Assembly (NCBI GenBank): GCA_027459745.1
Contig: DAIDHL010000009.1
Span: 1-51,728, forward strand
Length of the DNA: 51,728 nt
Origin: Candidatus Levyibacteriota bacterium
GTDB taxonomy: Bacteria > Patescibacteriota > Microgenomatia > Levybacterales > UBA12049
Direction: 5' to 3'
Shown: piece after piece, positions 1 to 51,728 of the stretch
How the letters are laid out: the number at the start of each line of letters is the position of its first letter
Numbering within the stretch: the stretch's first letter is position 1
Program-made: the position numbers and the translations under genes
The notes under the pieces: generated by a model
The model's database searches: none
What the model saw: only the letters and a program-made list of their open reading frames with translations
What the model was told of the DNA's origin: nothing

Positions 1-1373
1 GTAATATTTTGAGTACCGCTATTTTTAGCAGCGGCGTATAGGGAGGAGAAAGTAGTACTTACTGAATTAGTATCAGGTTCATTATATGCAAGCCAGTTAG
101 CATAAGATGCTTGGGCAGAAGGATTAATACTTTTAAGAGATGCAGTTAGGTTACCACTAAAGAGTATGCCTGGTTGAGGTAAATTAGTACTGGTTAAACT
201 GGCATAAGGACTACAAGTGGGGCTTTGAGGAATAGGGTCAGTCAAGCCATTATTAAAGCGAGCGTCGAGTCCAACTGTTTGCCACCAAGGTTGGCTGTTA
301 GTGAGCCAGAAGTTGAGGTTAGAGATCCCGGGGCCACTACCTCCTCCAGTACCATTATTTGTTGGAGTGGGGGTTGGAGTGGCAGTTGGAATTGGAGTGG
401 GGGTTGGAGTGGGGGTTGGTGTAAGAGTAGGAGTTGGCGTTGGTGTAGGTGCACTTGCGCATGCATTACTTGCGTAACTAATTATAACTATTCCAGAACC
501 ACCAGCTGCACCTGGATATGAACCACCGGTTCCTCCACCACCGCCACCGCCACCAGTATTGGCTTGTCCAGCGCTTGCATTGCCGGTTGCATTACCAAAT
601 CCGTTTCCACCACCTCCGTTACCACCAGATCCTCCTTGGCCGGAGTATCCTCTATTGGGGCGGTAATAAGTTCCACCACCACCACCACCTGCATAATAAG
701 TTGCTACTCCGTTAATAGCGGATTGTATTCCTGTACCACCAGCGCCACCTGAAAGATTACCAGTAGATCCTAATCCATGGCCGCCTGGGCCACCTGCACC
801 TCCACCGCCTCCACCTGCTTCACTAGCACCTGCAGCACTACCTCCTGAATTACCCTGTCCTGATATCCCAGTACCAAAACTTGCTGAACCTTCTTCGGCT
901 CCTCCTCCTGAACCGCCAGAGTTGGCGGTTATTCCGCCACCTCCACCGCCCCCTGTGGCTACTAATGAATTAAATATTGAATTTCCTCCATTTGAACCCG
1001 CTAGATCACTTCCTCCAGAGGCAGGACTCCCTCCATTCCCAACAGTAACATTGTATGCTGAATTTGCACTTACGGGGTAAGAAGAGTTGTATATGACTCC
1101 ACCACCGCCACCTCCACCACCAGTAGACCCACCGCCACCTCCACCACCAACCACTAGTATCTGGATATTCATACTTACTGAAGGAGTAAATGTACCATTT
1201 GACGTGAAGGTGTGAATAGTATTCCCACCGCTACTGCTAACATTGCCCCCAGATGCACAAGTTAGAGCATAAGCGTTAGTAGGCAAGATAAAGGAATTAA
1301 ACATCAAGATAGAAATTACAAAAGTATAATTTAATATTTTTAACCAAGAAATTTTTTGCCAAAAGTCATTCAT
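1..1373 (-). CDS. Secreted glycine-rich surface protein with Pro-Thr linker (C-terminus runs off the window)
   Basis: Manual reverse-strand translation from ATG at 1373: MNDFWQKISWLKILNYTFVISILMFNSFILPTNAYALTCASGG..., signal peptide, poly-Gly blocks (VVGGGGGGGSTGGGGGGGG), TPTPTPTLTPTPTPTPIPTATPTPTP linker, open to window edge; not in the ORF track because it is incomplete. Confidence 0.85.
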   Translation of the reverse strand, partial: MNDFWQKISWLKILNYTFVISILMFNSFILPTNAYALTCASGGNVSSSGGNTIHTFTSNGTFTPSVSMNIQILVVGGGGGGGSTGGGGGGGGVIYNSSYPVSANSAYNVTVGNGGSPASGGSDLAGSNGGNSIFNSLVATGGGGGGGITANSGGSGGGAEEGSASFGTGISGQGNSGGSAAGASEAGGGGGGAGGPGGHGLGSTGNLSGGAGGTGIQSAINGVATYYAGGGGGGTYYRPNRGYSGQGGSGGNGGGGNGFGNATGNASAGQANTGGGGGGGGTGGSYPGAAGGSGIVIISYASNACASAPTPTPTPTLTPTPTPTPTPIPTATPTPTPTNNGTGGGSGPGISNLNFWLTNSQPWWQTVGLDARFNNGLTDPIPQSPTCSPYASLTSTNLPQPGILFSGNLTASLKSINPSAQASYANWLAYNEPDTNSVSTTFSSLYAAAKNSGTQNI

Positions 1374-1485
1374 AATTGTTTGGATCTCTTTTTATCTTAG
1401 AGATAGGAATGTTCTATGTCAATAAACTTACATTACCTTTAAACAACCACTTCCAAAAAAAAAATATTCATGTTAGACTTTCTTC

Positions 1486-2055
1486 ATGGTTTTATCAGAT
1501 AGAGATATAAAAAAGGCTTTAAATAACAAAACGATCGTAATTGATCCTGCTCCAGACTTAGACAAGCAATTGGGTAGTTGTTCTATTGATCTAAGATTGG
1601 GGAATGTTTTCCGCGTTTTTGAATACAGCAAAAAACCTTTTATTGATCCATCTAAAAAAGATTATAGTAACGAAATTACACGAGAAATTGTGCTAAAAGA
1701 TGGTGAAGAATTTATTATGCAGCCGGGTGATTTTGTCTTGGCCGTGACCTATGAACATTTGACAATTCCTGATCATATGATGGGCAGATTAGAAGGTCGT
1801 TCGTCTCTTGGACGTTTGGGAATAGTCGTACACTCCACTGCTTCAATCTTCGATCCAGGTTGGGATGGGAAATGTGTCTTGGAGTTAGGTAATTTAGGTA
1901 GAATGGCCGTAGCTTTGACGGTAGGGATGCGGATTTGTGCCATGGCTTTTGAACAGCTGTCTAGTCCGGCTGAAGCGCCATATAATAAGAAGAATAATGC
2001 CAAATATGTTATCCAGGAAGGGCCTCAGGAATCAAGAATTGCAGAAGACAAATAA
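1486..2055 (+). CDS. dcd: dCTP deaminase
   Basis: MVLSDRDI start, RLEGRSSLGRLGIVVHSTA and DPGWDGKCVLELGN motifs of the Dcd/dUTPase superfamily, C-terminal SRIAEDK. Confidence 0.9.
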   Translation: MVLSDRDIKKALNNKTIVIDPAPDLDKQLGSCSIDLRLGNVFRVFEYSKKPFIDPSKKDYSNEITREIVLKDGEEFIMQPGDFVLAVTYEHLTIPDHMMGRLEGRSSLGRLGIVVHSTASIFDPGWDGKCVLELGNLGRMAVALTVGMRICAMAFEQLSSPAEAPYNKKNNAKYVIQEGPQESRIAEDK

Positions 2056-2060
2056 TCATC

Positions 2061-2118
2061 TGTCATCCTGAACTTGTTTCAGGATCTCTTTAGATGCTGA
2101 AATTAATTCAGTATGACA
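2061..2118. repeat. Palindromic intergenic repeat (copy A1, short form)
   Basis: TGTCATCCTGAA...TTCAGTATGACA terminal inverted repeat; internal CCTGAAC-TT-GTTTCAGG and CTGAA-ATTAA-TTCAG hairpins. Confidence 0.85.
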
Positions 2119-2126
2119 AAATTATT

Positions 2127-2780
2127 ATGAATAAATATCCTGTTAATTATGAGATTGAATTTGCGCAAAATCCTTACCCAGGTAAATTTGTGGCATTTGA
2201 GGGGATAGATGGCAGTGGTAAAACCACTCAAATTAAGTTAGTAGTGGAAGAACTAAAGAAAATGGGTAAGAAAATTTATTCCACCCAAGAACCGACTGAT
2301 GAGCCGACGGGGAAGTTGATCAGACAAATTTTAAGTGGTGAAATTAAAGTTCCACCGGTGGCGTTACAGTATTTATTTAATGCTGATCGTGCTATACATT
2401 TAGAAAAAATAAAGCAGCTTTTGCAAGATGAATATATAGTCATCACTGATCGTTATTTTTGGTCTTCGGTGGCTTATGCTACAGCTGATATGCAAGCCAA
2501 CACAGACTTATATTTAAGTGTTTATTCCATTTTGTCCTTTTATAATCGTTTTATTGTGCCGGATATAACTGTTTATTTAAATGTAAAACCCGATGTGGCA
2601 GTAAAACGTATAGAAAAAAGCGCAAAGCATAAAGATATTTATGATAAAAAAGAGAAATTGGATTTAATTTATATGTCATATGCAGATTTAATACAGAGGT
2701 TTGCCGAGTTTTTCACCAACATTAATGGTGACCAGGCAGAGGAAAAAGTAACACAGGAAATTCTCGAGAAGATTGTATAG
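2127..2780 (+). CDS. tmk: Thymidylate kinase
   Basis: FVAFEGIDGSGKTTQ P-loop, DRYFWSSVAYA motif. ORF-track start 2094 lies inside repeat A1; 2127 (MNKYPV) preferred. Confidence 0.9.
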   Translation: MNKYPVNYEIEFAQNPYPGKFVAFEGIDGSGKTTQIKLVVEELKKMGKKIYSTQEPTDEPTGKLIRQILSGEIKVPPVALQYLFNADRAIHLEKIKQLLQDEYIVITDRYFWSSVAYATADMQANTDLYLSVYSILSFYNRFIVPDITVYLNVKPDVAVKRIEKSAKHKDIYDKKEKLDLIYMSYADLIQRFAEFFTNINGDQAEEKVTQEILEKIV

Positions 2781-2782
2781 CT

Positions 2783-2872
2783 TGTCATTCTGAACTTGTT
2801 TCAGAATCTAAAAAGATCCCAAAATATCCCCCAGGGGACTAGCTACAATGTAGCGGTGAATTCAGGATCACA
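2783..2872. repeat. Palindromic intergenic repeat (copy A2, with CCCC...GCTACA module)
   Basis: TGTCATTCTGAACTTGTTTCAGAATCT ... ATATCCCCCAGGGGACTAGCTACAATGTAGCGGTGAATTCAGGATCACA. Confidence 0.85.
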
Positions 2873-2924
2873 GCTCTAACGCTATCTTGATTTATCATTA
2901 TTTTATTGTTAGTATTTGGACGAT

Positions 2925-3458
2925 ATGATTCTTGCACCCGATATTTTATTAAAATTAGTCAAAAGTGATAAGCTGGTCGAAGACTTAAGTGAAAGAGAAT
3001 TAACCAACCCGGAAGGTACAGGTTTTGATCTTTGTTTAGGAGAAGTATTTAAGATTTCAGGCGATGCTTTTTTAGGTGAAACACATCGCAAAACTGCAGA
3101 TATTACCTCAGTGGCGTTATTTGGCAAAGATAAAAGTATTAAGATCAAACCAGGTGATTTCTTCTTAGTTAAAACCATTGAGAAAATTAATTTACCCATT
3201 AATTTATCAGCCGTGATTTTGCCTCGAACTACTACATTCCGTTCCGGCTTGTTTTTACGTACAGGACCAGTCCAGCCAGGTTATAGTGGAGAACTGACTT
3301 TTGGTTTGAAAAATGAAGGTCCAATTACAGTGGAAATTGAAATGGGGGCGCGTTTTGTGCATATTTTATTTCATGAAATTAGAGGAGAAGGTAGTCAATA
3401 TCGTGGACAATGGCAAGGCGGCCGAGTCAGTGCAACCAGGAGAGAAAGACAAGTTTAA
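2925..3458 (+). CDS. dCTP deaminase/dUTPase superfamily protein (second paralog)
   Basis: IKPGDFFLVKT, PGYSGELTFGLKNEG and RGQWQGGRVS motifs; the ORF-track start 2916 is a TTG. Confidence 0.75.
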   Translation: MILAPDILLKLVKSDKLVEDLSERELTNPEGTGFDLCLGEVFKISGDAFLGETHRKTADITSVALFGKDKSIKIKPGDFFLVKTIEKINLPINLSAVILPRTTTFRSGLFLRTGPVQPGYSGELTFGLKNEGPITVEIEMGARFVHILFHEIRGEGSQYRGQWQGGRVSATRRERQV

Positions 3459-3534
3459 TAGAGATAAAACTCAAAAATAAACAAGAGACATTTGGCTATT
3501 GAAAATTAGATAGAAAAGTTTTAAAAATGAAAAG

Positions 3535-4527
3535 ATGAAAACATCACAAAAACACCCTGAATATCAATATTTAGACTTATTAAAAGAGATCTACGAAGAT
3601 GGTACAGAATATGAAGATCGTGGTACTTGGGTGAAATTAAGAGGCGTTTTTGGTCGACAGACCCGTTATGATTTATCCAAAGGATTTCCGCTTTTAACTA
3701 CCAAGCGAGTTTATTGGAAAGGTGTTTTACATGAGTTATATTGGTTTTTCTCCGGTAATTCAAACATTAAATATTTAGTCGATAATGACGTGCACATCTG
3801 GGATGATTATCCATTGCGTCTTTATAACGAACATTATGTGGCAAAAGGTAAAGCACCAAAACTAACTAAAGAAGAGTTTATAGATAAAATCAAAAACGAC
3901 GATAAGTTTGCTAAAAAATACGGAAATTTACCCAAGATTTATGGAGAGTTATGGAGAAGGTGGCCTACCAGAACGGGCAGGACAATTGATCAACTGAAAT
4001 GGATTGTGCAGGAATTAAAAGATGATCCAGGTGCCAAAAATTTGATTGTGACTTCTTGGAATCCTGAATATCTATACACCATGGCCACTAACGAAAATGC
4101 TTCACGATTTCCTATTTGTCACAACATGTATCAGATTAATCTAAAAGGTAATAAATTGTCTCTACAGTTATATCAGCGCAGTGCAGATATTTTCTTGGGT
4201 GTACCATTTAATATCGCCAGTTATGCGTTGTTGGCTATTGTTCTAGCACAAATTACAGGCTATGAGCCAGGTGAGTTCGTGCATACATTTGGTGATGTAC
4301 ATATTTATGAAAATCATATGTCGCAAGTAAAAGAGCAATTAAGTAGAGAGCCTAGACCATTCCCAATCGTTAAAATTGACCCATCTGTAAAGACGTTAGA
4401 TGATTTTAGGCCTGAATTGGTTACTCTGGAAGATTATAACCCCTGGCCAACTCTTAAGGGCGATTTAACAGTTACGGGTGGAGTATTTAATAAAGAAAAA
4501 AAAGGCTATTTTGATGAACAATCATAA
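3535..4527 (+). CDS. thyA: Thymidylate synthase
   Basis: RGVFGRQTRYDLSKGFPLLTTKRV, FPICHNMYQ(catalytic Cys), LYQRSADIFLGVPFNIASYALL, GDVHIYENHM. Confidence 0.97.
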   Translation: MKTSQKHPEYQYLDLLKEIYEDGTEYEDRGTWVKLRGVFGRQTRYDLSKGFPLLTTKRVYWKGVLHELYWFFSGNSNIKYLVDNDVHIWDDYPLRLYNEHYVAKGKAPKLTKEEFIDKIKNDDKFAKKYGNLPKIYGELWRRWPTRTGRTIDQLKWIVQELKDDPGAKNLIVTSWNPEYLYTMATNENASRFPICHNMYQINLKGNKLSLQLYQRSADIFLGVPFNIASYALLAIVLAQITGYEPGEFVHTFGDVHIYENHMSQVKEQLSREPRPFPIVKIDPSVKTLDDFRPELVTLEDYNPWPTLKGDLTVTGGVFNKEKKGYFDEQS

Positions 4528-4960
4528 CTCATCCAGAACTCCCACGGTTGGTGTATTAATTATTGATAATGATAAGGTTCTTTTAGTGAAACATGGTGAA
4601 GCAGCGAAACATCTCACTGGGGCTATTGGGTTACCTGGAGGTAGAATAGATGCAGGTGAAATTCCACAGCAGGCTGCAATTAGAGAATTAGAAGAAGAAA
4701 CAGGTATTCAAGTAAAACAAGAGGATCTAAAGCAATTACCACATGAGTATTTTGGCGATTTGCCGCGTAAAGATGGCTCTATATTACATACACATCATAA
4801 AGTTTTTGTAGCTACGAACTTCATCGGTGATTTGAGAGAATCGGAGGAAACTACACCTTTTTGGGAAAGTATTGATACTGCATTATCAATGCATGAATCT
4901 AAGTTTGTAATTAACACTCAAGATATGATCAAAAGAGGAGTAGAGCTTATTAAAAAATAA
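4514..4960 (+). CDS. NUDIX hydrolase
   Basis: GGRIDAGEIPQQAAIRELEEETGI Nudix box; start 4514 overlaps the thyA 3' end by 14 nt. Confidence 0.88.
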   Translation: MNNHNSSRTPTVGVLIIDNDKVLLVKHGEAAKHLTGAIGLPGGRIDAGEIPQQAAIRELEEETGIQVKQEDLKQLPHEYFGDLPRKDGSILHTHHKVFVATNFIGDLRESEETTPFWESIDTALSMHESKFVINTQDMIKRGVELIKK

Positions 4961-4961
4961 T

Positions 4962-5339
4962 ATGACCATTTATTTCAGTCACTCTAGGAGTTTTGATTAC
5001 AAAAAAGAACTTTATGAGCCGCTGAGAAATTCCGACTTGGCCAAGCAGCATCGTTTTGTGTTTCCACACGAAGAAAGCGATAATCCATTTAGCACCAAAC
5101 AACTTTTGGAATCTAAGGCCTGTGATTTAATCGTGGCAGAAGTTTCTTTTCCCGCCACTGGACAGGGCATAGAATTAGGTTGGGCAGATATTTTACAAAT
5201 TCCCATTGTTTGCATTCACAAAAAAGATGCCCACGTTGCCGAGTCTTTGAAAGTAGTGAGTAAGGAATTTATGGAGTATAAAGACACAAGGGATATGGTT
5301 TTAAGCTTATCTAAAATACTGAATAAGCTGTCATCCTGA
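4962..5339 (+). CDS. Nucleoside 2-deoxyribosyltransferase-like protein
   Basis: DLIVAEVSFPATGQGIELGWADILQIPIVCIHKK resembles the NDT/DUF4406-type fold; the terminal LSS-stop codons lie in repeat A3. Confidence 0.65.
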   Translation: MTIYFSHSRSFDYKKELYEPLRNSDLAKQHRFVFPHEESDNPFSTKQLLESKACDLIVAEVSFPATGQGIELGWADILQIPIVCIHKKDAHVAESLKVVSKEFMEYKDTRDMVLSLSKILNKLSS

Positions 5340-5462
5340 ACCGCGACACTTCGGAGAAGTTAGCTGCCTTGTGGAGTATCAGGATTTAAATAATAATATG
5401 AAAGATGCTGAAATATCCCCCAAGGGGACTAGCTACATTGTAGCGTCGAATTCAGCATGACA
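5329..5462. repeat. Compound palindromic repeat (copy A3, two abutting units)
   Basis: TGTCATCCTGAA...ATCAGGA followed by GATGCTGAAATATCCCCCAAGGGGACTAGCTACATTGTAGCGTCGAATTCAGCATGACA. Confidence 0.85.
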
Positions 5463-5469
5463 AATCTAT

Positions 5470-5937
5470 ATGTATAACCATGAACCGAAAGATTATCAAT
5501 GTCCGTTTTGTCATTTAGTTAAAGGTGAGCCTGATGAAATTAATTCATTAAATGATATTGTGCTACAAAACGAATTAATTACTGCCTATGTATCACCGAA
5601 ATGGTGGCCCAACATCAAGGGTAATGTTTTAATTATCCCAAATAAACATTTTGAAAATTTATATGATTTACCAGATGAATATGGTCATGCAGTCTTTGAT
5701 GCTCAAAAAGCTATCGCCATAGCCTTGAAAGAGGTATATAAATGTGATGGAACATCTACACGTCAGCATAATGAGCCAGCGGGTCATCAGGAAGTTTGGC
5801 ATTATCATTTGCACGTTTTTCCTCGTTATAAAGGCGACAATCTATATTTGAATGCCGAAAAGAGTCGATATGTCTCAAAAGAAGAACGTAAACCATATGC
5901 AGAGAAATTGAGAAAGTATTTTGAAGAGCATAAATAA
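5470..5937 (+). CDS. HIT family hydrolase
   Basis: CPFCHLVKGEPDE..., VLIIPNKHFENLYDLP, EVWHYHLHVFPRY (HxHxH). Confidence 0.88.
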   Translation: MYNHEPKDYQCPFCHLVKGEPDEINSLNDIVLQNELITAYVSPKWWPNIKGNVLIIPNKHFENLYDLPDEYGHAVFDAQKAIAIALKEVYKCDGTSTRQHNEPAGHQEVWHYHLHVFPRYKGDNLYLNAEKSRYVSKEERKPYAEKLRKYFEEHK

Positions 5938-5958
5938 TTCTGTATACTAACTACTAAT

Positions 5959-6495
5959 ATGATTATTTCAATGATTGCTGCTATAGGTGAAGAGAATAGA
6001 GTTTTGGGTAAAGATAATAAATTGCTGTGGAGTATCCCCGAGGATATGAAATTTTTTCGTGAGATGACACGTGGTCACCCAGTAATTATGGGCAGAAAGA
6101 CTTTTGAGTCAATGGGAAAGCCTTTGCCAAATAGGACAAATATAGTGGTAACACGTGATGAAAAGTTTAAAGCAGAAGGAGTTGTAGTTGCAAATTCAAT
6201 TGAGCAGGCATTGGTTATTGCGAGGAGCGAAGCGACGAAGCAATCTAGTGTTAGTTCAGGAATTGCTTCGGACCCTGCAAGTTCTCGTAATGACGAGGAA
6301 ATATTCATTATTGGTGGGGGACAAATTTATACCCAAGGAATTAAATTGGCTGATAGGTTATATTTAACCATTGTGCAGGGAAATTATGAAGGGGATGCTT
6401 TCTTCCCAGATTATTCTGAGTTTGCCAAAGTAATTTCCCAGCGCGAAAGTGAAGGAAATGGGTATAAGTATACTTTTTTAACATTAGAAAAATAA
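5959..6495 (+). CDS. folA: Dihydrofolate reductase containing an in-frame repeat insertion
   Basis: MIAAIGEENRVLGKDNKLLWSIPEDMKFFREMTRGHPVIMGRKTFESMGKPLPNRTNIVVTR ... IFIIGGGQIYTQGI; canonical DHFR. Confidence 0.95.
   Translation: MIISMIAAIGEENRVLGKDNKLLWSIPEDMKFFREMTRGHPVIMGRKTFESMGKPLPNRTNIVVTRDEKFKAEGVVVANSIEQALVIARSEATKQSSVSSGIASDPASSRNDEEIFIIGGGQIYTQGIKLADRLYLTIVQGNYEGDAFFPDYSEFAKVISQRESEGNGYKYTFLTLEK
6217..6295. repeat. Palindromic element inserted within folA
   Basis: ATTGCGAGGAGCGAAGCGACGAAGCAATCT ... GGAATTGCTTCGGACCCTGCAAGTTCTCGTAATGACG; imperfect inverted repeat translated as IARSEATKQSSVSSGIASDPASSRND. Confidence 0.85.
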
Positions 6496-6496
6496 C

Positions 6497-6892
6497 ATGA
6501 AACAATCACTCGCATATATTGCATTAGTGGTCAGAGATTATGATGAAGCAATTGATTTCTATACCAAAAAATTGCACTTTAATTTAATTGAAGATACATA
6601 TTTACCGGAAGAGAAAAAAAGATGGGTACTAATTGCTCCACCCGGATCTACAGAAACGAAAATACTGCTAGCTAGAGCTTCTAAATCTGAACAAGAAAAT
6701 TTTATCGGGAATCAAAGTGGGGGGAGAGTTTTTCTGTTTCTAAATACGGATGATTTTTGGAGAGATTATAAAGAAATGATTGATTTAGGCATAGAATTTG
6801 TGCGCCCGCCTAAAGACGCGCCTTACGGGACAGTAGCAGTATTTAAAGATTTGTATGGGAACCTTTGGGATTTACTGCAGTTAAATAAATAG
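6497..6892 (+). CDS. VOC (glyoxalase/bleomycin resistance) family protein
   Basis: LAYIALVVRDYDEAIDFYTKKLHFNLIED ... AVFKDLYGNLWDLLQ. Confidence 0.85.
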   Translation: MKQSLAYIALVVRDYDEAIDFYTKKLHFNLIEDTYLPEEKKRWVLIAPPGSTETKILLARASKSEQENFIGNQSGGRVFLFLNTDDFWRDYKEMIDLGIEFVRPPKDAPYGTVAVFKDLYGNLWDLLQLNK

Positions 6893-6894
6893 TT

Positions 6895-7059
6895 ATGCAA
6901 AAGCTGATGATTTGGATTGGGATGGTATTGGGATCAATCGTAGGAGGATACATCCCAGTTTTGTGGGGTGATTCATTTTTATCTCTGACAGCTCTAATTC
7001 TAAGTGGGGTGGGAGCAATTGTAGGAATTATTTTGGCATATAAGCTTACAGCTGATTAG
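6895..7059 (+). CDS. Small membrane protein (54 aa, two hydrophobic segments)
   Basis: Manual translation MQKLMIWIGMVLGSIVGGYIPVLWGDSFLSLTALILSGVGAIVGIILAYKLTAD*; below the ORF-track size cutoff. Confidence 0.6.
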   Translation: MQKLMIWIGMVLGSIVGGYIPVLWGDSFLSLTALILSGVGAIVGIILAYKLTAD

Positions 7060-7195
7060 TTAGTTAGAAAGTAGAAAGTTGTAATGTCTGTAAAGGGAAG
7101 GTACTTTATAACTTTAAAAACTTCATGAACTTTATATTTTTTTGCCTCTTGAAGATGAGTAAAAAGATGTTTATACTTTGGGTATAATTTTTACG

Positions 7196-8524
7196 ATGAA
7201 GCAATTACTTACTACAGATCCTGAAGTATATGATTTGGTAAAACAAGAAGAAAAGCGTCAGCGCGACGTGCTGGAAATGATCCCCTCAGAAAATTATACC
7301 TCAGGTGCAGTTTTAGAAACTCTGGGTACAGTCTTAAATAACAAATATTCAGAAGGATATCCTAAAAAACGATATTATCAGGGCAATGAAGTGGCAGATG
7401 CGGTTGAGACATTAGCTCAAGAGAGAACAAAAAAATTATTCGGCGTACCCTATGTCAACGTACAACCTCTATCTGGTTCAGTTATGAATCTGGCTGTCTA
7501 TTTTGCCTTATTAGAACCTCTCAAAGATAAAATCATGGGTTTATCGCTAGCCTTCGGTGGTCATTTGACTCATGGACAACCACAATCAGCTACAGGTAAA
7601 TTTTTTCCCTCAGTTTTATACACTCTCGGTAAGGATGAACGCATAGATTTTGCCGCACTAGAGGAGTTGGCAATGAAAGAAAAGCCTAAGATTATAGTCT
7701 GTGGGTTTACAGCTTACCCGAGAATTATTGATTTTAAGCGCTTTGCTAAAATCGCTGACAAAGTTGGAGCATATTTAATGGCTGATATATCACATATTGC
7801 CGGATTAGTAGCTGGTGGAGTACATCCTTCTCCAGTAGACTATGCGCATATTGTGACTACTACTACCCACAAAACACTTCGTGGACCTCGAGGAGCTTTA
7901 ATTATGGTTACACAAAAAGGACTGAATAAAAATCCCGATCTTGGTAAATTAATTGATACTGCTATTATTCCGGGGTTGCAGGGAGGACCACATGATAATC
8001 AGACCGCAGCCATTGCCGTGGCATTGAAAGAAGCGAGTACTGCCAAGTTTAAAAAATACGCACAGCAAATTGTCTTAAATGCCAAGAAGTTGGCTGAAGA
8101 ATTACATAAATATGATTTTAAATTGATCAGTGGAGGCACAGACAATCATTTGTTATTAGTTGATCTGAGTAACAAGCAGGTTAATGGAGCAGTAGCTGCG
8201 TTGGCATTAGAAGCAGCTGGGATTGTTTTAAATAAAAATGGGGTCCCCTTTGATAAAAAACCACCATTTTATCCTTCGGGAATTCGTTTTGGCACACCAG
8301 CTATTACAACGCGTGGTTTGAAGGAGAGAGACATGGTCAAAATTGCGCGTTGGATGAATGCAGCCATAGAAGAAGTTAAGGGGTTTGATTTTCTCACTGA
8401 TGATAAAGCTGAGCGCAAAGCAATGTTTGATGATTACAAGAAGAAGATTGCCAGGAATAAACAGCTCAAAGAGATAGCCAAAGAAGTAAGAGACTTCTGT
8501 CGTAAGTTTCCCATTCCAGTTTAG
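7196..8524 (+). CDS. glyA: Serine hydroxymethyltransferase
   Basis: MIPSENYTS, YSEGYPKKRYYQGNE, HIVTTTTHKTLRGPRGALI (PLP lysine), GGPHDNQTAAIA. Confidence 0.96.
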   Translation: MKQLLTTDPEVYDLVKQEEKRQRDVLEMIPSENYTSGAVLETLGTVLNNKYSEGYPKKRYYQGNEVADAVETLAQERTKKLFGVPYVNVQPLSGSVMNLAVYFALLEPLKDKIMGLSLAFGGHLTHGQPQSATGKFFPSVLYTLGKDERIDFAALEELAMKEKPKIIVCGFTAYPRIIDFKRFAKIADKVGAYLMADISHIAGLVAGGVHPSPVDYAHIVTTTTHKTLRGPRGALIMVTQKGLNKNPDLGKLIDTAIIPGLQGGPHDNQTAAIAVALKEASTAKFKKYAQQIVLNAKKLAEELHKYDFKLISGGTDNHLLLVDLSNKQVNGAVAALALEAAGIVLNKNGVPFDKKPPFYPSGIRFGTPAITTRGLKERDMVKIARWMNAAIEEVKGFDFLTDDKAERKAMFDDYKKKIARNKQLKEIAKEVRDFCRKFPIPV

Positions 8525-8530
8525 AAAAAA

Positions 8531-8857
8531 ATGACTGAGGGTGATAATGTACATAGGGGATTAAATCCTCATACGTTAAAAATTGGTTTACACGCATTAG
8601 ATATGCTTGTTCATCGGGGCCCTTATGCGACTTACGATGAGGCATCTCAAGCTATATTGCCGCTTTTACCACAATTAGAATCTGTAAAAAGAGTTCCAGG
8701 ACTATGGTTATATAACACACCCGACTTTAAAAGACGAAAAGGAGTTAGAGATACAAATTTCTATCAGTTACCAGGTAGTCCAATGGTTTATGTAGTAGAA
8801 AATTTGGGAGAAACTCAATACTTAAGAACTGTTTTGTTACCTCGGAGGAATCAATGA
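8531..8857 (+). CDS. Hypothetical protein
   Basis: 108-aa ORF directly after glyA; no family recognised. Confidence 0.55.
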   Translation: MTEGDNVHRGLNPHTLKIGLHALDMLVHRGPYATYDEASQAILPLLPQLESVKRVPGLWLYNTPDFKRRKGVRDTNFYQLPGSPMVYVVENLGETQYLRTVLLPRRNQ

Positions 8858-8884
8858 TAAGTCTTCAGATAAATAGGGATTTAT

Positions 8885-9085
8885 TTATGGTGTCGGAGTA
8901 GCGGTGGGAGTTAATGTTGGTGTTGGAGTGTCTGTGGATGAAGAACTAGAAGTGGTTGTGGAACCCCCTCCCTCATGTAAAGCCGGAGAATAAGGATATT
9001 GCGGTGTTACACCACCAGTCAAAATCACGGCTGCCATAATTATTAATACAATCAACAATATAACGATAAACTCGCCTCTATCCAT
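8885..9085 (-). CDS. Small single-TM protein with C-terminal Ser/Thr and Pro-Thr tail
   Basis: MDRGEFIVILLIVLIIMAAVILTGG...STTTSSSSSTDTPTPTLTPTATPTP. Confidence 0.65.
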   Translation of the reverse strand: MDRGEFIVILLIVLIIMAAVILTGGVTPQYPYSPALHEGGGSTTTSSSSSTDTPTPTLTPTATPTP

Positions 9086-9141
9086 AAATTTGATTATTAA
9101 GAAGATTCTACTTAATTTAGATTAGCGGATATCTTTCAGGC

Positions 9142-9170
9142 TTGCAAGCGCTTGCTATATTTTGTATAAT
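9142..9170 (+). promoter_or_regulatory. rpsB-tsf promoter with palindrome overlapping the -35
   Basis: TTGCAA (9142-9147), 17-nt spacer, TATAAT (9165-9170); perfect 12-bp palindrome GCAAGCGCTTGC at 9144-9155. Confidence 0.75.
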
Positions 9171-9184
9171 ATGTTTATCTCACA

Positions 9185-9230
9185 CATCTGATAGATGTCC
9201 TTGATCAACTGAGTTGATTAGCTTCAGATG
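9185..9230 (+). promoter_or_regulatory. Structured rpsB 5' leader
   Basis: CATCTGA (9185-9191) pairs with TCAGATG (9224-9230); inner hairpin TGATCAAC-TGA-GTTGATTA (9202-9220); competing hairpin CATCT-GAT-AGATG (9185-9197). Confidence 0.6.
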
Positions 9231-9247
9231 GCGGATATAAAAAGGAT

Positions 9248-10108
9248 ATGAAAAATATTACTCTCGAAGAATTATTGGAAGCTGGATGCCATTTTGGCCA
9301 TCAAGTGACTCGACAAAACCCCAAAGCACGTGATTATGTGTTTGAAACTCGTGACGGAATCCACATTATTGACCTAGCCAAGACTAAAGAAGGATTAGAT
9401 GAAGCAGCTGAATTCGTTAAGCAACTGGCCTCAAAGCCTGATTCGGCCATGATTATTTTGGGTGCGAAAAGACAAGCTCAACAAGTGGTCAAAGAAGAAG
9501 TCGAAAGAGCCATGACTGAAGGAGCTAATGGTTTGTACAGTGTAACCAGTCGGTGGATTGGTGGTATTTTGACCAATTTCCCAGAAGTATCTAAGAACTT
9601 TCGTCGTTTGAAAGATTTGAGTGAAAAATTAGCTGATAAGAAAGCCCAGGCTGGATATACTAAAAAAGAAATATCTTTATGGGAAAAAGAAAGACAGAAG
9701 TTACTTTCTTTCTATGGTGGAATATTTGAATTAACAAAACTTCCGGATGCTATTTTTGTTATAGATAGTCACTTAGAAGATTTAGCCGTTCGCGAGGCAA
9801 ACAATATGCGTGTAGCAACAGTAGGAATTACTGATACTAATGCTGATCCGACGGTGATAGCACATCCTATCCCAGCCAACGATGATGCAGTTGGTTCGAT
9901 AAAATTGATTGTTCATCATATTGTCGATGCTTGGATAGAGGGCAAAAAGGGACAAGTAACAACTGAGAAGACACAAGAAAAGAGAGAAAATGTAGAAAAA
10001 GTAAAACCAATAGTTGAAACTGCTCCTGAAAAAACAGCTGATCCAGCTGTAGCTACCACCAAAAAAACAGCTCGCAAAATGGCTAAAGCAGAAGCAGCCG
10101 CTGAATAG
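9248..10108 (+). CDS. rpsB: 30S ribosomal protein S2
   Basis: ITLEELLEAGCHFGHQVTRQNPK..., RWIGGILTNF, PDAIFVIDSHLEDLAVREANNMRV; Lys/Ala-rich C-terminal tail. Confidence 0.97.
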   Translation: MKNITLEELLEAGCHFGHQVTRQNPKARDYVFETRDGIHIIDLAKTKEGLDEAAEFVKQLASKPDSAMIILGAKRQAQQVVKEEVERAMTEGANGLYSVTSRWIGGILTNFPEVSKNFRRLKDLSEKLADKKAQAGYTKKEISLWEKERQKLLSFYGGIFELTKLPDAIFVIDSHLEDLAVREANNMRVATVGITDTNADPTVIAHPIPANDDAVGSIKLIVHHIVDAWIEGKKGQVTTEKTQEKRENVEKVKPIVETAPEKTADPAVATTKKTARKMAKAEAAAE

Positions 10109-10119
10109 TATAAAGGTAC

Positions 10120-10173
10120 AAGTATTAAGTATAAAGTAATTACCTACTACTTTATACCTGATACTTAATACTT
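10120..10173. repeat. AT-rich inverted repeat between rpsB and tsf
   Basis: AAGTATTAAGTATAAAGTA (10120-10138) versus TACTTTATACCTGATACTTAATACTT (10148-10173); arms match except for a 7-nt bulge. Confidence 0.7.
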
Positions 10174-10177
10174 AAAT

Positions 10178-10636
10178 ATGGCACAAGCAGATATTAAATT
10201 ATTAAAACAACTCAGAAATGAAACTAGCGCTTCAATTGCAGATTGTCGCATGGCTTTAGAAGAAAGCAATAACGATTATGAAAAAGCCAAAGAATGGTTA
10301 AAAAAACGAGGTCTGGAAAGAGCCGAGAAAAAATCCGACCGAGAAACTTCCCAAGGATTAGTGGAATCGTATGTGCATAATGGCCGAGTTGGAGTTTTAT
10401 TGGAAATTTTATGTGAAACTGACTTCGTAGCGAGAACTGACGACTTCAAAAAGTTGGCCCACGAAATTGCCATGCAAGTCTCTGCGATGAACCCCGAAAA
10501 TATCGATGTATTGTTAAAGCAAGAATATATTCGTGACTCGTCCCAAACAATTGAACAATTAATTAAGACTACGATTGGTAAATTAGGTGAGAACATACAG
10601 GTAAAAAGATTTTCACGTATTGCATTGGGTGAATAA
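10178..10636 (+). CDS. tsf: Elongation factor Ts, short form (152 aa)
   Basis: LKQLRNETSASIADCRMALEESNNDYEKAKEWLKKRGL UBA-like start; LCETDFVARTDDFKKLAHEIAMQVSAMNP. Confidence 0.93.
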   Translation: MAQADIKLLKQLRNETSASIADCRMALEESNNDYEKAKEWLKKRGLERAEKKSDRETSQGLVESYVHNGRVGVLLEILCETDFVARTDDFKKLAHEIAMQVSAMNPENIDVLLKQEYIRDSSQTIEQLIKTTIGKLGENIQVKRFSRIALGE

Positions 10637-10757
10637 GTACTCCTAACACCAAATTTTAGATATCTTCAGTTTTGGTAATTTTTTGCCTAACTTAGCAGTC
10701 AAGTAATATTGCTCTTGATACTAAGTAAGTATTCTGTAATAATTTTTTTAACAGAAC

Positions 10758-12479
10758 ATGATCCCCATAGAATCTCAGCTTAGACAGCATGTGGATTTGA
10801 AAATGCCAGGTCAAATCGTTGAGACGGAAATATTACCTGCAAATAAGGGAAGCTTAAGTCACCCATTTATAAGAATCGTAAATACTATACCTCGTTTGAA
10901 TGGGAGACAATTAAAACACATTCCAGATTCAGAATTAAAACAATGGGGAAGGGGAGCTGATGAAATTTGGTTAATGGGTATTATGAAAAGAAGCCCTGTT
11001 AGTAAAGAAGATGCACTTAACTGGAAAGATCAATACTTGAGCGCAGTACCAGACTTGTCGGATGATCAGGTAATTGGTTCTGCATTTGCCCCAGCAAGTT
11101 GGAAGCCAGATAGTAGAGTTGCAAGTTCTGAAGAGGAGCTAAAACAACAGGTTGAAAGACTACATAGAATGGGGAAAAGGGTAATTACCGATGTAGTACC
11201 CAATCATGTAGCACCCGATAATGAACTGGTGACAGAGGAGAATATTTTAGCAGGTATGTTTCTGTATAAAACAGATGCTCCATTGCCCACAGAAAGATTC
11301 CATAAGTTTGTAGGAGAGAGTGGTAAAACTTATTATTTACCTTGGGGTAATGATGAATGGAGGGATACGGTTCAGTTAAATTTAGCTAATAATGCATATC
11401 AAACTGCGTTAAAGAATCATGTCTCCAATCTGGTTCGTTTAGGATTTGATGGTGCTAGATTTGATATGGCAATGCTGCCTACCCCCCAGATATTTCTTAA
11501 AAAATGGGGACATTTACTGTCTTCAGAAGATAGAGCTTCTTTGGAAAATCAGATCAAAGAAGAAAATAGTGGAAGTGTAGCTCACCAATTTTGGTATGAC
11601 ATTATAAATCAAGCAAAAAAAACTGCAAAAACTCATGGTAAAGATTTCATTGCGATTGCCGAATCTTACGAAGAATACGGACAGAATGGAAACTTATTAA
11701 AACAGGGGTTTGATAGGGTATATGCACATAGCAGATATAAGCATGTACAAAAATTATTCCGTATTGAAGGCGAACCTACCCCTTATTTAACAGATTGGAT
11801 TGATAGACACTCTTCAGAATTTAGTCATCAAGCTACATATTCTAGTAACCATGATGAACAACCGGTTATTAGAGAATTTGGAATGCGAGATCATGAAGGA
11901 TACCGTTTCGATAAAAATAACCCTTATCATGTAAGTCGGGGTGTCCGAACTGCTAGAGCTGTAACTTCACTCATGGCACTTTTACCGTCTGCATTTATAT
12001 TTGACGATTTGGCCCGGGATGGCTATTATGGCGAGAAGGAACCAGTTCAGATTAGTATCTTACCCAAGAACAATTTTATTGACCAGAGTAGCTTTTATGA
12101 TCTAATTTACAGTATAAAAAAATCAAATTTATTTCAGAAAGGTAAATTCTCAGTTCCTAGTTTGAAAATAAGTGGTCATGATATCGGTCACTCCCATGGG
12201 GAGATTATTCCTCTTCAGTATGAGAATGAGGCCGAAACAGCAGTAGTAGTTATTAACGCCAAAGACAGGTTGGGAGTCTGTCAGGTTCCAGTACCTCCGG
12301 ATGCTCAGGCGGTTGGAGTTTTGGATATCCAGCAACAGAAATGGCTTGATCCACAGGTTATAGATACATTAAGACTACATGGTGATGGATATTTTGTTAA
12401 ATTAGAGCCAAATGGGGTTCAGATGATATATTTTCTAAAAACAACAGCAAGTTCTCCTAAAAATGATAGGTTAAATTAA
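10758..12479 (+). CDS. GH13 alpha-amylase-family glycoside hydrolase/transferase
   Basis: VITDVVPNHVAPDNE, GFDGARFDMAML (nucleophile Asp), IAIAESYEEYG (acid/base Glu), SSNHDEQPV (third Asp). Confidence 0.85.
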   Translation: MIPIESQLRQHVDLKMPGQIVETEILPANKGSLSHPFIRIVNTIPRLNGRQLKHIPDSELKQWGRGADEIWLMGIMKRSPVSKEDALNWKDQYLSAVPDLSDDQVIGSAFAPASWKPDSRVASSEEELKQQVERLHRMGKRVITDVVPNHVAPDNELVTEENILAGMFLYKTDAPLPTERFHKFVGESGKTYYLPWGNDEWRDTVQLNLANNAYQTALKNHVSNLVRLGFDGARFDMAMLPTPQIFLKKWGHLLSSEDRASLENQIKEENSGSVAHQFWYDIINQAKKTAKTHGKDFIAIAESYEEYGQNGNLLKQGFDRVYAHSRYKHVQKLFRIEGEPTPYLTDWIDRHSSEFSHQATYSSNHDEQPVIREFGMRDHEGYRFDKNNPYHVSRGVRTARAVTSLMALLPSAFIFDDLARDGYYGEKEPVQISILPKNNFIDQSSFYDLIYSIKKSNLFQKGKFSVPSLKISGHDIGHSHGEIIPLQYENEAETAVVVINAKDRLGVCQVPVPPDAQAVGVLDIQQQKWLDPQVIDTLRLHGDGYFVKLEPNGVQMIYFLKTTASSPKNDRLN

Positions 12480-12504
12480 GTTTTATAAAACTTTTTAATA
12501 TTAG

Positions 12505-12532
12505 TTGTAATTCTTGATTTGACTGATATAAT
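12505..12532 (+). promoter_or_regulatory. frr promoter
   Basis: TTGTAA, 16-nt spacer, extended -10 TGA-TATAAT (TATAAT 12527-12532), 11 nt before the ATG. Confidence 0.6.
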
Positions 12533-12543
12533 ATACACAATAC

Positions 12544-13107
12544 ATGCAGCCTGATGTTTTAAATCAAACCAAAGCTCGTCTACAGAAAGTCATCGAAATG
12601 ATCAGAAATGACATTTCTACTATTCGTACGGGCAAGGCTAGTCCGTCTTTAGTCGAGAATCTTGTCATAAGTGCTTATGGCGGTACAGCAAAAATGCGCT
12701 TAATGGAATTGGCTACCATTGGGACTTTGGACCCGCATACTTTAGTAATTACTCCCTTTGACCACACAATTATTCAAGAAATAGAAAAAGGCATTTTTGA
12801 GGCCAATATTGGACTTTCCCCAGTTGTAGATGGGCAGATTATTCGTATCTCATTGCCTCCGCTATCTGAAGAACGTCGCCAAGAACTGATTAAAGCTATG
12901 AAACACAAATTAGAAAATGGGAAAATTATGATCCGCCAGGCTCGCCATGAAAGCATGGAAGCCGTTAAAAAAGGAAATGAAGCTGGCACAATTACAGATG
13001 ATGAAAAGCAAAGACTAGAAAAAGAAATACAAAAAGTTGTGGATGAATATATCTCTATTATTGATGGAGTGGGTGAACAGAAAGAAGCGGAATTATTACA
13101 AATTTAA
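12544..13107 (+). CDS. frr: Ribosome recycling factor
   Basis: IRTGKASPSLVENLVISAYGG, PFDHTIIQEIEKGI, LPPLSEERRQELIK. Confidence 0.96.
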   Translation: MQPDVLNQTKARLQKVIEMIRNDISTIRTGKASPSLVENLVISAYGGTAKMRLMELATIGTLDPHTLVITPFDHTIIQEIEKGIFEANIGLSPVVDGQIIRISLPPLSEERRQELIKAMKHKLENGKIMIRQARHESMEAVKKGNEAGTITDDEKQRLEKEIQKVVDEYISIIDGVGEQKEAELLQI

Positions 13108-13211
13108 GATTCAAATTTCAGACTAAGTTAAGAATCCAGAATTATATTTACCTCAGTAATGCGATGTTCTTTAAATTAATTCTCATTTCTTAATTGTAAT
13201 TACAAATCACT

Positions 13212-14396
13212 ATGTTGTTAACTCTAATTGCCTTTATTTTCATTTTATCCGTTCTGGTGATTATCCATGAGGCCGGGCATTTCTTCACGGCTAAGTTTTT
13301 TGGTATCAAAGTTGAAGAATTTGGTTTTGGTTTTCCTCCACGCGTCTTTGGTATCAAAAGAGGCGAGACAATATATTCAATTAACTGGTTACCTATTGGT
13401 GGGTTTGTCAAATTATATGGTGAAGACGAGGCTGGTGGAGGGAAGATCACGTTGCCAAACAAAACAGATCATAAAGCAACCCAAGAGGAGCTTAAACGGG
13501 CCTTTTATGCTCGTCCAGCTTGGCAAAGGGCTCTGGTGATTCTCAATGGAGTTATTATGAATACAGTTTTGGCAATTGTAATTTATTATATCTTCTTAAG
13601 CTTATCCAGTTTTAAAACAGAATTACCTTTGCTCGATCCTAATTTCAATTTTGTGGGTGCTAACCAAACTGTTAACTCACAGATCTTAGTTAGTGAGGTG
13701 GTGCCTAATTCTCCCGCCAGCAAAGCAGGTATTACAGTAGGTACAGCATTGATTGCAATTGATGGTAAGAAGATAAGCGATTACACCAATGTAGCCAAAA
13801 TAATCGATAGTCATAAGGGAGAAAAGGTGACTTTAACTTTACAAAATCCTTCTACTCTTGTTAAAAGAAACGTAACCGTAATTCCTCGTATTAATCCGCC
13901 CAAGAATCAGGGAGCAATCGGCATTGCATTTTTTCCTATGCAATCAATGTTGCTTACTTATACCACCATATCACAGAAAATTTTTTCTGGCATAACATAT
14001 CCATACAACATGCTGGTATATAATTTTGATGTTATTGGTAAGTTAATTGCAGTCTCTGTCAAACAGCATACTTTAGCACCCATTAGTCAAAGTGTATCGG
14101 GTCCTGTGGGTATATACTCAGTAGTAGGAACGGTAGTGCATATTCCCAATTTAAAAGAGAGAATTCTGGATATTTTGAATTTGATGGGTTTATTGTCTAT
14201 TTCATTGGCATTTTTCAATATTTTGCCTATCCCCGCACTCGATGGGGGGAGATTTTTCTTCATTTTATTCGAGTTGGTTTTTAGGCGAAAAGTTAATCCG
14301 GTCATTGAGGGATATATTCATACTGCAGGAATGGCTTTATTGTTAATTTTATTACTTCTGGTCACAGTTAGCGATTTAGGAAAATTATTCCACTAA
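13212..14396 (+). CDS. rseP: Site-2 protease, M50 family (RseP-like)
   Basis: VIIHEAGHFFTAKFFGIKVEEFGFGFPPR (HExxH), PDZ region, FFNILPIPALDGGRFFFILFE (LDG). Confidence 0.93.
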   Translation: MLLTLIAFIFILSVLVIIHEAGHFFTAKFFGIKVEEFGFGFPPRVFGIKRGETIYSINWLPIGGFVKLYGEDEAGGGKITLPNKTDHKATQEELKRAFYARPAWQRALVILNGVIMNTVLAIVIYYIFLSLSSFKTELPLLDPNFNFVGANQTVNSQILVSEVVPNSPASKAGITVGTALIAIDGKKISDYTNVAKIIDSHKGEKVTLTLQNPSTLVKRNVTVIPRINPPKNQGAIGIAFFPMQSMLLTYTTISQKIFSGITYPYNMLVYNFDVIGKLIAVSVKQHTLAPISQSVSGPVGIYSVVGTVVHIPNLKERILDILNLMGLLSISLAFFNILPIPALDGGRFFFILFELVFRRKVNPVIEGYIHTAGMALLLILLLLVTVSDLGKLFH

Positions 14397-14456
14397 GGCT
14401 TAATGATTAAGTTTATTTTATTGATTAAACTCTCAAATAGTGTATAGTATGTGTGC

Positions 14457-15218
14457 ATGTTTGTTGAGGATATTTTTCATCGAGAGCAAATCCGCTATTC
14501 TTTGCAGCAGGGAATATATTTTCTGCCAGTATTGTCTCCTGATCAGGGTTTGCAGATTGGCAAAACTCTTTTAACCAATTTAGCTGACAACAAAACAGCA
14601 GTTTTTCTCTCTGGGGGCAAAACACCTGCTCCTATGTATCAGTTACTAGCGCAAGAAGAGAAATTCGCCCCCGGGGTGGTCGGCATGGTGGATGAACGTT
14701 ATGGAGAAAAGTTTCATGCTCAGAGCAATGAACTAATGATACAAAATACAGGCTTGCTGCGTTATTTAACGATGAGGGGAATAATGTTCCATCCGATTTT
14801 ACAAGGCGAGGAAGGTATTATTGAAACAACTAGTGCTTATGATGCTACGTTGAGGAATATTTTTAATCAATACCAAACCTTGGTCGCTCTGATGGGTTTG
14901 GGAAGTGATGGGCATACCGCTGGCTTATTACCACAAAGTTTTAAGTTTCAAATCACTAATTCTAACTCGACAAAATACGATTATGTTAGCGCTTACGAAT
15001 ATCCGGATGGGTTATATAAACAACGTATTAGCATGACCTTCTTAGGCTTGTCCATGCTTGATTTATATATTATCTTGGCTTTTGGTGAAGATAAAAAAGA
15101 GGCAATTCTTAAAATGTTTGACAGTGGATCGGAAGAGGAAATTCCAGCTAGATTTTACTTAGATGCTAAGAATAAGAAGAAGACGGTATTAATTACTGAT
15201 CAGGAACTTTTTTCCTAA
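14457..15218 (+). CDS. pgl: 6-phosphogluconolactonase
   Basis: FLSGGKTPAPMYQLLA, VDERYG, LMGLGSDGHTAGLLP. Confidence 0.85.
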   Translation: MFVEDIFHREQIRYSLQQGIYFLPVLSPDQGLQIGKTLLTNLADNKTAVFLSGGKTPAPMYQLLAQEEKFAPGVVGMVDERYGEKFHAQSNELMIQNTGLLRYLTMRGIMFHPILQGEEGIIETTSAYDATLRNIFNQYQTLVALMGLGSDGHTAGLLPQSFKFQITNSNSTKYDYVSAYEYPDGLYKQRISMTFLGLSMLDLYIILAFGEDKKEAILKMFDSGSEEEIPARFYLDAKNKKKTVLITDQELFS

Positions 15219-15267
15219 ACTTATTTCATTCTTGACAGCGATATCAATATATTATTACACTGATTAT

Positions 15268-16980
15268 ATGGATAACCAGTTGCCAGAAGTAATGACTTCC
15301 TCATCTCTTCCTCAATCTCAGTCAAGAGGTAACAAAAAATTGTTAATTATTGGTGGTATAGTAGTTGGGTTATTGCTGATTGTGTCGGTATTAGTGGCAA
15401 TGATTACCAGAAATCCTAATGTTGGTAAGCAACAAATGGCACAAAATGTTTCACCCACACCTGGTGTTTCCGCTGTGCCTTCGGTTGTACCAAATTACAA
15501 TTCAAATAATCCTTTGATTTCTAAACAAGAAGCACAAAGGCAGGCAGACTCTTATCAGAAAATGTATCAGCAAGATAACAAGCAGGCTCCGACTTCTTCT
15601 TCTCCAGTCTTTAAGGTAGTACTACCAGCAAAATATCTTAATAATTCTTCGTCTATGAATTTTATACCCCAAGCTTATGCTTCGACGGCTACAGATTGTA
15701 GCGGAGCGCTGTCGGGAGCAGTAAATGTTTATATTCTTAAAAATAACATTGGGACTAGTGACGCAAAATCATATGCTGATGCATTTGGATTAAGTGTTGA
15801 TGCTGGGTCTGTGCCGATGGGAGATGGAAGCTCATTTTATTATCAATATACAAAGGATTACACATCATTTCTGAATGTAGCTCAGCCTTCAATGGAAATG
15901 CACTATCATGTTGCAACAGATAGTAGTGCGCAAACTCCTATCACATTGGCCTCAGCGCAGACTAACGCACAGAAGGATATGGCTACTTTTATTACTAACT
16001 TAGAGCCAAAAGCAGTTTTTGATAATGGTTCCACAAGCTTAGCGGGTGAGGAGTATATGACAGTTTACACGAAAATCTATGCTCTCCATCCAGGTCAAAC
16101 GAGTAGTTTGCCGATGGTCAACAATGATGCTATAGTGGCACAAGCGGGAAGTTCTGTATGTAATGTAACATCAGCTACAGATACGAATAATGTGAAAATT
16201 TACCAACAGCAATCAAATGGAATGTTACTTAATCTGGATGATTACACACGTAAAATTGCGAGTGTTTCTACTGCCACCGGTATTTCCGTTGCTAAATCAG
16301 TGGCAGAATATGGGGATACGTCCCCGGCTTTACCTCCAATTGTTGTCCCTCTGAGTACCAAAACTAAAAGTTTTGATACTTTGAAAGTAACTGATGCCGC
16401 CTTGGTTTATTTTGATTACCCTGAAACATATGCTCAAAGCGTATATGTTCCAATGTATCTGTTATCTGGCACATTGAGTGATGGCACCAAGGCTTATGAG
16501 TTATATCCAGCTATAGATAAAACTGATGCCGCTAAGTTACCTGTACATACGAGTGCAACCAACAATCAATTGCAGTTAGAGGTATATAACCCTCCTTTGC
16601 CAAAGCCAACGGGAACAGGAGCTTGTTTTGGCAGTCAAGTAGATTATCGAGTAACTTGCAAACAAAATACAGGTAGTGGAGTAGGCGTTACCGTCTGTTC
16701 TCATTATTTTGAAGGATACGTGGGAAGTAGAAATAAATCAAGTGTGTCCAATGATCCATTTAGTATTTGCTCCAGTGGTAATCAGACCAAAACGAATCCT
16801 TCCTTTAGCGCTCCTGCGGGAAGTGATGTATGTAAAGCTTTTATAGACAATGTAAGTAACGGGCAAATTGATACATCAGGAACTCAGCAAGGGGCTTATC
16901 CTGGAAATAACAATAGTGTGGGCGGAGTAACTTATGATGGTGGAACTGTCACTTGTACTTTATCTGGTAATCCTTGCTAA
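15268..16980 (+). CDS. Membrane-anchored extracellular protein with Cys-rich C-terminus
   Basis: Single N-terminal TM (KKLLIIGGIVVGLLLIVSVLVAMI), Ser/Pro linker, seven Cys in the last ~130 aa. Confidence 0.7.
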   Translation: MDNQLPEVMTSSSLPQSQSRGNKKLLIIGGIVVGLLLIVSVLVAMITRNPNVGKQQMAQNVSPTPGVSAVPSVVPNYNSNNPLISKQEAQRQADSYQKMYQQDNKQAPTSSSPVFKVVLPAKYLNNSSSMNFIPQAYASTATDCSGALSGAVNVYILKNNIGTSDAKSYADAFGLSVDAGSVPMGDGSSFYYQYTKDYTSFLNVAQPSMEMHYHVATDSSAQTPITLASAQTNAQKDMATFITNLEPKAVFDNGSTSLAGEEYMTVYTKIYALHPGQTSSLPMVNNDAIVAQAGSSVCNVTSATDTNNVKIYQQQSNGMLLNLDDYTRKIASVSTATGISVAKSVAEYGDTSPALPPIVVPLSTKTKSFDTLKVTDAALVYFDYPETYAQSVYVPMYLLSGTLSDGTKAYELYPAIDKTDAAKLPVHTSATNNQLQLEVYNPPLPKPTGTGACFGSQVDYRVTCKQNTGSGVGVTVCSHYFEGYVGSRNKSSVSNDPFSICSSGNQTKTNPSFSAPAGSDVCKAFIDNVSNGQIDTSGTQQGAYPGNNNSVGGVTYDGGTVTCTLSGNPC

Positions 16981-17088
16981 TTAAACATTCTCAGCAAAAT
17001 CTCATAAATATTTGTTAGGATAAGACACTGTTTGTCATAATAACTTGTGAAAAACGGGTGGGGTCACTATAATCTTTTTATATTCACG

Positions 17089-18627
17089 ATGAATCAGGGT
17101 ACTGCTAATAATTCTTCTTTCTCTTTTACCCAATCTGGTCCTTTTGTGATGGTTATCTTTGGTGCCACAGGAGATTTGGCAGTTAATAAGTTATTTCCTG
17201 CACTATTTAGTATGTATAAAAGCAAATTGTTGCCGGAAAAGTTTTACGTCGTAGGTTTCTCTCGTCGAGATTGGGATGACGAACAGTTCAGGAAGTTCTT
17301 GAACGAGAAACATATCATGGACAAGTCAAATAAAAAGGAATTTCTCGATCCGTATTTGCTAAATGAACTACCCGTCGACAATGATGAGCTAATATGGAAA
17401 GAGTTTATAGAAAATATTTATTACCAAAAAGGTATTTTTGATGAACCTTTTGGTTATGAAACATTAATTAAAAAATTGGTAGGTTTTGACGAAGAGATGG
17501 GGGCATGCATTACGCGTATATTTTATTTAGCCACTCCGCCGGATAACTATTTGTCAATTCTTAAACATCTTGACTCGACTAAATTAGCAGAAGGTTGTGG
17601 ACAGGGATCAGATAAATGGACCAGAATTGCAATTGAAAAACCATTTGGACGTGACTTAGATACGGCTAAAATGCTAGATCAAAAATTAGGGCAAATTTTC
17701 TCAGAAAAACAAGTTTTTCGTATCGATCATTATTTAGGTAAGGAGACGATTCAGAATTTGTTAGCATTTCGTTTTGCAAACAGTATTTTTGAGCCCTTAT
17801 GGAATAGTGAATATATTGATCATGTACAAATCACTTTTGCCGAAAAAGAAGGCATTAAGAGTCGGGGTAAGTTTTTTGAGGGTACAGGAATTATGCGAGA
17901 TGTGGCGCAAAATCATATTTTACAAATGTTAGCCGCAATAGCTATGGAACAACCTCGTAGTTTTACACGGGAAGAAGTACGTGATGCCCGGGCCAATGCT
18001 ATCAAATCTATCAGATGCATTGATTCCAAAGCAGTAAAACAAAGTGTGGTTAGAGGACAGTATAAGTCATATTTGCAGGAAAAAGATGTCGTCTCAGATT
18101 CCAAGACCGAAACGTTTGTGGCTATGAAGTTAATGCTAGATAATAAACGTTTCGCTCAAGTCCCGTTTTATATTCGTGCTGGAAAGAAAATGCCAGGGGA
18201 AATGATGGAAATTTCCGTGGTATTTAAACAAACTTGTCATATTTTGTTTAAAGAATACGGTTGCCCAGAGATAGGGAATGTATTAACCTTTAGAATCCAA
18301 CCGGATGAAGGGATTAAAATGCGTGTAATTACCAAGACTCCAGGTATGAAATTATCTTTGGAAACCGTGGATATGAAGTTTAACTATAAGGAACATGTGG
18401 CGCATAAAATTATGGATGCATATGAAAAAATTTTATTAGACATTCTAAGCGGTGACCAAATGTTATTTAATCGCTCCGATGAATTGGAGAGTTCCTGGCA
18501 ATTGATTACCAATATTCTCAAAGGTTGGGAAGATCCTAGCGTACCGTTGTTTGTTTACGATGACAGTTCGTGGGGGCCTAAAGAAGCACAAGAACTTATA
18601 GAGAAAGATGGGAGGAAATGGATATGA
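17089..18627 (+). CDS. zwf: Glucose-6-phosphate 1-dehydrogenase
   Basis: VIFGATGDLAVNKLFPALF, IAIEKPFGRDLDTAK, RIDHYLGKETIQNLLAFRFAN, FYIRAGKKM. Confidence 0.96.
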   Translation: MNQGTANNSSFSFTQSGPFVMVIFGATGDLAVNKLFPALFSMYKSKLLPEKFYVVGFSRRDWDDEQFRKFLNEKHIMDKSNKKEFLDPYLLNELPVDNDELIWKEFIENIYYQKGIFDEPFGYETLIKKLVGFDEEMGACITRIFYLATPPDNYLSILKHLDSTKLAEGCGQGSDKWTRIAIEKPFGRDLDTAKMLDQKLGQIFSEKQVFRIDHYLGKETIQNLLAFRFANSIFEPLWNSEYIDHVQITFAEKEGIKSRGKFFEGTGIMRDVAQNHILQMLAAIAMEQPRSFTREEVRDARANAIKSIRCIDSKAVKQSVVRGQYKSYLQEKDVVSDSKTETFVAMKLMLDNKRFAQVPFYIRAGKKMPGEMMEISVVFKQTCHILFKEYGCPEIGNVLTFRIQPDEGIKMRVITKTPGMKLSLETVDMKFNYKEHVAHKIMDAYEKILLDILSGDQMLFNRSDELESSWQLITNILKGWEDPSVPLFVYDDSSWGPKEAQELIEKDGRKWI

Positions 18628-19559
18628 AATTAGGTCTGATAGGTTTTGGCAAGATGGGCAGTCGTATCGCCGAAAAACTTCTTAAAGAAGGGCATGAGGT
18701 GGTGGGATGGAATAGATCCCAGGATGTATTGGAAGAATTTAAATTAATTGCACAAAATAAAAAAATTGATAGCAATTTTAGTTTAGCTAGCACAGTTTCA
18801 GAGTTGTTTGCTTTGTTAGATACACCCAGAGTGCTTTGGCTGATGTTGCCCTCAGGCGCAACACAATTAATATTGGATGATTTAGTTAAAGATTTACAGT
18901 CAGGAGACATAGTAATTGATGGAGGAAACTCTTTTTATCAAGATACAGAACGCAGAGGTCAAGAATTAGCCGTCAAAGGAATTCGTTTCTTGGGCATCGG
19001 AGTTTCGGGGGGAATAATTGCGGAAAAAGCGGGTTATCCCATGATGGTAGGGGGAGATGAATCTGCTTATAAATATATTAAACCTCTGTTAGACAGTTTA
19101 TCAAAACCTCATGGAGGACATGAATATTTCGGATCAGGCGGAGCGGGGCACTTCGTCAAAATGGTGCACAACGGAGTTGAGTATGGGATGATGCAGGCGA
19201 TTGGCGAAGGGTTTGGGGTGTTGCAAAAATCTGAATATGATTTTGATTTATTAAAAATTGCTAAATTATGGCAGAAGGGCACTATTGTCTCAAGTTTTTT
19301 AGTTGATCGTGCTAAAGATGCCTTAGAAAAAAATGGTCAATTGTCAGACATTGAAGGTGAAATTGCAGCTACAGGTGAAGCAGAATGGACAATTAACGCT
19401 GCTAAGGAAGAAAATGTTCCGGTACCAATTATCGAGGGTTCTTTAGAATTTAGACGCCAATCTTTGAGTGATCCAAAAGTTAAATCATCGTTTGCGGCAA
19501 AAATGGTGGCCGCGCTTAGACGAGAATTTGGGGGACATGCGGTAAAGAAGAAAAACTAA
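18624..19559 (+). CDS. gnd: 6-phosphogluconate dehydrogenase (decarboxylating, short type)
   Basis: KLGLIGFGKMGSRIAEKLLKEGHEVVGWNR, GGNSFYQDTERR, SGGAGHFVKMVHNGVEYGMMQAIGEG; ATGA overlap with the zwf stop. Confidence 0.93.
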   Translation: MKLGLIGFGKMGSRIAEKLLKEGHEVVGWNRSQDVLEEFKLIAQNKKIDSNFSLASTVSELFALLDTPRVLWLMLPSGATQLILDDLVKDLQSGDIVIDGGNSFYQDTERRGQELAVKGIRFLGIGVSGGIIAEKAGYPMMVGGDESAYKYIKPLLDSLSKPHGGHEYFGSGGAGHFVKMVHNGVEYGMMQAIGEGFGVLQKSEYDFDLLKIAKLWQKGTIVSSFLVDRAKDALEKNGQLSDIEGEIAATGEAEWTINAAKEENVPVPIIEGSLEFRRQSLSDPKVKSSFAAKMVAALRREFGGHAVKKKN

Positions 19560-20419
19560 TACTGTCTTTGGGGGACATCCGTGTATAGGCTACCTTCTTC
19601 AATTGTAATTGATATTACAACATCTTCTTTATTGCTATCTTTAAGGGCTTCAACTGCATTTGGATTTAATCCACTTGGAATTGTAAGCATGTGTGAGGGA
19701 TAAATCGTTGTATAAGGTTTAAACTTATACTGCCTTACGATGCTTACAACCCGATCCGAATATTTGGATTGTTCAGTGATCAAAGCTAAGGCAGTATCTT
19801 CATCTAAACCTCCCTTTAATACAATACTTCTTTTCTTTTTGTAAGGATTTTGTTCTGTTAAATTTTGATTAATGGACGTAGTATTTGCTGTTTCAACAGA
19901 ATGAAGAAAAAATTTTACTTTTTTAGCGGATTTTAATTTAGATGTAAGATAATTTAGCACTCTTTTTTTACTATATCCTAATTTTTTGAGTAAAGTTATA
20001 TAGCTTGCGTTCACCACTTCTTCACCTGAGTTTGCGTCAACAATAGTACTTATACTAGGTTGTTCACTATATCGTTTTAACAATTGCCGAAGCTGTGATT
20101 CTTTTAGATCGGTTGTATTTACAATTAAGCCCTTAGAGAGAATTGTAGAGGAACTTATATGATCACTAGCCTGATAAATTCTCAAATGCTTTGCATGTTT
20201 ATATGCAAACTTTATATCTCTATAAATAGAAAGTTTTTCAGCAAAGTTAGTGGTACTTGCAAAATCGCCAAGGGCTTTTGATAAATCAAAAGACACTTTC
20301 CCGAAATGAAAGGAAGCTCTCACTTCTGGAGTTCGTGCAAAACTACGATAAAGATGTTTTATTTGCGAGCTATTTAAGCTTTGAGGGTTAATAATTCCCG
20401 ATGGTTCTCCTTCAATCAT
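19556..20419 (-). CDS. Hypothetical protein
   Basis: 287-aa ORF, convergent 4-nt overlap with gnd, TATAAT 8 nt upstream of ATG on the minus strand. Confidence 0.65.
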   Translation of the reverse strand: MIEGEPSGIINPQSLNSSQIKHLYRSFARTPEVRASFHFGKVSFDLSKALGDFASTTNFAEKLSIYRDIKFAYKHAKHLRIYQASDHISSSTILSKGLIVNTTDLKESQLRQLLKRYSEQPSISTIVDANSGEEVVNASYITLLKKLGYSKKRVLNYLTSKLKSAKKVKFFLHSVETANTTSINQNLTEQNPYKKKRSIVLKGGLDEDTALALITEQSKYSDRVVSIVRQYKFKPYTTIYPSHMLTIPSGLNPNAVEALKDSNKEDVVISITIEEGSLYTDVPQRQY

Positions 20420-20466
20420 AGCTTCAAATTATACCAAAATGTTTAGCTTCATGGTATACTCGTTAT

Positions 20467-22176
20467 ATGCTTTACAGTAAACTGTTTGGTAAGACCATTA
20501 AGGAAGCACCGAAAGATGCAAGTTTAATCTCCCACAAACTGCTTTATCAAGGTGGTTTTGTTCGTGAAAGCACAGCTGGCCGTTATTATTTCCTTCCATT
20601 GGGTCTTAGAGTGCATCAGAAGATACAAAAAATAATCAAAGAAGAAATGGATAAGGCTGGAGCACAGGAAATCGTCACTCCAGTTATGCATCCTAAATAT
20701 CTGTGGAAAGAAACCAATCGTACCACATCAGTGGGATTTGAATTAATGTCCATTAAAGATCGTAGCGAAATGGAGTTCGTTTTAGGTGGAACAGCCGAAG
20801 AAATGATGGTTGATCTAGTGCGTAAGTTCCAGCTGAGTTACAAGGATTTACCTTTCAATATTTACCAGTTTTCTACCAAGTTTCGTGACGAATTGAGAGC
20901 GCGTGGAGGTTTATTACGTGCCAGAGAATTCATGATGAAAGATGCTTATTCCTTTCATGCGACTGAGGAAGACTTTAAACAGGAATATGAAAATATGAAA
21001 CAGACTTATACCCGGATATATGAACGATTAGGTTTGAAAACGCTGGTTGTCGAATCTGATAATGGATATATCGGAGGAGAATATTGTCACGAATTTATCG
21101 TTGAGTCAGAAGCCGGTGAAAGCAAGTTTTTAACTACTGAAGATGGTAGCTATTCAGCACATGAAGATGTGGCTGTATTTGAAGTTGATAATAAAAATTT
21201 AGAAGAAGAAGAAAAGTCGTTAAAAGAAGTTGAAGCCGTGCGCGGGACGACAATGGAAGATGGAGTTAAATTGCACAATATGCCTTTGTGGCAACAAATA
21301 AAAGATGTGTTGTTTGTGGATGAACAGGGTAGGTTTATCTTAGCAATTATACGTGGTGATTATGATGTCAACGAAACAAAGTTGTTGCATTTGATCAAAG
21401 CTTATAACCTTCGCCATGCTACCGAGGAGGAAATTAGAAACAAAATCCATTCAGAACCCGGTTTTATTTCACCAGTCAAGATTAAAGAAGGTTTAGAGGA
21501 TGACTTGGAATTAATAATTGTGGCAGACAAGTCTTTGCGCTCAATTAAAAATGCTTATGGTGGTGCGAATAAAAAGCATCGTGATTTATTCAATATGAAT
21601 ATTGATCGGGATTATACAGCAGACATTGAAGGAGATATTGCCTTGGCTAAAGAAGGATATATAGCTAAAAACGGACAGCAATTGGTAGCTCGCAAAGGAA
21701 TCGAGGTAGGCAATATTTTCCAGTTAGGTTTCCACTATTCTTCCAAAATGACAGGAGCCACATTTACCGATGCCAGGGGAGAGCAAAAGCCTTACTATAT
21801 GGGTTGTTATGGCATTGGTATTGGTCGCACATTACAAACGATTGTTGAGTTAGGTCATGACGCTAAAGGTATTATTTGGCCTGCTGATATTGCGCCGTTT
21901 AAAGTTCAGTTAATAGGGTTGAATTTAGATAATGAAGAAGTTAAGAGACAGGCGGATGAGGTTTATCAAAAGCTTACACAAGCCGGAGTCGAAGTTTTAT
22001 TCGATGATCGTACAACAGCAGGACCAGGTGAAAAGTTTGCAGATGCAGATTTAATTGGTTTACCAGTGCGTTTAGTAGTCAGTTTAAAGTCAAACGGACA
22101 GATCGAGCTGAAACAAAGAAGAGAAAAAGAAACTAAACTTATGGAACTCTCAGAAATAATATCTTTCCTTCACTAA
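20467..22176 (+). CDS. proS: Prolyl-tRNA synthetase
   Basis: GRYYFLPLGLRVHQKIQKIIKEEMDKAGAQEIVTPVMHP, LRARGGLLRAREFMMKDAYSFH, INS-like editing domain, YYMGCYGIGIGR. Confidence 0.96.
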   Translation: MLYSKLFGKTIKEAPKDASLISHKLLYQGGFVRESTAGRYYFLPLGLRVHQKIQKIIKEEMDKAGAQEIVTPVMHPKYLWKETNRTTSVGFELMSIKDRSEMEFVLGGTAEEMMVDLVRKFQLSYKDLPFNIYQFSTKFRDELRARGGLLRAREFMMKDAYSFHATEEDFKQEYENMKQTYTRIYERLGLKTLVVESDNGYIGGEYCHEFIVESEAGESKFLTTEDGSYSAHEDVAVFEVDNKNLEEEEKSLKEVEAVRGTTMEDGVKLHNMPLWQQIKDVLFVDEQGRFILAIIRGDYDVNETKLLHLIKAYNLRHATEEEIRNKIHSEPGFISPVKIKEGLEDDLELIIVADKSLRSIKNAYGGANKKHRDLFNMNIDRDYTADIEGDIALAKEGYIAKNGQQLVARKGIEVGNIFQLGFHYSSKMTGATFTDARGEQKPYYMGCYGIGIGRTLQTIVELGHDAKGIIWPADIAPFKVQLIGLNLDNEEVKRQADEVYQKLTQAGVEVLFDDRTTAGPGEKFADADLIGLPVRLVVSLKSNGQIELKQRREKETKLMELSEIISFLH

Positions 22177-22208
22177 GTTATCTAGAACTTGCTACATTAT
22201 CACAAACT

Positions 22209-22514
22209 CTACATTATTTTAAAAAACTTCAGCCAGAAAAAAGCGTAGCCTACAAGACCAATTACTACCAAGACTACAATTCCGATTAACAGTACAGGAC
22301 TCCCTTTTGGTTTGGTAGGTTTTTCATCTATGACAGGAGCAGAAGTGACATTGGGTGTGGTAACCTTAGCTTTTTCTTCAGTAGGTGGGGTAGAGATACG
22401 TGGAGTTAATTCAGGTACTTGATAAGACTGAGTGGGTGCCGGATTGACAGGTACGGACATAATACGAGATAAAGCTTCCTGTTGTTGGGGATTTAACTCA
22501 TTTTGTTTGGCCAT
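22209..22514 (-). CDS. Small single-TM protein, hypothetical
   Basis: Low-complexity N-terminus, C-terminal TM (PVLLIGIVVLVVIGLVGYAFFWLKFFKIM). Confidence 0.6.
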   Translation of the reverse strand: MAKQNELNPQQQEALSRIMSVPVNPAPTQSYQVPELTPRISTPPTEEKAKVTTPNVTSAPVIDEKPTKPKGSPVLLIGIVVLVVIGLVGYAFFWLKFFKIM

Positions 22515-22603
22515 AGCTAATAATAGAATAAACGAATATCACAAAGAAGGCAAGTAAAGGGGTTTAATAGTTTATTCATAATTTCATTTGTTGTATACTG
22601 CGA

Positions 22604-23542
22604 ATGATGAAATACCTTGTCACACATACATCACCCGATTGGGATGCGATAGGTTCAGTTTGGCTAATCAAAAAATATTTATCAGGCTGGCAAGAGGCTG
22701 GAGTTAAATTTGTTCCGGCTGGACAAAGAGTGGCTAACTCCAAGTATAAAATTGTTGTAGGTGAAGAATTACGACAAGTCACAGATGATGTGATTGAGAA
22801 TATCGGTGGTGATGAGTATCTTCATGTAGATACGGGTCTGGGACCCCTAGATCATCATCAGACCAACGATATGCATGTATGTGGCATGAGTAGAGTATGG
22901 GAGTATATACAGAAAGAAATTGAAAGAGGGAAAGGGTCAAGTGAAATGACAGCCGAGCATGTAGAAGCGGTGTCGAGAATTGTAAAGATAATAGTTCAGA
23001 TTGATCATTTTCAAGAAGTGTTTTGGGGAGATCCGGTAGCTGATTATCAAGAATTTTCTTTGAATGGCACTTTGGATGGTTTAAAGTTAGCCAAACCAAA
23101 TGCAGACGAGACTTATTTAGCATATGGCATTGAGTCGCTAAACGCTTTAGTGCACGAATTTGAAAACCGTATCTGGGCTGAGAAAGAAATCGAAAAAAAG
23201 GGAACAGGATTTACCACACGTTGGGGTAAAGGCATAGGTTTTGAAACTATTAATGATGCGGTTCTTAAGTTATCACAGAAGATGGGTTATGAGATTGTCG
23301 TACGCAAAGATCCCCATAAAGGTTATGTACGCATTAAACTGCGTCCGGCTAAAGTTGATACAGAACAAAAAGGGGGAGATTTGACTTTAGCTTATGAGAA
23401 CTTACGCAAAATTGACCCAGATGCCACATGGTTTTTACATATTTCCAAGAAAATGCTTTTGAATGGGACTCCCAAAAATCCCGATATGGTGCCAACCAAA
23501 TTGAGTTTGAAAGAAATTATAAAAGTATTGTCGGGAGTCTAG
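22604..23542 (+). CDS. DHH-like / MYG1-like phosphoesterase family protein (tentative)
   Basis: THTSPDWDAIGSVWL and HVDTGLGPLDHHQT metal-binding-like motifs. Confidence 0.5.
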   Translation: MMKYLVTHTSPDWDAIGSVWLIKKYLSGWQEAGVKFVPAGQRVANSKYKIVVGEELRQVTDDVIENIGGDEYLHVDTGLGPLDHHQTNDMHVCGMSRVWEYIQKEIERGKGSSEMTAEHVEAVSRIVKIIVQIDHFQEVFWGDPVADYQEFSLNGTLDGLKLAKPNADETYLAYGIESLNALVHEFENRIWAEKEIEKKGTGFTTRWGKGIGFETINDAVLKLSQKMGYEIVVRKDPHKGYVRIKLRPAKVDTEQKGGDLTLAYENLRKIDPDATWFLHISKKMLLNGTPKNPDMVPTKLSLKEIIKVLSGV

Positions 23543-23565
23543 TTATATGTTTGAGGTTAGAATAT

Positions 23566-23886
23566 ATGAAAAATTGTGTTTTTTGCCAAATTAGAGAAGG
23601 GAAAATTCCCACAAAATTGTTTTATGAAGATGCTGATGTGATGGTATTCCCGGACATCCATCCACAAGCTAAGACTCACTTGTTGATTGTGCCGAAAAAG
23701 CACGTGCCAGAATTTTTGTTTGTAGAAGGCGAGATAATGCGCGAAAAATTATTTCATACGGTGCAGAGTATGATTAATAAAGCTGGATTGAGGGATAATA
23801 GATACCAAATCAAGATTAACGGTGGAGGGCTGCAGGACGTTAACCACCTACATATCCATCTTTTAGGGCCTCTTCCGGTAGCCTGA
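23566..23886 (+). CDS. HIT family protein (HINT-like)
   Basis: CVFCQIREGKIPTKLFYEDADVMVFPDIHPQAKTHLLIVPKKH ... NHLHIHLLGP. Confidence 0.88.
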   Translation: MKNCVFCQIREGKIPTKLFYEDADVMVFPDIHPQAKTHLLIVPKKHVPEFLFVEGEIMREKLFHTVQSMINKAGLRDNRYQIKINGGGLQDVNHLHIHLLGPLPVA

Positions 23887-23960
23887 ACCGTGCTTGATAG
23901 TTTACAGACTAACAATTATAGGGTAAAATAGACCTACATGTATAAAGGAGGTGTTCTTTC

Positions 23961-24143
23961 ATGGTTTATGTTAAAAAAATGCCAGGCGACAGCGACGATT
24001 CACTTATCCGCAAATTTTCACGTAAGGTGATGGAGGCAGAAATTATTCCAGAATTAAGACGTCGACAATTTCACGCTAAGCCTTCATTGGCACGAAAACT
24101 AAAAAAAGAAGAAGCACGTAGAAAACGCCGAAGAGTAATGTAG
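23961..24143 (+). CDS. rpsU: 30S ribosomal protein S21
   Basis: Short basic protein with RKFSRKVMEAEIIPELRRRQFHAKPSLARK; strong SD AAAGGAGGTG. Confidence 0.85.
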   Translation: MVYVKKMPGDSDDSLIRKFSRKVMEAEIIPELRRRQFHAKPSLARKLKKEEARRKRRRVM

Positions 24144-24153
24144 GGGGCAAGTT

Positions 24154-24537
24154 ATGAATAATTTGAAAGTTCTTATTTACGTTGAGAGTCGCTATAAAGT
24201 CGATCGAAAACGTATTAAGACTAGTATTGCTAATGTGCTCACTCAGCAAGGAATCTCCGCGCCCGTTGAAGTTTCAATTGCGATTATAGGTGATCGTAAA
24301 ATGCGTGGTTTGAATCTTAAGTATCGTAACTTGGATAAAGTTTCCAATGTGTTATCTTTTCCTTTAAATGAAGGTGAGCAAATGCCTTTACCGGCGGGAG
24401 TTTTGCGCTTGGGTGATATAGTTATATCTTATCCGGAGATCATTCGTGAAGCATCCCGTGAGGAAGTATTAGTTGATGATAAAATTGATCAATTAATTCG
24501 TCACGGATTATTGCATTTGCTAGGTATCCACCACTAA
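24154..24537 (+). CDS. ybeY: Endoribonuclease YbeY (minimal C-terminus)
   Basis: LNLKYRNLDKVSNVLSFP, LGDIVIS, HGLLHLLGIHH. Confidence 0.88.
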   Translation: MNNLKVLIYVESRYKVDRKRIKTSIANVLTQQGISAPVEVSIAIIGDRKMRGLNLKYRNLDKVSNVLSFPLNEGEQMPLPAGVLRLGDIVISYPEIIREASREEVLVDDKIDQLIRHGLLHLLGIHH

Positions 24538-24633
24538 GTATTAATTATAAGATATTAGAGGCTATAAATTACAACTTAACATTCTTAATGTATTTTTGCA
24601 TAATACATAGTACTTGATACATAATACTAACCT

Positions 24634-26328
24634 ATGGTTTTTTATCGCAAATATCGTCCACAAATAATTGATGATTTAGATAATACCCAGATAAGAGAAA
24701 AAATTTCTGCATTACTAGCCAATGCTATCAGTAAAAAGAACGATATTCCGCATGCTTTTTTGTTCACAGGACCGAAAGGGTTAGGTAAAACCTCCACTGC
24801 CAGATTGATTGCTAAAGCAGTTAATTGCGAACGAAATGCCTTCTCGAAAGTGAACGATGAGCAAAAAGTAGACGTTAAGAATTCTAAATTAAACACTGAA
24901 AATGAAGGTGCTAAATTGGAGATTTCCACCTCAAACCTACATCTTCCAATCTCCAATATTGAGCCTTGTAATATGTGTGGCCAATGTATAGCCATCACTA
25001 ACGGCAACAATTTGGACGTTATGGAAATTGATGCAGCCTCTAACCGAGGTATTGACGAAATCCGTGAACTAAAAGAAAAAATTAATCTTTCGCCAGTGCA
25101 ATCCCGCAAGAAAATATATATTATCGATGAAGTGCACATGCTGACTACAGAGGCTTTTAATGCTTTATTAAAGACATTAGAAGAACCTCCCGCACACGCT
25201 TTATTCATGCTGTGCACTACTGAAGAGCACAAAATTCCCTCAACTATTATTTCCCGCTGTTTTCATCTACAGTTTGCTTCTGCTACTCCAGACGAGTTAA
25301 AGCGTTCTCTACAAAGGATTATCGTTGGAGAAAAAATTAAAATTGAACCATTAGCTTTGGAGATGATTGCTAAATATGCTGATGGTGGCTTTCGTGATGG
25401 GACGAAATTGTTAGAGGAAGCTGTAGCCTTGTGCGGTGATGATGGGATAACAGTTGACTTAATCGAGAATAAATTACATATTGGCGGAATAGCTAAATCT
25501 GCTAAAGAATTTCTAGCACTGCTCAAGCAAGGTAAAACTAAATCGGCATTAGATTTTATAGAGAGGTTAGTGCAGGAGAAAGTTGATTTAGTTTACTTTA
25601 CACAAGGGTTGCTGAGCTTATTGCATGAACAGTTTTTAATCATTTTAGAAGCAAAAGAGATAACTGGTGATAATTTAACCCTGTCAGAAATTAAGGATTT
25701 AGTTAGTTTATTCAGTCAGGCTTACAGGGAGCTTAAATCAGCTTATTTGCCACAATTACCTTTGGAGATAGCGGTTGTTGAATGGGAGGATAGAAATAAA
25801 AAAGTAGGACAGGCAAGTTCAGAAATAAACCATAAGCACGATAAGAAAATATCCTTACGAGAAGAAGTCGGGGTTGAAGAACAGCCAGGAGTTAAGCAAG
25901 TACTCAAACATGAAGATGAGATTACTGTGTCACATTTGCGTAAACAAGTAGGTGCAATGGCCAAGATTAAGGCATTGTATGGAGAAGATAGTGTTGCCAA
26001 GCCCAAACCAGTTGAAGAAAACAATATTACAACACATTCGGTAAGTCTTTTGCATTTTTCTGTCCAGGATGAAATGACACCTGAATGGTTGGATTTGTTT
26101 TGGAAAAGTATTATTTCTGAGATGAAGAATTATAATCATACAATTGCAGGTGTTTTACGTAGTTGTAAAATAAAAGAATTTGATCGCAAGACTTTAACTA
26201 TAGAAGCAGCATATCAGTTTCATAAGGATAAGTTAGGAGAAGCAAAGACAATGACTAATTTAGAAGAAATATGTAAGGGTTTACTGGGTGGTCCTGTGGT
26301 AGTGAATGTAGTACTGCGGGATAGTTAG
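24634..26328 (+). CDS. dnaX: DNA polymerase III subunit gamma/tau
   Basis: FLFTGPKGLGKTSTARLIAKAVNC, CNMCGQCIAITNGNNLDVMEIDAASNRGIDEIREL, IIDEVHMLTTEAFNALLKTLEEPPAH. Confidence 0.95.
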   Translation: MVFYRKYRPQIIDDLDNTQIREKISALLANAISKKNDIPHAFLFTGPKGLGKTSTARLIAKAVNCERNAFSKVNDEQKVDVKNSKLNTENEGAKLEISTSNLHLPISNIEPCNMCGQCIAITNGNNLDVMEIDAASNRGIDEIRELKEKINLSPVQSRKKIYIIDEVHMLTTEAFNALLKTLEEPPAHALFMLCTTEEHKIPSTIISRCFHLQFASATPDELKRSLQRIIVGEKIKIEPLALEMIAKYADGGFRDGTKLLEEAVALCGDDGITVDLIENKLHIGGIAKSAKEFLALLKQGKTKSALDFIERLVQEKVDLVYFTQGLLSLLHEQFLIILEAKEITGDNLTLSEIKDLVSLFSQAYRELKSAYLPQLPLEIAVVEWEDRNKKVGQASSEINHKHDKKISLREEVGVEEQPGVKQVLKHEDEITVSHLRKQVGAMAKIKALYGEDSVAKPKPVEENNITTHSVSLLHFSVQDEMTPEWLDLFWKSIISEMKNYNHTIAGVLRSCKIKEFDRKTLTIEAAYQFHKDKLGEAKTMTNLEEICKGLLGGPVVVNVVLRDS

Positions 26329-26409
26329 TATAAAATACATGTAATAATGAAGACAGAAATTAGTAGAGATGATATAATATTATTAACTGAAAGGTGGTGA
26401 TTTTTATTT

Positions 26410-26697
26410 ATGAATAATCCATTTGCACAAATCGGTGAATTAAAAAAAATGAGAGATCAAGCAATGCAGATCCAGCGTTTATTGCAAGCCAAGACTATCA
26501 ATGTTTCTAAAAATGGGGTAGACGTGGTTATTACTGGTGACCAAAAAATTAAAGAAATCCATACGAATAATCGCTCGGATAAGGATATTATGGAAGCTGT
26601 AAATGAAGCTGTAAAGAAATCACAAGAGATAGCGGCCAAAGAATTACAATCTATGAGTGGAGGCCTCGGAGGTTTGTTAGGAGGAATGGGAAAGTAA
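26410..26697 (+). CDS. ybaB: YbaB/EbfC nucleoid-associated protein
   Basis: Size, LKKMRDQAMQIQRLL start, Gly-rich C-terminus, position between dnaX and recR region; SD AAGGTGGTGA. Confidence 0.85.
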   Translation: MNNPFAQIGELKKMRDQAMQIQRLLQAKTINVSKNGVDVVITGDQKIKEIHTNNRSDKDIMEAVNEAVKKSQEIAAKELQSMSGGLGGLLGGMGK

Positions 26698-26759
26698 AAA
26701 AACTGCAGCCCTAGTCTTATAGTATAGCTATTATTCCTCTTTTTTGCTATAATCTCTTA

Positions 26760-27314
26760 ATGAGTAGAAATGAACGTGGATCTGTATATGGTTCAGATTG
26801 GCTAAACGTTAATAGAGTACTACCGGAAACTCAAATAACATTTACCCCTGAGCAAAAGATATATATTGATGAATTAAGAGCTCATAAGAAAACTTTTGAA
26901 GGATATTTCATAAATGCAGTTGTAGATAATACAGACGTTTCACGAGGTATAAGAGATTCTGTTAGAGATTTTGTAAATAGAGGCATGACTACAAAATCAG
27001 CTATGGTGAGAATGAACGAAAAAGAAGTGATTAGTATAGAAGATATACAATCGTCTGCAATGTTGACAGAACTAAATTTACCATCTGAAATATTTTCTCC
27101 ATTAAATAAACTTAATATTAGTGTACCAGACGCCTACATACTTATGGCAAATGACCTAATGACTATTGGTTTAAATCGTAAAAATATATTCAAGCTTCAA
27201 GAAAGATTATATGCATATCTTAGTGAACTAGCGCAATGGACGGCTAAAAATGTTAATTACACCTCTGCTTATATGCGTAATTTACCAGATTTTAGGCGTA
27301 GACGAGGATATTGA
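26760..27314 (+). CDS. Hypothetical protein
   Basis: 184-aa ORF with TGC-TATAAT-N6-ATG promoter/start. Confidence 0.65.
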   Translation: MSRNERGSVYGSDWLNVNRVLPETQITFTPEQKIYIDELRAHKKTFEGYFINAVVDNTDVSRGIRDSVRDFVNRGMTTKSAMVRMNEKEVISIEDIQSSAMLTELNLPSEIFSPLNKLNISVPDAYILMANDLMTIGLNRKNIFKLQERLYAYLSELAQWTAKNVNYTSAYMRNLPDFRRRRGY

Positions 27315-27345
27315 TTCTTCAATTGTATAACGTTACAATGTCAGA

Positions 27346-28272
27346 ATGAAGATTGTTGCCGGTAATTCCAATAAGGTTTTAGCCGAGGTAATAGCCAAAC
27401 AATTGGGTTTAAAACTGACTCCGCTGGAGATTTTTATTTTCCCCGATGGTGAGCGACGTATCAGAGTTTTGGAAAATGTGTTAGAGCAGGATTGTATTGT
27501 GGTTCAGCCCACTAGCCCCGATGTGGACACAAATTATATTGAGTTATTTCTGATTGTAGATGCACTCAAACGTAATGGTGCACGTGACATTACGGTTATT
27601 ATGCCCTATATGGGTTACCAGCGGCAGGATCATCAGTTCCGTGATGGAGAGTGTGTGTCGCTGGAGGTTATGATTAAAGCAGTTGAATCATTGGGGGCCG
27701 ATAAAATAATCACTTTTGATATGCATTCTATTAGAATTCCCTCGCTTTTTCATATTCCTATCAAGCATTTGTCCGCCATTCCGCTGTTTGCCGAAACTAT
27801 TCGTAAAAATGGTTGGAAAAATGATGATACTATTTTAATCTCACCAGATATGGGTGGAATTAACAGAATTAAAAAATTATCTGAAGCTTTGGATGATATG
27901 CCTTATGCCAATGTGGTCAAAAATCGTGATTTGTCCACGGGTAAAGTAGTAGCAGCTAATATCGATTGTGAATCAAGTGCCTGGAAAAAGAAAACCTTTG
28001 AAGGGAAGAGATTAATTTTGGTTGACGATATGATCTCCAGCGGACATACAATTGATGAAGCTGGAAAGTTATTAAAAAAGCTGGATGCTGGTGAAATGTA
28101 TACTTTTGTGACGCATGCTATATTCTCCTCAGAAGCGCCAACGATTTTACAAACGTCCCTGATGGAAAACATCTATGTTACAGATAGTGTATTTGTGCCT
28201 AAAGAAAAACAATTTACCAAGTTGAAGATAGTCTCAATAGCCAAAGAAGTTGCTAAAGAGTTTAGTAAGTGA
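27346..28272 (+). CDS. prs: Ribose-phosphate pyrophosphokinase
   Basis: FPDGERRIRV, VMPYMGYQRQDHQFRDGE, ITFDMHS, LILVDDMISSGHTIDEAGKLL. Confidence 0.95.
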   Translation: MKIVAGNSNKVLAEVIAKQLGLKLTPLEIFIFPDGERRIRVLENVLEQDCIVVQPTSPDVDTNYIELFLIVDALKRNGARDITVIMPYMGYQRQDHQFRDGECVSLEVMIKAVESLGADKIITFDMHSIRIPSLFHIPIKHLSAIPLFAETIRKNGWKNDDTILISPDMGGINRIKKLSEALDDMPYANVVKNRDLSTGKVVAANIDCESSAWKKKTFEGKRLILVDDMISSGHTIDEAGKLLKKLDAGEMYTFVTHAIFSSEAPTILQTSLMENIYVTDSVFVPKEKQFTKLKIVSIAKEVAKEFSK

Positions 28273-28382
28273 TGTTGGGTTGTTCCAATAGAGCACTTCG
28301 CCACCTCTTCATTTTTGATTACTAGGGATGACAAAAAAGTTGACAAATTACAATATTTCTGTCAATTTATATTGCGTTTATT

Positions 28383-29003
28383 ATGAGGATACCAAAAGCC
28401 ATACAAAATACAGTTGAAGCATTTGAAAGACTTCCTGGCGTAGGTCCAAAATCCGCTCAGAGGCTAACATATTATTTATTACATGTTCCTCAAGGTGAGT
28501 TAGATAAGTTTGCTATGGCGGTCCAGAATCTTAGAAAAGATACTATAATTTGCTCAGAGTGTTTGCTGATAGGAGAAACTGATCCCTGCTCAATCTGTAC
28601 CGATGAGCAACGCGATGATTCGTTACTATGCGTAGTGGAACAGCCTTTAGATGTTTTAGCTCTGGAAAAAAGCGGCAAGTTTAAAGGAATTTATCATGTG
28701 CTACATGGCAAGATTGATCCTCTGAATAACATTGGACCGGAAGAAATATATATTCCTCAACTGATAAGTCGTTTGCAAAAAGGGACCTCTTATTTAGGTA
28801 AGCCGATTAAAGAAGTTATTTTAGCAACTAATCCCACGATGGAAGGGGAAGCCACGGCTATGTACTTAGCAAAGCAGATAAAAAGTAAAAATTTGGGGAT
28901 AAAAGTATCCCGAATTGGCCGCGGTTTACCAACTGGGGCAGATTTGGAATATGCTGATAGTACTACACTTGATCAAGCCATGAATGGGAGAAGTGAGTAC
29001 TGA
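28383..29003 (+). CDS. recR: Recombination protein RecR
   Basis: LPGVGPKSAQRLTYYLL, Cys zinc finger CSECLLIGETDPCSIC, TOPRIM CVVEQPLDVLALE... Confidence 0.95.
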   Translation: MRIPKAIQNTVEAFERLPGVGPKSAQRLTYYLLHVPQGELDKFAMAVQNLRKDTIICSECLLIGETDPCSICTDEQRDDSLLCVVEQPLDVLALEKSGKFKGIYHVLHGKIDPLNNIGPEEIYIPQLISRLQKGTSYLGKPIKEVILATNPTMEGEATAMYLAKQIKSKNLGIKVSRIGRGLPTGADLEYADSTTLDQAMNGRSEY

Positions 29004-29078
29004 TATGTCCACCGTACCGTTTTTCTTCTAGACAGCTGAAATTGACTGTGTTATCAAACTAGAGTATAATTTGCGCTT

Positions 29079-29777
29079 ATGTTGCCAGAAAAATTGAATC
29101 ATATAAAGAGTCGAGTTAAAAAGGGCTACGAAGTAGCGAATGAAAGGCTAGGTATTATAGCGGGTTTGGGCTATATGGCTGCATCTGGTTATTCTCTTGC
29201 TAAAAAAGAAGATTTAGCAGCAGGTATCTGCCTCGGTAGTGCAGTTTCTTTAACCGCCTTGGATGGATATGTTGGTGCAAGAAGAGAAAGAAGAAGAAGT
29301 GAGATAGCACATACGCAAGGAGAGATAAAGGGATTAGAAACAGCTGAAACGTATATGCAAAAAGCATACAATACAGGATTTGAAAATGGGAGACAGCAAA
29401 TTTTAGGCGTGCTAGAAGAAGGAGTAGGTATGATAATTGTGGGACCAAAATCAGGAAAATTTACAGAAGAAGTGGCTAATAATATTCCAGTCTATACCTC
29501 GTTGGATGGAAAAACCAAAATCTCTTCGACAGACGATTTAATTGAATCATTAGGAGATCCGTTTAACGTGGCCAGACAGGTGATGTTGATAATGCATCAC
29601 TCAACAAAGAGACGTTTAAACATCAGAGAGATCGAAATATTAAGAAGAGCGAATAGTGCATTAAATCAAATACCCGGTTCAGAAGAAATGTTCTGTGAAC
29701 AAGGACAGGATGTAATAGGAGATATGAGGCAAGTGATAGAAGACTATGAGAAAAATCTTCCTCCAGCTTCAAATTGA
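29079..29777 (+). CDS. Hypothetical protein with N-terminal hydrophobic segments
   Basis: GIIAGLGYMAASGYSLAKKEDLAAGICLGSAVSLTALDGYVG; promoter TTGACT-N17-TATAAT-N8-ATG. Confidence 0.65.
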   Translation: MLPEKLNHIKSRVKKGYEVANERLGIIAGLGYMAASGYSLAKKEDLAAGICLGSAVSLTALDGYVGARRERRRSEIAHTQGEIKGLETAETYMQKAYNTGFENGRQQILGVLEEGVGMIIVGPKSGKFTEEVANNIPVYTSLDGKTKISSTDDLIESLGDPFNVARQVMLIMHHSTKRRLNIREIEILRRANSALNQIPGSEEMFCEQGQDVIGDMRQVIEDYEKNLPPASN

Positions 29778-29785
29778 AGTAAGTA

Positions 29786-30544
29786 TTAAATTTCTAATTC
29801 TGCTTGGAGGCCTAAGTGATCGGAGAGAGTTTCTGCAATAACCTCAAATTTATTTACTTTTATATCATCAGTTATATAGATATAATCAACCGCTATACCC
29901 GGTGGAAAGATCTCAACCGCGCGATGAGTTTGGGCATTAAGCGTATTGGTTATTTTATGCTCAGAGGTTAAATTACGCGCCAGAGTATCAAAGTTTTTGA
30001 TCAGTTGGGTATCAGGTCGTACATTAAAATCACCAGTCAAAATAAAAGGAGGCTGAACTTGCTTTAAATAGTCAACCAAAATATTGGCTTGATCAATCTT
30101 ATATGGCTCATCAAGTGGAGTTTTGCCCCAGGCTAAATGGGCATTAATAATATTAAAAGTTTTATTATCTCGTCTCAGTTTGAGGTATAAAGCATTGCGT
30201 GGGAGATCTTCAAAACTATCTTTCGGCAGCTCTTCATAATTATCAAATGGTTTCAGCTAAATAACATTTTGTTTTCTAAGAGAGAATTCGGGTTTGAAGA
30301 GAGTGGCATTACCAAAGTATGACTTACCATCAGAAGACCTCATCGTCTGAGTCAGGACACCTTGATAATCGAGTTGTTGTTTCAACTCTGTAAATACATC
30401 CAAATTATGATTGTAGCGATTGAGATTGCCGCTAGAAGCCTCCTGTAAATTTATGATGTCAAAATCGTTTTGGTGCAAAAAGTTGACAATTTTAGTTAAA
30501 AAACGTCCATTTTCACAATTGAGCTGCAAAAGTTTGATTAACAC
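29786..30544 (-). pseudogene. Endonuclease/exonuclease/phosphatase family gene interrupted by an in-frame TAG
   Basis: ORFs 30257-30544 and 29786-30079 are in the same frame; the region between translates continuously (LKPFDNYEELPKDSFEDLPRNALYLKLRRDNKTFNIINAHLAWGKTPLDEPYKIDQANILVDYLKQ). LQLNCENGRF, NLQE, NAHLAW, TGDFNVRPD and DHLGLQ motifs. Confidence 0.8.
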
Positions 30545-30619
30545 TTTTGCATTATGTCAAAACGAAGTTTGTTAGGCAAATTTACTCAGAATAAATAATA
30601 TGTTATAGTTTGAGACAAG

Positions 30620-31027
30620 ATGCGTATTCGAATCATTGTCTCTGCATTAATTGAAAAAGATGGAAGGTTCTTATTTGGTCGCAAAGCTCCCGGGGTGGGT
30701 CCTTATCCAGATCAATGGCTAATCATAGGGGGTGGATTGGAAGAGAAAGATGAAACAATAGAGGAGGCCTTAAAACGTGAAGTGAGGGAAGAAACTGGCT
30801 TGGAGATAAAGAATGTTCAACCAGTGCTGTTTGACGAAGATAGACGCGAGAAAAAAGGAGAAATGATTCACCAAATTTTTCTTACCTTTAAGGCTGATTG
30901 GTTAAGCGGTGAACCTCAAGCAGGTGATGATATTGTAAGTTTGCAATGGATTAAGCGAGAAGAATTATTAAAGATTGATACACCAGAAGTGACAACCAGA
31001 TTGCTGAAGAAGCTTAAATTAATTTAA
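30620..31027 (+). CDS. NUDIX hydrolase
   Basis: GGGLEEKDETIEEALKREVREETGLEI Nudix box. Confidence 0.88.
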   Translation: MRIRIIVSALIEKDGRFLFGRKAPGVGPYPDQWLIIGGGLEEKDETIEEALKREVREETGLEIKNVQPVLFDEDRREKKGEMIHQIFLTFKADWLSGEPQAGDDIVSLQWIKREELLKIDTPEVTTRLLKKLKLI

Positions 31028-31047
31028 CGTGTTACAATGTACTAACT

Positions 31048-31575
31048 ATGGCGGATGGAGATTTCGGAAGTGCTGTTTTTGAAACTTTGGCGGACGCTGG
31101 TAAGCGGTCTGTAAAAGTGGCGTCAGATCAAGCTAAACAGACTGTACAGGCCGCTATGAATCAGGTTACGGGCAGTGGGCAGTATGCTACCAAAGATGTA
31201 AAGTCTCCTACCAATGATAATCAAAATCCACAACAAGAACAGCAAGCACAGAATCAAGATCCTTTAAACAAACAGCAAAATCAGGCTAATCCTCAGACAC
31301 AAAACTCTCAAAATACTCAGCAAAAAACACCGGAGGAACAAAAAAAATTGGCTGAGACGAGGAAACAATTAATGGAGTTGCATAACAAAAATTATTTTGA
31401 GAAATTGGTCAATCCACCCAAGAAAAAAGAAGAAACAGCTCAAGAGAAAAATGAACGTGAAGAACAAGAAAAGATTCAAGCCGAGAATAAAAAGTTCGAA
31501 GAAGAGGAAAAGAAAAAACCCATCAAGCCACCTCAGACGGCCGAGACAAGAGCCGGTATGGGTGTAGGTGGCTAA
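31048..31575 (+). CDS. Hypothetical Gln/Lys/Glu-rich low-complexity protein
   Basis: 175-aa ORF with NQNPQQEQQAQNQ and EEEEKKKP low-complexity tracts. Confidence 0.6.
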   Translation: MADGDFGSAVFETLADAGKRSVKVASDQAKQTVQAAMNQVTGSGQYATKDVKSPTNDNQNPQQEQQAQNQDPLNKQQNQANPQTQNSQNTQQKTPEEQKKLAETRKQLMELHNKNYFEKLVNPPKKKEETAQEKNEREEQEKIQAENKKFEEEEKKKPIKPPQTAETRAGMGVGG

Positions 31576-31579
31576 GCGT

Positions 31580-31702
31580 ATGGAAGTAGTAATGATCGTA
31601 ATAGGTGTTGGATTGGTGGTAGGGGCTTTTTATAGTGCCTGGTTGATGTGGAAGATAATTGATGATATTGAGAAAAAGAAGAAAAAGAGTAAAAGCTTAT
31701 AA
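31580..31702 (+). CDS. Small single-TM protein (40 aa)
   Basis: Manual translation MEVVMIVIGVGLVVGAFYSAWLMWKIIDDIEKKKKKSKSL*. Confidence 0.5.
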   Translation: MEVVMIVIGVGLVVGAFYSAWLMWKIIDDIEKKKKKSKSL

Positions 31703-31731
31703 TACCTCACGTATGCTAGAATAAATTTATT

Positions 31732-32442
31732 ATGAATGAATCAGGTGAAGGTAATAGAGATCTTGCTCAAATGGCGCGTGAAATGAAGCAGCATTTTGGA
31801 GGTGATACTTCCTCACTGGAAAGCAAAAGCACAAATAATTCTTCAGAATCAAGGGAGGAAGACATAAATCAAATTTTTCATGATTATTCTAATTATGTAT
31901 TGGCTACTAATGAAGCAGCTTTAAAAGCTCAAGGTAAAGACAAAAAAGAACTTAGTGATGCACTTAAGTATATTAAGTCTCAGCTTGAATCTATGAAAGA
32001 GCAACTTAATTCGAGTCGAGAGAGTAGGCCAGCTATAGTGCAAGCGATGAAAGATGAATTATCTAAAGCAGGATTACATTATGGGGCAGATTCTTCAGAA
32101 AGCGTACAAACTGGAGAAAAAGAGCAAGGCGAAGATCAGCAAGCTGAAAATGCAAATGTTGTTGATAAAGAGAGTGAAAAAGAAGATAAACCAACAGACA
32201 AAGAAAGGTCTGCGGACGATATTTTACAAGAAATCAAACAGCAGGAGGTTGATGCAAAGAAAAAAAATGCCGGAGAGCATGGAGGAGAGCACGATCATGG
32301 TCATAGCCCGCATAAAAAACCTTTTATTTTGGTGCGAGCTTTCGCTCCAGTAATTCGTCCTGTGCTCGGAGTATTAAATTTGGGGAAAAAAGGTATCAAT
32401 GCAGTTTTGCACAAACTGCATCTAAGAAAAACCATTACATAA
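31732..32442 (+). CDS. Hypothetical acidic protein with His-rich patch and basic C-terminus
   Basis: 236-aa ORF; GEHGGEHDHGHSPHKK and C-terminal VRAFAPVIRPVLGVLNLGKKGINAVLHKLHLRK. Confidence 0.6.
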   Translation: MNESGEGNRDLAQMAREMKQHFGGDTSSLESKSTNNSSESREEDINQIFHDYSNYVLATNEAALKAQGKDKKELSDALKYIKSQLESMKEQLNSSRESRPAIVQAMKDELSKAGLHYGADSSESVQTGEKEQGEDQQAENANVVDKESEKEDKPTDKERSADDILQEIKQQEVDAKKKNAGEHGGEHDHGHSPHKKPFILVRAFAPVIRPVLGVLNLGKKGINAVLHKLHLRKTIT

Positions 32443-32480
32443 TCTTTTACAATTTGTTCATTTGCAGGTATAATGCATGC

Positions 32481-32711
32481 ATGACGTCACCAGATTCTTT
32501 CAGACCAGTTTTTAAAATATTAAGGCCAATTAAAATTGTCTTCGATACACTACCTGATGGCCTTAAGTGTGTGGTCGCTGATAATCCAAATACAGGTAAA
32601 CCAGCTAATTTGGCTGATGAAATATTGTTTAGACAACATAATAGACTAGAAGGTGGTAATGTTTCTAGAAGGATTCCGGATACTTGGGAAGTTTTTAAGG
32701 GAGGTAAGTAG
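32481..32711 (+). CDS. Hypothetical small protein
   Basis: TTTACA-N17-TATAAT-N6-ATG supports start 32481 rather than 32454. Confidence 0.6.
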   Translation: MTSPDSFRPVFKILRPIKIVFDTLPDGLKCVVADNPNTGKPANLADEILFRQHNRLEGGNVSRRIPDTWEVFKGGK

Positions 32712-32714
32712 CTT

Positions 32715-34214
32715 ATGCTTAGATTATCCAATTCATTAACTAGGCAAATTGAAGATTTTGTACCACTTAATCCTCAAATTGTGGGTATATATACGTGTGG
32801 TCCAACGGTATATAATTTTGCTTCCATTGGTAATTTTCGCACCTATTTCATGGCTGACTTACTGGTGCGTACTCTTCTTTATGATGGTTATAACGTGAAG
32901 TATATAATGAATATTACAGATGTTGGTCACTTGACTGGCGACAACACTGGTGACGCTGATACGGGTGAAGATCGGATGGAAAAAGCCGCTTCACGAGAAA
33001 ATAAAACTGCTTGGGAAGTAGCTCAATTCTATACAGAACAGTTTTTAGAAGATTTTGAGGCTCTAAATTTAACCGAGCCGGAAATTTTTGCCAAGGCGAC
33101 TGATCATATACAAGAGCAAATTGCTTTAGTAAAGAGGTTGGAACAGAGAGGTTTAACATATCAGATTAGCGATGGTGTCTATTTTGACACCAGTAAATTT
33201 CCTCAGTATGGTGAATTATCAGATTTAGATCAAATAAAAGAGGGAGCGAGAGTTGAGATTAATCCTGAGAAAAGAAATGCGCGTGATTTTGCTCTTTGGA
33301 AATTTAGTTATCCAGATGGGGTGAGCATGGAAGAGTATCAACAAGAATTGAAAGACTCTGGTGTGGATAAACCAATTTTGAAGCGTCAGATGGAATGGGA
33401 AAGTCCGTGGGGAGTAGGTTTTCCTGGTTGGCATATCGAGTGTTCTGCTATGAGTATGAAGTATTTAGGTGAGAGTTTTGATATTCATACTGGTGGGATT
33501 GATTTAAAATCCACTCATCATCCAAATGAGATTGCTCAATCTGAAGCAGCAACGGGTAGAAAGTTTGTGAATTATTGGATGCACGGGGCGTTTATCTTAA
33601 TTCAAGGTCAGAAGATGAGCAAGAGTCTCGGCAATGTTTATCGTCTATATGACTTGCAAAAACAAGGCTTTGAGCCGCTGGCTCTTCGTTATCTCTATTT
33701 GTTGACTCATTATCGTCAGGAAATGAATTTTACTTTCCCGGCTTTAGAGGCTGCACAAAACGCCTTAAATCACCTGCGCAAAGAGTGTCTAAAGTTGGCT
33801 AGCCTGAGCAGATCAGCCGCCGAAGATGAAAAGAAATTGCAATCAAGTGGTGATGAGGAATTTGAAGCAAAATTTGAAGAAGCGATAAACAATGATTTAA
33901 ATTTGCCAGAAGCATTAAGAGTCACCTGGGATTTAGTCAATTCAGATGCAGCCCCATTAGATAAATATGTCAGTCTTCTTAATTTTGATAAGGTATTGGG
34001 ATTAAATCTGGCGGAATATGTAGAGGAAAACAGACAAGAAGTGAATTTTACTATTCCGCGTGAAGTGAAAAGCCTGATTGAGGTCAGAGAACAACTGCGT
34101 AAAGAAAAAAAATTTGCCCAGGCGGATCAAGTCAGAAACCAGATCAATAATTTCGGTTTTGATATTGAAGATAGTCCTGAGGGTCCGAAAGTGGTTAAAA
34201 TATTTAATGATTAA
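32715..34214 (+). CDS. cysS: Cysteinyl-tRNA synthetase
   Basis: GIYTCGPTVYNFASIGNFRTYFMADLL, GFPGWHIECSAMSMKYLGESFDIHTGGIDL, KMSKSLGN. Confidence 0.97.
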   Translation: MLRLSNSLTRQIEDFVPLNPQIVGIYTCGPTVYNFASIGNFRTYFMADLLVRTLLYDGYNVKYIMNITDVGHLTGDNTGDADTGEDRMEKAASRENKTAWEVAQFYTEQFLEDFEALNLTEPEIFAKATDHIQEQIALVKRLEQRGLTYQISDGVYFDTSKFPQYGELSDLDQIKEGARVEINPEKRNARDFALWKFSYPDGVSMEEYQQELKDSGVDKPILKRQMEWESPWGVGFPGWHIECSAMSMKYLGESFDIHTGGIDLKSTHHPNEIAQSEAATGRKFVNYWMHGAFILIQGQKMSKSLGNVYRLYDLQKQGFEPLALRYLYLLTHYRQEMNFTFPALEAAQNALNHLRKECLKLASLSRSAAEDEKKLQSSGDEEFEAKFEEAINNDLNLPEALRVTWDLVNSDAAPLDKYVSLLNFDKVLGLNLAEYVEENRQEVNFTIPREVKSLIEVREQLRKEKKFAQADQVRNQINNFGFDIEDSPEGPKVVKIFND

Positions 34215-34902
34215 TGACGATTATATTTTACCAAAACATATAGCCATAATACCTGATGGGAATAGACGTTGGGCTAAGAAAAATGGTATTTCAGTAGCTG
34301 AAGGGCATCGTAAAGGCTACGAGGTGTTCGAGCCAATTATTCAATATGCAGCCCAAAAGAATATTCCTTATCTGACCTTCTGGGCATTTTCGACTGAGAA
34401 CTGGAAGAGGACTCAGGAAGAAGTGGGGTTGCTGATGAAGCTTTTTCAAAACGTCATTGCTTCATCTTTTCTGGACAAGTTCAAGCAGAGCAATGTCAAA
34501 TTGAGAGTAATCGGTGATTTAACAGCTTTCCCGCATGATTTATCCTCAGCTATTCAGAAGGGAATAGAGGAAACGAAAAATAATGACAAAATCACAGTCA
34601 GTATTGGTTTGAACTACGGGGGACGGGATGAGATTTTAAGAGCAGTAAATATGATGCTTAAAAATCAGCGTTCATCTATATCTGAAAAGGAGTTTGCTGG
34701 TTATTTGGATACGGTTGGTATTCCTGATCCTGATTTGATTATACGAACGGGTGGAGAGCAGCGTTTGAGCGGTCTACTGCCTTGGCAAAGTGTATATAGT
34801 GAACTATATTTTACCGATATATTATGGCCGGAGTTTAATGTAGACGAATTTGATAAAGCAGTTGAGTGGTTTAGCCTAAGGGATAGAAGAAGAGGACGCT
34901 GA
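34207..34902 (+). CDS. uppS: Isoprenyl (undecaprenyl) diphosphate synthase
   Basis: HIAIIPDGNRRWAKKNGISVAEGHRKGYE, FWAFSTENWKR, GLNYGGRDEILRA, RTGGEQRLSGLLPWQSVYSELYF; 8-nt overlap with cysS. Confidence 0.95.
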   Translation: MINDDYILPKHIAIIPDGNRRWAKKNGISVAEGHRKGYEVFEPIIQYAAQKNIPYLTFWAFSTENWKRTQEEVGLLMKLFQNVIASSFLDKFKQSNVKLRVIGDLTAFPHDLSSAIQKGIEETKNNDKITVSIGLNYGGRDEILRAVNMMLKNQRSSISEKEFAGYLDTVGIPDPDLIIRTGGEQRLSGLLPWQSVYSELYFTDILWPEFNVDEFDKAVEWFSLRDRRRGR

Positions 34903-34971
34903 ATTTTAAACGACAGCCATATACTTTTGGCTTCTATGCAAGATGTATCTTCTTTGAGATAAATCTTTATA

Positions 34972-37572
34972 TTATGAAGCTTTCAAACCTGTAGATTTAG
35001 AGAGAATAGCAGGCATATTTAATCTTAGTTGATTGATAGCTTGGATGATGGTTTGAGAATCAGCATCAGAAAGTTTGGCACTGTTCCATTTCAAACTTCC
35101 ATCTTTATTGATGGCAAAGTTATATTTATTCCACAACTCATTAAGCTGAGTTAAGTATGGTTTTAGACTTTCTGGAACACTATTAGGGTTAGCTGCGATT
35201 GAATAATCATATTCTTGTTTAAGTGAAACCAAATTTTGAGATGTTCCATGCAACATTTGAGCTAATTGTCCTCTCCAAAATCCTGGAACACTTGTAATTC
35301 TATCTGCGTAATTCATGGTTCCATACACATGCTCTAATCCACCCGGAATAGGGGCCCATTGTGGCCACGCAAGACCGTTGTCTTTACTTACCCATGAGAC
35401 ATTATTACCATTGGTGAAATCGATAGTAGCATCATGCAAGCCTGTTTTGGGATCTTTATAAAAATTTGTAAGGTCGACTTGTCCTCCTAAAGTTCTTACT
35501 CCAGGTTGGCCTTTAATAGGAGTAGCTTGATTCCACATATCTACAACTTGTTGATCAGTAAGGTGGGGATTCTGTACTTCCACTTGATGTAAAGCTGCTA
35601 CTTGTTTGGCATCATGTGGATTGAAAACCCATTGCATATGTCCATCTTTAAGTTGCCAAGAACCTATACCTTGTTCAGTAGCGGTTTGATTTGCTTGTAC
35701 CCAACCTCTTAAGTCGCCTTTTTTCTGATTGGCGAATTCCATAGTTTGGTGTCCAGGTTGATCAAAGAAGCCTTTACTATTACCTTTAGCATCAAATTGA
35801 TAGGTTTCTGTTTTTACACCAGGTTTAGGAGCTGGTGATCCGCCGAAGGGATTACCAAAATGTGCAATGGTTGCAATAGCGTCACCAATTCCTGTTAAGA
35901 CAGCAGCTTTTACGAAGGCGATTCCGGCCATACCAAACATAGCTCTAGTATGATTACGATTTTCTATTCTTTGTACTTCATCATACATTCCGTTAACTAA
36001 TGTGTCATCAGTTAATGCCGGTCTTCCATCTTCTCCTGAGTACATTATACCCATGTACATTTGTGATAAAGCATCAGCTTCTTCTCTACTGGCAAGAGCT
36101 TGAGCTCGTTGTCTGTCAGACATACCTACTCCGCGGGCTAACGCTGTATCAACCGCATCTATGTGCCTTTGGGCTTCACCCAAGATTCTAAGTTGTTGTG
36201 GGCGAGGCATATTCATAAATTGATCTATATCAATTACAGGTACGTTTGCGTTAGTAGATACTCCCGTATTAGTATCAGTTTGGATGGCTGGCGTTTCAGT
36301 TCCTGTATCAATAGCCATATTCCTCATATCTCGAGTTACATTTGATCTTACACCAGCTGCACTTAACCATACTAAATCACGCTCTGCACGTCTTGTATAA
36401 TTTTGTAATAAACGTCCGAACCAGTTTCTACTATCGATGTGGGAGTATCTATTTAATTCGTCCATGGTAGTAGCTCCTCGCATTCTTCTCCAAGCTGATC
36501 CAGCCAGTGAGGTAAGTCCTGCGACTGGTGCGGCAACAAAAGGTACTGCGCCTGCAATTTTTCTTGTAGCAACACCGGCAGTTGCGATAGCACTCATGAC
36601 GGCTGGGTTAAGACCGTTTCTTAACCATCCACGACGATCATGTCTATTATTATGATTTGGTTCAGGATTAGCAGGGGGTGGAGGAGTTGGTCGGCCTGGA
36701 CGATTAGTTTCATCAGTAGGGTTTTTTACTGGACCAGTAGGAGGTGTATGATCATCATCTTTTGGTTCTGTTTTAGTCTCATCTTTTTTTGGCCCATCTT
36801 TTCCTTCACCTGTAGTGGGTGTATCTCCTTGACCTGGTTGGGGGGTTTTAGTAGCACGCTTTTTGACTTCTTCGGTTAGAATAGTGGTGGCGATCTTCAT
36901 TTCGTCATCTGTCAATTCTTGTTGAGTAATAATTTTTCTTAAAATTCTATTTTGTTCTTCAGCATCTCTAAGTCTTTTTTCCCAGACTTCGTTTTGTCGA
37001 CGAAGTTCAGCATTTTCTGCTTCTAATTTAGTGATTCTGTCTGTCAATGCGTCAATTTTATCTTGAAGATCATTACCTTCTTTTGGTTCATAGATTTCAG
37101 GGGCTGGTTTATTTTTGCGACGTTGTTCATTAGTATTGCGCGCGTTTTCATCACCTTCGGCAACGACTTCTTGACCGGTGATGTCTTTAGGTTCACGAGG
37201 TTCGTATATTTCAGGTTTCTTTTTAGCTTCATTGCGCCTGTTTTGAGTAGCTTGAGCATTTTCATCACCTTCAGATACGATTGTCTGACCATTAATAGTA
37301 AAAGGTTCTTTAGCTGAGTAAATTTCAGGGGCTTGTCTATTATTGCGACGATCAATAGCCGTTGCAGCGGCATTTTTATCACCTTCGGCGACCACGTCTA
37401 GTCCTGTTACAGAATGAGTATGTAATCTATTAATTTTTCGTCTGCGAATTATTTCTTTGGAAGGATTAGTGGAATTTCCAGCATTCACTACATCATGCAT
37501 ATGGAAAACTCCCTCGTGTCTCCGAGCTGCAGCTTGTAATTTGGAAGAATTTAGCCTTTCGAGATTTCTCAT
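34972..37572 (-). CDS. Large modular protein of unknown function
   Basis: Three 38-aa tandem repeats, coiled-coil (ITKLEAENAELRRQNEVWEKRLRDAEEQNRILRKI), Pro-rich disordered linker, ~550-aa C-terminal region; likely start MRNLERL at 37572. Confidence 0.8.
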   Translation of the reverse strand: MRNLERLNSSKLQAAARRHEGVFHMHDVVNAGNSTNPSKEIIRRRKINRLHTHSVTGLDVVAEGDKNAAATAIDRRNNRQAPEIYSAKEPFTINGQTIVSEGDENAQATQNRRNEAKKKPEIYEPREPKDITGQEVVAEGDENARNTNEQRRKNKPAPEIYEPKEGNDLQDKIDALTDRITKLEAENAELRRQNEVWEKRLRDAEEQNRILRKIITQQELTDDEMKIATTILTEEVKKRATKTPQPGQGDTPTTGEGKDGPKKDETKTEPKDDDHTPPTGPVKNPTDETNRPGRPTPPPPANPEPNHNNRHDRRGWLRNGLNPAVMSAIATAGVATRKIAGAVPFVAAPVAGLTSLAGSAWRRMRGATTMDELNRYSHIDSRNWFGRLLQNYTRRAERDLVWLSAAGVRSNVTRDMRNMAIDTGTETPAIQTDTNTGVSTNANVPVIDIDQFMNMPRPQQLRILGEAQRHIDAVDTALARGVGMSDRQRAQALASREEADALSQMYMGIMYSGEDGRPALTDDTLVNGMYDEVQRIENRNHTRAMFGMAGIAFVKAAVLTGIGDAIATIAHFGNPFGGSPAPKPGVKTETYQFDAKGNSKGFFDQPGHQTMEFANQKKGDLRGWVQANQTATEQGIGSWQLKDGHMQWVFNPHDAKQVAALHQVEVQNPHLTDQQVVDMWNQATPIKGQPGVRTLGGQVDLTNFYKDPKTGLHDATIDFTNGNNVSWVSKDNGLAWPQWAPIPGGLEHVYGTMNYADRITSVPGFWRGQLAQMLHGTSQNLVSLKQEYDYSIAANPNSVPESLKPYLTQLNELWNKYNFAINKDGSLKWNSAKLSDADSQTIIQAINQLRLNMPAILSKSTGLKAS
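37069..37410 (-). repeat. Three 114-nt (38-aa) in-frame tandem repeats
   Basis: TGLDVVAEGDKNAAAT..RR..APEIYSAKE / NGQTIVSEGDENAQAT..RR..KPEIYEPRE / TGQEVVAEGDENARNT..RR..APEIYEPKE. Confidence 0.85.
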
Positions 37573-37852
37573 TTTGATATAGTAAATACTACTTTGAAGG
37601 ATATTAACAGATCTATATAATAAATGCAATAGGTAAATTAAGCCTGTAATAATATAAAAGAAGATAACATATTAGTGTTTTTTAATGTATGATTCCTAAG
37701 AAGTGGAACTCGACATATGAACCTATAATCAGTAAAAAGAGTAAGAGTCCAAAGAAAAAGTAGTACATAATGATACTTGATAATAAGTATAGAAAAAGTT
37801 TTAAGAGTAGGCAAGCATTGACAGAGTTTGCAAAATCATAGATTATATATAT

Positions 37853-38806
37853 ATGCCTGATAAGAAAAAAACTGCCCCCAAGGGCAAACATACCTTCAAG
37901 CGTACTCCTGCCAAGACTGGCGTCAAGCCACCCAAGGCTAAAAATAAGGTCAAATCTGAAATAAAGATGGAGCACAGTATGGTAGAAATCATGGCCATTG
38001 GTGAGACTACTAAATTAGTTGAGCAGCCTCAAAATGAAGCCACTGAGAATCCAGGCGTACAAAAGGAACAAGCAAAAGTGGCAGAATCCCCACTGGAGCC
38101 CTTAGAAACATCTCAGACGACTGAGAACTCTGCACCTGTATCAGAGGAAGCCTCCAAGCCTACTCCGACTCATGACTACACAGCTGCCAAGCAAGTACAA
38201 GAACAAGTCGAACAAACCGAAGTGGACAAAAAGATAGACGAAGAGCTAGGTGAAGGAGCTTCAGACGAAAACACCACAGAAGAAAAAGTTGCTGACTCAG
38301 AGCCTGTTTCCTCGGGAGATGTGACAGTGGTTGAAGAAGGCGGAGGATTAAAATGGCTGCTGATTCTGGTGATCTTATTTTTGGTAGGAATGATTGGCGG
38401 ACTCGGGTACTTATTTGTTTTCCAAAATAAACCAGTTAATACTACAGCTCCTTCAAGTTCATCTACTTCGCTTAAAACTGTTAAGGTTTTAAATCCTAGT
38501 CCAACTTCTAAAGCTGTGGCTAAAAATACCTATACGATTGAAGTGTTAAACGGAAGTGGAGTAAGCGGAGCAGCCGGAACTGGGCAAACATATTTGAAGG
38601 GTTTGGGGTATAACGTAAGTGGAGTGGGAAATGCCGACAATTCCAACTATGCTGACACGGTTATAAAAGCTAAAACCAATGTGTCCTCAGCATTTATTGC
38701 CCAGTTAAGAAGTGATTTAGCCGGTAAATATACAATGGCGAATAGTCTGACTTCTTTAGCTAATTCTAGTACTACTGATGTAGAAGTGATAGTAGGTAGT
38801 CGGTAA
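37853..38806 (+). CDS. Membrane protein with LytR C-terminal domain
   Basis: Lys-rich cytosolic N-terminus, TM (LKWLLILVILFLVGMIGGLGYLFVF), YTIEVLNGSGVSGAAGTGQTYLKGLGYNVSGVGNAD. Confidence 0.8.
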   Translation: MPDKKKTAPKGKHTFKRTPAKTGVKPPKAKNKVKSEIKMEHSMVEIMAIGETTKLVEQPQNEATENPGVQKEQAKVAESPLEPLETSQTTENSAPVSEEASKPTPTHDYTAAKQVQEQVEQTEVDKKIDEELGEGASDENTTEEKVADSEPVSSGDVTVVEEGGGLKWLLILVILFLVGMIGGLGYLFVFQNKPVNTTAPSSSSTSLKTVKVLNPSPTSKAVAKNTYTIEVLNGSGVSGAAGTGQTYLKGLGYNVSGVGNADNSNYADTVIKAKTNVSSAFIAQLRSDLAGKYTMANSLTSLANSSTTDVEVIVGSR

Positions 38807-38839
38807 GAAATTCCTCTTGGGCCCAAGACTTCATAGACT

Positions 38840-39529
38840 TCATGCCGTTTTTGATTTAGCAAAACTGTAATAATTGTCGTTGCTGACAATTAGATGATCG
38901 ATTACAGGAATGTCAAAAAGTTTGCCAGCGGAGAAAATTTTTTCTGTGACTATTAAGTCTGCATCAGAAGGTTCTACTTTTCCGGAAGGATGATTGTGGC
39001 TGATGATAATTTTCGCTGCATGTCGGCGGATTGCCATCTCAAATATTTCTCGAGGATGAGCTAGATTGGCATTGAGCGTGCCAATAGCGATGACATCCAT
39101 GGCTATTAAATTGTTTCTAGTGTCTAAAGAAGCGACTACGAGGTGCTCTTTGTTATAATGACCGATTTTCTGTTGCAAAAGCTTGGGTAAGCTATCTAAA
39201 GTAAGCTTGTTGATTTGTGCGTCTTTGTTTTGTTGATCACTAATCCTTTTAACCAGGGCAAAACATGCCAGCAACTGACAGGCTTTGGCATTTCCAATAC
39301 CTTTGATAGCTATTAAATCTTCAAAGGATGCAGACTGCAGCTTGGTCAAAGTGCCAAAGTTAGCTAGTATTTTTTGTGCTGTGACAACCACTGATTCTCC
39401 TTGACTTCCACGTCCTAGAATCAACTCTAACAGCTCAAGAGTGGAGAGATTGTCTACGCCGAGAAGTTTTAATCTTTCACGAGGTCGTTCCTCAGCGGGA
39501 ATATCTCTTAAAGTTAAATTTTTACGCAT
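38840..39529 (-). CDS. radC: RadC family JAB-domain protein
   Basis: LRDIPAEERPRERLKLLG, helix-hairpin-helix IKGIGNAKACQLLA, IISHNHPSGKVEPSDADLIVT. Confidence 0.95.
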   Translation of the reverse strand: MRKNLTLRDIPAEERPRERLKLLGVDNLSTLELLELILGRGSQGESVVVTAQKILANFGTLTKLQSASFEDLIAIKGIGNAKACQLLACFALVKRISDQQNKDAQINKLTLDSLPKLLQQKIGHYNKEHLVVASLDTRNNLIAMDVIAIGTLNANLAHPREIFEMAIRRHAAKIIISHNHPSGKVEPSDADLIVTEKIFSAGKLFDIPVIDHLIVSNDNYYSFAKSKTA

Positions 39530-39698
39530 AACTATTCTTATTTAAAGATGAGCTTTGGAATAGTATACCAAACTCAACATTTTATGATAGGTAGTAATCA
39601 GTAGGGGAAAATTTAGCGTTTAGTAACGTTATAGAAAATAAGAAAGTTAATTGTGATCTTTATACTTGATGTTAAATACATTATACTAATATACAACG

Positions 39699-40094
39699 AT
39701 GGACGATTGGAAAGGTAAACCAGAAGAATATTGGAGGGGGAAATTAACACCTGAGCAGTATCATATATTACGTGAAAAAGGGACTGAAGCGCCTTTTGCC
39801 AATAAATTTTACCAGAACTTTGAGACGGGTATGTACCAGTGTGCCGCATGCGGCAATCAATTATTTTCTTCGGATACTAAATTTGACAGTGATTGCGGCT
39901 GGCCGAGTTTTGATCGCTCACTAAATTCTGATGCAGTGGAGTTTGTCGATGATAATACCTTTGGGATGCACCGCACAGAAGTGAGATGTAAAAGATGTGG
40001 CTCACATCTGGGTCATATTTTTGATGATGGTCCGACCAATACTGGCAAGAGGTTTTGTATTAATTCAGCTGCACTTGATTTTAAGAAAAAATAG
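39699..40094 (+). CDS. msrB: Peptide-methionine (R)-S-oxide reductase
   Basis: YQCAACGNQLFSSDTKFDSDCGWPSFD, RCKRCGSHLGHIFDDGPTNTGKRFCINSAALDF. Confidence 0.96.
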   Translation: MDDWKGKPEEYWRGKLTPEQYHILREKGTEAPFANKFYQNFETGMYQCAACGNQLFSSDTKFDSDCGWPSFDRSLNSDAVEFVDDNTFGMHRTEVRCKRCGSHLGHIFDDGPTNTGKRFCINSAALDFKKK

Positions 40095-40209
40095 TTTGTT
40101 TATATTTTCTCCGTATAATTTTTTGATTTAAAATTTGTAGATAGAATTTACAAGCGAAATTTATCAATATTCAGCTCAAATTAAGCTAAAGATCTGCTAT
40201 ATTAAATAT

Positions 40210-41013
40210 GTGGAAAATGATTATTCAATAGATGTTGAAAATTTAGTTAAAAAATTTGACAATTTTACAGCTGTTGATAATATAAGCTTTAAGGTTAAAA
40301 AAGGAGAAATATTTGCTTTCCTCGGACCAAACGGTGCAGGTAAGTCCACAACTATTAAAATGCTTACAACTCTTCTAAGTCCCACCAGTGGGAAATTAAT
40401 CATAAACGGCAATGATGCGGTTTCCCAACAGGAAAAAACACGTGAATCATTTGGCATCGTATTCCAGGATCCCAGTCTGGATGATGAGTTAACAGCCTAT
40501 GAAAATATGCAATTTCATGCAGTGTTATATAGTATAAAAAAAGAACTCTGGAAAAAGCGGATAGAGGAGTTGTTAAGATTTGTCGAATTGTGGGAACGCA
40601 AAGATCATTTGGTTAAAACATTTTCCGGTGGTATGAAAAGACGATTGGAGATTGCCCGAGGATTATTGCATCATCCTAAAATCTTTTTTCTTGATGAACC
40701 TACCAGTGGTTTGGATCCTCAGACACGCAATCATATTTGGAGCTATATTCGTGATTTAAGCAAAAAAGAAGGCATTACTATTTTTTTCACCACCCACTAT
40801 ATGGAGGAAGCACAGGAATCTGCCGATAGAATTGCTATCATGGATCATGGGAAAATTGTCAGTACAGGTACAGTCGAGCAGTTATTACAACAAACTAAAC
40901 AGACTAGTTTAGAACAAGCCTTTTTGTCACTAACCGGCAATGCTATACGGGATGAAGAGGCTAGCGGAATTGATCGCTTGCGTACTCATCGGCAAATGCG
41001 AGGGGGGAGATAA
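40210..41013 (+). CDS. ABC transporter ATP-binding protein (DrrA-like), GTG start
   Basis: FLGPNGAGKSTTIKML, FSGGMKRRLEIARGLLHHPKIFFLDEPTSGLDP. Confidence 0.94.
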   Translation: MENDYSIDVENLVKKFDNFTAVDNISFKVKKGEIFAFLGPNGAGKSTTIKMLTTLLSPTSGKLIINGNDAVSQQEKTRESFGIVFQDPSLDDELTAYENMQFHAVLYSIKKELWKKRIEELLRFVELWERKDHLVKTFSGGMKRRLEIARGLLHHPKIFFLDEPTSGLDPQTRNHIWSYIRDLSKKEGITIFFTTHYMEEAQESADRIAIMDHGKIVSTGTVEQLLQQTKQTSLEQAFLSLTGNAIRDEEASGIDRLRTHRQMRGGR

Positions 41014-41020
41014 GTTTAAT

Positions 41021-41764
41021 ATGAATGCAATATATATATTGTGGCTGCGTGAATTGAAAAGATATTTTCGGTCTCGCTCGCGTATGATCGGATCGTTGGG
41101 GCAGCCATTATTATTTTTAATTGCTTTAGGTTTTGGTCTAGGTCCTGTTTTTCAACGGGCAGGACAAGGCAATTACTTCCAGTTTTTAGCTCCGGGAGTT
41201 ATTTCGATGAGTATTTTATTTATGTCAATTTTTGCTGGTATTCAAGTGATTTGGGATAGACAATTTGGGTTTCTCAAGGAAACTCTGGTGGCTCCGGTTT
41301 CTCGATTAAGTATTATGTTGGGAAAAACCTTAGGAGGTGCCACCATTGCTGTTATTCAAGGGATTTTTGTGTTTATTTTGGCTTTGATTGTGGGTTTTCG
41401 TCCAGATTTAAACTTATTGCCGCTGGCACTGCTGTTTATGATTATGATTGCTGTTTTTTTTACAGCTGTGGGTATTACTATCGCATCCTTGCTGGAAGAT
41501 ATGAATGGATTTCAGGTGATAATGAATTTTATTGTTCAGCCTCTATTTTTTCTTTCAGGAGCCCTATTTCCACTTAATTCTGCACCTGCATTTTTAAAAA
41601 TTATTACGTCGTTTGATCCGTTGACTTATGGGGTCGATGGTCTCAGAGCTTGTTTGGCCAAGACTAATCAATATCCCGTTACCTTAGATCTGATTATATT
41701 GCTGGTCTTAATCGGTGTGATAATGACTATTGGCAGCTATTTTTTCTCCAGAATTGAGATTTAA
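41021..41764 (+). CDS. ABC-2 type transporter permease
   Basis: WLRELKRYFRSRSRMIGSLGQPLLFLIALGFG, multiple TM segments; follows the ATPase. Confidence 0.9.
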   Translation: MNAIYILWLRELKRYFRSRSRMIGSLGQPLLFLIALGFGLGPVFQRAGQGNYFQFLAPGVISMSILFMSIFAGIQVIWDRQFGFLKETLVAPVSRLSIMLGKTLGGATIAVIQGIFVFILALIVGFRPDLNLLPLALLFMIMIAVFFTAVGITIASLLEDMNGFQVIMNFIVQPLFFLSGALFPLNSAPAFLKIITSFDPLTYGVDGLRACLAKTNQYPVTLDLIILLVLIGVIMTIGSYFFSRIEI

Positions 41765-42250
41765 CAAGAACTTTTGCAGCTGTTTTTTAATCTCTTTTTC
41801 TCCATTTTGTGTGTTATCTAATATAATATGAGGAATATTTGGTTTATCAAAATGCTCACACATAATTTTGGCATAGTCTCTTTCAATAGGAAACTCCTTG
41901 CGCTGGGCTAATCTTTCTTCACGAATTGACTCAGGGGTGGTGATTAACAAAAATTTAATGTTTGGCAAGGTGGAGAGCAATTTTAGCCGATGTTTCTCGT
42001 AAATAAATGTTTGACTGATGACTAAATTTGTATGAAGTTTTGCTAGTTGTTTAATTTTATCTATGAGTCTGTCTAAAAAATCATCAACCATAGAATCTGG
42101 AATATCCAGTTTTTGCTCTAAAGCCTTTCTCATAACAGGGGGCAGCACCTGATCTCCATCATAGTAATGATAGCCGAAATCTTTACCCAGAATTTTTCCT
42201 ACATATGATTTTCCTGTACCTGGAAAGCCGAAACAGATTAAAAGAGACAT
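41708..42250 (-). CDS. P-loop kinase-like NTPase
   Basis: LLICFGFPGTGKSYVGKILGKDFGYHYYDGDQV; ATG 42250 preferred because upstream ATG 42259 overlaps a -10 box. Confidence 0.75.
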   Translation of the reverse strand: MSLLICFGFPGTGKSYVGKILGKDFGYHYYDGDQVLPPVMRKALEQKLDIPDSMVDDFLDRLIDKIKQLAKLHTNLVISQTFIYEKHRLKLLSTLPNIKFLLITTPESIREERLAQRKEFPIERDYAKIMCEHFDKPNIPHIILDNTQNGEKEIKKQLQKFLLNLNSGEKIAANSHYHTD

Positions 42251-42322
42251 CGCATGCATTATATCAGCATCTTCTTACAAAGATGAGGTATGATGGAATA
42301 GTTATAAGTATAAATATTTGAT

Positions 42323-42862
42323 ATGGAAAAAGGGAAGTTGACTGTTATTCTGGGTTGCATGTTCTCAGGCAAGACCACTAAATTGATTGAAATCACGCAA
42401 GATTTATTAAGGCAAAGCAAAAAAGTAGGCATTTTTCATCCCATCATCGACACAAGATACAAAGTAAATGCCATTAACTCTCATGCGGGAAATTCCATCG
42501 ATTCGCAAGCTTTGGATTTGAACACAGCGCACATTCCCACAAAAGGAATGGAAGTAGTAGTGATTGACGAAGTGCATTTTTTTAATGATTCAATTGTGCA
42601 CGCAATCGAGGAATTACTAAATGCAGGCGTTGATGTATATGCAGGAGGCCTGAACAAGAATTTTTTAGCTCAGCCTTTTGCAACAGTAGAAAAAATTTTA
42701 CCTTTGGCGGATAAGAAAATTGAGTTATATGCAAAATGTAGTGTTTGTGATAGGCCGGCCGAATTTAGCTATCGTAAAACCACCTCCCAGGATTTATTTG
42801 TCATCGGTGGTGCAGAGAGTTATGAACCTCGTTGTGCAGAGCATTATAACAGCGAATTTTAA
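42323..42862 (+). CDS. tdk: Thymidine kinase
   Basis: LTVILGCMFSGKTTKLIE, VVVIDEVHFF, YAGGLNKNFLAQPFATV, CSVCDRPAEFSYR. Confidence 0.95.
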   Translation: MEKGKLTVILGCMFSGKTTKLIEITQDLLRQSKKVGIFHPIIDTRYKVNAINSHAGNSIDSQALDLNTAHIPTKGMEVVVIDEVHFFNDSIVHAIEELLNAGVDVYAGGLNKNFLAQPFATVEKILPLADKKIELYAKCSVCDRPAEFSYRKTTSQDLFVIGGAESYEPRCAEHYNSEF

Positions 42863-42946
42863 CTTTCTTTCTGATCTGTAGAAAAATTTTTTAAAACAGT
42901 ATATTTTAGCCTTTGCTTTGATGACATTTATTGCTATAATTTTGAA

Positions 42947-43408
42947 ATGGATCGAGGGAAAATTGTTTTATACATTGCGCTACTACAGTCTGTAATAGCG
43001 GTTGTAGGTAGTTTCTTCTTTAGTAATGTGGCTAATTTCGCTCCTTGTATCTTGTGTTGGTTCCAGCGTATTTGTATGGATCCCTTAGTCTTAATTCTAG
43101 CAGCAGGTATTCTACTGAAAGACAAAAAAGTGGTTTGGTATGCTTTGCCTTTAGCAATTATAGGTTGGCTGGTTGCTGTTTATCACAACTTATTGCAGTA
43201 CAAAATTATTTCCGAAGCGGTTTCTCCATGTAGTAACAGCGGAGTATCGTGCACTAATTTATATGTAAACTATTTTGGTTTTATCACCATTCCATTATTA
43301 TCATTAGTTGCATTTACGGTCATCATAGTTTGTTTGGTTCTTTATTATTACTTCACCAAACCATCTGCAGTTAAGATGGTGAAAGTCTCCGCGAAAAAGA
43401 AGGCTTAA
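42947..43408 (+). CDS. Disulfide bond formation protein DsbB/BdbC family
   Basis: Four TM segments, CILCWFQRICMDPLVLIL, periplasmic Cys pair CSNSGVSC. Confidence 0.85.
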   Translation: MDRGKIVLYIALLQSVIAVVGSFFFSNVANFAPCILCWFQRICMDPLVLILAAGILLKDKKVVWYALPLAIIGWLVAVYHNLLQYKIISEAVSPCSNSGVSCTNLYVNYFGFITIPLLSLVAFTVIIVCLVLYYYFTKPSAVKMVKVSAKKKA

Positions 43409-43409
43409 A

Positions 43410-43694
43410 CTACAGATTTATTTTGGGCGTTTGTCTTACCCTTAGTGCAGAGATTGGGCGATAATCTGGATCTTGGCTTACATCTCCTGGAAAAGTTCCT
43501 ATGATACGTCTGGGTAAAAGATCTAAGTTTCCATCTAAATAAGCGCGGTAGGCTCGGTGATTACCGTCGGTTAGAGCGTGGTTACCACTGTCGTCTCGTA
43601 GTACCCATACTGGTACAGTAGTGTCAGCTTTTTCTATACCGGGGCCATAAACCACATTTTCTTGAGTGTATAAGGGGGGGTGAAATTTTTCCAT
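43410..43694 (-). CDS. ParB/Srx-like small protein (tentative)
   Basis: HALTDGNHRAYRAYLDGN resembles the ParB-N core 'DGxHR' motif; TGC-TATACT-N6-ATG start. Confidence 0.5.
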   Translation of the reverse strand: MEKFHPPLYTQENVVYGPGIEKADTTVPVWVLRDDSGNHALTDGNHRAYRAYLDGNLDLLPRRIIGTFPGDVSQDPDYRPISALRVRQTPKINL

Positions 43695-43732
43695 CGGAGA
43701 AGTATAGCAAAGAGGGATACTACAGTCAAAAT

Positions 43733-44803
43733 TTAAATAAAGAAGGGTAGAGAATCACCAAAAAAGCGTTCTTCGTTATATTTAAAAACATGCTTGTATA
43801 GAAAATCTCGAAACTTGTGAATAAGTGTAGATTCATTAGTCCATAAAGCGATTTCTTGAGTCCCCAGATTGACTCCAAACTTAACTAAATTATTGGAACC
43901 TAAAAGTAGTTCCTGATTGTCGATAAACAGGATCTTAGCATGAACTTTATTAGTAAGGAAATGAATCTTGATGCCATGAGTTTCTAATGTCTTTTTGCTT
44001 TTGGCAAAAGCAAATTTATATGGGAATTTATGAAATCCCGCCGTATTTTCCGGTGAGGTAAGGATAATCACTCTTACCCCATACATATGTTTTTTTATCA
44101 ACATTTCAAGCAGGGGCCCGTCAGGTAAGAATTGTGAAGCAAAAATAATAGACTTTTGACTATGCGAGGCCATAGCGAGGGCTGTATCGTAGATAATAGA
44201 TGATCCTTTTTTGCCACCGTCAATAACCAGCTGGTAATGATCAGATATCTTTTCCACTATATCTTTATGCAGGGTCATCTTTTCATCATAAAATTGTGAG
44301 GCTACAGTTTCTACAAAATCAGGCTCATCAACTTTAATCATACAGTCTACATTACGAAAAGCATGATCGGCAAAATTCACTCCACCTACCCAGGCAGCAT
44401 CATTATCTACCACATACATTTTTTTATGATTGCGTCCGATAATCGGCACAACTCTTTGTAAGGGAGAAGGTTGATTGGTTTGGATAAAATTGACGCCAGC
44501 TGCAAGTAAATCTTGGCGCAGTTGAGCATTTTTGGCTAGAAGCTGACGGTAATATTGAATATGACTCTTTCTAAAATTTGGAATTAGTTGCAGATTTTCG
44601 TGGATGTAACGATCGGCTATCCAGTCAATATACATTCTGACATCAACTCCACTTTTGGCTTTCTGCATGAGGAGCGGAGCAATTTCACCCATAATTTCAC
44701 CATTTTCAAAATTCATGGATTGTATATATATACGGTATTTGGCTTTGTCGATGGTAGCGTGAAAATCACGCAAAAATTCAAGTGGAGTTTGGACTTCGGG
44801 CAT
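43733..44803 (-). CDS. Phospholipase D / cardiolipin synthase-like protein
   Basis: Two HKD-type motifs: HKKMYVVDNDAAWVGGVN and HAKILFIDNQELLLGSNN. Confidence 0.88.
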   Translation of the reverse strand: MPEVQTPLEFLRDFHATIDKAKYRIYIQSMNFENGEIMGEIAPLLMQKAKSGVDVRMYIDWIADRYIHENLQLIPNFRKSHIQYYRQLLAKNAQLRQDLLAAGVNFIQTNQPSPLQRVVPIIGRNHKKMYVVDNDAAWVGGVNFADHAFRNVDCMIKVDEPDFVETVASQFYDEKMTLHKDIVEKISDHYQLVIDGGKKGSSIIYDTALAMASHSQKSIIFASQFLPDGPLLEMLIKKHMYGVRVIILTSPENTAGFHKFPYKFAFAKSKKTLETHGIKIHFLTNKVHAKILFIDNQELLLGSNNLVKFGVNLGTQEIALWTNESTLIHKFRDFLYKHVFKYNEERFFGDSLPFFI

Positions 44804-44888
44804 AGGTCAGTCTAGTATAAAGTATTTAATATAAAGTATCTAGTCTTTAGAATTTTCGTGAGAGAAGATTCTATGCTAAACTAAAAAA

Positions 44889-45614
44889 ATGGAGGATAGA
44901 GGGACAACTGAAGTAAATAGATTGACAGAAGAACAGGAAAAAATCTTACAACTGTTGCGTTATGCTTTTCAAATTAGCCAAGGAGATGCTGGTACTCAGT
45001 CTACAATCTTACGTTGGTTATCTATGACAAAGCACTTAGACTTCAAAACTCTTGTTGAAGTCCCAGCAGATGCGGTAATGCGCTATATAATGCCTCCTAA
45101 ACAACATAAAGATGGTGCAAATCCTGCAGAAGAATACACTTACACAATGAGTAATATAAAAGACGTGTTAATTCCTTCATTGGATAAAAAGGTTGAGATA
45201 AGCTGTTTAGAACGAGATATCCTCATCGGTATGTTAAAGAAGGATATTGATTTTCAAGAGAAAGAGAGAGAAAATCGTTTAACTCAAAATAGTACTGATA
45301 GTACCGAAGCCATTGTGCCTGATTCATTATCGGATCCACATGGAAGTTATGTACGAAAGTATTTGATTTCAGGGTCTCCCATTATTGAATCTCATTCTAG
45401 TGCAAGGCAAGTTTATGATGAACTTTTTAGTAGACTGAGAGGAGAGTTAGAGAACCAACATGTAAGGTTTTTTGATACTAATGCAGTGACACAAGAGAAT
45501 CGTTTCACTCAAGAAAGTATAATTCTGTTAAGTTTACGCAAACTAGCTGATAAATGGCAGATTAATCATCCTCGCCAAACTTTTTTTCCCTCATATAAAG
45601 AGCTGAAGGTATAG
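44889..45614 (+). CDS. Hypothetical protein
   Basis: 241-aa ORF; TGC-TAAACT-N6-ATG start. Confidence 0.65.
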   Translation: MEDRGTTEVNRLTEEQEKILQLLRYAFQISQGDAGTQSTILRWLSMTKHLDFKTLVEVPADAVMRYIMPPKQHKDGANPAEEYTYTMSNIKDVLIPSLDKKVEISCLERDILIGMLKKDIDFQEKERENRLTQNSTDSTEAIVPDSLSDPHGSYVRKYLISGSPIIESHSSARQVYDELFSRLRGELENQHVRFFDTNAVTQENRFTQESIILLSLRKLADKWQINHPRQTFFPSYKELKV

Positions 45615-45670
45615 CGTACAATAATCTTTTATGTTAGTTTTAAACTGGATTGTGTCAGAATGTATTAACT

Positions 45671-46240
45671 ATGAGCAAAAATAAAACTCTTTGTGATTGG
45701 GTAGGTAGTGATCCGGAGATGATCAAGTATCATGATGAGGTGTGGGGTAGGCCTGAGCATGATGACAGACTGCTGTTTGAATTTCTGAACTTGGAAGGGG
45801 CACAGGCTGGTTTGTCCTGGTCGACTGTGTTGAAAAAGATAAATAATTATGAGGCGGCTTTTGATAATTTTGAGGCCAAAAAGATTGTAAAATATGATGA
45901 TAAAAAGGTGGCAGAGTTGTTGCAAAATGCAGGTATTATCAGGAACAAATTAAAAATTTTTGCAGTAATTCAGAATGCGAAAGCTTTTTTAGGAATCGTT
46001 GAAGAATTCGGTAGTTTTGATAAATATATCTGGCAGTTTGTGGGATGTAAGCCCATAAAAAATCATTTTAAAGTGTTAGGTGATTATCCCGCTAAGACCA
46101 GAGAAGCCGAGATAATGAGTAAGGATTTACTTAAAAGAGGCTTTAAGTTTGTGGGTCCAACTATCTGTTATGCTTTTATGCAAGCAGTAGGGATGGTAAA
46201 TGATCATCAGGTAAAATGCTTCAGGCATACAGAAGTATAA
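45671..46240 (+). CDS. tag: DNA-3-methyladenine glycosylase I
   Basis: CDWVGSDPEMIKYHDEVWGRPEHDDRLLFEFLNLEGAQAGLSW, GPTICYAFMQAVGMVNDH. Confidence 0.95.
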   Translation: MSKNKTLCDWVGSDPEMIKYHDEVWGRPEHDDRLLFEFLNLEGAQAGLSWSTVLKKINNYEAAFDNFEAKKIVKYDDKKVAELLQNAGIIRNKLKIFAVIQNAKAFLGIVEEFGSFDKYIWQFVGCKPIKNHFKVLGDYPAKTREAEIMSKDLLKRGFKFVGPTICYAFMQAVGMVNDHQVKCFRHTEV

Positions 46241-46381
46241 GATATTATATAGTAAATCTTATTGACAAAGTGAAGTATAAAGGAATAATCTGATATAGAT
46301 GGCAGGAATATTTGGGTTATTGAGGGCCTTCTGTAATCTCCGATTTTCTTCGGTAGCTAGTTTTGACTCTTCTTTTTTTAA

Positions 46382-46403
46382 TCACCTTGAGGAAAGGAGG
46401 TGA
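46382..46403 (+). promoter_or_regulatory. Possible SD-sequestering hairpin
   Basis: TCACCT (46382-46387) complementary to AGGTGA (46398-46403), 10-nt loop, covering part of SD AAAGGAGGTG. Confidence 0.45.
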
Positions 46404-46411
46404 AAATAATA

Positions 46412-48130
46412 ATGAAGAAAATTTTAGCTTTTTTCGCGTCTTTAGGTTTGTTATTGGGTCTTACTGTCGCTCCAGCCTTCGCGGCTGTTAGCCATGTCTA
46501 TGTAAATGCAGGAAGATTAGATAATACATCTTCTACTCCTTCAGTTGTCGCTGCAGATGGGTTGAATAAATGGTTTATGTACAATGATTCAAATGATACT
46601 GTAGATAATACACTTGGATCATTTGTTACAGATGCCTCATCACCTAATGGAGTAGGAAGTATAGAATTTACTCTAGGGGCTTCTCCAATGGATAGAAAGA
46701 ATATCGCTACATATCAGTTCTCTGGTATAACGCTTTCTTCTATCACTGCGATGGGCTTTACTGCTTATTCGCATAGTGGAGTTGCTGGTGCAAATGAATC
46801 ACCATTTTTAAACTTCAATGTTGATTTGAGTGGTTCCAATACTTGGCAGAAAAGACTAGTTTACGTTCCTAGTGCAAATATGGCGTCAGTTCCTCAAGAT
46901 AAATGGAACACTTTTGACGCAATAGATGGTGGAAATGCACTTTGGACATGGTCTGGATATTACGGAAATGGCAACAAATGGCCAGATAACGTTACGACAG
47001 AATATAGAACATGGAATAACATATTAAGTTCGTTCCCAAATGCGCGTATCTTACCATCTGATCCATGGTTGGGTGTTCGCGTTGGAGAACCAGGACCGAC
47101 TAACTACACAGCTGACGTAGCGTCATTTACTCTAGGTACCTCCGCGGGTACAACGGAGTATGACTTTGCACCATATCCAAATGTTAACGTAACAATTGTT
47201 AAATATTTGGATGGATCAATGGCAACGGCTAGCTCAGCCAGTAATGCGTCATTCCCAATGGTATCTAGTTGGATGGCAGATAATCTTGGGTCAGGATCAG
47301 GGAGTTACACCCTGGGTCCAACAGGATATAACAATGCCAATCCATATGAAGCTACCACTTCTGATATGACTGCAGGTGCTAGTTATAAAACAAATGAAGT
47401 AACCAACGACGTCAACAATACTTCAAATGTTTTGCCTATCGATGGTACATGTCAACCTGGCATGACTCAATTGGTGGGATATACTACCGGTGATTCATTA
47501 TCAGCGGCTCAGGGAGCAGAGAAGACAGCTACAGCGCCAAGCTTTACAAACTTAACTGCAAATGAGTATGTAATAATTTGGAACAAGACCTGTCCAAATG
47601 CGACTCCTACACCGACTATGACACCAACTCCAACTCCAGTTGGGCCACCGACTTATTTTGCACAATGTAGGGATAATGGATGGAAAACATTCAACAATCC
47701 AACATTCAAAAACCAAGGTCGTTGTATCGACTATGTAGAAGATCATCTTGGTCGTGTAGAAGGTAATATCAGATATACAGCATATAGCTTGAACAGACGA
47801 GCTGATTTTGAAGTACGAAATACTGGTAAATCAGCCATGTCAGCTATGGGTATGTTCTGGTACACCGATGCCAATCATGCTCGATATCAAGTATTAGTGA
47901 GTGACTTGAAAGTATCTGGCAAGATGGCTTGGTTTGCAGGGAAAGTAATCCATGCGAGCAATCCTACGTGGGTTGGTCAGTGGCTAATAGTCAAAGTGTC
48001 AAAGAATTCTCCAAGTCAGATTTGGGGAAGCTTTACAAATCAGACTACAGCTGAAAATGATGTTATGAATATGACATCACCAGCTGATGGACCGTTTAAT
48101 ATTACGGGTGGAAATTTAAATGTTCGTTAA
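46412..48130 (+). CDS. Secreted protein with PT linker and Cys-containing C-terminal domain
   Basis: Signal peptide MKKILAFFASLGLLLGLTVAPAFAA; TPTPTMTPTPTPVGPP linker; CRDNGWKTFNNPTFKNQGRCIDYV motif. Confidence 0.85.
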   Translation: MKKILAFFASLGLLLGLTVAPAFAAVSHVYVNAGRLDNTSSTPSVVAADGLNKWFMYNDSNDTVDNTLGSFVTDASSPNGVGSIEFTLGASPMDRKNIATYQFSGITLSSITAMGFTAYSHSGVAGANESPFLNFNVDLSGSNTWQKRLVYVPSANMASVPQDKWNTFDAIDGGNALWTWSGYYGNGNKWPDNVTTEYRTWNNILSSFPNARILPSDPWLGVRVGEPGPTNYTADVASFTLGTSAGTTEYDFAPYPNVNVTIVKYLDGSMATASSASNASFPMVSSWMADNLGSGSGSYTLGPTGYNNANPYEATTSDMTAGASYKTNEVTNDVNNTSNVLPIDGTCQPGMTQLVGYTTGDSLSAAQGAEKTATAPSFTNLTANEYVIIWNKTCPNATPTPTMTPTPTPVGPPTYFAQCRDNGWKTFNNPTFKNQGRCIDYVEDHLGRVEGNIRYTAYSLNRRADFEVRNTGKSAMSAMGMFWYTDANHARYQVLVSDLKVSGKMAWFAGKVIHASNPTWVGQWLIVKVSKNSPSQIWGSFTNQTTAENDVMNMTSPADGPFNITGGNLNVR

Positions 48131-48154
48131 GTTCATTTAAATCCACAAATTTAA

Positions 48155-48193
48155 AATAGTCCTGCATTTCTTAAATGTGGGACTATTTTTTTT
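48155..48193 (+). terminator. Rho-independent terminator
   Basis: AATAGTCCTGCATTT-CTT-AAATGTGGGACTATT (15-bp stem with two G-U pairs) followed by a T run. Confidence 0.9.
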
Positions 48194-48386
48194 GATTTAA
48201 TTCGAAGTTATTCATATCTGAGAGCATTGAGCGCTGATATCTTCAGAAGAAATAAGATTTGAAAAATTTGACCACAAGTAGGCAGTACATTAAAAAGGCA
48301 AAAAAGCAACGACTAAACCTCAGACCTAAATATCTTTTAGGGGAAATTTTATTGAACTCAGCACAGTCTTATAGTATAATGTATAC

Positions 48387-49307
48387 ATGGAAAAGGATCT
48401 ACACAGAAGAGGAATTATGCCTGCGAATGCAGATTCAGTTAGGGTTCCACCAGAAAATCAGGGAGAATTAACTCCGGGAGTTCCTTTGGTGCTAAATGAT
48501 ATATTCATGGATCACGAATCGAGAAGGCCAGAAAAAGTAATAGAGGGAATAGCCTCTAAAGCTGGCATGGATTTTACAGAGCTTCTTGAAGCCATGTATC
48601 AGGCCAATATGTCAACCTATGATATGGGGAATTTTTTTAGAGTTTCAAGTACTACCATTCATAAGTGGATGATAAATAGAGGTATTGAGCTTCGTCCGGT
48701 AGGAGGTGTTAAGGGTATAAAACAAAGTCCTCAGGCACGAGCTAAAATATCAGTCGGACAAAAAAATAACTGGGGACTGAATAGAGAAAGACGTGTTAAA
48801 TTATCTACAAATCCCAGTATCAAAGCTAGACAATCAGAAGCTCAGAAGTCGTATACAAAAATGAATCCGGAATTAGTAGCACAAGCTCGAAAGAAAGGCG
48901 GCAAAACAAGATCCCAAAACCGTCATGAGGCTCTCGTAAAGTTATTTGGTGGAGAACCCAATGAGGTTTTAAGAAAATTATATGTTGATGATAATTTATC
49001 CGCACAGGATATTGCTGATAAATACCACCTAAATATCCATACTGTTGAATCCATGCTCAGGGGTATAAAGAAAACCGGACGTGGAGAGAAGGCTAATTTG
49101 AAAACTGACAAAAAAATTATTGTTATTTCAAGTACTTCGATTGCCCAACTTGATAATACATCACAATCAGTATTAACACTACGCTATTTGAGTGCTAAAC
49201 CTATGACACTAGCTGCCGTGGGAAGACATTTAAACCTTAGTCGTCAAAGAGTGCATCAGATCGAAGAAAAAGCAATTCAAAGGTTAAGAGATCAAGCAAA
49301 GCTATAA
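48387..49307 (+). CDS. DNA-binding protein with internal HTH and C-terminal sigma-70 region-4-like domain
   Basis: LTLRYLSAKPMTLAAVGRHLNLSRQRVHQIEEKAIQRLR; central SPQARAKISVGQKNNWG and NRHEALV; YDMGNFFRVSSTTIHKWMINRGI. Confidence 0.7.
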   Translation: MEKDLHRRGIMPANADSVRVPPENQGELTPGVPLVLNDIFMDHESRRPEKVIEGIASKAGMDFTELLEAMYQANMSTYDMGNFFRVSSTTIHKWMINRGIELRPVGGVKGIKQSPQARAKISVGQKNNWGLNRERRVKLSTNPSIKARQSEAQKSYTKMNPELVAQARKKGGKTRSQNRHEALVKLFGGEPNEVLRKLYVDDNLSAQDIADKYHLNIHTVESMLRGIKKTGRGEKANLKTDKKIIVISSTSIAQLDNTSQSVLTLRYLSAKPMTLAAVGRHLNLSRQRVHQIEEKAIQRLRDQAKL

Positions 49308-49519
49308 AGCATATTCCTTAATTAATATATTTTATCGGGGAAAGAATGAGGGAGAGAATTTGTATTATTCTTTTAAAATATTTAATTGTTTTCAAATTTG
49401 TGGTTAGGTGTATTTATGAATCATTATTAGTTATTCGATAAGTTTTTGATCGTCCATAATCCTATACTGAAGAAATTGTTAAGCTATGTCAATGTGCTCA
49501 AAGGGTATATAATACTAGG

Positions 49520-50656
49520 ATGTTAGAGCTAAAAAAGAAATTACGCATTTTGCCTGTACACGTAATCAACCCCCGTCTTGAACCAGAAAAAGCCATTAAT
49601 ATTGGTGAAGAGCTGGAGTCGTTGATAGCCACGTTGGGGGCGGAGGTTCCAGATAGAATTATTCAAAAGCTTGATCAGCCCAATGGAGCGACTTATATTG
49701 GCAAAGGCAAAGTAGAAGAAGTGGCCGCTAAAGTCGTGGAGAGAAATATTGACGTGGTAGTTTTAAACTCGATGGTAAAACCTCGTCAAGTGCATGCTCT
49801 GAAAGAACAATTGCAAAAAGTAAAGCCAGACATTGAAGTGTGGGATAGAGTGGATTTGATTTTACAAATTTTTGATTTACATGCAACTACTCAGGAAGCA
49901 AAATTACAAATTGAATTAGCATGCATGAATTATATGGGTCCGCGTATTTATGGCATGGGTTTTATTATGTCTCGTCAGGGTGGAGGAGTAGGCACTAGAG
50001 GTGTGGGAGAAACAAATACGGAGTTAATGAAACGTCATTGGCGCGATCAGAAAAAGAAAGTGCTTGAACAACTGGATAAAATTGCCCAAAGTCGAGAGCG
50101 ACAGTTAGATATGCGTAAAAGAGCTGGATTTAAAACCGTTTCCATAGTTGGTTATACCAATGCTGGTAAAAGTTCTTTATTTAATATTCTTACAGGTAAA
50201 CATAAGCTTACGAAGAATGTATTATTTGCGACTTTGGATAGTAGTGTGGGCAAAATTTATATCGAAGAATTGCATTCCGAAGTACTGATTACCGACACTA
50301 TTGGTTTTATCCGTGACTTACCGCCTCTTTTGATTAGTGCATTTAAATCTACCTTACTTGAATCAGTACACGCCGATGTCTTGTTACACGTTATTGACGT
50401 GTCTGATCCGGAAATGGAGACAAAAATTCAGATAGTGAATGATATTTTGCTTGATATAGGTAGAAATATGGACAATGTGGTATATGTATTTAATAAAGTT
50501 GACTTAGTTAATAATCTATCTAAAACAGAACTGCTGGACAAATATGCCAATTTCTCACCCTTTTTCATCTCGGTTAAAAATGGGGAAGGCGTAGAAAAGG
50601 TGAAAGAATGTATAAAAGAGCATTTAGCACCAGAGTTTAAACTTCCTAACGAATAG
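49520..50656 (+). CDS. hflX: GTPase HflX
   Basis: GATYIGKGKVEEV, MSRQGGGVGTRGVGETNTE, VSIVGYTNAGKSSLFN, ITDTIGFIRDLPPLLISAFKSTL. Confidence 0.95.
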   Translation: MLELKKKLRILPVHVINPRLEPEKAINIGEELESLIATLGAEVPDRIIQKLDQPNGATYIGKGKVEEVAAKVVERNIDVVVLNSMVKPRQVHALKEQLQKVKPDIEVWDRVDLILQIFDLHATTQEAKLQIELACMNYMGPRIYGMGFIMSRQGGGVGTRGVGETNTELMKRHWRDQKKKVLEQLDKIAQSRERQLDMRKRAGFKTVSIVGYTNAGKSSLFNILTGKHKLTKNVLFATLDSSVGKIYIEELHSEVLITDTIGFIRDLPPLLISAFKSTLLESVHADVLLHVIDVSDPEMETKIQIVNDILLDIGRNMDNVVYVFNKVDLVNNLSKTELLDKYANFSPFFISVKNGEGVEKVKECIKEHLAPEFKLPNE

Positions 50657-50662
50657 AACTAT

Positions 50663-51082
50663 ATGAAATATCAATATTTTATAGCTTCACGTTGGAGAAA
50701 TAGAGACATCGTTTTAGAATTGACCACTAAACTCAGAGAGAAAGGCAAAACAGTCTATTGTTTTATGGAGACTAAAGAAAATTTCCATAAGCCAGAAGAT
50801 GATCCCGAGAAGGCCATGCAGGAGTTTGAAAGTATAGATAACTGGCAGGGCCATAAATTAATTCGAGATATTTTTGAGGTTGACATGAAAGCCTTACGTA
50901 ATGCAAAAACTTTATTGCTGCTTTTACCAGCTGGTAAATCGGCGCATATGGAGGCTGGAGTGGCCTATGGTATGGGTAAAAAATGTATTTATATTGGTGA
51001 ACAAAAAGAGGCTGAGTCACTCTATCTCATTTTTAATGAGCATTACGATACAATTGATGATTTTATAATGAGTCTTTCTTAG
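50663..51082 (+). CDS. Nucleoside 2-deoxyribosyltransferase-like fold protein, hypothetical
   Basis: FIASRWRNRDIVLELTTKLREKGKTVYCF ... AKTLLLLLPAGKSAHMEAGVAYGMGKKCIYIGE. Confidence 0.6.
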   Translation: MKYQYFIASRWRNRDIVLELTTKLREKGKTVYCFMETKENFHKPEDDPEKAMQEFESIDNWQGHKLIRDIFEVDMKALRNAKTLLLLLPAGKSAHMEAGVAYGMGKKCIYIGEQKEAESLYLIFNEHYDTIDDFIMSLS

Positions 51083-51145
51083 TAAACAATGATTATCATA
51101 ATAGACAAATGGTGATATAATGCTAGAGCTATCGCAGGTATAACT

Positions 51146-51728
51146 ATGATTATTTCAACCGCAATTGCAGATTTTTTTAGCAGCGGAAAAAGAATAAAAT
51201 TTTCCAAAGGTGACACTATATTAAATGCCGGAGAGACTCCTGAAGGTGTGTATTATATCTCAAAGGGCTACATTAAAGCATACAATATTACCAAGGAAGG
51301 TAATGAGCATTTGTTCTTAATCTATAAACCAGGCGAAATATTTCCAGCTCGTTGGGCTTGGATGCAACGGGACAACAGTTCTTTTTATAAAGCAATAACG
51401 CCAGTTGAATTATACCGACTCCCCAGAAAAGATTTTATATCCTTTGTTAACTCTACACATAAGGCTAGTTTGGAATTTGTAGACATGGTAATGAAAATGT
51501 TTTCCATATATATCTCGCGTGTAGATAACTTAGAGTTTAACAATGCCCGGTTGCGTTTAATTGATCGTTTATTATTGTTAGGTAAAAGGATAGGTATAAA
51601 AACTTCAGATGGCAAGGTGAAGTTACCTATTGCTTTAACGCACTCAGATATCGCAAGTTCAATTAATCTTACACGTGAGACAGTCAGTCGTGAGTGTCAG
51701 ATTTTGGAAGAACAAGGCTTTATTCATT
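51146..51728 (+). CDS. Crp/Fnr family transcriptional regulator (C-terminus off window)
   Basis: Manual translation MIISTAIADFFSSGKRIKFSKGDTILNAGETPEGVYYISKGYIKAYNITKEGNEHLFLIYKPGEIFPARW ... LTHSDIASSINLTRETVSRECQILEEQGFIH. Confidence 0.85.
   Translation, partial: MIISTAIADFFSSGKRIKFSKGDTILNAGETPEGVYYISKGYIKAYNITKEGNEHLFLIYKPGEIFPARWAWMQRDNSSFYKAITPVELYRLPRKDFISFVNSTHKASLEFVDMVMKMFSIYISRVDNLEFNNARLRLIDRLLLLGKRIGIKTSDGKVKLPIALTHSDIASSINLTRETVSRECQILEEQGFIH

Follow-up and report, generated by a model that had tools for sequence, protein, structure and literature searches.

In the 51,728-base window analysed here (the whole stretch of DNA under study), many genes carry a putative -10 hexamer just ahead of the start codon, at a distance that would make transcription begin at or beside the A of ATG. 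This raises the question of whether leaderless transcription is a widespread mode of expression in the organism. The window is contig 22 of a 22-contig, 1.375 Mb Microgenomates (CPR/Patescibacteria) MAG that is 97% complete, and its ProS shares 86% and 76% identity with two "Ca. Levyibacteriota" MAGs, with Daviesbacteria and Roizmanbacteria next. We consider it highly probable, on the grounds of promoter sequence and position, that about one quarter of the transcript-first genes are expressed from sigma-70-type promoters as leaderless or near-leaderless mRNAs with initiation at a 5'-terminal AUG.

Boxes adjoining start codons in the window

An earlier note on this DNA had listed eleven genes with 6 nt between the -10 hexamer and the start codon (N6) and six with 7 or 8 nt (N7-N8). 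On re-reading the sequence, we found all eleven and all six, with hexamers and spacings as the note had given them. They are listed here, followed by a contrasting gene.

1468..1488, plus strand: weak -10 TAGACT, N6 and ATG of 1486, a dCTP deaminase-like gene (PF22769)
20455..20469, plus strand: -10 TATACT, N6 and ATG of proS (20467)
26748..26762, plus strand: extended -10 TGCTATAAT, N6 and ATG (26760)
27334..27348, plus strand: -10 TACAAT, N6 and ATG of prs (27346)
30542..30556, minus strand: -10 CATAAT, N6 and GTG (30544)
32469..32483, plus strand: -10 TATAAT, N6 and ATG (32481)
42935..42949, plus strand: extended -10 TGCTATAAT, N6 and ATG of a DsbB family gene (42947)
43692..43706, minus strand: extended -10 TGCTATACT, N6 and ATG (43694)
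44877..44891, plus strand: weak -10 TAAACT, N6 and ATG (44889)
48375..48389, plus strand: -10 TATAAT, N6 and ATG (48387) of a protein with sigma-70 region 4
49508..49522, plus strand: -10 TATAAT, N6 and ATG of an hflX-like GTPase gene (49520)
7183..7198, plus strand: -10 TATAAT, N7 and ATG of glyA (7196)
14443..14459, plus strand: -10 TATAGT, N8 and ATG of a pgl-like gene (14457)
20417..20433, minus strand: -10 TATAAT, N8 and ATG of gene 20419
24620..24636, plus strand: -10 CATAAT, N8 and ATG of dnaX (24634)
29065..29081, plus strand: TTGACT-N17-TATAAT, N8 and ATG (29079)
42248..42263, minus strand: -10 TATAAT, N7 and ATG (42250)
46390..46414, plus strand: contrast, strong Shine-Dalgarno (SD) sequence AAAGGAGGTGA before ATG 46412, with no N6 box

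The hexamers at 1486 and 44889 deviate from the consensus by two bases each and are weak taken singly. Pfam confirms the labels rpsB, YbaB, DsbB, SHMT, Prs-like, ProS and HflX-like GTPase for window genes; the ORF at 24154 is YbeY, and the minus-strand ORF at 30544 encodes 95 aa with a weak Exo_endo_phos match. Gene 20419 is divergent from proS, with 47 nt between them.

Spacing, promoter anatomy and conservation

For the genome-level statistics we used 661 kb including the window, about 48% of the genome, with a GC content of 35%. Genes were called by a script that used codon usage and start-codon type and ignored upstream sequence, so that circularity was avoided, although this simple caller misplaces some starts. 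Transcript-first genes were divided into divergent genes (gap >40) and genes with same-strand gaps of >60 or 21-60, and genes within 20 nt of the upstream gene were taken as operon-internal. With a box defined as TATAAT with at most one mismatch and expectations drawn from dinucleotide shuffles, an N6 box preceded 34 of 170 divergent genes (4.6 expected, z 13.9), 19 of 165 genes with same-strand gaps >60 (3.4 expected) and 17 of 80 with gaps of 21-60 (2.3 expected). The z values of the N6 peak ranged from 8 to 14 across these three independent classes, and the N7 and N8 counts were likewise raised. Operon-internal genes, by comparison, showed no N6 peak in the same shuffle test (5/145 vs 2.6 expected). 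The search for a genome-wide spacing peak that the earlier note had suggested, set against shuffles and operon-internal genes, therefore returned an N6 peak confined to transcript-first genes. Most first genes (291/417) were without a clear N6-8 box.

Counts that bypass the gene caller gave a similar picture. Exact TATAATN6ATG occurs at 88 sites genome-wide, compared with about 30 expected from spacings N12-21. The ATG opened an ORF of at least 80 aa in 40 of 54 (74%) exact TATAATN(d)ATG sites at N6, in 62% at N7 and in 43% at N8, compared with 56 of 325 (17%) at N12-30.

The sequence around the boxes also has the anatomy of a promoter. Among the 70 N6 genes, flanks that lay outside the selection showed TG at -15/-14 (G in 61%) and TTGA at -35 to -32, with a pyrimidine at -1 in 79%. 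Among the 126 N6-8 genes, the spacer between TTGACA (at most two mismatches) and the -10 box peaked at 17 nt (36 genes); 16 genes had a spacer of 16, and other spacers mostly occurred 2-9 times each. An unseeded two-motif EM model of 337 transcript-first genes returned GnTATAATa and TTgACA, with no SD motif in its output, whereas the identical code returned aAGGAG for Geobacillus and AGGAG for G159, a CPR genome discussed below.

Transcription from sigma-70 promoters starts about 6 nt past the -10 hexamer, which would place +1 on the A of ATG in the N6 genes. Since the start site can shift by 1-2 nt at such promoters, many of these mRNAs may have leaders of that length. A related possibility is that these are genuine promoters at which transcription slips or begins 2-6 nt farther 5', giving leaders of 1-5 nt and a short-leader type of initiation. 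The N7-N8 cases are in keeping with such leaders, as are a secondary excess at N11 (24 vs a background of 7.3, of which 19 do not overlap an N6/7 box), which would give leaders of 4-5 nt, and the spacing peak at N7-8 in G121, a genome of another CPR family. However, the sharpest peak lies exactly at N6 with a pyrimidine at -1, as expected if +1 is the A of ATG, and we regard the short-leader alternative as possible but rather unlikely.

Could the true starts instead lie downstream, an upstream ATG having been mistaken for the start of genes that in fact have ordinary leaders? Single starts are indeed uncertain, as illustrated by gene 42250, which has another in-frame ATG 9 nt upstream at 42259, and by called starts that differ between orthologues. 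A comparison of orthologues, taken as reciprocal best hits from four further Microgenomates genomes at 25-90% protein identity, argues strongly against downstream starts. The start codon of N6-8 genes was conserved at the homologous place in 26 of 29 orthologue comparisons, and the N6-8 box moves with the start: it was kept in 18 of these 26 start-conserved orthologues, compared with 10 of 54 orthologues of other first genes and 3 of 25 of internal genes. A box at N16-18 was found in none of the 26. Upstream DNA is mostly unalignable at such distances, indicating that the spacing itself has been kept. For proS, an N6 box is also present in Levy-, Gottesman- and Shapirobacteria and an N7-N9 box in several other Microgenomates, while two Daviesbacteria carry an SD in place of the box. 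Since the N6 ATGs also open long ORFs and their upstream sequences show no SD enrichment, downstream starts are a very improbable general explanation.

It is more improbable still that the AT-rich word aids translation, by S1 binding or by unfolding, and is not a promoter. For non-SD genes, the literature does discuss biases towards U/A near -10 (PMC5397173), but the word here is accompanied by TGn and, at a spacing of 17 nt, by TTGACA, and operon-internal genes lack it although they too must be translated. Finally, chance scattering of TATAAT-like words before starts by an AT-rich genome, to which the low GC of the sample and the possibly fortuitous boxes at 1486 and 44889 might lend some colour, can practically be dismissed, since no peak arose from dinucleotide shuffles, spacing-matched controls, internal genes or Geobacillus.

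Taken together, the N6 peak, the register of -35, TGn and -1 pyrimidine, and the conservation in orthologues support the proposal of widespread leaderless transcription, with +1 placed by promoter geometry. The likely layout is TTGACA, 17 nt, often TGn and then TATAAT, with a gap of 6 nt (or 7-8 nt) between the -10 hexamer and the start codon. RNA polymerase would start on the A of ATG itself or on one of the two preceding nucleotides, yielding leaderless or near-leaderless mRNAs that would leave no room for an SD. We infer both the exact +1 and the route of translation, in which the 5'-terminal AUG may be recognised by the 70S ribosome or by a 30S subunit with initiator tRNA already bound. 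A few genes use SD leaders, and for operon-internal genes translational coupling and a lack of structure around the start probably suffice.

Shine-Dalgarno use and the initiation machinery

Strict SD words preceded 3% of first genes and 8% of internal genes in this genome, compared with 32% and 29% in Geobacillus under an identical count. In a looser count of core SD tetramers within -18..-4, the N6-8 genes were depleted (4% vs 6% in the control), while other first genes reached 12% (control 8%) and internal genes 23% (control 12%); the corresponding values for Geobacillus were 68-76%. The earlier note had proposed that two initiation classes coexist. SD-led genes do exist, a strong SD being present in 13 of 417 first genes, but the two-class scheme is too simple, as the majority of transcript-first genes lack an N6-8 box as well as an SD. 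The leaderless genes and the remaining first genes showed no difference in fold energy over the first 45 nt.

A 16S contig was not found in the MAG itself, and the anti-SD was therefore read from relatives: in relatives at the family, order and class level, the 16S terminates in an intact anti-SD, CACCTCCTTTCT (CCUCC). The genome also encodes IF3 (infC, C16:43065) and a protein with four S1 domains (C3:15449-16414). Together with the relatives' intact anti-SD, these suggest that SD initiation, though little used judging by the counts above, is possible in this organism.

Spread across Patescibacteria and comparison with known systems

For other genomes, the EM model mostly failed to converge on a meaningful motif in the small samples, and we therefore judged them by spacing counts. 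Phylum-wide figures are pattern counts rather than annotated genes, with spacings N12-21 as the control. This replaced a reversed-pattern control, which was dropped as the sole control; an apparent enrichment that the latter had given for Geobacillus (29 vs 9) was absent from spacing-matched counts. Exact TATAATN6ATG was 2.8-fold enriched over 32 same-class genomes, 30 of which exceeded 1.5-fold, and 2.1-fold enriched over the rest of the phylum, represented by a systematic fifth (every fifth of 380 genomes). By name, with ratios worked out by hand from pattern counts, N6 enrichment was roughly 2- to 4-fold in Roizman-, Gottesman-, Davies-, Collier- and Shapirobacteria and about 2-3 in Saganbacteria and Margulisbacteria. 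Against spacings N12-21, the N6 ratio was about 1 in Uhrbacteria, Magasanikbacteria and one Parcubacterium, and about 1 or below in Geobacillus, Alkalihalophilus and Cetobacterium. Groups f73 and f64, like Uhrbacteria, look negative for the signal. In G159, of family f22, all 17 sampled N6 sites open ORFs and SDs are also common, so that this family has a true dual mode. The signal thus recurs across most of the class and in many other Patescibacteria, and not in Geobacillus.

A broader reading is that Microgenomates and several other CPR classes have long used leaderless initiation as a major mode, that the promoter is the commonest recognisable start signal there, and that SD initiation plays a marginal part in Microgenomates although the anti-SD is intact; we hold the chances of this to be evenly balanced. 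CPR bacteria account for a very large share of bacterial diversity, and nearly all of their genes are known from sequence alone. If one quarter of CPR transcripts were leaderless, SD-based predictions of gene starts would come into doubt, start codons could serve as anchors for reading promoters straight from MAGs, and CPR would offer a test ground for 5'-terminal AUG initiation by ribosomes that lack several proteins and factors. Should the mode prove major and old, CPR may be among the largest bacterial groups with an archaeal-like use of leaderless mRNAs.

Leaderless starts are a known bacterial strategy, seen here in a lineage for which we found no report of leaderless genes, in a search of journal papers that took in a minority of subscription titles. 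The leaderless share in M. tuberculosis is 26% of genes with a primary TSS; among the 14 tRNA synthetases that have a primary TSS, 7 belong to this set, and ribosomal proteins are absent from it (PMC3898074). The present genome resembles it in that about one quarter of the genes that begin a transcript are involved, SD genes coexist and the TSS, placed here by inference, falls at the start codon; proS and argS likewise appear leaderless and no ribosomal protein does, in what is a small sample. It differs from M. tuberculosis in its low GC, full TATAAT, detectable -35 and much scarcer SD.

Zheng et al. 2011 (PMC3160421) predict leaderless genes widely in Actinobacteria and Deinococcus-Thermus, and TM7 was not found in the text of that paper. 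Our genes are similar to the TA-led genes described there for Deinococcus-Thermus, Aquificae and others, in which TANNNT/TATAAT about 12 nt upstream is read as leaderless; unlike that set, they belong to a CPR class and are backed by orthologue-level conservation. The GeneMarkS-2 survey, as quoted in PMC9581028, predicts leaderless transcription in 21.6% of bacterial species. As in the leaderless genomes of that quoted account, promoter-type and SD-type upstream signals are mixed in one genome here, but the SD class is marginal even though the relatives' anti-SD is intact. Within CPR, PMC10783764 describes Absconditabacteria, Campbellbacteria and Wolfebacteria as SD-scarce genomes without CCUCC. 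The present genome shares their weak SD use but differs in that the anti-SD of the relatives examined is intact and the promoter signal for leaderless transcription is demonstrated directly.

Spacing between -10 box and start codon in other genomes

Genome G159 (family f22) belongs to another CPR class. Within 106 kb of it (L121-L130), each of the 17 exact TATAATN6ATG sites starts an ORF of at least 80 aa, and TG precedes the box at most of them. Across the entire genome, 124 exact sites were counted, compared with about 16 expected, and an SD was found before 37-48% of genes. Judged from sequence, G159 is a very strong dual-mode genome, in which SD genes would coexist with putative leaderless-type promoters. 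In G121 (family f31; L171-L179), the box-to-ATG spacing peaked at N7-8, not N6, and 8/8 N7 sites open ORFs. This peak may reflect a TSS offset specific to that lineage or a leader of 1-2 nt.

N11 boxes and close divergent pairs

Among the first genes of the own genome (window and L081-L120), a second excess of -10 boxes was observed at N11 (24 versus about 7), and 19 of the 24 do not overlap with an N6/7 box. Two divergent gene pairs carry an individual -10 box 6-8 nt from each start:

Window 20417-20469, start codons 47 nt apart
L112:3357-3419 (own genome), start codons 61 nt apart

Both accommodate two promoters with almost no space for leaders.

Repeats and a dCTP deaminase-like gene

Further features of the window are as follows:

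330-1366 (minus strand), low-complexity sequence in which CCACCACC-type words are repeated
361-444, further repeat tract inside this region
1486-2055, dCTP deaminase-like gene (Pfam match)
2061-2103, 2783-2825, 2828-2878, 5322-5341 and 5418-5468, intergenic stretches in which the words TGTCATCCTGAACTTGTTTCAGGATCT and CCCCAAGGGGACTAGCTACA...TGTAGCG recur

The CCACCACC-type repeats read as glycine-rich on the minus strand, and the region perhaps encodes a surface protein. The intergenic words possibly represent a small dispersed repeat. An ORF at 2925-3458, near the dCTP deaminase-like gene, resembles that gene by eye.
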